Source: Planctomycetaceae bacterium
Lineage (GTDB): Bacteria; Planctomycetota; Planctomycetia; Pirellulales; UBA1268
DNA: 50,694 bases
Assembly (NCBI GenBank): GCA_005789975.1
Contig: SXWC01000017.1
Location: forward strand, 1 to 50,694
Direction: 5' to 3'
Part shown: positions 1-50,694 of the stretch, piece by piece
How the letters are laid out: every line of letters starts with the position of its first letter
How positions within the stretch are numbered: position 1 is the stretch's first letter
Program-made: the position numbers and the translations under genes
Notes under the pieces: model-generated
What the model was told of the DNA's origin: nothing
Database searches by the model: none
Seen by the model: only the letters and a program-made list of their open reading frames with translations

Positions 1-237
1 CTCTGGAACCGGCAGTCGTCGAAGACGCGGGCGGGCATGCCCTGCACCGGCTGCACGGAGCCGGAGTTTCCCTTCTATGACCTGATGCCCGGCACGGTCT
101 TCAAGACGCAGAAAATCGCGGGCGTGATCCCGAGGGATCACCAGACCGGCACCGGGCAGCTCACGTATCTCGCCCATGCCGTCGCGGCCAAGATGGCCGC
201 GCCGCAGTGGACCAAGGAGGACATGTTCGTGGTGTAG
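1..237 (+). CDS. hhyS: [NiFe]-hydrogenase small subunit, group 1h (C-terminal part)
   Basis: This is the last 78 codons of the electron-transferring small subunit; the 5' part lies before the window. The visible C-terminus has MPCTGCTEPEFPF, a cysteine pair that binds an Fe-S cluster in small subunits, followed by a tail ending in EDMFVV and a TAG stop. The next gene is a matching large subunit. The group 1h (actinobacterial-type high-affinity) assignment comes mainly from the downstream accessory genes (Rieske/NifU-like, NHL, TPR) rather than from this fragment. It has no visible C-terminal membrane helix, as expected for that group. It would pass electrons from the Ni-Fe site to an acceptor. 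Confidence 0.88.
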   Translation, partial: LWNRQSSKTRAGMPCTGCTEPEFPFYDLMPGTVFKTQKIAGVIPRDHQTGTGQLTYLAHAVAAKMAAPQWTKEDMFVV

Positions 238-318
238 TTTTCGCGGCTGCGCGGCCATTCCCGGCCCGTGCAGGCTTGTTTCGGCCGGCGGGAAAGCCAA
301 GGGTTCCCACGGCCGATG

Positions 319-339
319 GGCATCGCGTCCGGCGATGCC
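319..339 (+). other. Intercistronic hairpin between hhyS and hhyL
   Basis: GGCATCGC, a five-base loop and GCGATGCC form a perfect 8-bp stem inside the 136-bp gap between the two hydrogenase subunit genes, about 35 bases before the hhyL start codon. There is no T-run, so it does not look like a Rho-independent terminator. It could stabilise or process the transcript and tune the subunit ratio. The function is inference. Confidence 0.45.
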
Positions 340-373
340 GGGATCAAAGGCAGTTCACGAGAAGGAGAGCATC

Positions 374-1993
374 ATGGCCACCGTCGCCGAGCCGAAGCCG
401 ATGCGGATCAGCCCGCTGGGCCGCGTCGAGGGCGATCTCGACCTCCGCATCGAGGTCACCGACGGCCTCGTCACCGACGCCTGGACCGAAGCCAGCATGT
501 TTCGCGGCTTCGAGATCATCCTCAGGGGCAAGGACCCGCAGGCCGGGCTGATCGTCACGCCCCGGATCTGCGGCATCTGCGGCGGCAGCCACCTCTACAA
601 GGCCTGCTACGCCCTCGACACCGCCTGGCGGACACACGTGCCCAGAAACGCCACGCTCATCCGGAACATCGCCCAGAGCTGCGAGACGCTGCAGTCCATC
701 CCCCGCTGGTTCTACGCGCTGTTCGTGATCGACCTCACCAACAAGAAGTACGCCCATTTGCCCGAGTACGACGAGGTGGTGCGGCGATTCGCGCCGTTCG
801 TGGGAACGAGCTACGAGAAGGGCGTCACGTTCTCGGGCAGGCCCGTGGAGGTCTACGCGATCTTCGGCGGCCAGTGGCCCCACTCCAGCTTCATGATTCC
901 CGGCGGCGTGATGTGCGCCCCGAATCTCGCCGAAGTGACCCGCTCGATCGCGATCCTCGACTCCTGGAAACGGGAGTGGCTGGAGAAGTCGTGGCTCGGC
1001 TGCTCGATCGACCGCTGGATGGAGCTGAAGACCTGGGACGACGTCTGGGCCTGGGCCGACGAGAACGAATCCCAGCGAAACAGCGACTGCGGCCTGTTCC
1101 TCCGGTTCGCGAAGCGGGCGGGCCTCGACCGCTACGGGTTCGGCTGCGGGAAATTCCTGGCCACCGGCACCTACTTCAGGCCGGAGCTCTACGAGCGGCC
1201 CACGATCGACGGGCGAAACGCGGCCCTCGTCAACCGCTCGGGCGTCTATGACGGCGCCGACTTCCACGACTTCGATCACCTCCATGTCCGCGAGAGCACG
1301 GCGCACAGTTTCTATGCGGGCGACACCTACCTGCACCCGTGGGAGGGACGGACCGAGCCCATCGACCCCGCCGCGGGACACAAGCAGGGCAAATACAGCT
1401 GGGCCAAGAGCCCGCGGTACGAACTGCCCGGCCAGGGCTCGATGCCGCTCGAGGCGGGGCCGCTGGCCCGGCAGGTGATCGCCGGCCGCCCCGGCGCCGC
1501 CCGGCATCAGGATCACGACCCGCTCTTCCTCGACGCCGTCCGGAAGGTCGGCCCGAGCGTGCTCGTCCGGGTGATGGCCCGCATGCACGAAGCCTGCAAG
1601 TATTACAAGCTCGCGCGGCAGTGGCTCTCCGAGATCGAGCTGCATGACAGCTTCTACACCAAGCCGGTGGAGCATGCGTCGGGCAAGGGGTTCGGCTCCA
1701 CGGAGGCGGCCCGCGGGTCGCTCTCCGACTGGATCGTGATCGAGCAGGGCAAGATCGCCAACTATCAGGTCGTCACCCCCACGGCCTGGAACATCGGCCC
1801 GCAGGACGCAACGATGGTGCACGGGCCGATGGAGCAGTCGTTCATCGGCGCGCCGATCCACGATCCGTCCGATCCGGTCGAGATGGGGCACGTGGCCCGC
1901 TCCTACGACTCCTGTCTCGTCTGCACCGTGCACACCTACGACGGCAAAACGGGCCGGGAGCTGGCGTCGTTCCGCATCGGCGAAACGGGGTGA
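374..1993 (+). CDS. hhyL: [NiFe]-hydrogenase large subunit, group 1h high-affinity type
   Basis: A catalytic subunit of 539 aa that holds the Ni-Fe(CN)2CO centre and oxidises H2. The N-terminal ligand motif RICGICGGSH has cysteines at residues 66 and 69. The C-terminal motif DSCLVCTVH has cysteines at about 514 and 517 and histidine at 520. It is followed by a 19-residue tail, which the maturation protease would remove after His520. The start is the ATG at 374, preceded by GAAGGAGAG; longer in-frame extensions into the intergenic gap are unlikely. The downstream cluster (protease-TPR, Rieske, NHL) matches group 1h/5 loci known from actinobacteria, where the enzyme scavenges trace atmospheric H2. 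Substrate affinity cannot be read from sequence. Confidence 0.93.
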   Translation: MATVAEPKPMRISPLGRVEGDLDLRIEVTDGLVTDAWTEASMFRGFEIILRGKDPQAGLIVTPRICGICGGSHLYKACYALDTAWRTHVPRNATLIRNIAQSCETLQSIPRWFYALFVIDLTNKKYAHLPEYDEVVRRFAPFVGTSYEKGVTFSGRPVEVYAIFGGQWPHSSFMIPGGVMCAPNLAEVTRSIAILDSWKREWLEKSWLGCSIDRWMELKTWDDVWAWADENESQRNSDCGLFLRFAKRAGLDRYGFGCGKFLATGTYFRPELYERPTIDGRNAALVNRSGVYDGADFHDFDHLHVRESTAHSFYAGDTYLHPWEGRTEPIDPAAGHKQGKYSWAKSPRYELPGQGSMPLEAGPLARQVIAGRPGAARHQDHDPLFLDAVRKVGPSVLVRVMARMHEACKYYKLARQWLSEIELHDSFYTKPVEHASGKGFGSTEAARGSLSDWIVIEQGKIANYQVVTPTAWNIGPQDATMVHGPMEQSFIGAPIHDPSDPVEMGHVARSYDSCLVCTVHTYDGKTGRELASFRIGETG

Positions 1994-1996
1994 GTC

Positions 1997-3670
1997 GTGC
2001 GGACGCTGATCATAGGCTGCGGCAATCTCCTCCGCGGCGACGATGCCGCGGGGCCGGTGCTCGTGCGCCGGATGTGGGAACGCGGTCTGCCCGAGGGGGT
2101 GCGGTGCGCCGACGGCGGCACGGGGGGCATGGATGTGGCCTTCCAGATGCGGGGCGTGCCGGAGGTGATTCTCGTGGATGCCTGCTCGTCGGGCAGCGAG
2201 CCCGGGGCGATCTTCGAGGTGCCGGGCCACGAGGTCGAAAAGCTGCCGCCGCCCACGGGCATCAACCTCCACGCCTTCCGCTGGGACCATGCGATCGCCT
2301 TCGGCCACTGGCTCCTCAAGGACGACTATCCCGCGAATGTCACCGCCTACCTGATCGAGGGTGAGCGGTACGAGCTCGGGGAAGGTCTCTCGCCGGCGGT
2401 CGATGCCGCGGTCGAGCGGCTCGTCGATCTCCTGCTCGCGAAGCTCGCCGCCGGGCCGCAGGTGGCCGAGCCCCCGCTCCCCCGGCCGCAGCCCGTGGGT
2501 GTGTTCCCGTTTCCGCGGTCGCATCTGCTCGCGCCGCCGGCGTCCGATCCGGCCCTGCGGACGGCGGCCCTCCACGGCGACGAGACCGCGGGCGAAGCCG
2601 TGCTGCCTCGATCGCCGGCGGATGCGGCCGGCACATCGCGGCTCGACCGCTACAACGCCTTTGTCCTCGCCCCCTCACCGGAGGCGCTCGCGGCCATCGA
2701 GGCGGCGGGGGACGACACCTTCACGATCCTCGCCCGTGCGGCGGCCTTCGCCCACGGGCTGATCGACGACCTGCCCGAGCCGGGATCGCTCGACGGCGAG
2801 TTGCGGGGGGTCGTGCTGATGACGGCCGCGGCGGGACTCTTCGAGCGGGGCGACGCCCGGGCGGCGCGGTCGCTGCTGGTGGAGGCGTCGGCGGCCGCCG
2901 AGGCGGCGTCGCCCGTGTTCGCGGCGCTTCTCGAGATGCAGATCGCCGCATCGTTGCCCGCCGAGGCGGCCCCGCTGGCGCTCGAACACCTCCGGCGGGC
3001 GGAGAAGCTCGCGGCCGCAGCCCGGCTCCCGCACCTCCGGTCCGACATCTGGATGCGGTTGGGCACGCTCCACCAGGGGCTCGGTGCCGACGGCAGCCGC
3101 GGACCGCTCGTCGAGGCGGTGAACTGCTACCAGAAAGCGCTGGCGGACGGGATCGAGCAAGACTCCGCCCCGGCGTCCTACGGCCAGCTGCAGAACAATC
3201 TCGGCCTGGCCTACCTCTGCATGCCGACCCGGGAGGCCGGCGACCGCCTCCGCACGGGAATCGCGGTGCAGTCGTTTCGCAAGGCCCTGCAGGTGTATGA
3301 CCGCGACAGCGATCCCGACATGTGGGCGAGCGTGACGATGAATCTCGCCAGCGCGCTGCAGTATCTCCCCTCGACGCACCCCGATGAGAATCTCGTGCAG
3401 GCCGTCGAGGCCTACGAGCAGGTGCTCGAGGTGCGGACGGAGGCCCGGGATCCGGTGGCCCATGCCCGGGTGCTCCTCAATCAGGCAAACGCCCTGGCCC
3501 ACCTCGGCATCTTCAAGCCGGCGATCGAAAAGCTCGCCAAGGCGCTCCGGCTCTTCTCCTGGCACGAATGCGGCGATGAGGCCGCGACCGCACGGGAGAT
3601 GCTCGACGGAATCCATGCCCGCATGAACGAGACCCCCGACACGACGACCACCGAGAGCCGCGGGCCGTGA
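1997..3670 (+). CDS. Hydrogenase maturation endopeptidase (HupD/HybD family, M52) fused to TPR domain
   Basis: A protein of 557 aa starting at GTG, three bases after the hhyL stop. Residues 1-150 are a complete M52 nickel-dependent maturation protease. The motif GCGNLLRGDD places Asp16, and Asp61 (VILVDACSSG) and His92 match the three metal ligands of HybD (Glu16, Asp62, His93). Residues 150-210 are a Pro-rich linker. Residues 215-540 are helical and contain TPR-like units such as YGQLQNNLGLAYL, WASVTMNLASALQYL and HARVLLNQANALAHLG. The protease should clip the HhyL tail after nickel insertion. TPR proteins accompany group 1h hydrogenases elsewhere as separate genes, so here the two appear fused. 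The reading frame is continuous with no sign of frameshift. Confidence 0.85.
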   Translation: MRTLIIGCGNLLRGDDAAGPVLVRRMWERGLPEGVRCADGGTGGMDVAFQMRGVPEVILVDACSSGSEPGAIFEVPGHEVEKLPPPTGINLHAFRWDHAIAFGHWLLKDDYPANVTAYLIEGERYELGEGLSPAVDAAVERLVDLLLAKLAAGPQVAEPPLPRPQPVGVFPFPRSHLLAPPASDPALRTAALHGDETAGEAVLPRSPADAAGTSRLDRYNAFVLAPSPEALAAIEAAGDDTFTILARAAAFAHGLIDDLPEPGSLDGELRGVVLMTAAAGLFERGDARAARSLLVEASAAAEAASPVFAALLEMQIAASLPAEAAPLALEHLRRAEKLAAAARLPHLRSDIWMRLGTLHQGLGADGSRGPLVEAVNCYQKALADGIEQDSAPASYGQLQNNLGLAYLCMPTREAGDRLRTGIAVQSFRKALQVYDRDSDPDMWASVTMNLASALQYLPSTHPDENLVQAVEAYEQVLEVRTEARDPVAHARVLLNQANALAHLGIFKPAIEKLAKALRLFSWHECGDEAATAREMLDGIHARMNETPDTTTTESRGP

Positions 3671-3703
3671 GTCCACGGCAGAGGCCGTATACCATGGGGC
3701 GTC

Positions 3704-4099
3704 ATGGATCTTCATCAGCGTCAGCAGTTCGACGTGCTCCTTCAGGCGGCGACCGAGCGGTTCGTCGTCCGGCTCGAGGAACGGCATCGGGGCACCGAAC
3801 CGGCCCTCGCGGCCCTGCGGGACGATCCCGCGGTGGCGACCGCGCGGGTCGCCGAGTTTGTGGTGGCGATCTTCGAGGACTTCCTTCTCGGGAATGCCGA
3901 TGGCGCGGCGTTCATTCTCCGGTCGCTGCCGAAGCGGTCGATCGCGGCCCACCGCACCGTGGTCGCTGCGGCGACGACCACCGAGGACCTGCTGATCACG
4001 CTCGCCCGCGGCCTGTTCGCCGAGGTGCTGCTCACGAAGACGCTCGAGTCGCTCGAACAACGCGGCGGCTATCAGGCCGTCGTCCCGGGGGCCCCATGA
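3704..4099 (+). CDS. Conserved-context small protein of the hydrogenase cluster, unknown function
   Basis: A 131-aa, mostly helical protein starting at ATG 3704, 33 bp after the TPR fusion and overlapping the next gene by ATGA. It has no cysteine, no signal peptide and no membrane segment that I can see, so it is probably cytosolic and does not carry a metal cluster through Cys. I do not recognise the family. The placement between the protease-TPR gene and the Rieske gene, with translational coupling to the latter, argues for a role in assembly of, or electron transfer from, the hydrogenase, possibly as a chaperone or adaptor. Confidence 0.72.
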   Translation: MDLHQRQQFDVLLQAATERFVVRLEERHRGTEPALAALRDDPAVATARVAEFVVAIFEDFLLGNADGAAFILRSLPKRSIAAHRTVVAAATTTEDLLITLARGLFAEVLLTKTLESLEQRGGYQAVVPGAP

Positions 4100-4758
4100 C
4101 CACCGATCCTGATGCGCGGCCGCCCGAATCGGCCGATGCCGGGCTCGAATCGCTCGCCGGGCGGGTTGACCGCTTGGTGAACGATGCCGAGTCGCTCGAG
4201 CCGGAGGCCCGCGGGAGGGCGTTCGCCCTCAAGGAGGCGATCGAGGCCTTTCATCGGTCGGGGCTGACGACGATCGTGCAGCGGCTCAAGGCTGATCCCC
4301 GGGGCAAGCAGCTGCTCTTCGAACTGGTGGATGATCCGGGCGTGCGGGCCCTGCTCGCGATGCACGGCATCATCCGCCCGCCCCCGCCCCCCACCCCGCC
4401 GGAGCCGCCGATGGAACTGGTTCAGTTGCAACTGCCTGGAGACACGAGCGGCTGGTACGAGGGCCCGAGGCAGGCCGACGTGACGCATGAAAAGCCGGTG
4501 ACGTTCGAGGGAGGCGGAGCGAAGATTGTCGTGCTCCGGGTGAAGGACGAGCTCCGCGCCTTCCGCAACGCCTGCGGCCACGTCGGCCTGCCGCTCGACC
4601 GGGGAATGTGCGACGCCGAGGCCGGCACGATCACCTGCCCGTGGCACGGGTTTCGGTTTGATGCCGACACCGGTGCGTGCCTCTCGGCGCCGGCCTGCGG
4701 GCTCGAGCCATTTCAACTGCGGGTCACGGCGGGCGTCGTGTGGGTGAAGCCGTCATGA
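4096..4758 (+). CDS. hhyE: NifU-like N-terminal domain plus Rieske [2Fe-2S] protein (HhyE-like)
   Basis: A 220-aa protein. Residues 15-92 are a helical NifU-like segment; residues 94-105 are a proline-rich hinge (RPPPPPTPPEPP). Residues 107-220 form a Rieske ferredoxin domain with CGHVGLPL (Cys160, His162) and CPWHGFRF (Cys181, His184), the full Cys2His2 set. Such Rieske-type proteins (HucE/HhyE) are reported as required for high-affinity hydrogenase activity in mycobacteria, presumably relaying electrons towards the respiratory chain. It overlaps both neighbours by ATGA, so it is part of the same operon. There is no Tat or Sec signal, so it should be cytoplasmic. The symbol is assigned by context. 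Confidence 0.87.
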   Translation: MTTDPDARPPESADAGLESLAGRVDRLVNDAESLEPEARGRAFALKEAIEAFHRSGLTTIVQRLKADPRGKQLLFELVDDPGVRALLAMHGIIRPPPPPTPPEPPMELVQLQLPGDTSGWYEGPRQADVTHEKPVTFEGGGAKIVVLRVKDELRAFRNACGHVGLPLDRGMCDAEAGTITCPWHGFRFDADTGACLSAPACGLEPFQLRVTAGVVWVKPS

Positions 4759-5951
4759 CGCCCGCACCGGCCGTGCATGCGGGCTGGTCGCCGGCCTGCT
4801 GGCTCGGCGCACCCTCCCCCGGCGGCCTGGCGCTTCCCGCTGCAGAGCCCACGGCCGATCAACTCTACGCGCCCCGCGGCGTGTGGCTCGACGACGAGCG
4901 GCTCGTGGTCTGCGATTCGGGCAACCACCGCGTGCTGATCTGGCGGGGCGTGCCCGCGGAGTCGCACGCCGGCGCCGACGTCGTGCTCGGCCAGTCGTCG
5001 TTCACCGAGGAGGGCCCGGCCGCCCATGGCCGCGGGCCGGCCAACGGCCTCCATCTGCCGACGGGCGTGATCGTGACCGGAGGGAAACTCCTGATCGCCG
5101 ACTCCTGGCATCACCGGATCCTCGTCTGGGACCGCGTGCCCGACTCGAGCGATACGCCGCCCGACTGGTGTCTCGGTCAGCCATCGCTCGCCGACGTCGC
5201 ACGCAATCGCGGCGCTGGACCGGCGGCCGACACCCTCTCCTGGCCCTACGGCCTCGCCTGGATCGCGGGCCGGCTCCACGTGGCCGACACCGGCAACCGC
5301 CGCGTGCTGATCTGGAACGGCCTGCCCGACCGCGACGCGCCGGCCGATGTCGTGCTCGGCCAGGGCGACATGCGCTCGGCCGACGAGAATCGCGGCGGAC
5401 CGCCGGGCCCGGCCTCGTTTCGCTGGCCGCACGCGCTGGCCGGCGATGACAGCATGCTGTTCGTGGCCGACGCGGGCAACCACCGCGTGCTCGGCTGGCA
5501 TGGCCGACCCGACGGCGACCGCCCAGCCGACATGGTGCTCGGCCAGCCCGACTTCGCCACCGCCGCCGAGCTGCCCCACCGGCCACAGGGCCCGCACCGG
5601 CTGCGGTTTCCGTACGGGATCGCCCTGGCCCACGACACCCTTGCCGTCGCCGACACGGCCAACAACCGGGTCCTGTTCTGGCCACTGTCCGGCGGAATGC
5701 TGTGCGGTCCGGCGGCCGCGGAGGTCATCGGGCAGGAAAACTTCGACGCCAGCGGCGAAAATCGTTGGCAGGCGGTCACCGCCGACACGCTCTGCTGGCC
5801 GTATGGAATCTGTCTTCACGAGGGATCACTTCACCAGGGATCGGTCCAAAATGGATCGAGCGAACCACCGGAGGCGGTAGCGCGGCTCTGGCTGGCCGGG
5901 GCCGACTCGGGCAACAATCGCGTGATGCTCTGGCAGCGGGGAGGTGGCTGA
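4755..5951 (+). CDS. NHL-repeat six-bladed beta-propeller protein
   Basis: A 398-aa protein with six recognisable NHL-type blades, each ending in a variant of [AC][10 protein letters not shown] ([66 protein letters not shown]). The copies are regularly spaced, so a closed propeller is expected. There is no signal peptide. NHL proteins are recurrent members of group 1h hydrogenase loci, where their role is unknown; a scaffold for the hydrogenase or its Rieske partner is a reasonable inference. The start ATG 4755 overlaps the hhyE stop, and the stop overlaps the hypC start as TGATG, so expression is tightly coupled. Confidence 0.88.
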
Positions 5952-6226
5952 TGTGTCTTGCCGTGCCGGGACTCGTCGAATCGATCCGCGAGGAAGCGGG
6001 CACGCGGATGGGCCGCGTGAACTTCGGGGGCGTCGTCAAGGACGTCTGCCTCGCCTACCTGCCCGAGATCACCGTCGGCGACTACACGATCGTCCACGTG
6101 GGCTTCGCGATCTCGAAGATCGACGAGGCCTCGGCCCTGGCCACGCTCCGGACGTTCGAAGACCTCGGCCTCCTGGAGGAGAGCCTCGAGGAGCTCCGCG
6201 GCGACGATGCCACGGCCACGCCATGA
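5951..6226 (+). CDS. hypC: Hydrogenase assembly chaperone HypC
   Basis: A 91-aa protein of the HypC/HupF family. It begins MCLAVPG, with the essential Cys2 exposed after Met removal, and has [11 protein letters not shown] in the typical place. HypC carries the Fe(CN)2CO precursor between HypD and the hydrogenase large subunit and keeps the subunit open for nickel insertion. It overlaps the NHL gene by one base and hypD by four. It is the first of a hypC-hypD-hypE run; hypA, hypB and hypF are not in the window and should lie elsewhere. Confidence 0.95.
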
Positions 6227-7389
6227 AGCACCTCACGGAATACCGCGACGCGGACACGGCCCGGCGACTGGCCGCCGAGATCGGCCGGATCGTGACGCGG
6301 CCGTGGGCCATCATGGAGGTCTGCGGCGGGCAGACCCACTCCATCATCCGCAACGGCGTCGATCAGCTCCTGCCCGCCGAGGTGGAGTTGATCCACGGGC
6401 CGGGCTGCCCCGTCTGCGTCACACCGCTGGAGACGATCGACCGCGCCCTGGCGATCGCCGCCACGCCGGGGGTGATCCTCTGCTCGTTCGGCGACATGCT
6501 CCGCGTGCCGGGGTCGCGGGAGAATCTCTTCTCGGTCAAGGGCCGCGGCGGGGATGTCCGCGTCGTCTACTCGCCGCTCGACGCCGTGCAGATCGCCCGG
6601 GCCCATCCCGACCGCGAGGTGGTCTTCCTGGCGATCGGCTTCGAGACCACGGCGCCGGCCAACGCGATGGCCGTCACGCTCGCGAAGCGGCAGGGGCTGA
6701 AGAACTTCTCGATGCTCGTGTCGCACGTCCTCGTGCCGCCGGCCATCGAGGCGATCATGCGGAGCCCGGGCAACCGCGTGAACGCGTTCCTCGCGGCGGG
6801 GCATGTGTGCAGCGTGATGGGCACCTGGCAGTATCCGCCGCTCGCCGCGCGGTTTCGGGTGCCGATCGTGGTCACGGGCTTCGAGCCGCTCGACCTCCTG
6901 GAAGGCATCCGGCGGACCGTCCTGCAGCTCGAGCAGGGCCGCCACGAACTGGAGAATGCCTATGCCCGCGTCGTGAGCGAGCGGGGCAACGAGCCGGCGC
7001 AGGGAGTCGTCGCGGAGGTGTTCGCGCCGGTCGATCGGGCCTGGCGGGGGATCGGCACGATTCCCGCGAGCGGCTGGCGGCTGGCCGACGCCTACCGCGA
7101 CTACGACGCCGAGATCCGCTTCGCGGTCGGTGGCATCACCGCCGTCGAGTCGCCCCTCTGCAAGGCCGGCGAGGTCCTGCGGGGCACGCTCAAGCCCAAC
7201 CAGTGCCCAGCCTTCGGCAAGGAGTGCACGCCGCGGACGCCGCTCGGCGCGACGATGGTGTCGGGCGAGGGCGCCTGCGCGGCCTACTACAATGCCGGCC
7301 GGTGGTCCGACTCCGGGGCGGCATGTGCAGACCTGCCGGAAACGATGCTCGGACGGGGGCCCGCGGGTGTCGGAGACCACTCTTCATGA
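6223..7389 (+). CDS. hypD: Hydrogenase formation protein HypD
   Basis: A 388-aa protein of normal family length. It shows EVCGGQTH (Cys34) and GPGCPVCV (Cys62, Cys65), the conserved motifs for Fe binding and thiol redox. C-terminal cysteines around [12 protein letters not shown] are consistent with the [4Fe-4S] cluster. HypD is the scaffold on which CN and CO ligands are added to iron, with HypC. Start and stop overlap hypC and hypE by ATGA, so the three are translationally coupled. No anomaly was seen. Confidence 0.96.
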
Positions 7390-8459
7390 GCGATGGGCCC
7401 GACCTCCCCGCCTTCGTCTGCCCGCTGCCGCTCCGCGACTACCCGCACGTGGTCATGGGACACGGCGGCGGCGGCGCGCTTTCCCGAGACCTGATCGAGC
7501 ATGTCTTTCTGTCCGCCTTCTCCAATCCCCTGCTCGAACGGCTCGGCGACTCGACCGTGATCGACGTCGCCGCCGATCTCGCCGGCGGCGGACGGCTGGT
7601 GCTCTCGACCGATTCCTACGTGGTGCGGCCGCTCTTCTTTCCCGGCGGCTCGATCGGCGACCTCGCCGTCAACGGCACCGTCAACGATCTCGCGATGAGC
7701 GGCGGCCGGCCGCTCTACCTCACGGCCGGCTTCATCATCGAGGAGGGGCTCGCGATCGGTGAACTGGCCGAGGTGGCGCGGCGCATGGCGGCGGCCGCCG
7801 TGGCCGCGGGCGTGCGGATCGTGACGGGCGACACGAAGGTGGTCGAGCGCGGCCACGGCGATGGCGTCTACATCAACACCGCCGGGGTCGGCGTCGTGCC
7901 GCCCGGGCTCGGGCTTGGCGTGGAGCCCGTCCGGCCGGGCGACGTGGTGCTCGCGAGCGGCACGCTCGGCGATCACGGCATGGCGATCATGAGCGTGCGC
8001 GAGGGGCTGGCGTTCGAGGCCGCGATCGTCAGCGACTCGGCGCCGCTCCACGGCCTCGTCGCCGCGATGCTGGCGGCCTGCCCGGCGATCCGGCTCCTCC
8101 GCGACCCAACCCGCGGCGGCGCGGCGACGAGTCTCGTCGAGATCGCCGGCCTGGCCGGCGTCGGCATCGAGATCGACGAGCAGGCGATCCCGGTGCGTCG
8201 TCAGGTGGCCGCGGCCTGCGAGATCCTCGGGCTCGACCCGCTCCAGGTGGCCAACGAGGGCAAGCTCCTCGCCGTCGTGCCGGGGGAATCCGCCGACCGG
8301 ATTCTGGCCGCGATGCGGCGGCTCGAGCACGGCCGCGACGCCGTCCCCATTGGCCGGGTGGTGGAGGGGCACCCCGGGATGGTGGTGATGCGAACGGCCA
8401 TCGGCGGCACTCGGGTGATCCCGATGCCCCTCGGCGAGCAGCTGCCGCGCATCTGCTGA
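7386..8459 (+). CDS. hypE: Carbamoyl dehydratase HypE
   Basis: A 357-aa AIR-synthase-like (PurM-fold) protein with the glycine-rich [15 protein letters not shown] near the N-terminus and GDTKVVERG in the ATP-binding region. It ends in LPRIC; the last-residue cysteine is thiocarbamoylated by HypF and dehydrated to the thiocyanate that supplies CN to the Ni-Fe site. It ends the plus-strand hydrogenase operon and faces the convergent group 3b hydrogenase alpha gene, 40 bp away. It may serve both enzymes. Confidence 0.96.
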
Positions 8460-8499
8460 TCGCGATGAAGCCCCTCCGCCCGGCGACGGCCCGCGGTCG

Positions 8500-9795
8500 C
8501 TATCGCGACACGTCGAGCCTGAGGAAATGCGTGGCGCAGCTGATGCAGGGATCGTAGTCGCGGATCAGCCGCTCGCAGGCATGCGTGGCCGCCGCGTCGT
8601 CGAGCGCGAGCGCGGCGGGCAGCATCGCCTTGAGATCGGCCTCGATCTGCGCCTGGTTCTGCGACGTCGGCGGCACGATCACCGCGTGCGCGACGAGCCC
8701 GTCATCGCCGATCTCGTAGCGATGATAGAGAAGCCCGCGCGGCGCCTCGGTGGCATGGCAGCCGACCCCCGCCCGCGGCTCGTAGTCGATGCGGCAGGCC
8801 GCGACCTCGGCCACGGCCTCCCGCGCGATCGCCAGCGCCTCCTCGAAGGCGGCCGCGATCTCGATGGCCCGGGCCACGATGCTCTGCGCCGAAAGCCGCA
8901 GCGGAAACTCCAGTCCGCACGCCTCAGCGGCCCGGCGGGCCAGGGGCGGCAGAAGGTCCCGGCAGAGGTTGACCCGGGCGAGCGGTCCCACGAGGTAGGG
9001 CTGAGAGTCGGGCACGGTCAGGCTGTGCAGCGCGGTGCTCCAAGGCACCTGCCGTTCCGCGAAGTGGCGTTCGTAATCGGCCACGTCGATGTCGAGCCCG
9101 CGGCTCGACACGATCCGCCCGTCGTCGAGCGGATAGCCCGCGGCCGGACGGAGCGACACGCAGTCGTAATCGTGCGGCCTGCCCGGAAAGTCGAACCGGC
9201 TCACTTCGGCGATCATCTCGAGCGACGCGGCGAGCCCCCACTCGAGTTCGGGCACGAGGCCGCGGACATCGGCCACCGCCGGACTGCGGTAGAAGCCCCC
9301 GACGGTGACGTTGATCGGATGCACCGCGCGGCCGCCGATCACCTCCATCAGCCGCGTGCCGACGCTCTTGAGCCGCAGACCGCGGTTGACCAGATCCGGA
9401 TGCGTCGCGGCGAGCGTGAATCCGCTCTCGGCTCCGAGAAAATCGGGGGCATGCAGCAGGTGCACGTGGAGCGCGTGGCTCTGGATCCACTCGCCACAGT
9501 AGAGCAGGCGGCGGAGCCGGTGGATGTCGGGGGTCACCGTGATCCCCAGAGCCTTCTCGAGCGCCGCGCAGGCCGTCATCTGATAGGCCACCGGACAGAT
9601 GCCGCAGATTCTCGCCACGATGTCGGGCACCTCGCGGACCTCCCGGCCGCGGACGAGCCGCTCGAAGAAGCGGGGCGGCTCGTAGATCGAGAACTCGGCG
9701 ATCTCGACCGCTCCATCGACCACGCGAACCCGAAGCGAGCCCTCCCCCTCCACGCGGGTGAGCGACTTGACGTTGAACCGACGCACCACGCTCAT
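8500..9795 (-). CDS. hyhL: NAD(P)-linked [NiFe]-hydrogenase (group 3b) large alpha subunit
   Basis: A 431-aa catalytic subunit of the sulfhydrogenase / group 3b family. The N-terminal motif [11 protein letters not shown] has Cys64 and Cys67. The C-terminal motif DPCISCATH has Cys417, Cys420 and His423. Only eight residues follow His423, so the cleavable tail is very short compared with the 19 residues of HhyL in this window. It overlaps the delta gene by ATGA. Group 3b enzymes are cytosolic and couple H2 to NADP(H) or NAD(H); in aerobes they can evolve H2 during fermentation under hypoxia. It is last in its operon. Confidence 0.92.
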
Positions 9796-10574
9796 GTCGG
9801 CTTCGCCTCCAGCCGGTCGCTTTCCGCGCGAAACGCGGGGGCATGGCCGTTGAACGAGCGCACGAGCCGCACGAGCGCGTCGCGGGGCGTGCCCCGCTGC
9901 CCGTAGAAGCCGGTGAGGCTCACAAGGTTTGGCGACTCGCTCGGTCCGAAGCAGCCGAAGCACTCGCGATCGTGGGCCGGGCAGATCCCGCCGCAGCCCG
10001 CCTGGGTGACCGGCCCGAGGCAGGCGATCCCGCGGGCCACGGCCACGCAGACCGTCCCACGGGCCTTGCACTCCACACACACGCTGTGCCCCGGCACGCG
10101 GGGCTTGCGGCCGAGAACCAGTGCCGTGATCAGGTCGACAAGCTGCCCGCGATCGATCGGGCAGCCGCGGAGTTCGAAGTCTACGGACACATGGACGGCG
10201 ATCGACGTGCTCGTGGCGAGCGTGTCGATGAACGCCGGCGTGGCGTAGACGCTCGACACGAAGTCGTCGATCCGACCCCAGTTGCGCAGAGCCTGAATCC
10301 CTCCGGCCGTGGCGCAAGCGCCGATCGTGACGAGAAACCGGCACTGGCGGCGGATCTCCCGGATCCGCGCGGCATCCTCGGCCGTCGAGATCGAGCCCTC
10401 CACGAGCCCGACGTCGTAGGGGCCGGGCACGACCTGCGATCGGGCCTCGAGAAAGTGGTCGATCTCGACCTTCTCGGCGATCTCGAGGAGCCGGTCCTCC
10501 GCATCGAGCAGCTGCAGCTGGCAGCCGTCGCACGAGGCGAACTTGAACACGGCGATTCGGGGCTTGGCAGGCAT
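9792..10574 (-). CDS. hyhS: Group 3b hydrogenase small delta subunit
   Basis: A 260-aa small subunit with [12 protein letters not shown] at the N-terminus (proximal-cluster cysteines), GACATAGG in the middle, and a cysteine-rich C-terminal half ([33 protein letters not shown]) for further [4Fe-4S] clusters. It relays electrons between the alpha and the beta/gamma subunits. It has no Tat signal, which fits a cytosolic enzyme. Its start is separated from the gamma gene by an unrelated metallopeptidase gene, and a promoter-like sequence lies 63 bp upstream. The delta-alpha pair may therefore be transcribed on its own. Confidence 0.9.
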
Positions 10575-10636
10575 CGGGGTCTCGTGGCCGCGCGAGTCGC
10601 GATCTCCCCCGCGGGAACACCGCGGCTCCTCGCCCC

Positions 10637-10666
10637 ATTATCGAGGGTCATCCCCGGCAAGAACAA
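10637..10666 (-). promoter_or_regulatory. Candidate sigma-70-like promoter for the hydrogenase delta-alpha pair
   Basis: On the minus strand TTGTTC (10666-10661) and GATAAT (10642-10637) are separated by 18 bases, about 63 bases before the delta start codon. It lies between the end of the metallopeptidase gene and the delta gene, where a new promoter would be needed if the peptidase were an insertion. This is a motif call only. Confidence 0.4.
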
Positions 10667-10696
10667 TGACCTCCGGGGCAGGAAGAGCTGAAACGT

Positions 10697-11467
10697 TCAG
10701 CGCATCGGCCCCCAGATCTCGGCCAGAAGCTGGAAGATCCCGGGAAACTCCGTCTCGAGCTCGGCCCGGTTGAACGGATGAAAGTCGTTCGAGCCGACGT
10801 AGGCCTCGGTCATCTCAGCGAAAAACTCCTTGTGATCGGTGAGGCCGTAGTGCCGCGCGCGGGCCCCGTTGAAGAGGAGGGTGTCGTCGCCCTGGCCGCT
10901 CCTTTGGAACTCCTCCCAGGCCGCCACGATCCGTGGATCCTCGAAGCCAAGCACCTGATCGTGGTAGGCGTGGGCCAGTTCATGCAGGATGACCCAGGGC
11001 TGTTCGTTGATATTCCGCCGGGTGGCGACGTCGCGGGCCCGAGGGAGGTGCACGCACTTTTCGAGCATCGGTGGATAGCCGTTGGAGGCGAGCCATTCGG
11101 CGCTGGGGTGATACTGCATGCTGGCGAGCGTTCCGCACTCGCGATCGAGCACGATCGTCACGTTTCGCAGGGCATCGACTTTCGCCGGGGGCAGGACGAT
11201 GCGGATCTCCGCCAGCTTGGCGGCGAGAAACGCCAGGGCCTCACGCCCGAGGGATTCGTCGGGGCCTCCGGGAAGCAAGGCGTCATCAACGAGAATCGTG
11301 AAGCCCTCGAGCGACTGCGGTGACCGCGAGCCCGGTTGATCGGGCTTCAGCGCCGCGCCCCCGCCGGCCGGCTCGACGTCGGGGGCCTTCCGTGGTGCCG
11401 GATCGGCCGCGAGACCTCCGGCAGCCACGATGCTGAAAACGACTGCGGACGCGAGAAATCGTGGCAT
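10697..11467 (-). CDS. Secreted zinc metallopeptidase-like protein inserted in the hydrogenase operon
   Basis: A 256-aa protein starting at the internal ATG 11467, where a signal peptide begins (MPRFLASAVVFSIVAAGG then LAADPAPRK). A longer ORF upstream is out of character and runs through a repeat. The mature domain has HELAHAYHDQ (HExxH zinc site) and a downstream EFFAEMTEAY, whose Glu could be the third ligand (gluzincin-like). The rest (TDHKEFFAEMTEAYVGSNDFHPFN) resembles uncharacterised planctomycete exported peptidases. Nothing links it to hydrogenase assembly. An extracytoplasmic protease between two subunits of a cytosolic enzyme is odd, and it has its own upstream repeat module at 11541-11608. 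Confidence 0.8.
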   Translation of the reverse strand: MPRFLASAVVFSIVAAGGLAADPAPRKAPDVEPAGGGAALKPDQPGSRSPQSLEGFTILVDDALLPGGPDESLGREALAFLAAKLAEIRIVLPPAKVDALRNVTIVLDRECGTLASMQYHPSAEWLASNGYPPMLEKCVHLPRARDVATRRNINEQPWVILHELAHAYHDQVLGFEDPRIVAAWEEFQRSGQGDDTLLFNGARARHYGLTDHKEFFAEMTEAYVGSNDFHPFNRAELETEFPGIFQLLAEIWGPMR

Positions 11468-11767
11468 CGGTTTTCCTGCCGAGAGAACGGCTTTGGCGAC
11501 TCTCGACGTCGCTCCCCGTGCGGTTCCACCCAAGGATAGCGTGGACAAAGTCATCCATGAACATTGTCCACTTGATCGACCGGAGAAAACGCTGCTTGAG
11601 CCGTCGATTCTTTTCCTCCAAAGTCCGAAGCCGTCACACCTCGGCAACGCCGAACGGCAGGCTGCTTTCTGCCCATCGAAAACCCACTCTCTCTGGTGAC
11701 GCCAAGGTCAATAAACCGAACACTCAGGATGGATCAAGAAAAAGGGGAGGACGTCACCACCGCCGGT
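11468..11767. other. 300-bp non-coding gap with a dispersed upstream module
   Basis: This stretch separates the gamma subunit stop from the metallopeptidase start. It is visibly less GC-rich than its neighbours and holds one copy of the dispersed module (11541-11608, minus orientation). I see no convincing gene: the short ORFs lack a start with a ribosome site and have no family signature. Confidence 0.6.
11541..11608 (-). repeat. Dispersed upstream module, copy 1 (dyad GTGGACAA-N15-TTGTCCAC)
   Basis: A perfect 8-bp inverted repeat (11541-11548 and 11564-11571) encloses a 15-base core that reads TCATGGATGA on the minus strand. It is followed outward by CCGGTCGATC. The same layout recurs at 38490-38540 and 48010-48060, with the same 15-base spacing. 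It lies about 75 bp upstream of the metallopeptidase start, with a TATCCT -10-like box directly next to it. Confidence 0.65.
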
Positions 11768-12625
11768 TCATACCTGCGGGATCCGCAGGAGTGCCGCCAT
11801 CCTCCGGTAGGGGAGCACGGGGCCGTCGCGGCAGATGAAGAGCGGGCCGAACTGGCAGAGGCCGCAGTGGGCCACCGCACAGGCCATGTTCCGCTCGAGC
11901 GAGAGAAAGACATCGTCCGCTGCCACGCCACCTGTGGTCGCCGCCTCGGCCACGCCCACCATCATCGGATCGGGTCCGCAGCAGAGGATCGTCGTTGCGG
12001 ATGGATCGCGGATCGCGGGTGCAAGCAGATCGGTGACCAGACCGATCGGACCGCTCCACGCCCCCCCAGGGTCGTTCACGATCGTGCGGACATCGATCCC
12101 GGCCGCCCGCCAGCCGTCGTACTCGCGCGCATAGAGCAGACCTTCCGGCTGCCTCGCCCCGTGGAGCACCGTGACGGAGCGGCAGGCCCGCCCGGCCGCC
12201 AGACACAGGATCGCTGCCCGCTGCGAGGCGAGGCCCAGGCCGCCGGCGACGATGATGACGTCACGCCCGGCCACCTCGGCCACGGGCCAGGGTGTTCCGA
12301 AGGGACCGCGGACAAATACCTGATCGCCGACGCCGAGCCGGGCGAGCGCGTCGGTGACGTTGCCCACGGCGCGGACGGTATGGGCGAGCGTTTTCCGGCC
12401 GGCAGGATCAGAGCTCACCGAGATCGCCGCCTCGCCGATCCCGGGCAGGTAGAGCATGTTGAACTGGCCGGCGACGAATCGGTACTGATCGCGGGCGAGC
12501 ACGTCCTCGAGCTCGAGTTCATAGGTCCGTACCCCGGGCGTCTCGGGCGTGATCCCGCGGATCCGCGCGGCGTGCGATCGCCAGGGACTCTCCCGCGAGG
12601 CGGGGCCTGACAAGTGCCCGCTCAT
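11768..12625 (-). CDS. hyhG: Group 3b hydrogenase gamma subunit (FAD/NAD(P)-binding, [2Fe-2S])
   Basis: A 285-aa ferredoxin-NADP-reductase-fold protein. The N-terminal half is the FAD-binding barrel; [17 protein letters not shown] is the nucleotide-binding glycine loop. The C-terminal half ends with a Cys-rich cluster site, [20 protein letters not shown], of the dihydroorotate-dehydrogenase electron-transfer-subunit type. It exchanges electrons with NAD(P)H. The start ATG 12625 overlaps the beta stop by ATGA, so it is coupled to beta. The delta subunit is not next to it; a 300-bp gap and a peptidase gene intervene. Confidence 0.9.
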
Positions 12626-13869
12626 GACGCAGTCCCGCCGGTCGGTGACGTGCCGGACGGCGATCCGCCATCGGGGGTCGTCCGGATCGCGGCGATCTCC
12701 TCGGTGACATCGATGCCGACGGGACACCAGGTGATGCAGCGCCCGCAGCCGGTGCAGCCCGACGTGTCGAACTGGTCGATCCAGCCGGCGAACTTGTGCG
12801 TCAGCCACTGGCGATACCGGGCGGCCGTCGCGCTCCGCACGCTGTGGCCGTGAATCCTGGCGTGATCGAGCGAGAAGCAGCTCGCCCACTGCCGCTCGCG
12901 ATCGACATGATCACCGGAAAGATCGGCAACCTCCTGCACCGACGAACAAAAGCAGGTCGGACAGACGAGCGTGCAGTTGGTGCAGGAGAGGCACCGCGTG
13001 GCCACCTCCTCCCAGCGGGGATGCTCGAGGTTCGTCATCAGCAGGTCGCGGATGCCGTGGGTGTCGAGGCTGCGGGGCCGGGGCTCGCCGTCGACCGGCC
13101 GCCGGGCGTGCATCCCCGCGGCAAGCGCACGCGAGACACCCCGCGTCTTTTCGACCTCCTCCATCGAGCAGCCGGGGATGATCGCCCCCGTCGCCATCGC
13201 CCCGGCGAGCACGGCCGCCCCGCGGTCGCTGCCCACCTCGCAGGTGAAGTCGGCATCGAGCTCCGTGAGCGCCAGGTCGAACCCCGGTCCCGCGGCCGGG
13301 CCGCTGCCCATCGAGTGGCAGAAGCAGGTGGCCGCCGCCCGCCGACAGTTGACCGCGACGAGAAAGAGCCGCTCGCGCCGCGACTTGTAGGCCTCGTCAA
13401 CCCAGCCGCTGCCGAGGAAGACCCGGTCTTGGACCGCGAGCGCGGCCAGATCGCAGCCGCGCACGCCCAGCACCGCCAAGGGAACCGCCGCCGCGGGGGG
13501 AGGTGACTGGCTCCACGAGCCGGATGCCTGGACGAACGACGCGATCGTTTCCCGCGCGGGGAAAAGGAAGTTCTTGAGCGAGTGGGGGCCGACGACGTGG
13601 TCGAACGTACCGGCGGCGGGATCGTGCCTGAGCCGATACATGCCGCCGTCCTGCTCGTCGAGCCAGCCGGTGGGCAGCTCGGCCACGCCGCGAAGGTCAC
13701 GGATCACAATCGCCCCGTCGGACACCTGCGGCCCCACCACGCGATGACCGGTCCGCCAGAGCACGTCGATCACGGACTGAAGGCCGGTTCGGTCGAGCCT
13801 GTGGAAGGAGCCGACGGCAGGTGGGGACGTGGGCATCGAGGCCTCGACGACGGGGTGACCTTCCTGCAA
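12622..13869 (-). CDS. hyhB: Group 3b hydrogenase beta subunit ([4Fe-4S] ferredoxin type)
   Basis: A protein of up to 415 aa from the sulfhydrogenase beta family. Two [4Fe-4S] sites are visible in the last third, [14 protein letters not shown] and [16 protein letters not shown]. The N-terminal domain has [14 protein letters not shown], typical of the family. Beta and gamma shuttle electrons between the hydrogenase dimer and NAD(P). The first Met (13869) and a second Met 11 residues in (13836) are both possible starts; MPTSPPAVG at the latter looks natural. It is first in its operon and divergent from psuG. Confidence 0.9.
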
Positions 13870-14128
13870 CTGTCGATGCTACGGCCCCGGGATGCAAACC
13901 CCGCCGCTCCCCATCGCGTCAACCGTCTGCTACACCGGGGGACATGATCGCCAAGCCAGCCGTCGCGAGAGCCTTCGGCGTGCCACCGGGCACGATCGAG
14001 CGGGGCGTCGTGTCGGCAGGTGTCACGATCGAAGACCGGGGGAACCGGGGTTCGACGGCCGTCAGTTCCGCGATCGCCCCGCAGCGTCACTTCGACTGGT
14101 TTGGGACAGCCGCCGTGGAGCCATCCGC
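13870..14128. other. 259-bp divergent gap between hyhB and psuG
   Basis: The gap should hold the promoters of the group 3b operon (minus) and of psuG (plus). An open frame starting at ATG 13944 crosses it, but I see no ribosome site or recognisable protein family, and it overlaps the psuG start in another frame. No clear repeat or hairpin was found. Confidence 0.4.
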
Positions 14129-15040
14129 ATGAGCGACCTCTTTCACGTCTCGCCAGACGTCACCGCGGCGGTCGCGGGCGGCCGTGCCGTGGTGGCGCTC
14201 GAAACCACGCTCGTGACGCACGGCCTCCCGCAGCCCGATGGCGAGCGGGTGGCGGCCGCGCTCGAGGAGGTTGTCCGCGCGCGGGGGGCGACCCCGGCCA
14301 CGATCGGCATTCTCGACGGCTCTGTCCGCGTCGGGCTCACGCGCGACGACCTCGCGAGGCTCGCGGCGACTCCCCATCCGGTGAAGGTCAACCTCGGCAA
14401 CTTCGCGGCGGAGTTGGCGGCCGGAGGCTCTTGTTCCACGACCGTGGCGGCGACGATGTTTGCCGCCTGGAGGGCGGGAATCCGCGTGTTCGCCACCGGG
14501 GGCATCGGCGGCGTCCATCGCGGCGCGACCGAGACGGGCGACGTCTCGGCGGACCTCACGGCGCTGTCGAGGTATCCCGTGGCCGTGGTCTGCGCCGGGG
14601 CGAAGGCGATCCTCGACCTGCCACGAACCCTCGAGATGCTCGAAACCCTCGGCGTGCCGATCCTGGGCATGGCCACGGCCGAGTTTCCGGCCTTCTATCG
14701 CCGGGAAAGCGGCCTCCGGGTGGATCGCCGCTGCGACACGATCGCCGAGGTGGCTGCCGCGGTCCGCACGCACTTCGACCTCGGCTTCACATCGGGGCTC
14801 GTGATCGCCAATCCGGTGCCCGAGGCGGACGCCCTGCCGAGGGAACTCCACGATTCGGCGCTGGGCACGGCACTCGTGGAGGCGATCGAGGTGAGCGGTC
14901 GCGAGGTCACGCCCTACCTGCTCGACCGCATGCGGGCCCTCACCGGCAACGCGAGCGTGAAGACCAACGAGGCCCTCCTTCTCAACAACGCCCACGTCGC
15001 GGCCGACCTCGCCGTGGCCCTCGCCCGGACACCGCGCTGA
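14129..15040 (+). CDS. psuG: Pseudouridine-5'-phosphate glycosidase
   Basis: A 303-aa enzyme that reversibly splits pseudouridine 5'-phosphate into uracil and ribose 5-phosphate. It has the family motifs ALETTLVTHGLPQP (catalytic Glu), GGIGGVHRGA, and VVCAGAKAILDLPRTLE (Schiff-base Lys), and the C-terminal TGNASVKTNEALLLNNA. Length matches the family. No psuK kinase is seen nearby, so phosphorylation of pseudouridine must be encoded elsewhere. Its uracil product is the substrate of the preT-preA pathway 2 kb downstream. Confidence 0.94.
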   Translation: MSDLFHVSPDVTAAVAGGRAVVALETTLVTHGLPQPDGERVAAALEEVVRARGATPATIGILDGSVRVGLTRDDLARLAATPHPVKVNLGNFAAELAAGGSCSTTVAATMFAAWRAGIRVFATGGIGGVHRGATETGDVSADLTALSRYPVAVVCAGAKAILDLPRTLEMLETLGVPILGMATAEFPAFYRRESGLRVDRRCDTIAEVAAAVRTHFDLGFTSGLVIANPVPEADALPRELHDSALGTALVEAIEVSGREVTPYLLDRMRALTGNASVKTNEALLLNNAHVAADLAVALARTPR

Positions 15041-15054
15041 CACCGCCCCTCCGC

Positions 15055-15093
15055 CCTGATCGGGCCTCCTGATCACACCTCCTGATCGGGCGA
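15055..15093. repeat. Three tandem 13-bp repeats (CCTGATC...) between convergent genes
   Basis: CCTGATC occurs at 15055, 15068 and 15081, exactly 13 bases apart: CCTGATCGGGCCT, CCTGATCACACCT, CCTGATCGGGCGA. They fill the 69-bp gap between the stops of psuG and pdxH. The first unit overlaps a small GCCC...GGGC dyad. A bidirectional transcription end is possible. Confidence 0.6.
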
Positions 15094-15109
15094 GGCGTGT
15101 CGTCGCGGC

Positions 15110-15757
15110 CTACGGGGCGAGCCGTTCGAGCTTCCAGTTTCCGGCGGCGTCGCGGTGAAAGACGAGCCGATCGTGCAGTCGGCTCGGCCGCCCCTGCCAA
15201 AACTCGATCCGCTCGGGCAGCAGGCGAAAGCCGCCCCAGTTGGCCGGTCGCGGGATCTCCGCATCGTCCGGGTGCTCCGCGCGAAACCGTGCGAAGAGCG
15301 ACTCGAGCGCTTCCCGGTCGGGAATCACCCGGCTCTGCGGCGAACTCAGCGCGCCGATCCGTGAAGCGGTCGGCCGCGTCCGGAAATACTCGTCAGACTC
15401 GGCCGCGGTCTTCCGCTCCACGGGGCCCTCGATCCGCACCTGCCGTTCGAGCTCGGCCCAGTGGAAGGTCAGCGCGGCCCGGGGATTGGCGGCGAGTTCG
15501 CGGCCCTTCTGGCTGTCGTAGTTCGTGAAAAAGGAGAAGCCGCGGGAGTCGAAGCCCCGCAGCAGCACGATCCGGGCCGAGGGGCGGCCGTCGGGCGTCG
15601 CGGTGGAGAGCGTCATCGCCTCCGGCTCCGGCAAGCCCGCCGCGACGGCGTCGTCGTACCAGGCCGAGAACTGGCCGATCGGATCGCGATCGACCGTCGC
15701 CTCGTCGAGTTCGCCCCGCTCGTATTCCTTGCGGGCGTGCGTGGTCCTGTGTTGCAT
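15110..15757 (-). CDS. pdxH: Pyridoxamine/pyridoxine 5'-phosphate oxidase
   Basis: A 215-aa FMN-dependent oxidase making pyridoxal 5'-phosphate. Family signatures include [34 protein letters not shown] for FMN and substrate binding, and the C-terminal [11 protein letters not shown]. It starts one base after the stop of the amidase gene, so both are transcribed together. PLP is the cofactor of the class III aminotransferase in the same neighbourhood, which may explain its place here. Confidence 0.95.
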
Positions 15758-15758
15758 G

Positions 15759-17018
15759 TCAGCAGCTCCCTGAACGAGTCGCGACCCAGTGCATCGTCTT
15801 CTCCGCGAGGCGGTCGAGCGCCGCCACCGCCAGCTCGAGGTGGTCGCGTCGCGTGTCCTCGATTTTGCTGTGGCTGATGCCCCGGAGGCTCTGCACGAAG
15901 AGCATCGCCGTGGGCACGCCGGCCCTCGCCATCTCCGCCGCGTCGTGCAGCGGGCCCGACGGGAGGCGGTGCGACGTGCCGCAGGTCTCGCGAACCACGT
16001 CGTCGGCGAAGGCGATCAGATCGGGATGGAACGGTGCCGGAGGAATGTGACAGAGGCGCTCCCACGCGACGTCCACGCCCCCCTCGGCCGCGAACCGCGC
16101 CGCCGCATCGCGGGCCTCGGCATGCATCGCGGCCAGCGCCGCCGCGTCGAGGTGCCGCTGATCGAGCGTGATCCTGCATTCCTCCACCACGCTCGTCACG
16201 ATCCCCGGAAGCGTGGTGCAGGAGCCGATCGTGCACACGCCGCCGTGACTGCGGGCGGCGATCGCGTAGATCTCCTGGGCCATTTTTGCGGCGGCGAGAA
16301 ACGCGTCACGGCGGCGGTTCATGGGCGTGCTGCCCGAGTGCGCCGCCTGTCCGCGAAACGTCAGCGCGTGCCGTTCGACGCCGAACGTCCCGAGCACGGC
16401 GCCCAGTGGCAGTCCGAGATCGAGGAGCACCGGCCCCTGCTCGATGTGGAGTTCGAGGTAGGCCGCCGCCGAGGCGAGCTCGCAGCCGCTCTCCTTGACC
16501 CGCTCAAACTCGATGCCGACGCGCCGCAGGGCGTCGGGCAGGCCGATGCCCTGAGCGTCCACGAGCCTCCGCGCCTCGTCGAGGTCGAGACTGCCGCAGC
16601 AGGCCGCGGAGCCGAACAGGCTCTTGCCGAACCGGGCTCCCTCTTCATCGGCCCAATCGACGACGCGGACGGTGACGGGTGGTTTCCCGGCGTGCTGAAC
16701 GCAGATCCGGCGGAGCACCTCGACGCCGGCGAGCAGGCCGAGGCAGCCGTCGAGCCAGCCGCCGTTGGGCACGGAGTCGAGATGGCCGCCGATCACGACG
16801 GCGCGGTCGCTGGCTCCCCGCAGCGTGGTCCAGCGATTGCCGGCGGTGTCGTCGTGAATCTCGACGGGGAGACCGGCGAACCGCTCGCGAAACCACCGCC
16901 GGGCCTCGACCCACACCGGCGTGAAGGCCACCCGCTGGGCGCCTTCGTCATCGGCGGTCAGCGTCCGCAACTCCTCGAGTTCACGGATCGTTCGCGAGGA
17001 GTCGGCCGTGAAGAGCAT
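15759..17018 (-). CDS. Zn-dependent amidase, M20 family (beta-ureidopropionase / N-carbamoyl-amino-acid hydrolase type)
   Basis: A 419-aa enzyme starting at ATG 17018; the open frame extends 32 residues further upstream but without family similarity. The metal-site motifs [29 protein letters not shown] and LELHIEQGP are those of AllC/HyuC/PydC amidases; [11 protein letters not shown] lies in the dimerisation domain. Beside dihydropyrimidine dehydrogenase, dihydropyrimidinase and an aminotransferase it most likely cleaves N-carbamoyl-beta-alanine to beta-alanine, CO2 and ammonia. Allantoate or N-carbamoyl-L-amino-acid hydrolysis cannot be excluded from sequence. Divergent from preT with a 211-bp shared upstream region. 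Confidence 0.87.
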
Positions 17019-17229
17019 GGCGGTATCGTGACGCGCCCCGGTATACGAGGGCAACCCGGGTGACGGAGGCCGCGGCACAACGACGGGTGGCCGGCGGTCC
17101 GGACCCGTCGCCATTTCCGGAGTGAACGTCCCCGGCCTATCTTAAGAAGGCCGCTTACGGAGACCGCTCGGGGAAACCGATGGAACGATGCGGCCCAGCA
17201 GACGACCGCATCAGGAGACACGTCCAGCG
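17019..17229. promoter_or_regulatory. Divergent promoter region of the pyrimidine catabolic genes
   Basis: These 211 bp separate the amidase-pdxH operon (minus) from preT-preA (plus). A TATCTT box at 17138-17143 could be a -10 for preT; AGGAGA at 17215-17220 is a good ribosome site for ATG 17230. No regulator gene is adjacent, so a shared operator would be recognised by a remote protein. Confidence 0.4.
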
Positions 17230-18678
17230 ATGCCGATCCGACCCCTGATCGATGAGGCGACAGCGGCAGCGGCGATGGCCGACATCAAGCCGCCGTTCTC
17301 GCCCCAGGAGGCGAGGGTCGAGGCAGGCCGCTGCCTGTTCTGCTTCGACGCCCCCTGCATCATGGCCTGCCCCACGGGCATCGACGTTCCCACCTTCATC
17401 CGCAAGATCACGACCGACAACGTGACCGGAGCGGCACGCACGATCCTCGAGGCCAACGTGCTCGGCGCGAGCTGTGCCCGCGTCTGCCCGACACAGATGC
17501 TCTGCGAGGGTGCCTGCGTGATGCTCGACCTGGAGAAGGACCCCATCCAGATCGGACGGCTGCAGCGATTCGCGACGGATCACGTGGCGGCGAACCGGAT
17601 CGACGTGCTGACGGCGCCCCGGATCAAGGACATGGGCCGCGTGGCGGTGCTCGGCGCCGGGCCGGCGGGCCTCGGCTGCGCCGCGGAACTCGCCCGGCTC
17701 GGCCATGCCGTCACCGTCTACGAGAAGAAGCCCGCGGGCGGCGGCCTCAACACCTTCGGCATCGCCGTCTACAAGATGCAGCCGGAGGTCAGCCTCGAAG
17801 AGGTGCGGATGATCGAGCGGCTCGGCGTCACGTTCCGCTACGGCGTCGAGCTCGGCCGCGACATGTCCCTCGCCGACCTCCAGCATGATTGCGATGCGAT
17901 CTTCATCGGCATCGGCCTCGGCGGCGGGAATCGGCTCGGCATCCCCGGCGAGGATCTGCCCGAGGTGGTCGATGCCCTCGAGTTCATCGAGTGGATCCAC
18001 ACCCGGCCGCTGGAGCAGGTGCCGGTGGGCCGCCGCGTGGCCGTGGTCGGCTGCGGCAACACGGCGATCGATGCGGTCACCCAGGCGAAGCGGCTCGGCG
18101 CCGAGGAGGCCACGATCATCTACCGCCGTGGAGCGGCCGAGATGTCGGCCTACCCCTTCGAATACGACCTCGCCAAGGCCGACGGGGCCACGTTTCTCTT
18201 CGACACCGTGCCCGTCGAGGTGGTGGCGACCGACGGCCACACCTCGGCCCTCAGGCTCGCCCGCACGATGGTCCACGACGGCCGCGTCGAGATCGTGCCC
18301 GGCAGTGAATGGACGCAGCCCTGCGATCTCGTGCTCAAGGCGGTCGGGCAGGAGAAGCAGGTCCGCCTGCTCCAGCGGCTCTTCCCGGGACTGACGCTCG
18401 ACCGCCGGGGCCGGGTGGAGCACGATCCCGCGACGATGCGGACGAGCCTTCCCAACGTGTTCGTCGGCGGGGATGCCGCCAGCGGGGGCCGTGAGGTCGT
18501 CAACGCCGTGGCGGAGGGCAAGAAGGCCGCGCGGGGCATCCACGCCGCGCTCTCCGGCAACGCGGTGACCGGCCCGGTGCAGCCGTCGCGCTACGGCGCG
18601 GCGGACGGCGCCGCCGGTTCCGGCTTCAACCATCCGATCCGCGTTCACGAACTGGAGGCCGCCCCGAACAAGGGCTGA
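17230..18678 (+). CDS. preT: NAD-dependent dihydropyrimidine dehydrogenase subunit PreT
   Basis: A 482-aa flavo-iron-sulfur protein of the GltD-like family. The N-terminus carries two [4Fe-4S] motifs (CLFCFDAPCIMACPTGID; CARVCPTQMLCEGAC). It is followed by an FAD site (VAVLGAGPAGLGCA) and an NAD(P)H site (VAVVGCGNTAID). It feeds electrons from NAD(P)H to PreA for reduction of uracil and thymine to dihydropyrimidines. ATG 17230 is chosen for its AGGAGA site nine bases upstream over an earlier in-frame ATG at 17188. Thirteen bases separate it from preA. Confidence 0.92.
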   Translation: MPIRPLIDEATAAAAMADIKPPFSPQEARVEAGRCLFCFDAPCIMACPTGIDVPTFIRKITTDNVTGAARTILEANVLGASCARVCPTQMLCEGACVMLDLEKDPIQIGRLQRFATDHVAANRIDVLTAPRIKDMGRVAVLGAGPAGLGCAAELARLGHAVTVYEKKPAGGGLNTFGIAVYKMQPEVSLEEVRMIERLGVTFRYGVELGRDMSLADLQHDCDAIFIGIGLGGGNRLGIPGEDLPEVVDALEFIEWIHTRPLEQVPVGRRVAVVGCGNTAIDAVTQAKRLGAEEATIIYRRGAAEMSAYPFEYDLAKADGATFLFDTVPVEVVATDGHTSALRLARTMVHDGRVEIVPGSEWTQPCDLVLKAVGQEKQVRLLQRLFPGLTLDRRGRVEHDPATMRTSLPNVFVGGDAASGGREVVNAVAEGKKAARGIHAALSGNAVTGPVQPSRYGAADGAAGSGFNHPIRVHELEAAPNKG

Positions 18679-18691
18679 CGATCACCCGACC

Positions 18692-20002
18692 ATGGCCGAC
18701 CTCTCCATCGACTTCGCCGGCATCAAGAGCCCCAACCCCTTCTGGGTGGCGAGCGGGCCGCCGTCCAACACCGCCTACCAGGCTCACCGCGCCTTCGAAG
18801 CCGGCTGGGGGGGCGTGGTCTGGAAGACGATCGGCGAGCCGATCGTCAACGTCTCCTCCCGCTATTCAGGGCTGACGCTCGGCGGCATGCGGATGGCGGG
18901 ATTCAACAACATCGAACTGATCAGCGACCGCTCGCCGGAGACCAACTTCCGCGAGATCGCCGAGGTCAAGAAGCGGTGGCCAGCGCACCCCGTCATCGCC
19001 TCGCTGATGGTCGACACCCGGGAGCGGTGGCACGAGTTCGTGAGGCGATCGGCCGACTGTGGCGCCGACGGCATCGAACTCAACTTCGGCTGCCCGCACG
19101 GCATGTGCGAGCGGGGGATGGGATCGGCCGTGGGTCAGAATCCCGACGTCGCCGAGACGATCGTGGGCTGGGTGATGGAGGCGACGACGCTCCCCGTGAT
19201 CGTGAAGCTCACCCCCAACATCACCAACGTCGTTTACGCCGCCCGCGCTGCGAAGAAGGCCGGTGCCGACGCGATCTCGCTGATCAACACGATCAACAGC
19301 ATCACCAACGTCGACCTCGACACGCTCGTGCCCGAGCCCTTCGTCGCCGGCCGCAGCTCGCACGGCGGTTACTGCGGTCCGGCGGTGAAGCCGATCGCGC
19401 TCAACATGGTGCACGCCTGCGCGGCGGACCGGCAGGTGGACCTGCCGATCTCCGGGATCGGCGGCATCGGCACCTGGCGTGACGCGGCCGAGTTTGTGGC
19501 CCTCGGCTCGACGAGCCTGCAGGTCTGCACCGCGATCATGCACCACGGTTTCCGGATCGTCGAGGACATGAAGGACGGCCTCTCGGCATACCTCGACTCC
19601 AAGGGGATGGCGTCACTGACCGACCTGAGAGGGAGGGCCGTGCCGCAGGTGGGCGACTGGCAGCAGCTCGACCTCAACTACAGGCGTGTGGCCCGGATCG
19701 ACCACGAGAAGTGCATCGGCTGCAACCTCTGCCACATTGCCTGCGAGGACGGCGCCCATCAGTGCATCGATCTCGTCGATGCCACGCCCTACGGCCTCGG
19801 TCCCGGCCGCGTGCCCGGCAAGCCGGTGCCGAAGGTTCGCGAGGGCGACTGCGTGGGCTGCAACCTCTGCTCGATCGTCTGTCCGGTGGACGGCTGCATC
19901 ACGATGACGCCCGTTGACACGCCCCGCCCGGCGATGACGTGGTACGACTACCAAGCCGGCCTGGCAGCGGGCATACTGCCGCCGATCCCACCCCACCCCT
20001 GA
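18692..20002 (+). CDS. preA: NAD-dependent dihydropyrimidine dehydrogenase subunit PreA
   Basis: A 436-aa protein. Residues 1-310 are an FMN-binding dihydroorotate-dehydrogenase-like barrel (NPFWVASGPPSNT; ELNFGCPHGM with the substrate-site cysteine region; SGIGGIGTWRDA). Residues 335-420 are a ferredoxin domain with two [4Fe-4S] motifs, CIGCNLCHIAC and CVGCNLCSIVC. It reduces uracil or thymine at the FMN. The active-site loop NFGCPHGMCERGMG matches dihydropyrimidine rather than orotate enzymes. Confidence 0.94.
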   Translation: MADLSIDFAGIKSPNPFWVASGPPSNTAYQAHRAFEAGWGGVVWKTIGEPIVNVSSRYSGLTLGGMRMAGFNNIELISDRSPETNFREIAEVKKRWPAHPVIASLMVDTRERWHEFVRRSADCGADGIELNFGCPHGMCERGMGSAVGQNPDVAETIVGWVMEATTLPVIVKLTPNITNVVYAARAAKKAGADAISLINTINSITNVDLDTLVPEPFVAGRSSHGGYCGPAVKPIALNMVHACAADRQVDLPISGIGGIGTWRDAAEFVALGSTSLQVCTAIMHHGFRIVEDMKDGLSAYLDSKGMASLTDLRGRAVPQVGDWQQLDLNYRRVARIDHEKCIGCNLCHIACEDGAHQCIDLVDATPYGLGPGRVPGKPVPKVREGDCVGCNLCSIVCPVDGCITMTPVDTPRPAMTWYDYQAGLAAGILPPIPPHP

Positions 20003-20017
20003 CGCTCGCACAGACCC

Positions 20018-20953
20018 TTGCCCACCTCCCGTCCCCGCCCCGCCTTCACGCTCGTCGAACTTCTCGTCGTCATCGCGGTCGTCGGCATGCTCATCGGGCT
20101 GCTCGTGCCGTCGCTGCAGGCGGCGCGGGAGTCGGCACGCCGGACCAAATGCGCCGGCCAACTGAACCAGATCGGGCTCGCCATCGTGCTGGCCCACGAG
20201 GCACAGCGGTCGTACCCCACCGGCCGCGACACGCGGGACCAGTTCGGCCAGTCCTGGGCGTTTCGGCTGCTGCCGTTGATGGAGTCGCAGGCCGTCTTCG
20301 ACGCGCTCCACGTCGACAGGGCGACCCCCAAGACGGTGCCGATGTGGGACGACCGCAACGCGATCGCCATGCGCACGCCGGTCTCCAGTTTCTTCTGCCC
20401 AACCCGCCGCAGCCCCGCCGCCGATCGCAACTTCGACAACAACGACCAGCCGCCGGTGAAGGAGGGGGTCGCCGCGGGGGGCGACTATGCGGCGAACGCC
20501 GGAACCTATTTCAACTACGCCACGGGAACCACGGGCCTCGATCCCAAGCGGGCGGGGCCGATCTTCACTTTTTCGAAGATTCGCGCGGCCCAGGTGACCG
20601 ACGGGCTCACCAAGACGTTCGCGGTCGGCGAGCGGCACTTCCCCCGAGTCGATACCGCGGTCGTCGCGGCCAACATGGTGCAATGGGCCCGGGGCGACAC
20701 GGCCTTCTTCGCGTCCGACAATCCGTTCACGTTGTTCCGCGACCCGTCCGATGGACTGGCCGTCGGACCGGGCGATCCCGACAAGCGGAAGTACGGCAGC
20801 GGCCACTTCAGCGTCTGCCAGTTCGTGTTTCTCGACGGCCATGTCGAACCCATCGCGTTCGATGTCGATGCCACGGTGCTGCAGTGGTACTCCGCGATCG
20901 GCGACGGCAATGACCCGACCAGGGCGGCCGACGCGGGCGACGGCGAGAGCTGA
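20018..20953 (+). CDS. DUF1559 pseudopilin-type protein with type II secretion signal
   Basis: A 311-aa protein with a prepilin-like N-terminus: a short basic leader, then FTLVELLVVIAVVGMLIG, then a long helix (LVPSLQAARESARRTKC). The following domain is the DUF1559 (SBP_bac_10) domain that is hugely expanded in planctomycetes. A processed H-x-DG-like C-terminus is visible (VFLDGHVEPIAFD). The start is TTG at 20018; no ATG lies between preA and the signal. It sits 15 bp after preA and 96 bp before mmsA, inside an otherwise metabolic operon. It is probably exported and pilin-like; the function is unknown. Confidence 0.88.
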   Translation: MPTSRPRPAFTLVELLVVIAVVGMLIGLLVPSLQAARESARRTKCAGQLNQIGLAIVLAHEAQRSYPTGRDTRDQFGQSWAFRLLPLMESQAVFDALHVDRATPKTVPMWDDRNAIAMRTPVSSFFCPTRRSPAADRNFDNNDQPPVKEGVAAGGDYAANAGTYFNYATGTTGLDPKRAGPIFTFSKIRAAQVTDGLTKTFAVGERHFPRVDTAVVAANMVQWARGDTAFFASDNPFTLFRDPSDGLAVGPGDPDKRKYGSGHFSVCQFVFLDGHVEPIAFDVDATVLQWYSAIGDGNDPTRAADAGDGES

Positions 20954-20985
20954 CCCACTCGTCGGATCGGTCGGGCCCGCGGCCA

Positions 20986-21014
20986 TGACGACCGCCAGGG
21001 CCCTGCGTTAGACT
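20986..21014 (+). promoter_or_regulatory. Candidate promoter for mmsA
   Basis: TGACGA at 20986-20991 and TAGACT at 21009-21014 are 17 bases apart, 36 bases before the mmsA ATG. The box GTTAGACTC resembles the recurring GCTAGAMT-type boxes before other genes of this window. This would restart transcription after the DUF1559 gene. Confidence 0.4.
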
Positions 21015-21049
21015 CTTGGCGGTCGATCCAACCCCGTGAAGTCCGGCCC

Positions 21050-22540
<1,491 letters not shown>

Positions 22541-22556
22541 TCCCCCGAGGGCACGC

Positions 22557-23942
22557 ATGGCACTGCTCATCAAGAACGCCGACATCGTCAACGCCGACAC
22601 CCGCTCCACGGCGGACATCCTCTGCGAGGGCGACACGATCGCCCGGATCGAGCGGGGGATCACCCCGCCCCCGGGAGCCGAGGTGATCGACGCGACGGGG
22701 AGGCATGTCTTCCCGGGATTCATCGACCCCCACACCCACATCTACCTCCCCTTCATGGGCACGTTCTCGAAGGACGACTACGAGACGGGCACGAGGGCGG
22801 CACTCGTGGGGGGCACGACCACGATCTTCGAGATGGTCTGCCCGGCTCGCGACATGCCCGCCGCGGAGGGCTTCGCCCTGTGGAAATCGCAGGCTGAGGG
22901 TAAGGCCTGCTGCGACTACTCGTTTCACATGGGCGTGACCCGGTTCGACGCCGCTGCGGCCGACCAGCTCCGCGAGATCGTCCGGCAGGGCGTCGGCAGC
23001 TTCAAGGTGTTTCTCGCCTACAAGGGGGCCTTCGGCGTGGACGACGCCGAACTCTGGCAGACGCTCTCGCTCGCCCGGGAGCTGGGCGTGGTCGTCACCG
23101 CGCACTGCGAGAACGAAACCCTGGTGGCGGCGCTCCAGAAGCAGCTGCTCGCCGCCGGCCGCACCGGCCCCGACGCCCATCACGACAGCCGCCCGCCTCG
23201 GGTCGAGGCCGAGGGCGTGCACCATTTCACGACCTTCGCCCACCTCACCGGTGCCCGTGTCTACATCGTCCACCTCTCGTGCCGCGAGGCGCTCGACGAG
23301 GCCGTCGCCGCACGGGAGCGGGGGGTCGACGTCTCCGTCGAGACGCTCATCCAATATCTCGTCCTCGACAAGACCTGGGCCGAGAAGCCCGGCTTCGAGG
23401 GGGCGAAGTACGTGATGTCTCCGCCGCTTCGGGATGCCGCGAATCAGGCCGTGCTCTGGGACGGCCTGCGGAGCGGCCTCGTGAACACGGTCGGCACCGA
23501 TCATGCCCCGTTCGACTTCTTGACCCAGAAGACGATGGGCAGGGACGACTTCACGAAGATCCCCAACGGCATCCCGTCGATCGAGGACCGGATCAACCTC
23601 CTCTGGACCCACGGCGTGAAGACGGGCCGGCTCTCCCTGCAGCAGTTCGTCGCCGTCGCGAGCACCAACGCTGCGAAGATCTTCGGCATCTTCCCCCGCA
23701 AGGGCGTGATCCAGCCCGGGGCCGACGCCGACCTCGTGATCTACGACCCGTCCTACCGCGGCACGCTCTCGGCCGGGACGCAGATGCAAAACGTGGATTA
23801 CAACGCCTTCGAGGGCTTCGCGATCGAGGGCCGGCCCGCCGTGGTTACGGTCCGCGGCGAGGTGGCGGTACGCGACGGCAGGTTCTGCGGCACGGTCGGC
23901 AGGGGACGATTCCTCGCCCGAACGCCGCCGAGCGGAGCGTGA
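22557..23942 (+). CDS. Dihydropyrimidinase
   Basis: A 461-aa cyclic amidohydrolase. Key elements are the metal site [12 protein letters not shown], the lysine in [10 protein letters not shown] that is carbamylated to bridge the two zincs, [15 protein letters not shown] and GTDHAPF. It opens 5,6-dihydrouracil or dihydrothymine to the N-carbamoyl-beta-amino acid. ATG 22557, 16 bases after mmsA, begins the typical [14 protein letters not shown]. It is called dihydropyrimidinase rather than allantoinase or hydantoinase because of the PreTA, amidase and aminotransferase neighbours. Confidence 0.9.
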
Positions 23943-24025
23943 CGCCGCTGATGAACCATGACGGCGAACTCCGGCCGCAAACCCCGCGGCCGCTCTTTCC
24001 CCATCGCTCGAGAGGGCTTTCTGCC

Positions 24026-25381
24026 ATGGCCGACGCTCCCCATGCCGTGCCCGCGCTTCCGCCCTGCGGCCATCGACCCCGGGCCTATGCGGGTCCGTCG
24101 AAAGAGGAGGTGATCTCGCTCCGCAGGCAGTTCGTCAATCCGACGATCTTCACCTACTACGCGCAGCCCCTGATGATCGTCGAGGGGCACATGCAGTATC
24201 TCTACGACGAGACCGGCCGCCGCTACCTCGACGGTTTCGGCGGGATCGTGACGGTGAGCGTGGGGCATTGCCACCCGAAGATCGTCGCCGCCGTCAACCG
24301 ACAGAATGAGATCCTCCAGCACACCACCACCATCTATCTCAACCCGTGCATCGCCGAGTACGCCCGGGATCTCGCCGCCCGGATGCCCGGCGGCCTCGAG
24401 GTCTGCTACTTCGTCAACTCGGGCTCGGAGGCGAATGACCTCGCGATCCTGATGGCCCGGGCCTTCACCGGCAACTTCGACGTGCTCGCGCTGCGAAACG
24501 GCTACCACGGCGGCAGTCAGCAGACGATGGGGCTCACGAGCCACCACACCTGGAAGTTCAACGTGCCGCACAGCTTCGGCGTGCACCACGCGATCTTCCC
24601 CGACCGGCTTCGCGGACCCCATGGCTACGACGATCCCGCGGCCGGCCCGAAATATGCCGCCGACCTGAAGAACCTGATCGAGTTCGGCACGCCGGGCAGG
24701 GTGGCGGCGTTCATCGCGGAGTCCGTTCAGGGCGTCGGCGGCGCGGTCGTGTTTCCCGACGGCTACCTGAAGGCGGCCTACGAGCATGTCCGCGCCGCCG
24801 GCGGACTCTGCATCGCCGACGAGGTGCAGTCGGGGTTCGGGCGGACGGGCTCCCATTTCTGGGGCTTCGAGACCCAGGGCGTGATCCCGGACATCGTCAC
24901 CATGGCCAAGGGCATCGGCAACGGTGCGGCGCTGGCCGCCGTCGTCACCACGCCAGAGATCGCGCAGGCCCTCACGTCGCGGATTCACTTCAACACCTTC
25001 GGCGGCAATCCCGTCACCTGCGTGCAGGGCCGGGCGGTGCTCCGGGTGATCGAAGAGGACGGCATCCAGGCCAATGCGGCCCGTGTCGGCGGCAGACTGA
25101 AAGCGGGCTTCGAGGCCCTGGCGCGGAGGCACGACGTGATCGGCGACGTCCGGGGTCTCGGCCTGATGCTCGGCATCGAGTTGGTGAAGGACCGGGGTAC
25201 GAAGGAACCGGCCAAGGAGGCCTGCATCCGGGTCTTCGAGGCCTGCCGGGAACTCGGGCTCCTGATCGGCAAGGGGGGCCTCCACGGAAATGTCCTGCGG
25301 ATCAAGCCTCCGATGTGCCTGACCGAGGCTGACGCCGACTTCATGCTGGACGTGCTCGACACGGCCTTCCGCGGGCTCTGA
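24026..25381 (+). CDS. Class III aminotransferase, beta-alanine / beta-aminoisobutyrate type
   Basis: A 451-aa PLP enzyme of the AGXT2-like class III group. [16 protein letters not shown] is the cofactor phosphate site; [13 protein letters not shown] precedes the Schiff-base lysine in [17 protein letters not shown]. It is predicted to transaminate beta-alanine and (R)-3-aminoisobutyrate, giving the semialdehydes used by MmsA. Alanine-glyoxylate transamination is another possible activity. The start is uncertain: ATG 24026 is given, but ATG 23951 is in frame and no strong ribosome site distinguishes them. Confidence 0.88.
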
Positions 25382-25486
25382 CCGGAACGGGCGAAACGCG
25401 GTCGGCCGGCCGTTCCAGACGTGGCGATCGATGGTTCAGGCCCGGTCACCACCCGATCGCCCCTTCCCGAACCGGTGCCGGGGAGG

Positions 25487-25515
25487 TTCGCCGGAGGCGG
25501 CTTTGACGGTAGTAT
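25487..25515 (+). promoter_or_regulatory. Candidate promoter before the 25.5-kb membrane protein
   Basis: TTCGCC (25487-25492) and TAGTAT (25510-25515) are 17 bases apart, followed by AAGGAGG at 25526-25532 and ATG. Spacing and ribosome site are good for a promoter serving one gene. Confidence 0.4.
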
Positions 25516-25533
25516 CGGGGGCGCGAAGGAGGC

Positions 25534-26304
25534 ATGATGGCGACGGCATCGAGAGCGGACAAACGGCAGGCCCTGGCGGCGCTCGCCGCACAACGCGGCG
25601 GCGGCCGCGGCGACGGAGCTTCGGGCTCCTTCTGGAAACGCATGGCCGTCGCGGCCACCATGCTGGCCTTGCTCATTCCCGTCACGATGTGGTTCCTCGG
25701 TTTTTTTTCCACGCCGCGGGAGGTCGCCGAGTTCCGCAGGCTCGTCGATGAGCAGGTCGCGCAGCTCGAGACGGCCGCCCACGCCGGCACGCCCCCCGAC
25801 CGGGTCGCCGGTTCCCAGGACATTCGGGAAACCATGCGGGCGATTCCCGAGCAATACAGGGAGCAGGCGGGCCGCGACCTCGGCCGGCTGTTCGCGGCCC
25901 GGGACAGGGCTGAGATGGACTCCTATTTCGCCCTTCCTCCCGATCAACGGCAGACCGAGCTCGACCGCCGGATCAAGGCGGACGAAGACCGTCGCAAGGC
26001 TTGGGAGTCTGAGCGGGCCCGTCGCGATCAACAGCGGAGCGAGGCGGGCGGCAACGCCGCGACGTCCGGCGGCGACGCGACGGCCGGCGGACGGCAAGCC
26101 GCAGGGGGCGGTCAGGGCGGGCCGCAGCCGGGGGGGAATGGTTCCGGCCGGCGCGGCGGTGGCACCGAAGAGAGCCGCAATCAGTGGGGCAAGCGGCTGA
26201 TCGACCGGACGACTCCCGAGCAGCGGGCCCAGAGGGCGGAATACCGCCGGGCCATCGAGGAGCGGCGGATCAAGCTCGGGCTCCCCCCCAGCCGTCGCGG
26301 CTGA
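25534..26304 (+). CDS. Single-pass membrane hypothetical protein with Gly-rich linker
   Basis: A protein of about 256 aa. Residues 1-33 are basic and Gly/Ala-rich; residues 36-57 form one membrane helix (MAVAATMLALLIPVTMWFLG). Residues 60-165 are a charged helical region; residues 170-210 are a low-complexity Gly/Ala/Gln linker; the end is Arg-rich with RTTPEQRAQRAEYRRAIEERR. Two ATGs lie at 25534 and 25537; the AAGGAGG site favours the second. I do not recognise the family; the layout is common among planctomycete-specific proteins. The C-terminal domain should be extracytoplasmic if the N-terminus is inside. Confidence 0.75.
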   Translation: MMATASRADKRQALAALAAQRGGGRGDGASGSFWKRMAVAATMLALLIPVTMWFLGFFSTPREVAEFRRLVDEQVAQLETAAHAGTPPDRVAGSQDIRETMRAIPEQYREQAGRDLGRLFAARDRAEMDSYFALPPDQRQTELDRRIKADEDRRKAWESERARRDQQRSEAGGNAATSGGDATAGGRQAAGGGQGGPQPGGNGSGRRGGGTEESRNQWGKRLIDRTTPEQRAQRAEYRRAIEERRIKLGLPPSRRG

Positions 26305-26329
26305 GCTCGCCCGGCCGCGGCCGCGCGGC

Positions 26330-27766
26330 TCAGCCCTCGAGCCATTCGGGCCGCATGATCATCGTGAGCCCGAGGGCGAGGATCACGAGGCCGCTCACGA
26401 GCTTCAGCAAACGGCCGCCGGTCTCCTGCAGTTTGCACCGCGAGAGCGTCGCGACGACGCCCGCCACCATCACGGTGTCGTCGAACATGTAGGCGGCGAT
26501 GTACAGCCCCAGGTAGCCGTAGCGGGACGCCATCGGATAGCCCCGCTGCGACAGCACCTCGGTGTAGAGGGCGGGAAGCCCCGCGGTGCACAGCAACTCG
26601 ACGACATTCACCAACACGGCGAGTACGAACGCCCCCGCCACGGCGGCGGGGAGGTTTTCGGCGGTCACGATCGCCCTGATGCGGGAATAGATGCCGGGCT
26701 TCGCCGCCTCGGGGATCGACAGCGACGGGCCGTGCCCCGGCGCGAGGCAATCCTTCAGGTGCACGCTCCCGATCATGATGGCCAGCGTGCCGAGCACCAG
26801 CTGGACCGGCCGCAGCATGCCCACCCACTCGAAGACGCTCAGCCACGCCGCCATGAACGCGAAGTAGGCGGCTCCGCTGACCAGCACGAAGGTGCCGGCC
26901 ACGGCGAGGATCCGCCAACGGCTCCGGAGGTTGACGAGAATCGAAAGCAGCAGGAGCAAAACCCACATGGCACACGGGTTGAATCCATCGACGAGTCCGA
27001 TCGCGACGGTGAACAGCGGCATTCCCAGCCGCGCAGGATCGAGCCGGCCCAGCCAGGGCACGTCGATGCCCCCGCCTCCCGCCGCGTCGAGGTCGGCCTC
27101 CGCCTCCGTGCCGACCGGCACGCGACACTGCCGTGTCCACGGCAGGAGCAGCTGCTCGACCCGCTGCCCCGTCGTCTCCGGCCGCTCGAAGCCGACGACG
27201 AGCCGGTTGCAGAGATGGAACACGGGAACGGTCGCGGCGGCGGTGCGGTGCACGCGGACGAGTTCGGCGAGGGCCTCGCGGCCCCGGCGATCCGCCGCGA
27301 TGTCGCACGTCGCGATCTCGAGCCCAGGATAGGCCGCCTGGAGCGTGGGCAGCCATGCCTTGGCGGCGTCGCAGCGACCGCATCCCCGCCGCACGTAGAC
27401 CTCGATTTGCAGCGCCGTCCGCAGCCGCGCGACCGCGGCACCGGGCTCACCGGCTCCGGAGATCGTGGCATCGCAGGCCCGTATGATCGGCAGGTTCGCC
27501 GGATCGAGCCCCCGCTTCGCGGCGAGCACGTCGAGCGCCGCCCGATCTTCGACCGACGCATCGACGAACCTCGGCAGGAGGCTCACGCCCTTGCGGGTCG
27601 CGGTGAACCGCTCCAGTGCGGCGAGCAGCTGCGAGTCGCCGTCGTCACGGCCGCGGGCGAAGACCTCGACCACCACGCACCGGGCCTCGCGATCGGCCGC
27701 CGCAGCGGAGCCGCCAACCGCGGCCAGGAGGATCGCGGCGGCGTTGAAAAGGCGGCGATCTGGCAT
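26330..27766 (-). CDS. Thioredoxin-like plus CcdA/DsbD-like transmembrane protein
   Basis: A 478-aa protein with a signal peptide at residues 1-24. A first thioredoxin-fold-like segment spans roughly 28-115. A glutaredoxin-like segment follows with CGRC (Cys129, Cys132), and the C-terminal half has about six membrane helices. The helix start DGFNPCAMWVLLLLLSI has the Asn-Pro-Cys typical of CcdA/DsbD, and the second cysteine (VELLCTAGLPAL) is in the matching later helix. It probably carries reducing power across the membrane to periplasmic thiols or cytochrome c assembly. Convergent with the preceding gene, divergent from the ABC importer. Confidence 0.82.
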   Translation of the reverse strand: MPDRRLFNAAAILLAAVGGSAAAADREARCVVVEVFARGRDDGDSQLLAALERFTATRKGVSLLPRFVDASVEDRAALDVLAAKRGLDPANLPIIRACDATISGAGEPGAAVARLRTALQIEVYVRRGCGRCDAAKAWLPTLQAAYPGLEIATCDIAADRRGREALAELVRVHRTAAATVPVFHLCNRLVVGFERPETTGQRVEQLLLPWTRQCRVPVGTEAEADLDAAGGGGIDVPWLGRLDPARLGMPLFTVAIGLVDGFNPCAMWVLLLLLSILVNLRSRWRILAVAGTFVLVSGAAYFAFMAAWLSVFEWVGMLRPVQLVLGTLAIMIGSVHLKDCLAPGHGPSLSIPEAAKPGIYSRIRAIVTAENLPAAVAGAFVLAVLVNVVELLCTAGLPALYTEVLSQRGYPMASRYGYLGLYIAAYMFDDTVMVAGVVATLSRCKLQETGGRLLKLVSGLVILALGLTMIMRPEWLEG

Positions 27767-27884
27767 GGGGCGTCACCTCGCACGCGTCAACGGCCCGCGA
27801 AAGGGGCCGAACATCGTACAACTGCTGTCGGGCGCGGAGCCGCATGAAGCGGCTGCACCATTTCCAGGCACAGGAGTTCGTTGC

Positions 27885-28679
27885 ATGCCCTCCACTCGAC
27901 TCATTGGCGGAATCGTCGCGGCGGCCCTCCTGATCGCGGCCGGCATGCCGGCGACCACCCGGGCCGCGGAGCCGCTCCGCGTGGGTATGGAGCTCTCGTA
28001 TCCACCCTTCGAGATGACCGATCCGCAGGGCCGACCGGCCGGAGTGAGCGTGAAGCTCGCCGAGGCGCTCGCCGCCCACCTCGGCCGGCGGCTGGTGATC
28101 GAGAACATCGCCTTCGACGGCCTGATCCCCGCGCTCAAGTCGCGGACGATCGACTGCGTGATCTCGTCGATGACCGCGACCCCGGAGCGGGCGAAATCGA
28201 TCGCCTTCTCCGAACCCTACCTGAAGACGGGCCTCGCGCTCCTGATCGCCGCAGACTCGCCCGTGCAGTCGGCGGCCGATCTCGACGTCGCAGGGCGATC
28301 CGTCGCCGTGAAGCAGGGGACGACGGGCCAGCAGTGGGCGGCGAAGTCGCTCACGAAGGCGCGGCTGCTGGTGCTCGACAGCGAGGCGGCCGCCGTGCTC
28401 GAGGTGCTCCAGGGAAAGGCCGATGCCTTCATCTACGACTCGATGTCGGTCTACAAGAACCATGCCCGGCATCGGGCCAAGACCCGGGCCGCGCTCGCTC
28501 CGTTCCGGGAGGAGGCCTGGGCCGTCGGGCTCCGGCAGGGAGACGACGAGCTGCGGCGGCAGGTCAACGAGTTCCTGCGGACGTTCCGTGAGCAGGGGGG
28601 CTTCGAGAAGCTCGGCGACGAGTTCCTCGCCGAGCAGAAGGCGTATTTCAAAGCGCACGACATCCCCTTCTACTTTTAA
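27885..28679 (+). CDS. Amino-acid ABC transporter substrate-binding protein
   Basis: A 264-aa protein with a signal peptide (residues 1-27, ending AATTRAAEP) and a family-3 solute-binding fold: LRVGMELSYPPFEM, GVSVKLAEALA, VISSMTATPERAKSIAFSEPY, VAVKQGTTGQQWA. It binds a polar amino acid outside the cytoplasmic membrane and docks on the permease encoded next. ATG 27885 has AGGAG nine bases upstream. The ligand cannot be determined; ovothiol synthase two genes downstream makes histidine or cysteine worth testing. Confidence 0.9.
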   Translation: MPSTRLIGGIVAAALLIAAGMPATTRAAEPLRVGMELSYPPFEMTDPQGRPAGVSVKLAEALAAHLGRRLVIENIAFDGLIPALKSRTIDCVISSMTATPERAKSIAFSEPYLKTGLALLIAADSPVQSAADLDVAGRSVAVKQGTTGQQWAAKSLTKARLLVLDSEAAAVLEVLQGKADAFIYDSMSVYKNHARHRAKTRAALAPFREEAWAVGLRQGDDELRRQVNEFLRTFREQGGFEKLGDEFLAEQKAYFKAHDIPFYF

Positions 28680-28773
28680 AGGGCCACCGCAGACGGTCGC
28701 CACCCGGCCGCCATCGCGTCCAAGACATTCCGCTCCGACTCGCTCCCGTTCCTCAGCCCGCTACACTTCCCCC

Positions 28774-29529
28774 ATGCCCCGCTGGCTCGCCAAAATCCGC
28801 GCCTACACGCTCGTTCTCGCCCTGCTCGCCGCCGGCGGGGCGTGGGCGTTTGCGAGCCTCGACATGAACTGGAACTGGGACCTGGTCTGGGAATACCGCG
28901 GAGTCTTCTGGCAGGGCTGGTGGATGACGGTGGCCCTGAGCGTGGCGTCGCTGGTGACCAGCAGCCTGTTCGGGATCGTCGCGGCCGTCATGCTGCGGTC
29001 GCGGTTCACACTCGCCGAGGCGGCAGCCCGCATATACGTGGAACTGATCCGCGGCACGCCCCTGCTCGTGCAGCTCCTGATCGGCTGGTACGTGGTCGCG
29101 GCGGCCTTCCACATGGGCACCGACCAGCGGTATCTCGTCGGGGTCCTGGTGCTCTCGCTGTTCAGCGGCGCCTACATGGCGGAGATTTTCCGGGGGGGAC
29201 TCGATGCGATCCCGCGCACGCAGCTCGACAGCGCCCGCGCCATCGGGCTGACTCCCTGGCAGACGCTCCGGTTCGTGGTGTTGCCGCAGGCGGTGCGGAT
29301 CGTGCTGCCCGCGGTGGCGGGTCAACTCGTGTCGCTCGTCAAGGATTCGTCGCTGCTGTCCGTGATCTCGATCGGCGAGTTCACGTTCAGCGCCCGCAAC
29401 GTCAACTCCGCGACCTATTCGACGCTCGAGAGCTATCTCCCGCTCGCCGTCGGCTACCTCGCCCTGACCCTTCCGCTCTCGGGTCTCTCCCGCTGGCTCG
29501 AGCGGCGCTTTCGCTACGAGGCAGCGTGA
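28774..29529 (+). CDS. Amino-acid ABC transporter permease (HisM/GlnP family)
   Basis: A 251-aa membrane protein with about five helices. It contains the EAA loop YMAEIFRGGLDAIPRTQLDSARAIGLTPWQ, here read in part as SARAIGLTPWQTLRFVVLPQA, which contacts the ATPase. ELIRGTPLLVQLL is the typical His/Glu/Gln family signature. The 94-bp gap from the binding-protein gene holds a CTACACT box directly upstream of ATG 28774, which could be a secondary promoter. The stop overlaps the ATPase GTG. Confidence 0.92.
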   Translation: MPRWLAKIRAYTLVLALLAAGGAWAFASLDMNWNWDLVWEYRGVFWQGWWMTVALSVASLVTSSLFGIVAAVMLRSRFTLAEAAARIYVELIRGTPLLVQLLIGWYVVAAAFHMGTDQRYLVGVLVLSLFSGAYMAEIFRGGLDAIPRTQLDSARAIGLTPWQTLRFVVLPQAVRIVLPAVAGQLVSLVKDSSLLSVISIGEFTFSARNVNSATYSTLESYLPLAVGYLALTLPLSGLSRWLERRFRYEAA

Positions 29530-30278
29530 ACCTCGCCATCCACGGACTCGTGCAACAGTTCGCCGATCCGGACGCGAGGCGGCCGCCGGCCACCGTCCTC
29601 GACGGGCTGAGCCTCGCGACCGGCGACATCCAGGCCCTCGTGCTGGTGGGCCCGTCAGGCGGCGGCAAATCGACGCTGCTGCGGATCCTCGCGGGGCTCG
29701 ATGTGCCGACGGCGGGCACGGTGTCGTTCGATGGTGTTCCGCTGCCCCGCGACGAACGCGGCCTGCGGGCGTACCGGAGGACGGTCGGCACCGTCTTCCA
29801 GGCCTACAACCTCTTCCCCCACCTGACGGCGATGCAAAATCTGCTGCTGCCGCTGGTGCAGGTCAAGGGGCTCACCGAGCAACTGGCCCGGGAGCGGGTC
29901 CGCGAGCCGCTCGAGCGATTCGGCCTCACCGACCACGCCCACAAGCGGCCGGCCGAACTCTCCGGTGGTCAGAAGCAGCGGATCGCGATCCTGCGGGCCC
30001 TCGTCGTGCAGCCGCGCCGCCTGTTTCTCGACGAACCGACGTCGGCTCTCGATCCGGAAATGGCCGGCGAGGTGCTGGAGATGATCGGGGAACTGAAGTC
30101 GCTGGGCACGCAGTTCGTGCTCGTGACGCACGAGATGGGCTTCGCGAGAAAGGTCGCCGACGAGATCGCCTTCATCGCCGACGGCAGGGTCGGCGGCCAC
30201 GCCCCGGCCGCCGGCTTCTTCGACCGCTGCACCGATCCGCGGATTCGCCTGTTTCTCCAGAGGACGCTCCACGCATGA
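29526..30278 (+). CDS. Amino-acid ABC transporter ATP-binding protein (GlnQ/HisP family)
   Basis: A 250-aa ATPase with GTG start 29526 overlapping the permease stop. Walker A is GPSGGGKSTLL, the Q-loop is in VFQAYNLFPHLTAM, the signature is ELSGGQKQRIA, Walker B is RRLFLDEPTSAL and the switch His is in VTHEMGFARKVAD. It energises import of the amino acid. It is followed with ATGA overlap by an ADP-ribosylglycohydrolase, so that enzyme is translationally coupled to the importer. Confidence 0.94.
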   Translation: MNLAIHGLVQQFADPDARRPPATVLDGLSLATGDIQALVLVGPSGGGKSTLLRILAGLDVPTAGTVSFDGVPLPRDERGLRAYRRTVGTVFQAYNLFPHLTAMQNLLLPLVQVKGLTEQLARERVREPLERFGLTDHAHKRPAELSGGQKQRIAILRALVVQPRRLFLDEPTSALDPEMAGEVLEMIGELKSLGTQFVLVTHEMGFARKVADEIAFIADGRVGGHAPAAGFFDRCTDPRIRLFLQRTLHA

Positions 30279-31306
30279 CATCCATTGCCGACCCGGCCCC
30301 CGACGCAGCCCGCTCGGCCTTTCTCGGTGCGCTGATCGCCGATGCGGTGGCGATGCCCGTCCACTGGTATTACGACCAGCGGGCGCTCGACCGTGACTAC
30401 GGCACGATCGAGGGCTACCTCGCCCCACGAAATCCGCATCCCGACAGCATTCTCTGGCGGTCGAGCTGGACGCCCCCCTCGGCGAAGTTCGATATCCTCC
30501 GCGAGCAGGCGGCATTCTGGGGCAAACGCGGCGTCCACTACCACCAGTTCCTCGCCGCCGGCGAGAACACGCTCAACTCCCAACTGGCCGTCGAGCTCTA
30601 CGATCTCGTCCGCCGCGATCGCGGCTACGACCCTGAGCGATGGCTGGATCGGTACGTGGCATTCATGCTCGAGCCGGGCCGCCACCGGGACACCTATCTC
30701 GAGGAGTATCACCGCCACTTCTTCACCAACCTCGCGGCGGGCCGCAAGCCGATCAACTGCGGCGTCCGCGACGTGCACATCGGCGGCCTCGTGCCCGTGC
30801 CCGCGCTGGTGGCGGCGTTGGGGCCAGGGCACCCCGATCTGCGGCGGATCGTCCGCCTGCACGTGAGCCTCACCCACAAGGATGACGACGTCCTCGCGGC
30901 CGCCGATGCCCTCGTGCGAATGCTCGCCGACGTGATCCCCCGGCCGGAGGCGCCGACACCCTCCGGCGACGAGGCGGCCGCGACGCTCAGGGAAGCGATC
31001 CTGCAGCACGGCCGCGACTGGATCTCGGCCGCGAAACTCCGGGATTGGGCGGAACTCTCCGACCGCCAGCTCGTGGGGGGCACGCTCAGCTCGGCCTGCT
31101 ACATCGACGAGGCGTTTCCGGCGGCACTGGCGCTGGCCCATCGCCATGCGGGTGATTTCATGGGCGGCGTGCGTGCCAACGCCACCTGCGGCGGCGACAA
31201 CTGCCATCGCGGCGCGGTGTTGGGATCGCTGCTCGGGGCGACCGCGGCCATCCCGGGCCCGCTGCTGGCCGGCCTCGCCAGCGGTGCTAGAATCACGGGT
31301 TCTTGA
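30275..31306 (+). CDS. ADP-ribosylglycohydrolase family protein
   Basis: A 343-aa all-helical protein of the ARH/DraG family. FLGALIADAVAMPVHWYY is the N-terminal metal-binding region, and VRANATCGGDNCHRGAVLG is the second site with the characteristic G-D-N/C-H-R-G. Members remove ADP-ribose from proteins or small molecules; some planctomycete members have no known substrate. It overlaps the ABC ATPase by ATGA and ends 21 bp before ovoA. Its role beside a transporter is unclear; crystallin-like non-enzymatic homologues exist. Confidence 0.87.
   Translation: MTSIADPAPDAARSAFLGALIADAVAMPVHWYYDQRALDRDYGTIEGYLAPRNPHPDSILWRSSWTPPSAKFDILREQAAFWGKRGVHYHQFLAAGENTLNSQLAVELYDLVRRDRGYDPERWLDRYVAFMLEPGRHRDTYLEEYHRHFFTNLAAGRKPINCGVRDVHIGGLVPVPALVAALGPGHPDLRRIVRLHVSLTHKDDDVLAAADALVRMLADVIPRPEAPTPSGDEAAATLREAILQHGRDWISAAKLRDWAELSDRQLVGGTLSSACYIDEAFPAALALAHRHAGDFMGGVRANATCGGDNCHRGAVLGSLLGATAAIPGPLLAGLASGARITGS
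31288..31293 (+). promoter_or_regulatory. Candidate -10 box (TAGAAT) for ovoA
   Basis: TGCTAGAATC lies inside the last codons of the preceding gene, 35 bases before the ovoA ATG. The extended TGC before TAGAAT matches boxes seen at 33574 and 38547. No clear -35 hexamer is present. Confidence 0.4.
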
Positions 31307-31327
31307 GATCATGCCCCGAGGCCGTTC

Positions 31328-33583
31328 ATGAAGCCGTCCGCCGGTCCGTCCCGCGATCCGTCCGCCCCTGCCGGGGCGTCTGTCGTCCCCGTCGATCCGC
31401 TCGTTCCGACACGCACCGTCCTGCTCGACGCCGATCCGGCCGCCGCCGATCCCGTGGCCGCGAAGCGGGCCGAAATCCGCCGTTACTTTCACCAGACCTG
31501 CGAACTCTACGACCGGCTGTTCGCGCTCGTCCGCGACGACGCCTCCCTCTATGAGCGACACGAGCCTCTCCGGCACCCGCTGATCTTCTACTTCGCCCAT
31601 CCGGCCGTCTTCTACCTCAACAAGCTGACCGCCGGCCGCCACGTGCCCGAGCGGCTCGATCCCGGGCTCGAGGCGATGATGGCCGTGGGCGTCGATGAGA
31701 TGTCCTGGGACGATCTCAACACGGCCCACTACGAGTGGCCCTCGGTCACCGCCGTCCGCCGGTACCGAGCCGAGATGCGGAGCCTGGTGGACGGTTTCAT
31801 CCAGGAGATGCCGCTGGAACTGCCGATCCATTGGAACTCACCGGCCTGGCTGGTCCTGATGGGCATCGAGCACGAGCGGATTCATCTCGAGACGTCGAGC
31901 GTGATCATGCGGCAGATGCCGCTCGATGAGTTGCGGCACGGCGATGAACTCTCGGCGGACGAGCGTGAGCTCTGGAAGACGTGCCCGACCGTCGGTCGTG
32001 CAGGCCCCAATGAATGGCTGCCGGTTGCCGCGACCCATGTCCGGCTCGGCAAGCGGGCCGACGACCGCACCTACGGCTGGGACAACGAATACGGCGGCGA
32101 CGACATCGACCTGCCGGCGTTCCGTGCCGGGAAGCGACTGGTGTCGAACGCCGAGTTCCTGGAGTTCGTGGCCGACGGCGGTTATCGCGACCCGGCCTGG
32201 TGGACGGAGGAGGGCCGCGGCTGGCTCCATTACACCCGCGCCGAGCATCCGAAGTTCTGGAGCAAGCAGGGCGACTCCTACCTGCAGCGAAATCTGCTCG
32301 ACGAGATTCCGCTCCCGATGAACTGGCCCGTCGAGGTGAACTGCCTCGAAGCCCAGGCCTATTGCTCATGGCTCGCCGCACGGACGGGCGAGAACGTTCT
32401 CCTGCCCACGGAGGCCCACTGGCAGGCGCTCCGCGAGACGGTGGCGGGCGATCAGCCGACGTGGACGACCGCGCCGGGCAACATCAATCTCGAGCACTTC
32501 GCCTCCAGCTGTCCGGTTGACGCCTTTCCGCAGGGCGATTTCACCGACATCGTCGGCAACGTCTGGCAGTGGACCCGCTCACCCATCATGCCGCTCAAGG
32601 GTTTCGAGGTCCATCCGCTCTACGATGACTTTTCGGTGCCGACCTTCGACGGCCGACACAACCTCATCAAGGGCGGTTCGTGGATTTCGACGGGCAACGA
32701 GGCGCTGGCGAGCGCCCGCTACGCCTTCCGACGGCACTTCTTCCAGCACGCCGGCTTTCGCACGGTCATCGAGGAGCGGGGCAACGAGGCCGTGACGGCC
32801 GGCTCGCGGCTCTATGAGACCGACCAGCTCGTCGCGCAATACCTTGACTTCCACTATTCAGACGCCGCGTCGGGCAGGCCCGCCACGGTCCTCGGCGTGC
32901 CGAATTTTCCCCAGGCCTGCGTCGAGGCGGCGATGCCGCACGTGCCTGTCGCCCGCCGGGAACGCTGCCTTGACATCGGCTGCTCCGTGGGCCGGTCGGC
33001 GTTCGAGTTTGCACGCTTCTTCCGGCACGTGGACGCCGTCGATTTCTCGACGCGTTTCATCCAGGCGGGCGTGCGGCTGCAACAGGGGAGCGAGGTGCAC
33101 TACGAGGTGCCGACGGAAGGCGAGCTCACCGCCCGCCGGGTCGTCTCGCTCGCCACGCTCGGCCTCACCGATGCGGGGAAGCGGGTGCTGTTCATGCAGG
33201 GCGACGCCTGCAATCTGAAGCCGCTCTATTGCGACTACGATCTCGTCTTCGCCGGCAACCTGATCGACCGGCTCTACAATCCCTCGCTCTTTCTCGACGA
33301 GATCGGGTCACGGGTGAAACCGGGCGGGTTCCTCGTGATCACGTCGCCCTACACCTGGCTGGAGGAATACACCGAGAAGCCGAAGTGGCTGGGCGGCCGC
33401 CGGGAGCATGGCGAACCGCTTTCGACCTTCGAGGGCCTGTCGCGTCGCCTCGACCCGGGGTTCTCGCTCGTGCACCGGCAGGACATACCGTTCGTGATCC
33501 GCGAAACGGCCCGGAAGCACCAGCATACGATCGCCGAGATGTCCGTCTGGAGGCGTGCCGACGTGCCGTCTGCTACCATCTGA
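31328..33583 (+). CDS. ovoA: Ovothiol synthase OvoA (5-histidylcysteine sulfoxide synthase with methyltransferase domain)
   Basis: A 751-aa protein with the full three-domain layout. A DinB-like domain (about 50-190) has the iron-binding GIEHERIHLE (His182, His186, Glu188). A formylglycine-enzyme-type sulfatase-modifying domain (about 215-490) has NVWQWTRSPIMPLKG and GGSWISTGNEALASARYAFR. A C-terminal SAM methyltransferase domain begins near CLDIGCSVGRSAFEF. OvoA joins cysteine to histidine C5 with O2 and N-methylates the later thiol to give ovothiol A, an antioxidant. OvoB (PLP sulfoxide lyase) is not in the window. The start at 31328 is the only nearby ATG. Confidence 0.94.
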   Translation: MKPSAGPSRDPSAPAGASVVPVDPLVPTRTVLLDADPAAADPVAAKRAEIRRYFHQTCELYDRLFALVRDDASLYERHEPLRHPLIFYFAHPAVFYLNKLTAGRHVPERLDPGLEAMMAVGVDEMSWDDLNTAHYEWPSVTAVRRYRAEMRSLVDGFIQEMPLELPIHWNSPAWLVLMGIEHERIHLETSSVIMRQMPLDELRHGDELSADERELWKTCPTVGRAGPNEWLPVAATHVRLGKRADDRTYGWDNEYGGDDIDLPAFRAGKRLVSNAEFLEFVADGGYRDPAWWTEEGRGWLHYTRAEHPKFWSKQGDSYLQRNLLDEIPLPMNWPVEVNCLEAQAYCSWLAARTGENVLLPTEAHWQALRETVAGDQPTWTTAPGNINLEHFASSCPVDAFPQGDFTDIVGNVWQWTRSPIMPLKGFEVHPLYDDFSVPTFDGRHNLIKGGSWISTGNEALASARYAFRRHFFQHAGFRTVIEERGNEAVTAGSRLYETDQLVAQYLDFHYSDAASGRPATVLGVPNFPQACVEAAMPHVPVARRERCLDIGCSVGRSAFEFARFFRHVDAVDFSTRFIQAGVRLQQGSEVHYEVPTEGELTARRVVSLATLGLTDAGKRVLFMQGDACNLKPLYCDYDLVFAGNLIDRLYNPSLFLDEIGSRVKPGGFLVITSPYTWLEEYTEKPKWLGGRREHGEPLSTFEGLSRRLDPGFSLVHRQDIPFVIRETARKHQHTIAEMSVWRRADVPSATI
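33574..33579 (+). promoter_or_regulatory. Candidate -10 box (TACCAT) overlapping the ovoA stop
   Basis: TCTGCTACCATCTGA includes the ovoA stop codon and matches the recurring TGCTANNAT pattern. It lies 58 bases before the next ATG. No clear -35 box is visible. Confidence 0.35.
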
Positions 33584-33636
33584 GGCTCTCCGGGCGTCGC
33601 CCGCGACGAGTGAGTCCTCCCGTTTTTTTACACGCC

Positions 33637-35010
33637 ATGCCCTTCGACCCTTGCCGCGAGTGGCTCGGCATCGACAGTGTCGACCTGGCCTCGCCCCGTA
33701 AGGCCCTCGGCCTCGGGGTTGACGAGGCGGGAGAGATCGCCATCACGCGGGCGGCCGAGGCTCGCCTCGCGGCACTGCGGGCCATCGACCCCGGCCCGTT
33801 TCGCAAGGCTCACGCGGCCATCATGGCCCGCGTGATGGAGGCGAGGGACGCCCTTCTGAACGACTCGCGGGGACCCGCGGACAGCGGCGTCGGGAGGCCG
33901 ACGGCGGGGTTCTCCTCGCCCCCACCTCCCCGATCCCATGCCCATCGATCGACGCCCTTCGTTCCGGAGCCGCCGCCCGAGGGACCGCCGGCGGCGGTCA
34001 GCTTTGTCGCTGAGCCTGATCCTGCGCCGTTGATCCATGAACCGGTCGTGCTCAAGCCCGCTGCGCGGAAGCGACCTTCGATCGCCGGCACCGTGTTCTC
34101 GGCGTTGCTGCTGTTGCTAGCGGTGTCTGCCGCGGTCGGCGCCTACGCGTGGATCAACTGGTTTCCGGAACTGGCCCATAGGTTTTCCCGCCGTTTGAGC
34201 TCATCTCATGCGGTGCCACACCCCCACGACACTCATGGCGAACACGAGAGCAAGCCGCCCGAGCAGAAGCCCGTCCCGGCCCCGTCGCCAGACGCCGAGT
34301 CGACCGCGGAAATGCGGGCGAGCCGTCGGCGGCAGCAGGCCGCCGAGCGGGAGGCCAGGGAACGCGAACGCCTCGTGGCCTCACAGCAACAGCAACAGCA
34401 ACGCAACGACGAGGCTGAGGCTGAGGCAAGTGCAGCCGAGATGCGGCGGCTCGAGGTGGAAAAACTCGCCCAGGCCCGGTCCGCGGTCGATCGTTCCCTC
34501 GGCGAAGCCCACGGGGCGTTCCGGCAGCGCGACTTCAGGGCCGCCCGCCAATCTCTGGAGGTGGCCAGCCGGGAGGCCGGCGACGACGGTGCCCTGGCGA
34601 CCCGCGTCGATCGCTGGGCGTTGCTCGTGGACTACGCCTCGCAACTCGAAGAAATGCAGCAGCGGGCGATCGGTTCTGCAAACGAGGGCCGCGAGTACAC
34701 GATCGGCAAACGGACGATCGCGATCATCGAGATCAACGCCACGACGTTCTCCTACAAGGAGGCCGGCCAGATCAAACGCGGACCGAGGGCGAAAATGCCG
34801 CGGCCCATCGAGCGGGCGATCCTCGCGCAGTGGTTCGAGGGCGACAAGCGTGCGGCGAACCACATCTTCCTCGGTGTGTATGACCTCCTGGAAGACACGC
34901 CGAATCTGGATCGGGTCCGAGCGGAGTGGCTCATCGCCCTGGCCGGCGAGCCGGCGACAAAGTCGATCATGCCCCTGCTCGACGATCCGATCCTGAACGG
35001 GAACCGGTGA
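33637..35010 (+). CDS. Membrane-anchored coiled-coil protein, unknown function
   Basis: A 457-aa protein. Residues 1-75 are a helical cytoplasmic domain (PFDPCREWLGIDS, RPRKALGLGV-like). Residues 75-145 are Pro-rich; residues 150-172 are one membrane helix (TVFSALLLLLAVSAAVGAYA). Residues 215-300 are a strongly charged coiled coil with a run of seven glutamines. Residues 300-457 are a C-terminal domain with IGKRTIAIIEINATTFSYKEAGQ. The N-terminal PFDPYREWLGI-type segment recurs in planctomycete proteins. I do not recognise a catalytic motif. ATG 33637 follows a T-rich stretch. Confidence 0.8.
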   Translation: MPFDPCREWLGIDSVDLASPRKALGLGVDEAGEIAITRAAEARLAALRAIDPGPFRKAHAAIMARVMEARDALLNDSRGPADSGVGRPTAGFSSPPPPRSHAHRSTPFVPEPPPEGPPAAVSFVAEPDPAPLIHEPVVLKPAARKRPSIAGTVFSALLLLLAVSAAVGAYAWINWFPELAHRFSRRLSSSHAVPHPHDTHGEHESKPPEQKPVPAPSPDAESTAEMRASRRRQQAAEREARERERLVASQQQQQQRNDEAEAEASAAEMRRLEVEKLAQARSAVDRSLGEAHGAFRQRDFRAARQSLEVASREAGDDGALATRVDRWALLVDYASQLEEMQQRAIGSANEGREYTIGKRTIAIIEINATTFSYKEAGQIKRGPRAKMPRPIERAILAQWFEGDKRAANHIFLGVYDLLEDTPNLDRVRAEWLIALAGEPATKSIMPLLDDPILNGNR

Positions 35011-35013
35011 CGA

Positions 35014-36234
35014 TCACCACGCCGCCGCCAGGATCCCGCGGAGCGTGCCCGGGGTGAGTTCGACGGGGTTGCCCCGCATGCTCGCTCCGCCGGAGTTTTC
35101 GGCGAGCCAGCCGATCCGCGCTCGATCAAGCCCCAGATCCCTGAGCCGACGCGGCGTGCCCGCGACTTCGCAGAGGGCGTCGATGCGGCCGACGAACGCA
35201 TCGGCCGCCCTCTCCGCATCGGCGGAGGCCCCGGGATCGATGGCACGCTCGAGCATGGCGAAATCGTCCCGGCACGCGGCCTGATTGACCCGCAACGCGA
35301 CGGGCAGCATCAGGGCACAGGCGAGCCCATGCGGGGCGCCGCATTCCACGCCGAGCGCCGCCGCCACGCCGTGCGCCATGCCCAGCCCCGAGTTGGTCAG
35401 CGCGATGCCGGACACGAGGGCGGCGTGGCTCATCGCCCCGCGGGCGTCGAGATCGGCCGGGGATGCGAGCGCCCGTGGCAGGGCGGCGACCGCCCGCGGC
35501 AACGCGTCGATCACCAGCGCCCGCGGCAGCGGCGCGCGAAAGCGGCAGACGAAAGACTCGATCAACTGTGTCACGCAGTCGAGCCCCGAGGCCGCCGTGA
35601 CGCCGCGCTCACACGAGACGGTGACCGCGGGATCGACGATGGCGGCCCGCGGCACCATGAACGGGCTCCGCATGCTTTTCTTGAAGCGGCGACGGGGGCA
35701 CGAGATGACGGCGTTGCGGGTCGCCTCGGCACCCGTTCCGGCCGTCGTCGGCACGGCGATCACCGGCAGGGGGGCGACTCGGATCTGCAGCCCGCGGCCC
35801 AGCCCCTCGAGATGATCGATCACCTGCTGCTCGATGTCGGCCTCCCTGGAATCGGCGTTGGTCGCCAGGGCGGCGACGGCCTTGGCGAGGTCGATCGTGG
35901 AACCGCCGCCGATCGCGATCACCACCGGCAAGACACCATCCCGCGCAGGCAGCCCACGGACGGCGTCTGCCACTTCGGCCACCGTCGGCTCACCGCCGGT
36001 GGCTGCGATCCACGTCGTCTCGAGCCCCGCGTCGTGGAGGATTCCCTCCACGACGCCCCGCCCACCACATCCGGCGAGGCTGCGCCGGCCGGCCACGATC
36101 CAGGCGACCCCGCCGAGTCGTGCGGCCAAGAGCCCCAACTCCGACAGCCGGCCCGGGCCGAACAGGATCGTTGCCGGCGCCACGAAATCATACGCGGCGA
36201 TGGCGGGCGGGCCTGGCGGTGGCGGAAGGGGCAT
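35014..36234 (-). CDS. Iron-containing alcohol dehydrogenase
   Basis: A 406-aa group III alcohol dehydrogenase. GGGSTIDLAKAVA is the NAD(P)-binding loop, AVPTTAGTGAEATRNAVI follows as usual, and the metal site is built from GMAHGVAAALG and CGAPHGLACALMLP with an earlier Asp/His. The substrate is not evident; phosphonoacetaldehyde, hydroxy-acid and diol dehydrogenases are close relatives. The chosen start MPLPPPPGPPA leaves a short Pro-rich leader. It is convergent with the coiled-coil gene (3-bp gap) and divergent from aroA. Confidence 0.88.
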   Translation of the reverse strand: MPLPPPPGPPAIAAYDFVAPATILFGPGRLSELGLLAARLGGVAWIVAGRRSLAGCGGRGVVEGILHDAGLETTWIAATGGEPTVAEVADAVRGLPARDGVLPVVIAIGGGSTIDLAKAVAALATNADSREADIEQQVIDHLEGLGRGLQIRVAPLPVIAVPTTAGTGAEATRNAVISCPRRRFKKSMRSPFMVPRAAIVDPAVTVSCERGVTAASGLDCVTQLIESFVCRFRAPLPRALVIDALPRAVAALPRALASPADLDARGAMSHAALVSGIALTNSGLGMAHGVAAALGVECGAPHGLACALMLPVALRVNQAACRDDFAMLERAIDPGASADAERAADAFVGRIDALCEVAGTPRRLRDLGLDRARIGWLAENSGGASMRGNPVELTPGTLRGILAAAW

Positions 36235-36351
36235 GACGATGGTGACCGATCTGGGTCGCGAGGCATGGACCGCGGGCGGCCGGTGACCTACCCTTGGGCT
36301 CCCGCTCCTTTTTCCCCGGCCGCATCGCGGCGTGCAACTGCATTTCCATCC

Positions 36352-37674
36352 ATGGACGACTCCCTGACCATCCCCGTCTGCTCCGGGCCGATCGAGGGTC
36401 GCATCCGCCCGCCGGGTTCGAAGAGCATCACCAATCGCGCCCTGGTCTGCGCCGCGCTGGCCCGGGGGACGAGCCGGCTGACCGGCGTGCTCGACAGCCA
36501 GGATACCCGCGTCATGGTGGCGGCGCTGGCCTCTCTGGGCCTGCGACTCCAGGCCGACTGGCCGAGAGGCGAGGTCCTCGTCGAGGGATCGGGGGGCTCG
36601 ATTCCGGCCGCGGAGGCGACGCTCGACTGTGCGGCGAGCGGCACGACGATGCGATTCCTCGCGGCCGTCTGCGCCCTCGGTCACGGGCATTACCAGCTCG
36701 ATGGCACGCCCCGGATGCGGCAGCGGCCCATCGGCGATCTCCTCGCGGCGCTCCGTGAACTCGGCATCGACGCGGCGGCGGGCAGCCCCGGCGAGTGTCC
36801 GCCGGTGACGATCCGTTCCCGCGGCCTGGCCGGGGGCACGGCCGCCGTCCGCGGCACCGCATCGAGCCAGTTCGCCAGCGGACTGGCCCTCGCGGCGCCA
36901 TGCACCGCAGCGGGTGTCCGCATCCGCTTCACCGGCGAGCTCGTCTCGCTTCCCTACCTCGATATGACGCGCCGGGTGATCGCCGATTTCGGTGGCCGCT
37001 GCGAGACCGAGGACGACCGCACGTGGAGCATCCCTCCCGGCGGCTACGTCGGCCGCGACTACGCCATCGAGCCCGACGCCTCGGCGGCGAGTTACTTTTC
37101 TGCGGCCGCCGCCATCACCGGCGGCTCGATGCGGATCGAGGGCCTGTCGAGACGCAGCATGCAGGGTGACGTGGCCTTCTGCGATGCACTCGCCCGGATG
37201 GGATGCGAGGTGGTCTGGCACCAGGGCGCCGCCCCCGGAGTCGACGAGTCGATCACCGTCACGGGACGGGTGGTCCACGGGATCGACATCGACATGAACG
37301 CGATCAGCGACACGGTGCCGACCCTCGCGGTGGTCGCCCTCTTTGCGGAATCACCGACGACGATCCGAAACGTGGCCCACATCCGCGACAAGGAGACCGA
37401 CCGGATCGGCAACCTCGTCCACGAGCTCCGGAGCCTCGGTGCCGACGCCCGCGAGCACGCAGACGGCCTGACGATCGTTCCGGGCCCGCTCCACGGCGCC
37501 AGCATCCGCACCTACGAGGACCATCGCATGGCGATGAGCCTGTCGCTCGCGGGCCTGCGGACACCCGGGGTGCTCATTCAGGATCCCGGCTGCGTCGGCA
37601 AGACGTTCCCGGGATACTGGCGCCGCCTTGGTGAACTGGCCGGCTTCGGTGCCGGCTGGCCGGACGGCCGCTGA
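36352..37674 (+). CDS. aroA: 3-phosphoshikimate 1-carboxyvinyltransferase (EPSP synthase)
   Basis: A 440-aa enzyme of the shikimate pathway, joining shikimate 3-phosphate and PEP. PPGSKSITNRALVCAALA carries the phosphate-binding Lys/Ser/Arg, and LDCAASGTTMRFLAA replaces the more common LGNAGT loop. RHIRDKETDRI-like HIRDKETDRIGNL and YEDHRMAMSLS are the C-terminal signatures. The LDCAASGTTMR version is typical of class II-like enzymes, so the loop matters for inhibitor sensitivity. Its product is the precursor of chorismate, used by the mqn genes 5 kb away. Confidence 0.95.
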   Translation: MDDSLTIPVCSGPIEGRIRPPGSKSITNRALVCAALARGTSRLTGVLDSQDTRVMVAALASLGLRLQADWPRGEVLVEGSGGSIPAAEATLDCAASGTTMRFLAAVCALGHGHYQLDGTPRMRQRPIGDLLAALRELGIDAAAGSPGECPPVTIRSRGLAGGTAAVRGTASSQFASGLALAAPCTAAGVRIRFTGELVSLPYLDMTRRVIADFGGRCETEDDRTWSIPPGGYVGRDYAIEPDASAASYFSAAAAITGGSMRIEGLSRRSMQGDVAFCDALARMGCEVVWHQGAAPGVDESITVTGRVVHGIDIDMNAISDTVPTLAVVALFAESPTTIRNVAHIRDKETDRIGNLVHELRSLGADAREHADGLTIVPGPLHGASIRTYEDHRMAMSLSLAGLRTPGVLIQDPGCVGKTFPGYWRRLGELAGFGAGWPDGR

Positions 37675-37681
37675 CCCGCTC

Positions 37682-37954
37682 TCAACGATCGGAGTCGTCG
37701 GCTTCGATGCCGGCCTGCTCCAGCGCCATGGCAGCGCGGTGCAGGAGGATGTCGGCCCTGCGGGCCGCGTCGATCGGGTTCCGGGAGGCCTGGCCGCCGA
37801 TCATTGCGTCGTCCATGGCGATGAACCCGCCGCCGCAGTGCTGGCAGTAGACCCGGTTGCCCAGCAGACTCACGTCGATCTGGAGCCGACGTCCGCAGAC
37901 GGGGCATCCCTGGTGGTAATAGACGGTCCGCGGCATGTCTTGTTTTTCAGGCAT
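37682..37954 (-). CDS. Small zinc-ribbon protein
   Basis: A 90-aa protein with two CxxC knuckles, GCPVCGRR and YCQHCGGGF, forming one zinc ribbon over residues 15-45, then a helical tail. Start ATG 37954 has GGAGG eight bases upstream, so a longer in-frame start at 37975 is not used. It is convergent with aroA (7-bp gap). Such proteins are common in planctomycetes and of unknown role; nucleic-acid or protein binding is possible. Confidence 0.82.
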   Translation of the reverse strand: MPEKQDMPRTVYYHQGCPVCGRRLQIDVSLLGNRVYCQHCGGGFIAMDDAMIGGQASRNPIDAARRADILLHRAAMALEQAGIEADDSDR

Positions 37955-38238
37955 GACTTTTCCTCCCCGGGGCACGACCGAGAGCGAAGTTTACGCGGGC
38001 CGCCGCAGGACGGCAATCGTTCGGAGCGTGAGATTCGCATGAGCCCCGGCAAACACCGCAACTTGCGGCAGGTTTTCCCGGGCCACCCGGGGCCGCTGGC
38101 TTCGACTTTTGCAGTTTTTCGGAGTGTACGGAGTGGAAGTCACCCGGCTCGCAGCCGCCGACTCACCGCTGGTATCCCAGCAAGGCCGACCCGTCGTTCA
38201 GTGACACGCTTCCTGGCCGAATCAGGGTGGTCTTGGGA

Positions 38239-38370
38239 GGGGGTGCCCATGCCCTGAAAGCCGGCGTTGGCGGCCGGCGAAGGCAGGATGCCGGGAGCGC
38301 AGCCGGCATCGAGTGAGCGGATGCCACGCTGGCATCCGCGAACGTCCGGCGACGGGGCATGGGCACCCCC
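38239..38370. mobile_element. MITE/REP-like cruciform element
   Basis: The outer arms GGGGGTGCCCATGCCC (38239-38254) and GGGGCATGGGCACCCCC (38354-38370) are inverted over 16 bases. Inside are two perfect hairpins: GATGCCGG/CCGGCATC (about 38287-38310) and GCGGATGCCA-CGC-TGGCATCCGC (38317-38339). Folded, this is a closing stem with two inner arms, like a small non-coding mobile element or structured RNA. No transposase is present and no target duplication was identified. Confidence 0.6.
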
Positions 38371-38449
38371 GACCTACGCGACGGGCGACTTCTCATGCCT
38401 CCGAAAACTGGGAAAGCCGAACGAGCAGACTGTGGAAGAAGTCTGCCCG

Positions 38450-38546
38450 AGCAGGGATGCGAGGATCGTCGACCGCGAAAATCCTCGGCGTTTGAGCCGG
38501 TCGATCCACTGGACAAACATCATGGATGACTTTGGCCACGAACAGC
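38450..38546 (+). repeat. Dispersed upstream module, copy 2
   Basis: Collinear with the copy at 47970-48064. GGATGCGA...CGACCGCG...CGGCGTTT...CCGGTCGATC leads into the dyad CTGGACAA (38509-38516), N15, TTGGCCAC (38532-38539). The 15-base core contains TCATGGATGA. It ends at the TAGACT box of the next gene. Confidence 0.65.
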
Positions 38547-38552
38547 TAGACT
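38547..38552 (+). promoter_or_regulatory. Candidate -10 box (TAGACT) next to upstream module copy 2
   Basis: AGCTAGACTC follows the dyad directly. A TSS would fall near 38559, at or just before the GTG start considered for the next gene, and well before the alternative ATG 38637. Confidence 0.4.
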
Positions 38553-38558
38553 CTGGGG

Positions 38559-39569
38559 GTGTCGTTCGCAATCTCGGAACGGGCACCGAGGGGCGGAGAA
38601 ACGACCGCGTCAATCATCCCGCACGTCGTCCGGGCCATGCTCCAAAGACCGCTGCTGACGCCGATCGTCCTCGGTTTCTGGTTGGTGACCAGCGGCTGGC
38701 TGGTCGGCACCAAAATCCTGCCGGCGTTCAATCCCGGCCCGCCGCCCGGCCATCAGGCGTTGTATGCGGCGGGCAACCGGACGATTCCCGTGGCGTGGAC
38801 GGTGTGGCTCAACGAGCGGCCCGTGGGCTGGGCGCTGGCGACCTCGAGCCGCACCGCCGCGGGCGGCCTTGGGATCAACACCCACCTGCATGTCGAGAAC
38901 CTCGTGCTCGACGAGATGCTGCCGGCCTGGGTGAGCCGGTTGCTTCAATCCACGGCCCCGGCCGGCACGACCGTCGGATTCGACGCCCGCGGCGGCCTGG
39001 CCATCGACGCGGCCGGTGCGTTGCGGTCCTTCTCGTCGCGCATCTCGGTGCCGGGCACCGCCGAGGAGATCACGCTCGACGGCACCATCGACGACGGTCG
39101 CGTGGTGGCGACCATCAAGGCGGGAGGCATGGAGTATGAGGCAAGCAGGCACCTTCCATCGCATGTGATGATCGGCGACGAGCTGTCGCCGCAGGCCACG
39201 CTGCCCGGACTCTCCGAGGGCCGCTGCTGGACCGTGCCCGTCTACAGTCAGCTGCGGCCGGGCCGTGCGTCGATCGAACTCCTCCACGCCGAGGTCGGAA
39301 GCGAGGAGACGCTCTACTGGGAAAACACCCTGACGCGGGTGCACGTCGTTTCGTATCGCGAGGATCCCACGAGCGACCGCGAGCCCCGCTGCCGGTCGTG
39401 GGTCGATCTCTCGGGCAGGGTTCTCAGGCAGGAGACCGCGATCGCCGGGGCGCGGATGCTGTTCGTCCGCCGGACCGACGAGTCGGCGGCCCAGCTGGCC
39501 GAGGAGATGATGCTGCCGTCCGATGCTGCCGGCGCCGCCGCCCCGTCGACGGAGGCGGGCATCCGATGA
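38559..39569 (+). CDS. Membrane-anchored hypothetical protein of an ABC exporter operon
   Basis: Up to 336 aa from GTG 38559. ATG 38637 (310 aa) is an equally plausible start because the -10 box at 38547 leaves no room for a leader before the GTG. One membrane helix follows (LLTPIVLGFWLVTSGWLVG), then a mostly beta extracytoplasmic domain ending in an Ala/Ser-rich tail. It has phrases such as WTVWLNERPVGWALATSS seen in uncharacterised planctomycete proteins. It overlaps the ABC ATPase by ATGA, so it is coupled to it and probably a partner of the transporter. I do not recognise a named family. Confidence 0.8.
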   Translation: MSFAISERAPRGGETTASIIPHVVRAMLQRPLLTPIVLGFWLVTSGWLVGTKILPAFNPGPPPGHQALYAAGNRTIPVAWTVWLNERPVGWALATSSRTAAGGLGINTHLHVENLVLDEMLPAWVSRLLQSTAPAGTTVGFDARGGLAIDAAGALRSFSSRISVPGTAEEITLDGTIDDGRVVATIKAGGMEYEASRHLPSHVMIGDELSPQATLPGLSEGRCWTVPVYSQLRPGRASIELLHAEVGSEETLYWENTLTRVHVVSYREDPTSDREPRCRSWVDLSGRVLRQETAIAGARMLFVRRTDESAAQLAEEMMLPSDAAGAAAPSTEAGIR

Positions 39570-40303
39570 TCGAGTTTGACCATGCGAGCCGCACCTTCGG
39601 GCCGAAGACGGCCGTTTCGGACCTCACGCTTTCGATCCCGAGGGGGGAACTCTTCGCGCTCCTGGGCCCCAACGGCGCCGGCAAGACGACCACGATCCGG
39701 ATGCTCGTGGGCCTGCTGCAGCCATCCCGCGGGGCGGTGCGGGTGTGCGGCCACGATCTGGTCAAGGACGCCCGCGGCGCGCATCTGCACCTCGGCTACG
39801 TGCCCGACGAGCCCTGCCTCTACGACAAACTCAGCGGCCGGGAGTTTCTCTGGTTCATCGCCGAAATGTTCGGCATGCCCCGCCGGGAGGCGGCCGCGCG
39901 GATCGAGCGCGAGATCGAGCACTTCGAACTCGGCGAGTTCGCCGACGACCTCTCCGAGAGCTATTCGCTGGGGATGAAGCAGCGGCTGGTCTTCGCGGCG
40001 GCATTCCTGCACGACCCGAGCGTGCTGGTGCTCGATGAGCCGATGGTCGGGCTCGATCCTCGCAGCGTGCGGATCGTCAAGGATCTGCTCGCCGCGCGGA
40101 CCCGGGAGGGAATGACCGTCTTCATGTCCACGCACACGCTGGCGATGGCCGAGGAGATGGCGGACCGCGTGGGGATCATGGTCCGCGGACAGTTGCGGTT
40201 TTTGGGAACGGTGGCGGAGCTTCGCGACCAGATGGCGCTGGAGGCGACGACGCTCGAGCACCTCTACCTCGAACTCACCTCGGCCCGGATCGGCCGGCCA
40301 TGA
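39566..40303 (+). CDS. ABC transporter ATP-binding protein
   Basis: A 245-aa ABC-2 type ATPase (CcmA/NatA-like). Walker A is GPNGAGKTTTIRM. The signature region SLGMKQRLVFAAAF has a degenerate C-loop (S-L-G-M rather than L-S-G-G), which is common in this subfamily. Walker B is SVLVLDEPMVGLDP and the switch His is in FMSTHTLAMAEE. It overlaps both neighbours by ATGA. The substrate is unknown; export is inferred from family and partner. Confidence 0.92.
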   Translation: MIEFDHASRTFGPKTAVSDLTLSIPRGELFALLGPNGAGKTTTIRMLVGLLQPSRGAVRVCGHDLVKDARGAHLHLGYVPDEPCLYDKLSGREFLWFIAEMFGMPRREAAARIEREIEHFELGEFADDLSESYSLGMKQRLVFAAAFLHDPSVLVLDEPMVGLDPRSVRIVKDLLAARTREGMTVFMSTHTLAMAEEMADRVGIMVRGQLRFLGTVAELRDQMALEATTLEHLYLELTSARIGRP

Positions 40304-42069
40304 CGGGACGGGAGCCGGGTCACGACATCGTGCGACCGCTCCCCTTCGAGGAGGAGTCACGGCTCTTTCTCCGGCTCAGGGCGACGCTGTCCTGGCAGAC
40401 GGTGCGTTCGTTGTTTCGCGACTCACGGCTGCGGGTGACGCTGGTCCTGCTGCTCAGCGGACTGTTTTGGGGTTCGTTGTACGGGCTCTTCGTCGAGGCC
40501 TTCGCCTTTCTCGACGACCTGCACGCCGACGTGATCTCGCTGCTGTTCAACGCCTTCTTCTCGTCGCTCATGGTGATGCTCGTCTTCTCCGCCGGCATCC
40601 TCACCTACGGAGGCATGTATTGCTCGGCGGAGGCCCGGCTGCTCCTCACGCTGCCGGCGCGGGCGGAGATGATCCACGCCCACACCTTCCGCGAGGCGGT
40701 CTGGTTTTCCAGCTGGGGCTTCGTGCTTCTCGGGAGCCCGATGCTCGCCGCCTACGGAGTGGTGCGGCACTCGGCCTGGCCCTATTTTCTGCTCATGCTG
40801 CCGTTCATGATCGCCTTCGTCGTGATCCCGGCGGCCATCGGCAGCATCTGCTGCATCCTGCTCGTGGCGTGGCTCCCGCGACTGCGGCTCCACGCCCTGT
40901 CGGCGGGCGTGGTCGTCGCCTGCGCGGCCGCGGCCTGGCTGGCCTGGTCGATGTCCTCGCGGGCCCCGCTCGACACGATGTCGGCGGCCTGGTTCGAACG
41001 GACGTTCGCCCGCCTCGCGCTGACCGAACAGAAGTTCCTGCCGAGCTGGTGGCTCTCGAGCGGCCTGATCGAGGCTGCCCGCATCGACGGTGACGGCCGG
41101 ATGTCGGTCGGGGGCCTGAGCGAGGCGGTCAGGTTTCTCTGCCTGCTCGTCGCCAATGCGCTGGTGCTGCAGCTCTTGGCGGGCTGGCTGGCCCGCGTGG
41201 CCTACCGGCGCGGCTACAGCCAGCTCTCCGCCGAGGTGCCGGCCCGTCGCCGCCGCCCTCAGGGAGGGTTCGACCGCTTTCTCGGCTCCGCGGGCTTCGC
41301 CGCCGGGAGGCCGCTGCGGCTCCTGCTCGTCAAGGACCTGCGGCTCTTTCGCCGCGACGTCTCGCAGTGGTCGCAGTTCGTCATCTTCTTCGGCCTCCTG
41401 GGGCTCTACTTCGTCAACCTCCGCTCGTTCAACTACAAAAACTCCTACGCCTCGATGATCGGCTTCCTCAACCTGGCCGTCCTGGGCCTCATCCTCTCGA
41501 CATTCACGACGCGGTTCGTGTTTCCGATGATCAGCCTGGAGGGGCAGCGGTTCTGGATCCTGAGACTGCTCCCGGTGCACCGGGATCAGATCGTCTGGTC
41601 GAAGTTCATCTTCTCGTTCGTCGGCGGACTGATCCCGTGCTGCAGCCTCGTGCTGCTCAGCGACTCCATGCTCGGGATCCCCTGGTGGCTCGTCGCCCAG
41701 CACGAACTCTGCTGCGTCGTTCTCTGCATGGGGCTCTCGGGCATCGCCGTGGGGCTCGGTGCCCGGATGCCGGAACTGAGGGAGTCGTCCCCGGCGAAGA
41801 TTTCCTCCGGCTTCGGCGGCACGCTTTGCCTCGTGATCAGTTCGCTGTTCATCATGATCGTGGTGGTTCTGGCGGCCGTGCCGAACTACCTTTTCATGGT
41901 GGGGGACACGCTCGGACCGGCATTCCTCGCCCCGGCCGGCATGCTCGCCTGGGCCGGCGGACCCTGGGGCACCGCGACGAGCCTCGGGCTGGTCGTGGCG
42001 CTGGGCCTGCTGACCACGTTCGTGCCCTTGTTCCTCGGAATCCGCGCCTTCCGGGTGCTGGAGGCCTAG
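40300..42069 (+). CDS. ABC transporter permease, large (ABC-2-like)
   Basis: A 589-aa integral membrane protein with about 12-14 hydrophobic segments in two halves separated by a soluble stretch (about 235-330) that contains a basic patch (PARRRRPQGG). The arrangement resembles a duplicated ABC-2 exporter membrane domain. It is translationally coupled to the ATPase and ends 228 bp before mqnA. Substrate unknown. Confidence 0.86.
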   Translation: MTGREPGHDIVRPLPFEEESRLFLRLRATLSWQTVRSLFRDSRLRVTLVLLLSGLFWGSLYGLFVEAFAFLDDLHADVISLLFNAFFSSLMVMLVFSAGILTYGGMYCSAEARLLLTLPARAEMIHAHTFREAVWFSSWGFVLLGSPMLAAYGVVRHSAWPYFLLMLPFMIAFVVIPAAIGSICCILLVAWLPRLRLHALSAGVVVACAAAAWLAWSMSSRAPLDTMSAAWFERTFARLALTEQKFLPSWWLSSGLIEAARIDGDGRMSVGGLSEAVRFLCLLVANALVLQLLAGWLARVAYRRGYSQLSAEVPARRRRPQGGFDRFLGSAGFAAGRPLRLLLVKDLRLFRRDVSQWSQFVIFFGLLGLYFVNLRSFNYKNSYASMIGFLNLAVLGLILSTFTTRFVFPMISLEGQRFWILRLLPVHRDQIVWSKFIFSFVGGLIPCCSLVLLSDSMLGIPWWLVAQHELCCVVLCMGLSGIAVGLGARMPELRESSPAKISSGFGGTLCLVISSLFIMIVVVLAAVPNYLFMVGDTLGPAFLAPAGMLAWAGGPWGTATSLGLVVALGLLTTFVPLFLGIRAFRVLEA

Positions 42070-42297
42070 CAGCCGGTGTCTCGTGTCGATTGCCGCTGAA
42101 CTGCGGCGGCCGTCGAGCAGGGGACGGGCGTTGTTTCCCGGGGTCGAAATGGTGGAAATTGCCCGGGTCGGCCCCGCGGCTGCCGGCCCCCGGGCGGCTT
42201 TCCCCCGGGCCGTGAGCAGGGGCCGGTTAGCGGGTGCCGGAAAATGCGGTTGATCCCGGGTGGCTAGCCCGACGAAAATCCATCTGCCGGCACCCCC
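42070..42297. other. 228-bp intergenic region with repeated CCCGGG and an inverted repeat before mqnA
   Basis: CCCGGG occurs five times in about 140 bp, and GAGCAGGGGMCGG occurs twice (42115-42127, 42214-42226). GGGTGCCGG (42232-42240) is inverted as CCGGCACCC (42287-42295), two bases before the mqnA ATG. No gene is seen. Part may end transcription of the ABC operon and part may form the mqnA leader. Confidence 0.5.
42232..42295 (+). promoter_or_regulatory. Inverted repeat that could pair over the mqnA start region
   Basis: A perfect 9-bp inverted repeat with a 46-base spacer ends two bases before ATG 42298. If transcribed, the right arm would occupy the position of a ribosome site, so the stem could limit translation. 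No ribosome-binding sequence is otherwise visible there. Confidence 0.4.
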
Positions 42298-43200
42298 ATG
42301 ATCCACCAGCCCTCCCAGCACCGAATCCGCCGGAACGACCCCCGTCGGCTTCGCGTGGGAGCCGTGCAGTATCTCAACACCCGTCCCCTCGTCCACGGCC
42401 TGGCGGCGGCGGGTGTCGATGTGCGGTACGACCTGCCGAGTCGGCTCGCCGATCAGCTCGCATCGGGGATCCTCGATGTGGCCTTGATCCCGTCGATCGA
42501 GGTATTCCGTGGCGGCCATTCCGTGGTGAGCAACGCCTGCATCGGATGTCACGGTCCGGTGATGAGCGTGAAACTGTTTTTTCGGAAGGCCCCCGAAAAG
42601 ATCACCACGCTGGCCGTGGACGAGGGGTCTCGAACCAGTGCCACCCTCGCCCGAATCCTGCTGGCTGAGCGACACGGCGTCTTTCCGACGGTCGAAACCC
42701 TGCCGATCGGCTCAGGGCTCGCCGACACCGCCGCGGATGCCGTGCTGCTGATCGGTGACAGGGCGATCGATTCCCGGGGCTCCACCGAGCGGGCCGCCGG
42801 GTGTTTCCAGGTGATCTGGGATCTCGGTGACGAGTGGTGCCGCTGGACGGGACTGCCGTTCGTGTTTGCCGTCTGGGCGGCCCGGGATGGTGTCGATGCC
42901 GGCCCCCTCGAGCCGTTGCTCGCCCGGGCCCGCGACTCCGGCATCGCGAATCTTGCCGCGATCGCCGCCGCGGAAGCGGCCGCCCACGGGCTCACGGTGC
43001 CGCAGTGCCTGAGTTATCTCCACGACAACCTGCACTATCACCTGGAGGCCCGCGAACTCGAGGCGCTCGCCCTTTTCCGGCGGCATGCCGTCGGCCTGAA
43101 CCTCGCCCCGGCGGAGCGGGAGACGTTTCAGGCGTCGAAGCGGGGGAGGCGGCCGGCCGGGATCATGGTGGCCGACCACGAGAGGAGCGATTCGAGATGA
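42298..43200 (+). CDS. mqnA: Chorismate dehydratase MqnA
   Basis: A 300-aa protein of the MqnA/MqnD periplasmic-binding-like fold. LRVGAVQYLNTRPLVHGL at the N-terminus and DVALIPSIEVFRGG, VVSNACIGCHGPVMSVKLF are diagnostic. It dehydrates chorismate to 3-[(1-carboxyvinyl)oxy]benzoate, the first futalosine-route step to menaquinone. The first 17 residues are not conserved, so the true start could be further in. Followed with ATGA overlap by mqnC. Confidence 0.93.
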   Translation: MIHQPSQHRIRRNDPRRLRVGAVQYLNTRPLVHGLAAAGVDVRYDLPSRLADQLASGILDVALIPSIEVFRGGHSVVSNACIGCHGPVMSVKLFFRKAPEKITTLAVDEGSRTSATLARILLAERHGVFPTVETLPIGSGLADTAADAVLLIGDRAIDSRGSTERAAGCFQVIWDLGDEWCRWTGLPFVFAVWAARDGVDAGPLEPLLARARDSGIANLAAIAAAEAAAHGLTVPQCLSYLHDNLHYHLEARELEALALFRRHAVGLNLAPAERETFQASKRGRRPAGIMVADHERSDSR

Positions 43201-44369
43201 ATGCAGGCCGGATTTCCTCGATCCTCGACGATGTCGTCGCCGGCGGCCGGTTGTCACCGGGCGACGCCGTCACCCTGCTCGAGTCACACGAACTCGCCGC
43301 GATCGGCCGGGCCGCCGACGCCGTCTCCCGCAGGCTTCATCCCGAGCCCTACCGCACCTACAACATCGACCGCAACATCAACTACACGAACGTGTGCACG
43401 GCGGTGTGCGACTTCTGCGCCTTCTACCGTGGGCCGAAGCATCCCGAAGGCTACGTGCTCGACCGGGGGACGATTCTCAGGAAGATCGAGGAGATGGTCG
43501 CGATCGGTGGCGATCAGATCCTGATGCAGGGAGGCCTGCATCCCACGCTCACCCTCGAGTGGTATGAAGACCTCCTCCGCGACATCAAGCGGGAGTTTCC
43601 CGCCGTCAACGTCCACGGCTTCTCGCCCCCGGAGATCCACCACTTCACCACGGTTTCCAAGCGGCCGCTCCGCGAGGTGCTCGAGCGATTGGCGCGGGCG
43701 GGGCTGGGCTCGCTGCCCGGTGGCGGCGGCGAGATCCTCGTCGATCGCGTCCGCGAGGCGATGACCCGCGGGAAGGTGCTGACCGACGACTGGCTCGAAG
43801 TGCACCGGCAGTGGCACCAGCTCGGCGGACGCAGCACGGCGACGATGATGTTCGGTCACATCGAGACCCTCGCCGAGCGGGTGGAGCACCTCGATCGCCT
43901 GCGGGAACTGCAGGACGAGACCGGCGGCTTCACCGCCTTCATCTGCTGGTCGTTCCAGCCCGACAACACCGAAATGGACGACATTCCCCCCACCGGGGCC
44001 TTCGAGTACCTGAAAACGCAGGCGGTGGCCCGCCTCTACCTCGACAACTTCGCCAACATCCAGTCGAGCTGGGTGACGCAGGGTCGTGAGATCGGCCAAC
44101 TGGCGTTGCTCTTCGGAGCCAACGACATGGGCAGCCTGATGATCGAGGAAAACGTGGTCAGTGCCGCGGGAACCGTCCATCACCTCACGCTCGACGAGAT
44201 GCGGTCGGCCATTTCCGAACTCGGCTGGATTCCGCGCCGCCGAAACGTGTTTTACGAACTCTTCGAGGAGGAGCCGCAGGCATCTCCCGCCGATCCCGGG
44301 CGAGGGCGTGCCGGGTTCGTGCCCCTTCCGGTGACGTCGGCCGTCCCGATGGCTTCGACTGCCCCGTGA
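43197..44369 (+). CDS. mqnC: Cyclic dehypoxanthine futalosine synthase MqnC (radical SAM)
   Basis: A 390-aa radical SAM enzyme. The cluster motif CTAVCDFCAFYR (Cys-x3-Cys-x2-Cys) follows TYNIDRNINYTNV, as in MqnC. GGDQILMQGGLHPTL and ENVVSAAGTVHH in the C-terminal part fit MqnC rather than MqnE. It cyclises dehypoxanthine futalosine. It overlaps mqnA (ATGA) and the next amidohydrolase (GTGA). Confidence 0.93.
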   Translation: MNAGRISSILDDVVAGGRLSPGDAVTLLESHELAAIGRAADAVSRRLHPEPYRTYNIDRNINYTNVCTAVCDFCAFYRGPKHPEGYVLDRGTILRKIEEMVAIGGDQILMQGGLHPTLTLEWYEDLLRDIKREFPAVNVHGFSPPEIHHFTTVSKRPLREVLERLARAGLGSLPGGGGEILVDRVREAMTRGKVLTDDWLEVHRQWHQLGGRSTATMMFGHIETLAERVEHLDRLRELQDETGGFTAFICWSFQPDNTEMDDIPPTGAFEYLKTQAVARLYLDNFANIQSSWVTQGREIGQLALLFGANDMGSLMIEENVVSAAGTVHHLTLDEMRSAISELGWIPRRRNVFYELFEEEPQASPADPGRGRAGFVPLPVTSAVPMASTAP

Positions 44370-45634
44370 GCCGGACGGACGCATCCGATCTGACGATCCG
44401 CTGCTCGCACCTCCTCCCGATGCGGGGACCGGCGATCGCCAACGGCTGGATGAGGATCCGCCGCGGGAGGATCATCGCGGTCGGCGGCGGCGCCCGGCAC
44501 GATCGGCCCGGCACCCGGGTGATCGACCTGGGCGACGCAATCGTGATGCCCGGGCTCGTCAACGCCCACACACATCTCGAGTTTTCCGACACGCCCGCCC
44601 CGCTCGATGCCGCCGGCGGCCTGCCCGGCTGGATCGGCAGGGTGGTGGCGCTGCGGCGGTCGCGGACGGCTGAAGAGGGCCCTGCCGACCGGGCCGGGCC
44701 TGCCATCCGTGCGGGCCTCCGCGAGAGTGCCGCCGCCGGGGTCACGGCGATCGGCGAGATCGCCACCTCGGTCCCCGCCGATGCCTTCGCCGGAGGCGGT
44801 CCGCGAATCCGCGCCTTCCGCGAGGTGCTCGGGCTGTCTCCCACGGCGGGGCACGCGGCGCTGCGATCGTGCATCCGCGACGTGGGGCGACTCGCCGGGC
44901 GGGGCGTGGCACCGGGCCTGTCGCCCCACGCCCCGTATTCGGTCGCCGCGCCGCTGGGTGCGGCGCTCGTGGCCGAGGCGGTCCGGAGGAGGCTTCCGCT
45001 GGCGATGCATGTTGCCGAGAGCCTGGCGGAAGAGGAACTCATCGCCTCCGGAAGCGGACCGTTTCGTCGGTTGCTCGAAGGGCTCGGTGCCTGGGATGCC
45101 GCGCATCCTCCCCTGCTGCTGTCCGCGGCGGACTGGATTTCGCGACTCGCCCGCGGTCCCCGCGGCGTCGTCGTGCATGGCACATACCTCGGCCGCGACC
45201 CGGTCGCGCTCGCCCGGCTGGCCAGGCATCGCGATCGGCTCTGCGTGGCCGTCTGCCCGCGGACCACGCTCGCGCTTTCGGGCATGCTGCCGCCGGTGGC
45301 GGTGTTCCGGGAGGCCGGCATCCGCGTGGCGATCGGCACCGACAGCCGCGCCTCGAACCCCGACCTCTCCGTGCTCGCCGAGTGCCGCACGCTCGTCGCC
45401 GCCGGCGTCTGCTCGCCCGCGGAATCGCTCCGCATGGCCACGGTGCAGTCCGCCTGGGCGCTCGGCTTCGACCGCTCTTCAGGAGTGCTCGCCCCGGATC
45501 GCCCCGCCGACTTCGTCATTCTCCGGCCGATGACCGTCGATCGAGATCCCCATCGAGCCGTGCTCGATCCCGCGACCCGCATCCTGGCCACGCTCCGCGC
45601 GGGCAGGGTCATCGCCGGCACGCTCGACGGCTGA
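44366..45634 (+). CDS. Amidohydrolase, probable aminofutalosine deaminase (MqnX-like)
   Basis: A 422-aa metal-dependent amidohydrolase starting at GTG 44366, overlapping mqnC. The metal motifs are NAHTHLEF, LSPHAPYSV, MHVAES and IGTDSRASN. In the futalosine pathway a deaminase (MqnX) converts 6-amino-6-deoxyfutalosine to futalosine. Position directly behind mqnA-mqnC makes this the best guess; a general cytosine/adenosine-type deaminase is the alternative. MqnE, MqnB and MqnD are not in the window. Confidence 0.82.
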   Translation: MSRTDASDLTIRCSHLLPMRGPAIANGWMRIRRGRIIAVGGGARHDRPGTRVIDLGDAIVMPGLVNAHTHLEFSDTPAPLDAAGGLPGWIGRVVALRRSRTAEEGPADRAGPAIRAGLRESAAAGVTAIGEIATSVPADAFAGGGPRIRAFREVLGLSPTAGHAALRSCIRDVGRLAGRGVAPGLSPHAPYSVAAPLGAALVAEAVRRRLPLAMHVAESLAEEELIASGSGPFRRLLEGLGAWDAAHPPLLLSAADWISRLARGPRGVVVHGTYLGRDPVALARLARHRDRLCVAVCPRTTLALSGMLPPVAVFREAGIRVAIGTDSRASNPDLSVLAECRTLVAAGVCSPAESLRMATVQSAWALGFDRSSGVLAPDRPADFVILRPMTVDRDPHRAVLDPATRILATLRAGRVIAGTLDG

Positions 45635-45672
45635 TCGACCGATCCTCCGGCATGACGGCATCAGCCGGGGGG

Positions 45673-46542
45673 CTACAGCCGGCAGTTGCCGATTCGCGTC
45701 TCGATCACGGCGCTGGCGCCGATCGCCTCGAGCCGCTCCATCACGGCGTGGACATCGCCCCGTTTCACCATGGCCCGCACCGCGCACCATGCCTGATCCT
45801 CGAGCGACATCACCGTCGGGGAGTTGAAACCGGGAGTGATCTTCTCGGCCTCGGCGAGCCGCGTGCGCAGCACGTTGTATTCCAGCAGCGACCAGCTCCG
45901 GGCGATCACGATGCCTTCCAGACGCCGCACGATCCGGTCGGCGAGTGCGGTGTCGGCGAGGCCCGGGTGCTGGACGAGCACCGTCTCGTAGCGGCCGATC
46001 TCGTCGAGCACGTGGAGCCTGTTGGCGGCGAGCGTGCTGCCGGTCTCGACGAGATCGACGATCGCATCGGCGACCCCCAGGGCGATCATCACCTCGACGC
46101 TGCCGGAGAGTTCGACGAAGTGGGCCTCGACACCGCGATCGGCCAGCCAGCGGCGGGTGATCCGCGGGAAGCTCGTGGCGACGCGGCGGCCCGCGAGTTT
46201 CCGCGGATCATCGATGGTGGCGTCGTCGGGGACGCAGAGCGCCAGCCGGCAGGTGCCCACGCCGAGGTCGAGACGGTGCCTCACGTCGGCGCCGCTCTCC
46301 GCCACGAGGTCGGCGCCGGTGATCCCGAGATCGATGGCCCCCTCGGCGGTGAGCACCGGAATGTCGTCGGTGCGGAGAAACGTCACCTCCACCGGCATGT
46401 CCTTGCAGCGGGCGAAGAGGCTCCGCTCCGTGCGGCGAAACGAGAGTCCCGCATCGGCGAGCAGTTGCCCGGCGAGTTCCGCAAGCCTGCCCTTGCTGGG
46501 GATGCCGATCCGCAGCAGCCGTTCCCTCACGTCATCGCTCAT
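45673..46542 (-). CDS. hisG: ATP phosphoribosyltransferase, long form
   Basis: A 289-aa HisG_L. LRIGIPSKGRLAE, DLGITGADLV and ELSGSVEVMIALGVADAIVDLVETGSTL are the catalytic-core signatures. The extra C-terminal part (about 215-289, TVMSLEDQAWCAVRAMV) is the ACT-like domain that binds histidine for feedback control, so no HisZ is needed. It performs the first step of histidine biosynthesis. ATGA overlap with hisE upstream. Confidence 0.94.
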   Translation of the reverse strand: MSDDVRERLLRIGIPSKGRLAELAGQLLADAGLSFRRTERSLFARCKDMPVEVTFLRTDDIPVLTAEGAIDLGITGADLVAESGADVRHRLDLGVGTCRLALCVPDDATIDDPRKLAGRRVATSFPRITRRWLADRGVEAHFVELSGSVEVMIALGVADAIVDLVETGSTLAANRLHVLDEIGRYETVLVQHPGLADTALADRIVRRLEGIVIARSWSLLEYNVLRTRLAEAEKITPGFNSPTVMSLEDQAWCAVRAMVKRGDVHAVMERLEAIGASAVIETRIGNCRL

Positions 46543-46907
46543 GTCGAGGCTCCCTGGGCGCCGCCCTGCCGTGCCGCTTTCTCGTCGAGACCCGACACGC
46601 CGAACCGCCGGGCCAGCTCGTCTTCGACGCTCGCCAGGGGCACGTTGCGACAGGCGAGGAGCACGAGGGTGTGGTAGATGAGATCGGCCGCCTCGGAGAC
46701 GACCCGTTCGTCGGTCTCGCCGCAGGCTGCCTGGACGAATTCGGCGGCCTCCTCGGAGACCTTGGCTCCGGCGGCCGCGGGGCCCCCGGCCAGGAGTTTG
46801 GTGGTGTAGGATCGCACGGACGGGTCGCGTTTCCGCGAGGCGATCACCCCCTCCAGCGTTTCCAGGACTTCGCCAGAGCGGCGGGCCGATGTTCGAGAAT
46901 CCGACAC
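46539..46907 (-). CDS. hisE: Phosphoribosyl-ATP pyrophosphatase
   Basis: A 122-aa protein of the MazG-like HisE family: LETLEGVIASRKRD, SYTTKLLAGG, AKVSEEAAEFVQA and ADLIYHTLVLL. It hydrolyses PR-ATP, the step after HisG. The open frame runs to 47438, but upstream codons lie inside miaA and lack similarity. GTG 46907 (SDSRTSARRSGEV) gives the usual length; ATG 46991 is the next option. Either start is divergent from and very close to miaA. Confidence 0.9.
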   Translation of the reverse strand: MSDSRTSARRSGEVLETLEGVIASRKRDPSVRSYTTKLLAGGPAAAGAKVSEEAAEFVQAACGETDERVVSEAADLIYHTLVLLACRNVPLASVEDELARRFGVSGLDEKAARQGGAQGAST

Positions 46908-47908
46908 GAGTTCCAACGACTCCCGATGACGCCCCCGCCGGCCGGCCGGATGGCTCCGGGCCGCCGACCGCGGGGACCACAACTCTAGCATGGCCCGGCG
47001 GGGGCTCGTGCCACCCCGCCCCGCCGCTCGGGGAGGATTGCTGGTTTCTGTCGGGTCCCACCGCCTCCGGAAAATCGGCCCTGGCGGTGCGGTTGGCCCG
47101 CCGGCTCGGGGCGGAGATCGTGAGCGTCGATTCGATGGCCGTCTACCGGGGCCTCGACGTGGGCACGGCCAAGCCCACCCCGGAGCAGCGGCGGCTCGTG
47201 CCCCACCACGTCGTGGACGTGGCGACCGCCGCCGCCCCCTACAGCGTGGCGATGTGGCTCGAGGAGGCGACTCGCGCCGTGGCCGACTGCCGGGCCCGCG
47301 GCCGCGGCATCCTCTTCGTGGGCGGCACCCCGCTCTACCTCCGGGCCCTCCGCGACGGCCTGACATCCCTGCCGCCGGCCGATCCCGCCCTCCGCGACCG
47401 GCTCGTGGCCGAGGCCGACGCCCACGGCCCGGAGACACTCCACCGCCGGCTCGCCGGGATCGATCCCGCTTCGGCCGCCCGGATTCATCCCCGGGATGCG
47501 AAGCGGATCATCCGGGCGCTCGAAGTGGCCTCGACCGCGGGCCGGCCCCTGTCTTCCGTCCTGCCCGCCGAGCAACATCTGCGGTGCGAGGAGCGTCGTC
47601 GCTTCGAGGAGCGCCTGCTGATCCTCGATCTGCCCCGGGCCGTGCTCAACGAACGGATCGACCGCCGTGTGGAGCGGATGTTTTCCGAAGGGCTCGTGGA
47701 GGAGACCCGCGCGGCCATGCTCCTCCCCGGCGGCATCGGTCCGACCGCCCTTCAGGCCGCCGGCTATGCCGAAGCGATCGACCTGATCGAGGGCCGGATC
47801 GACCACGACGAGGCCGTGCGCCGCACGCAGCAGCGCACCCGGCAGCTCGCCAAACGGCAACTGACGTGGCTCCGCAGCTTCAAGCAGGCCACCTGGATCG
47901 CCGCGTAG
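46889..47908 (+). CDS. miaA: tRNA dimethylallyltransferase
   Basis: A protein of up to 339 aa. The P-loop FLSGPTASGKSALAV starts near residue 55; EIVSVDSMAVYRGLDVGTAK and FVGGTPLYLRAL follow as in MiaA. It adds the dimethylallyl group to A37 of tRNAs that read UNN codons. The first 45 residues (from ATG 46889) are Pro/Gly-rich and poorly conserved, so the true start may be further in. From 46889 the gene overlaps the hisE 5' end by 19 bp. Confidence 0.9.
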   Translation: MFENPTRVPTTPDDAPAGRPDGSGPPTAGTTTLAWPGGGSCHPAPPLGEDCWFLSGPTASGKSALAVRLARRLGAEIVSVDSMAVYRGLDVGTAKPTPEQRRLVPHHVVDVATAAAPYSVAMWLEEATRAVADCRARGRGILFVGGTPLYLRALRDGLTSLPPADPALRDRLVAEADAHGPETLHRRLAGIDPASAARIHPRDAKRIIRALEVASTAGRPLSSVLPAEQHLRCEERRRFEERLLILDLPRAVLNERIDRRVERMFSEGLVEETRAAMLLPGGIGPTALQAAGYAEAIDLIEGRIDHDEAVRRTQQRTRQLAKRQLTWLRSFKQATWIAA

Positions 47909-47969
47909 CCCTCCCAGCCCCGAAAACCGATCACCCGCCGTCACCGGCAGCGGTGGAACGGGTCTGTCC

Positions 47970-48063
47970 GGGCGGGATGCGAAGACCATCGACCGCGGAG
48001 CCCCGCGGCGTTTCCGCCGGTCGATCGACCGGGCAAGGGTCGTGGATGAGTTGGGCCACCGCC
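47970..48063 (+). repeat. Dispersed upstream module, copy 3
   Basis: Collinear with the copy at 38450-38546: GGATGCGA...CGACCGCG...CGGCGTTT...CCGGTCGATC, then CCGGGCAA (48029-48036), N15, TGGGCCAC (48052-48059). The dyad is weaker than in copy 1. It leads directly into TGCTAGCAC. Confidence 0.6.
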
Positions 48064-48087
48064 TGCTAGCACCCACCGTGCTAGCAC
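48064..48087 (+). repeat. Tandem 15-bp repeat TGCTAGCACCCACCG around a -10-like box
   Basis: TGCTAGCAC occurs at 48064-48072 and again at 48079-48087, 15 bases apart and separated by CCACCG; the second reads as the palindrome GTGCTAGCAC. Each copy contains the TGCTA sequence seen in the proposed -10 boxes. Confidence 0.5.
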
Positions 48088-48093
48088 TTGATC

Positions 48094-48122
48094 TTGTGGT
48101 GGCACCCACGCCCTCACCACAA
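48094..48122 (+). promoter_or_regulatory. 5' leader hairpin of the amidotransferase-like gene
   Basis: TTGTGGTG (48094-48101) and CACCACAA (48115-48122) are perfectly inverted with a 13-base loop. It is followed by an A-rich, not T-rich, stretch, so it is not a classic terminator on this strand. It lies about 97 bases upstream of ATG 48219. Confidence 0.45.
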
Positions 48123-48218
48123 AATCACAAAAATCCTTGCAGCTGCCCTTGCGGCCGATACCTTCGCCCCCGTGCCGGCAGGGAAGCCGGCTGGGACCTC
48201 ACGGAGGATTGCGTTTCC

Positions 48219-48965
48219 ATGGCAGCAAAGCCCCTCATCGGCATCAACACCGACTACCGCTCGACCCGCAAGGAGCACGCCGCGCTCTCGTTCGTCGCCG
48301 CCGGCTATTACGACGGCATCATCGCCTCCGGTGGCATCCCGGTGATCCTGCCCCCCCTGGCCGACGAGGACGACGTGGTCCGTCTGCTCGACCTGCTCGA
48401 CGGCGTGGTGATGGTGGGCGGGGCCGACCTCGACCCCCGCCGCGACGGCTACATGCCCCACCCCTCGGTCCGCCCGATGGACACCCGCCGCGAGGATTTC
48501 GACCGCCTGCTCGCCAAGCACATCTGTGCCCGGCACATGCCGGTGCTCGCGATCGGCAGCGGCATGCAGCTGCTCAATATCACCGAAGGGGGCACGCTCT
48601 TCCTGCACATCCCCGAGGACCTGCCGAAGGCGATCCCGCACAAGGACCCGACCGACCTGGGTCACCGCCATGCCCTGGTCGTCGAGCCGGGTTCGGCGAT
48701 GGAACGCGTCTACGGTGACGGAGAGATCCGTGTGAACAGCATGCATCACATGGCGATCGACGACGTGGCTGCGAGCTTCCGCGTGACCGCCCGGGCCCCG
48801 GACGGCGTCATCGAGGCGATCGAGAGTGCCGTCGAGAACTGGACCGCGATCGGCGTGCAGTTCCACCCCGAGGCCGAGACCGCCTCGGCGCTCGACGTGA
48901 AGATCTTCGAGGAGTTCGTGATCGGCATCACCGGTGAGCAGCCCGCCATGAGGCTCGTCGCCTGA
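48219..48965 (+). CDS. Class I glutamine-amidotransferase-like protein (C26 family) without cysteine nucleophile
   Basis: A 248-aa protein of the PuuD/gamma-glutamyl-GABA-hydrolase family: PLIGINTDYRS, GVVMVGGADLDPRRDGY and the C-terminal VQFHPEAE (His216, Glu218). The nucleophile elbow, normally IGICRGMQ or AICRGMQ, reads LAIGSGMQLLN here, so Cys is replaced by Gly113 and Arg by Ser114. Unless another residue serves, amide hydrolysis is not expected; a binding or regulatory role is possible. ATG 48219 has CGGAGG 11 bases before it. Stands alone behind copy 3 of the upstream module. Confidence 0.85.
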   Translation: MAAKPLIGINTDYRSTRKEHAALSFVAAGYYDGIIASGGIPVILPPLADEDDVVRLLDLLDGVVMVGGADLDPRRDGYMPHPSVRPMDTRREDFDRLLAKHICARHMPVLAIGSGMQLLNITEGGTLFLHIPEDLPKAIPHKDPTDLGHRHALVVEPGSAMERVYGDGEIRVNSMHHMAIDDVAASFRVTARAPDGVIEAIESAVENWTAIGVQFHPEAETASALDVKIFEEFVIGITGEQPAMRLVA

Positions 48966-48977
48966 CCGTTCATCCGT

Positions 48978-49049
48978 CCGGCCCGCAGCCCTCGGGTGGA
49001 CCACCACCCGGGGCCGCGGGGGACGGTGTCGGACGGGCCTGCGGGCCGG
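48978..49049. terminator. Nested inverted repeat between convergent genes
   Basis: The outer arms CCGGCCCGCAG (48978-48988) and CTGCGGGCCGG (49039-49049) are perfectly inverted. Inside, CGGGTGG/CCACCCG (48993-49010) forms a second stem. It lies between the stops of two convergent genes, so a bidirectional transcription end is plausible. No T-run. Confidence 0.5.
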
Positions 49050-49134
49050 CGGGCACGGGCAAAGGCGGGAAGCGGGGGAGGGCCTTTGCCTCGCGGCCCG
49101 GCCCGCGGGGTTTCGGGAAGACTCCCAGGCGGCG

Positions 49135-49788
49135 TCAGGCCGGGTGCGTGACGCGGTAGATGTCGATCTCGGGGCCTGTTTCGACGCCTCGCGGCCGGCG
49201 GGGACGCTGCTTGACCACCCCGAGGCCCGCGGCGCGGATGGCCGGCTCGAAGTCGACCGCGCGGGCGCGGCCCGGGTCGGCCACGAGGGCCACGCCGTGC
49301 GGGGCGAGCGTCCGGGCCACAACGCCCGCCAGCGCCTCGGCGTGATGTTTTTCGTAGAGCACGTCGGCCGCCACCACGAGGTCGAACGCGGGCAGGTCAT
49401 CGGGCAGGCACCGCCAGTCCAGCAGGAGCGTTTCGAGCCCACCGGCCCCGTTCCGGTCGGCGTTGAACCGCACCCCCTCCAGGGCGTCCTCCTCGTAATC
49501 GCTGGCCACCACCCGGAAACCTCGCCGCTGGGCCACCACCGCGGGCAGCGCGAGGCCGCAGCCGAGTTCGAGGAACCGGCGACCGCCGCCGTCCAAGGAG
49601 GCGATGTCCTCGGCGAGCACCACGGCCGACTCCCAGACGTTGGCCCAGTAGGGGATCCGTTCGTCCCGCTCGAAGGCATCCACGTCGATGAGCGCGTCGA
49701 GGTCCGGGGGGAGCCAGAACGTGAGCGACATGCCGCCGACGGCGATTGGGCGTTCCACGGGGGAAAATCGTTCATAGCCCATCGTCAC
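49135..49788 (-). CDS. Class I SAM-dependent methyltransferase (METTL21/Nnt1-like)
   Basis: A 217-aa protein. FLELGCGLALPAVVAQRRG is SAM motif I, ASDYEEDALEGVRFNA is the acidic post-I motif, and FDLVVAADVLYEKHH is motif IV in the form typical of small lysine- or nicotinamide-type methyltransferases. IPYWANVWESAVVLAE precedes motif I, as in that group. The target is unknown. GTG 49788 is the listed start; ATG 49782 is equally possible. Confidence 0.85.
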   Translation of the reverse strand: MTMGYERFSPVERPIAVGGMSLTFWLPPDLDALIDVDAFERDERIPYWANVWESAVVLAEDIASLDGGGRRFLELGCGLALPAVVAQRRGFRVVASDYEEDALEGVRFNADRNGAGGLETLLLDWRCLPDDLPAFDLVVAADVLYEKHHAEALAGVVARTLAPHGVALVADPGRARAVDFEPAIRAAGLGVVKQRPRRPRGVETGPEIDIYRVTHPA

Positions 49789-49916
49789 CGGCCTCCACCG
49801 TCGTATCCGTCACGACCGACAACGAGCCCGCCATCGTTCGACCCGCCGGCGGTCGCGTGAAGCCCTGCCGTGTGTCACGATTGTACGGTCCTCCCCCGCG
49901 ACGCCAGGCCCATCCC

Positions 49917-50694
49917 ATGCTCACCGACTACGACCTTCACCTCCTCGGCGAAGGCAGGCACTGGACCAGCTACGAGAAACTCGGGGCCCATCCCGAGACC
50001 CAAGCCGGCGTGTCGGGGGTCAACTTCGCCGTCTGGGCCCCGAATGCCGAAGGCGTTTCGGTCGTCGGCGACTTCAACGGCTGGGACGGCCTGGCCCACC
50101 GGATGCACAAGCGGATTCCGTCCGGCGTCTGGGAGCTGTTCGTTCCCGGCCTCGGTGCCGGCACGCTCTACAAATACCGCGTTCACACGGCCGAAGGCCA
50201 GAGCGACCGGACCGATCCCCATGGGTTCGGTGCCGAGGTGCCGCCGCGGACAGCCTCGCAGGTGATCGACCTCGATGGCTACCAGTGGCGCGACGGCGAC
50301 TGGATGGCCGGCCGCTCGGCCGCCAACTCGCTCTCCGCGCCGCTGAACATGTACGAGGTTCATCTCGGCAGCTGGCGGCGGCCGGGAGACGACCCGCACC
50401 GCTGGCTCAGCTATGCCGACCTCGAACGCGAACTCGTGCCCTACGTGGTCGAGATGGGTTTCACGCACGTCGAGTTTCTGCCTCCCACCGAACACCCGCT
50501 CTCGGCGAGCTGGGGCTACCAGACGATCGGCCTGTTCGCCGCCACCAGTCGATTCGGCCCGCCCCAGGCGCTCATGTCGCTGATCGACGCCCTGCACCGG
50601 GCCGGTGTCGGCGTGATCATCGACTGGGTCCCGGCCCACTTCCCCAAGGACGGCCACGGCCTGCGGCGGTTCGACGGCACCGCCCTCTACGAGC
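49917..50694 (+). CDS. glgB: 1,4-alpha-glucan branching enzyme (N-terminal part)
   Basis: The first 259 codons of GlgB; the gene runs off the window. The N-terminal CBM48 domain (residues 30-130) shows NFAVWAPNAEGVSVVGDFNGWDG. The catalytic barrel then starts with NMYEVHLGSWRR, FTHVEFLPPTEHP, SWGYQTIGLFAATSRFG and GVIIDWVPAHFPKD. It makes alpha-1,6 branches in glycogen. The extra N1 domain seen in some GlgB enzymes is absent. ATG 49917 is the only good start. Confidence 0.93.
   Translation, partial: MLTDYDLHLLGEGRHWTSYEKLGAHPETQAGVSGVNFAVWAPNAEGVSVVGDFNGWDGLAHRMHKRIPSGVWELFVPGLGAGTLYKYRVHTAEGQSDRTDPHGFGAEVPPRTASQVIDLDGYQWRDGDWMAGRSAANSLSAPLNMYEVHLGSWRRPGDDPHRWLSYADLERELVPYVVEMGFTHVEFLPPTEHPLSASWGYQTIGLFAATSRFGPPQALMSLIDALHRAGVGVIIDWVPAHFPKDGHGLRRFDGTALYE

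Follow-up and report, generated by a model that had tools for sequence, protein, structure and literature searches.

The window analysed here, a 50,694-nt stretch of DNA from a Planctomycetaceae bacterium, contains three similar stretches, each upstream of a gene and each built around a dyad next to a −10-like box. The question is whether these serve an unknown regulon as operators, or represent copies of a mobile promoter-bearing repeat or decayed coding sequence, all of which had been proposed in a sequence-only reading of the window.

Copies of the element in the window

A common pattern, CCGGTCGATCNNNNGGNCAANNNTCNTGGATGA, matches the window exactly at 11551–11583 (minus strand), 38497–38529 (plus) and 48017–48049 (plus), and has no match in 100 shuffled sequences, bearing out the three copies originally described. 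As claimed, each of the three has a gene downstream, the distances to the start codon being ∼73, 87 and 149 nt (the starts were judged by eye, and two were also placed by the gene finder). The gene that follows copy 1 had been called an exported metallopeptidase; the ORF (10697–11647, minus) is without a Pfam match and this identity is not confirmed. At ∼127 bp, the unit is longer than the stretch of ∼95 bp said to be shared by copies 2 and 3.

The features identified in the window are collected in Table 1. Copy 2 is bounded by the 4-bp duplications CGAG (38422–38425) and CTAG (38546–38549) around a core of 120 bp. The corresponding segments of copy 3 are CCGG (47944–47947), which we take as a decayed target duplication, and CTAG (48066–48069), with a 118-bp core between them. 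In copy 1, hairpin 4 is retained and hairpin 3 only in part; the remainder, which possibly reaches 11664, is too decayed for alignment. A fourth, partial copy lies just upstream of the start of a NiFe-hydrogenase gene, which the gene model places at 335 and which by eye is an ATG at 374 preceded by AAGGAG. A doubtful fifth copy begins at a CTAG holding the stop codon of an ABC-transporter gene (40300–42069). The three matching stretches of the window thus all derive from a single short, parasitic DNA element and are eroded copies of it.

Table 1. Element copies, hairpins and adjoining host sequences in the window
Feature	Position	Strand	Basis
Copy 1, recognisable 3′ half	11540..11594	−	nhmmer model positions 64–118, 43.2 bits, E 1e-11
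Copy 2, full-length element including target duplications	38422..38549	+	nhmmer model positions 3–127, 98.9 bits, E 7e-29
Copy 3, element including target duplications	47944..48069	+	66.7 bits
Fourth copy, partial, hairpins 2 and 3	281..339	−	25.7 bits, E 3e-6
Doubtful fifth copy	42066..42158	+	7.6 bits, E 0.065
Hairpin 3 of copy 2, GTCGACCG ... CGGTCGAT	38468..38505	+	pairing and covariation
Hairpin 3 of copy 3, ATCGACCG ... CGGTCGAT	47988..48025	+	pairing and covariation
Hairpin 4 of copy 1, GTGGACAA-N15-TTGTCCAC, perfect	11541..11571	−	sequence
Hairpin 4 of copy 2, 7/10 pairs, 2 mismatches in dyad	38509..38539	+	pairing count
Hairpin 4 of copy 3, degenerate, 5/10 pairs of fuller stem	48029..48059	+	pairing count
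TAGACT, −10-like box beside copy 2	38547..38552	+	similar boxes in element-free orthologues
Host sequence TGCTAGCAC ... GTGCTAGCAC, conserved double palindrome	48065..48087	+	empty-site comparison

Length, ends and target duplication

The profile search of relatives that the sequence-only reading had suggested finds the element in 27/30 related genomes, with at least 125 copies in one genome, and in 62/72 genomes of one planctomycete family. Strong matches are confined to that family among the genomes searched, and some copies stand in tandem. The host family consists of lake planctomycetes, mostly uncultured. Pattern scans with at least 20 fixed bases over the genome and viral contigs gave no matches, being too strict for a diverged repeat.

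The element is ∼127 bp long and consists of a ∼119-bp core flanked by 4-bp target duplications. ERIC has a similar length, 127 bp, probably by coincidence. Full-length copies were drawn from the best-scoring matches and are biased towards intact ones; 83 of these 120 are 127 long, with conservation ending at the flanking 4-mers. These end 4-mers are CTAG-like and identical in 36/120 pairs versus 18.6 ± 3.1 in shuffled pairs (0 of 5000), and at the positions adjoining them identity is at background level. The other 84 end pairs are no longer identical, and a few single ends read GTAG. Base frequencies in the full-length copies reveal imperfect terminal inverted repeats, CAGACTGTGGAACAAG and CTGTCCGTGGACAAAG. 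At two loci, L121 and L122, the element model also matches the same place weakly on the opposite strand.

For copy 3, an empty site is present in genomes G001 and G002, where miaA and the C26 gene are kept on both sides and the flanks are joined at CTAG. The first CTAG of the double palindrome TGCTAGCAC ... GTGCTAGCAC is the insertion target of this copy. At a further site, that of L051, the element is in place in G003, G005 and G008; the G004 locus has diverged and other loci were not found.

The partner insertion sequence

An IS1182-like insertion sequence has ends that match those of the element and is mostly flanked by CTAG (by eye, at 12 of the 17 distinct ends). Element-matching ends are found at L191, L197 and L199, all three with CTAG on both sides of the insertion sequence, and as single ends in further loci; no end was found at L198. 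The left end of the insertion sequence at L172, CAGGCTGTGGATAAAG, is repeatedly present as an end in G028. By eye, the match between the L172 end and the MITE stops beyond ∼17 bp, so that kinship of the two is established for the ends only.

The partner transposase matches DUF772 (PF05598, 57.7 bits) and the DDE domains PF13751 (DDE_Tnp_1_6, 34.3 bits) and PF01609 (30.5 bits), all above cut-off. Its best-scoring NCBIfam model is IS1182 (NF033551) at 182.3 bits, which falls short of the cut-off for that family (270), and we therefore call the protein IS1182-like rather than assign it to the family. Where its relatives are named, they appear as ‘transposase’, ‘IS5 family transposase’ or ‘hypothetical protein’. 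Judged from sequence, the element is most probably mobilised in trans by this IS1182-like transposase. The L172-type transposase occurs in only 11/72 family genomes, several of its copies being broken, compared with 62/72 for the MITE, and the real mobiliser may be a different transposase.

Hairpins and compensatory changes

The interior of the element forms four hairpins with compensatory changes, mainly in hairpin 3. The dyad noticed originally, GTGGACAA-N15-TTGTCCAC, is hairpin 4, and the CCGGTCGATC segment shared by the three copies is the right arm of hairpin 3. The dyad is indeed perfect in copy 1, but has two mismatches in copy 2 and is poor in copy 3. A check for covariation in the dyad had also been proposed, and compensatory changes are found over the four hairpins. 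Paired cells make up 86.5% of 876, and both-side changes number 49 versus 17.2 in shuffled and 4–19 in slid controls. Within single genomes, four of the five tested show an excess over shuffled values (G014, 61 versus 20.9; G028, 67 versus 25.8; G010, 7 versus 2.0; G019, 10 versus 4.7), and the fifth, G027, shows none (0 versus 0.5). A count of the pairs altered on both sides gives no such separation from the controls (13 versus 15 in the +3 slide); hairpin 3 accounts for 7 of these 13 pairs and hairpin 1 for one.

RNAalifold alone omits hairpin 1 and recovers hairpin 2 only in part, and in the lowest-energy fold of the L046 plus strand the element ends pair and hairpins 1, 2 and 4 are not formed. 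Copies from relatives fold strongly, with z from −4.3 to −6.5 (five foldings of three copies). The three window copies fold weakly (z −0.27 to −1.31) and have lost pairs, indicating that the hairpins are not kept there. Rfam gives no match at gathering score in the window, and on seven loci with intact copies or insertion sequences its only match is a 16S rRNA gene at L044, away from the element.

Placement relative to genes, stop codons and −10 boxes

Genes in the relatives were predicted with a purpose-made codon-usage finder rather than taken from an annotation. Element copies occur in both orientations and near both gene ends, and predicted genes contain 7/111 of them, making the placement mostly extragenic. 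The copies cluster at gene 3′ ends, 57/105 neighbouring 3′ ends lying within 20 nt versus 6/96 neighbouring 5′ ends, a contrast that would be inflated if the finder sets starts too far downstream. The position upstream of start codons is real for the three named copies of the window; genome-wide, clustering is at 3′ ends. A stop codon lies inside the duplication in 36/104 non-genic copies. Non-genic copies with a CTAG end have it at a stop codon in 20/50 cases, compared with 19/107 non-genic background CTAG sites in large loci (p 0.005); measured against 12/52 background CTAG sites in copy-bearing loci, the same count gives p 0.088.

The −10-like box beside copy 2 does adjoin the element, as had been noted, but it consists of target duplication plus host bases and is probably not the element's. 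From its sequence context, TAGACT is probably the −10 box of the host gene itself, with its first bases within the CTAG duplication: ten element-free orthologues, compared by eye, mostly retain a box here such as TACACT, TAGAAT or TAGACT, or CTAGGAT in the case of L002. The description of the repeat as promoter-bearing is only partly right: the element ends at the duplication, and in copies upstream of a gene the box probably belongs to the host, the insertion having gone into its CTAG. As a general property we rejected it, since T stands three bases past the 3′ duplication in 18% of 120 copies.

The base at this position was also compared between orientations, in exploratory counts made after the pattern had been noticed. 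With the 3′ end facing a downstream gene it is T in 14/43 copies versus 8/68 of the rest (p 0.013), the corresponding base at a gene-facing 5′ end is T in 9/53 versus 3/58 (p 0.066), and both ends pooled give 23/96 versus 11/126 (p 0.002). A stricter TA-and-T count gives 11/43 versus 5/68 at the 3′ end (p 0.012) and 5/53 versus 2/58 at the 5′ end (p 0.26). Survivors of the element are likely to lie at stop codons and at some −10 boxes.

Origin of the element

Dispersed high copy number, sharp ends, a 4-bp duplication, an empty site, an insertion sequence with matching ends and compensatory hairpins together argue for a non-autonomous DNA transposon (MITE), most probably moved in trans by an IS1182-like DUF772/DDE transposase into CTAG-like targets. 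We give this reading a probability of about 0.93; it sustains the earlier option of a mobile repeat. An IS1182-like transposase would act in trans on element ends nearly identical to those of its own insertion sequence, and insertion into a CTAG-like target would duplicate 4 bp. That copies are found at stop codons and −10 boxes may reflect mostly where GC-rich genomes tolerate CTAG. The hairpins would not regulate host genes but serve the element, in shielding, transposition or 3′-end RNA structure.

The element resembles bacterial MITEs such as RUP, NEMIS, Bcr1, ERIC and Nezha (listed in PMC3733652) in being short and non-coding and in having terminal inverted repeats, many dispersed and mostly intergenic copies, and an autonomous insertion sequence with matching ends. 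It differs from other MITEs in its CTAG-like 4-bp duplication, its IS1182-like ends and its four compensating hairpins. The DUF772 and DDE_Tnp_1_6 domains of the partner transposase and the palindromic tetranucleotide target are features shared with the IS1182 family. IS1272, a member of that family, replaces inverted repeats (passages of PMC5678879), unlike the element, which has a 4-bp duplication. In the literature searched, including passages of PMC6461901, we recognised nothing that describes this element.

The regulon first envisaged has in its favour the dyads 73–149 nt upstream of three genes and one possible parallel: of 39 loci of the copy-2 gene, 35 extend 250 nt or more upstream, and one of these, L014, has a copy, truncated and on the opposite strand, 71 nt upstream. 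The element was not found in any of 20 loci retrieved for the copy-3 gene or of 20 for copy-1 gene homologues (up to 1.5 kb on each side; several of the latter are distant), and the target duplications, the empty site, the two orientations and the 3′-end clustering also speak against operators, which we regard as very improbable. Much the same holds for a REP/BIME-type repeat of the GTAG/CGTC-tagged kind, moved by a RAYT (Y1 tyrosine) transposase. Such repeats are reported in planctomycetes too (passages of PMC3733652) and are likewise palindromic and extragenic, and the element is partly in tandem; among six Y1-transposase loci, one (L260, in the element-rich genome G014) lies ∼480 bp from a copy. 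The element is nevertheless longer, at 127 bp, usually lacks a GTAG/CGTC foot, and has terminal inverted repeats, a 4-bp duplication and a candidate mobiliser of DDE rather than Y1 type, whose insertion sequence carries the same ends. Y1_Tnp is found in 5/12 element-bearing genomes; the other seven have no Y1 match at E ≤ 1e-4 (these are incomplete MAGs) and five of the six Y1 loci have no nearby copy, making a RAYT origin still less likely, and we give it hardly any weight. Decayed coding sequence, suggested by a frame that is open by eye across the core of the three window copies and ends in MDDFGH-like peptides, is the most improbable of all. Full elements usually have TAG at both ends, copies 2 and 3, compared by eye, differ mostly at the first base of codons, with a changed residue as the result, and what is conserved tracks base pairing with compensatory changes.

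A role as host RNA, in which the hairpins end or protect messages at their 3′ ends or separate neighbouring genes, is more probable than these readings but still unlikely. The compensatory changes between and within genomes, the strong single-stranded folding of relatives' copies and the sites right after stop codons are in its favour. Against it, no U-run is seen by eye behind the hairpins, Rfam has no match on the element in the seven loci, the window copies have lost pairs, and placement is largely accounted for by CTAG at stop codons (an approximately twofold excess). Selection of the element interior as a four-hairpin RNA or ssDNA, long enough for compensatory changes to build up between host lineages, with a 4-bp target that amounts to stop codons and −10 boxes in GC-rich genomes and with intact copies serving the genes before them as 3′ ends or insulators, is for us a tentative possibility at low odds, beside the MITE reading preferred here.

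Implications

The element forms a new family of a familiar type and does not serve as the binding site of a regulator; its recognition removes a false regulon lead. With the element model, many repeats between the genes of these mostly uncultured lake planctomycetes can be annotated. The landing pattern also provides a simple worked case of a transposon directed by a rare 4-bp target, CTAG, to stop codons and apparently also to −10 boxes. The compensatory changes raise the question of what maintains structure inside a MITE; should the hairpins function in transcripts, the element would amount to a mobile 3′-end part.

Distribution of the module

The three dispersed copies described by the sequence-only reading are present in the window: a 33-base pattern built from them gave three exact matches there and none in 100 shuffles. 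Copies 2 and 3 are 76% identical across 96 bp, and only the 3' half of copy 1 is recognisably common with them. A strict pattern gave no matches in genome and viral sequence collections. The protein encoded after copy 2 was used as a query and retrieved 39 loci in planctomycete genomes, many of them named after lakes. A sequence-only model built from four copies (E <= 1e-3, 125 candidates scored per genome) matched 27 of 30 genomes, with 1 to at least 125 copies in each matching genome. A structure model from 24 copies matched 62 of the 72 genomes of one planctomycete family (G001-G072) at E <= 1e-5; with 48 candidates scored per genome, its high counts are lower bounds.

An order-level search with the structure model matched 37 among 196 genomes drawn from the order, at 17 scored candidates per genome. 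Six of these lie outside the family set (G073, G075, G123, G158, G190 and G214), all with weak matches (best E 6e-8). Three of them (G123, G158 and G075) have 8-16 weak matches each, with best E-values of 6e-8 to 2e-6, and may hold a distantly related sister family. Several copies stand within ~150 bases of a contig end (loci L042, L043, L049, L052 and others), so metagenome assemblies of these organisms are probably interrupted by the repeat.

Positions of the module copies and associated features
Feature	Sequence	Position	Strand
Copy 1	window	11540-11594	-
Copy 2	window	38422-38549	+
Copy 3	window	47944-48069	+
Doubtful match	window	42066-42158	+
TAGACT box at copy 2	window	38547-38552	
Gene after copy 2	window	38637-39569	
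Palindrome pair upstream of C26 gene	window	48065-48087	
Clear copy	L027	about 13536-13661	
Truncated copy	L014	5057-5129	opposite
Partial copy near Y1-transposase domain	L260 (G014)	920-1016	
Facing end motifs	L183 (G010:C155:7500-11500)	1046 and 2975-2990	

Element anatomy and target duplication

We identify the module as a MITE whose ends are IS1182-like. Its anatomy was derived from 100 stretches around high-scoring copies in six genomes, together with 30 loci of the sequence-only search; 167 profile hits in 170 sequences yielded 120 non-redundant full-length copies (model start <= 8, end >= 120, score >= 30), with partial and repeated ones dropped. Conservation begins and stops sharply, and the length is exactly 127 in 83 of the 120, some others being longer by about 13 or 26 bases. 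At each end the outermost 4-mer is CTAG or a variant of it. The two end 4-mers are identical in 36 copies, compared with 18.6 +/- 3.1 after shuffling (reached in 0 of 5000 shuffles), and 333 letters agree between them versus 292 +/- 6.3, whereas the adjoining positions show no such excess agreement between ends. The end 4-mers are therefore a 4-bp target duplication, inside which the termini read CAGACTGTGGAACAAG and, on the reverse strand, CTGTCCGTGGACAAAG. Head-to-tail element pairs occur on four contigs of genome G014 (C182, C88, C69 and C183); in the C182 pair one 4-bp duplication is common to both copies, as if one had inserted at the edge of the other.

The probable partner insertion sequence

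With the end motif as query, six genomes yielded 5 to 93 matches each, and the reversed control at most 1 per strand. One match in G010 lies 77 bp before a 455-codon open reading frame, the product of which contains the domains DUF772, DDE_Tnp_1_6 and DDE_Tnp_1; its best NCBIfam model is IS1182, at 182 bits and under the cut-off of 270. Relatives of this transposase were detected in 3 genomes of the 30-genome set and in 11 of the 72 family genomes, and many database relatives lie on contigs of about 1.5 kb, which we read as expected of a repeated insertion sequence. At L191, L197 and L199 both ends of the insertion sequence match the end motif and each side is flanked by CTAG. By eye, with overlapping loci counted once, 12 of 17 ends carry CTAG and the rest ATAG, CTGG, TTAT, TTAG or CTAA; L198 gave no end, and elsewhere a single end is seen at several loci. 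Such an IS1182-like transposase would move the MITE. In genome G028 the transposase gene is present as a decayed copy, alongside 125 or more MITE copies. About 1.9 kb separates the facing end motifs of L183, which perhaps delimit another non-autonomous or composite element; the left motif comes with bases 1-44 of the MITE.

A REP repeat served by a RAYT-type (Y1) transposase is a rival source of such dispersed copies. At E <= 1e-4, seven of 12 element-bearing genomes gave no Y1 transposase; of the six Y1 loci found, one has an element copy nearby, the partial copy in L260, about 480 bp from the Y1-transposase domain. This proximity may be chance, because G014 is rich in element copies.

Placement relative to genes

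Flanks were long enough to place 111 copies relative to predicted genes. Seven of them fall within a gene, 36 carry the stop codon of a neighbouring gene in the duplication and 68 are otherwise intergenic. The neighbouring gene pairs are oriented -- (29), +- (27), -+ (22) and ++ (20), which leaves 13 copies, namely the 7 intragenic ones and 6 that lack a neighbour. Gene 3' ends lie within 20 nt in 57 of 105 cases and gene 5' ends in 6 of 96 (p 2e-14). In 40 large loci, 19 of the CTAG sites outside elements are at stops, 88 are intergenic and 65 are genic; measured against this background, copies are enriched about twofold at stops among non-genic sites (p 0.005 versus the large loci, 0.088 versus copy-bearing loci).

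Where the 3' end of the element faces a downstream gene, a T stands three bases past the duplication in 14 of 43 copies, versus 8 of 68 others, giving boxes such as CTAGAAT, TTAGACT and CTAGACT; copy 2 belongs to this group. The 5' end shows the same trend, not significantly. The dyad beside a -10-like box, which the sequence-only reading took as fitting an operator or a mobile repeat, is thus real, and on these placement data its likely cause is the availability of CTAG in stop codons and -10 boxes.

Loci of homologous genes

Twenty loci with homologues of the copy-1 gene (34-82% identity) were fetched, and none contains the element. In L001 (82% identity) and L002 (79%), the two closest relatives of the copy-2 locus, the orthologue lacks an upstream copy, and the -10-like box at the same place reads CTACACT and CTAGGAT, respectively, and CTAGACT in the window. 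Most of eight further orthologues have TACACT, TAGAAT or TAGACT (by eye). By eye, the TACACT/TAGAAT boxes of several of L001-L010 (gene at window 38637) are also preceded, at a distance of about 19 bases, by a CGTTTT-like stretch; stretch and box are perhaps the lineage's own promoter form. The truncated copy in L014, 71 nt upstream of the orthologue, probably arose by a separate insertion near this gene. In L027, also among the 39 loci, a clear copy separates the ABC-transporter gene from the gene that follows it; at that place the window shows no more than the doubtful match.

The gene after copy 3 encodes a peptidase C26 of 248 aa, matched in 66 of 72 genomes. Its neighbour miaA is again adjacent in G001 and G002 (98% identity), where copy 3 has an empty site: the spacer is uninterrupted, GATG running directly into CTAGCACC; the window has the element and then CTAGCACC, and the left side aligns too. 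The G001 and G002 spacers are longer, with other unshared sequence further left. We take CCGG, the left duplication of copy 3, as decayed. All 20 fetched C26 loci (L206-L225) lack the element. A conserved palindrome pair upstream of the C26 gene (GCTAGCAC, a short spacer, GTGCTAGCAC) recurs in 16 of these 20 loci and looks like a real operator.

Internal hairpins and possible consequences for the host

Four hairpins were drawn on an alignment of 24 copies, of which 22 come from different genomes and two are copies 2 and 3 of the window; they pair 86.5% of 876 cells, a percentage biased by their derivation from those same sequences. Cells changed on both sides number 49, versus 17.2 +/- 3.5 shuffled (0 of 500) and 4 to 19 with slid partners. 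The number of pairs with both-sided change (13, versus 8.2 shuffled; 3 of 500) says little, because a +3 slide gives 15; seven fall in hairpin 3, three in hairpin 2, two in hairpin 4 and one in hairpin 1. From this alignment RNAalifold, unaided, recovered hairpins 3 and 4 in part, two pairs belonging to hairpin 2, and no hairpin 1. Three copies from relatives were folded five times in all, giving z of -4.3 to -6.5; four of the foldings reproduce the drawn hairpins 3 and 4 exactly or almost exactly, and the L046 plus strand pairs the two ends of the element instead. Compensated cells exceeded within-genome shuffles in 4 of 5 genomes, and subfamilies can be the source of part of the compensatory signal. 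Rfam gave no match on the element in the window or in seven loci searched. The hairpins might have a function in the host.

All three copies in the window are decayed and probably inert, except for the upstream-sequence changes made by copies 2 and 3. Copy 2 altered the sequence upstream of a promoter box, and copy 3 that upstream of the conserved operator-like palindrome, and each may thereby have changed the expression of the gene that follows.
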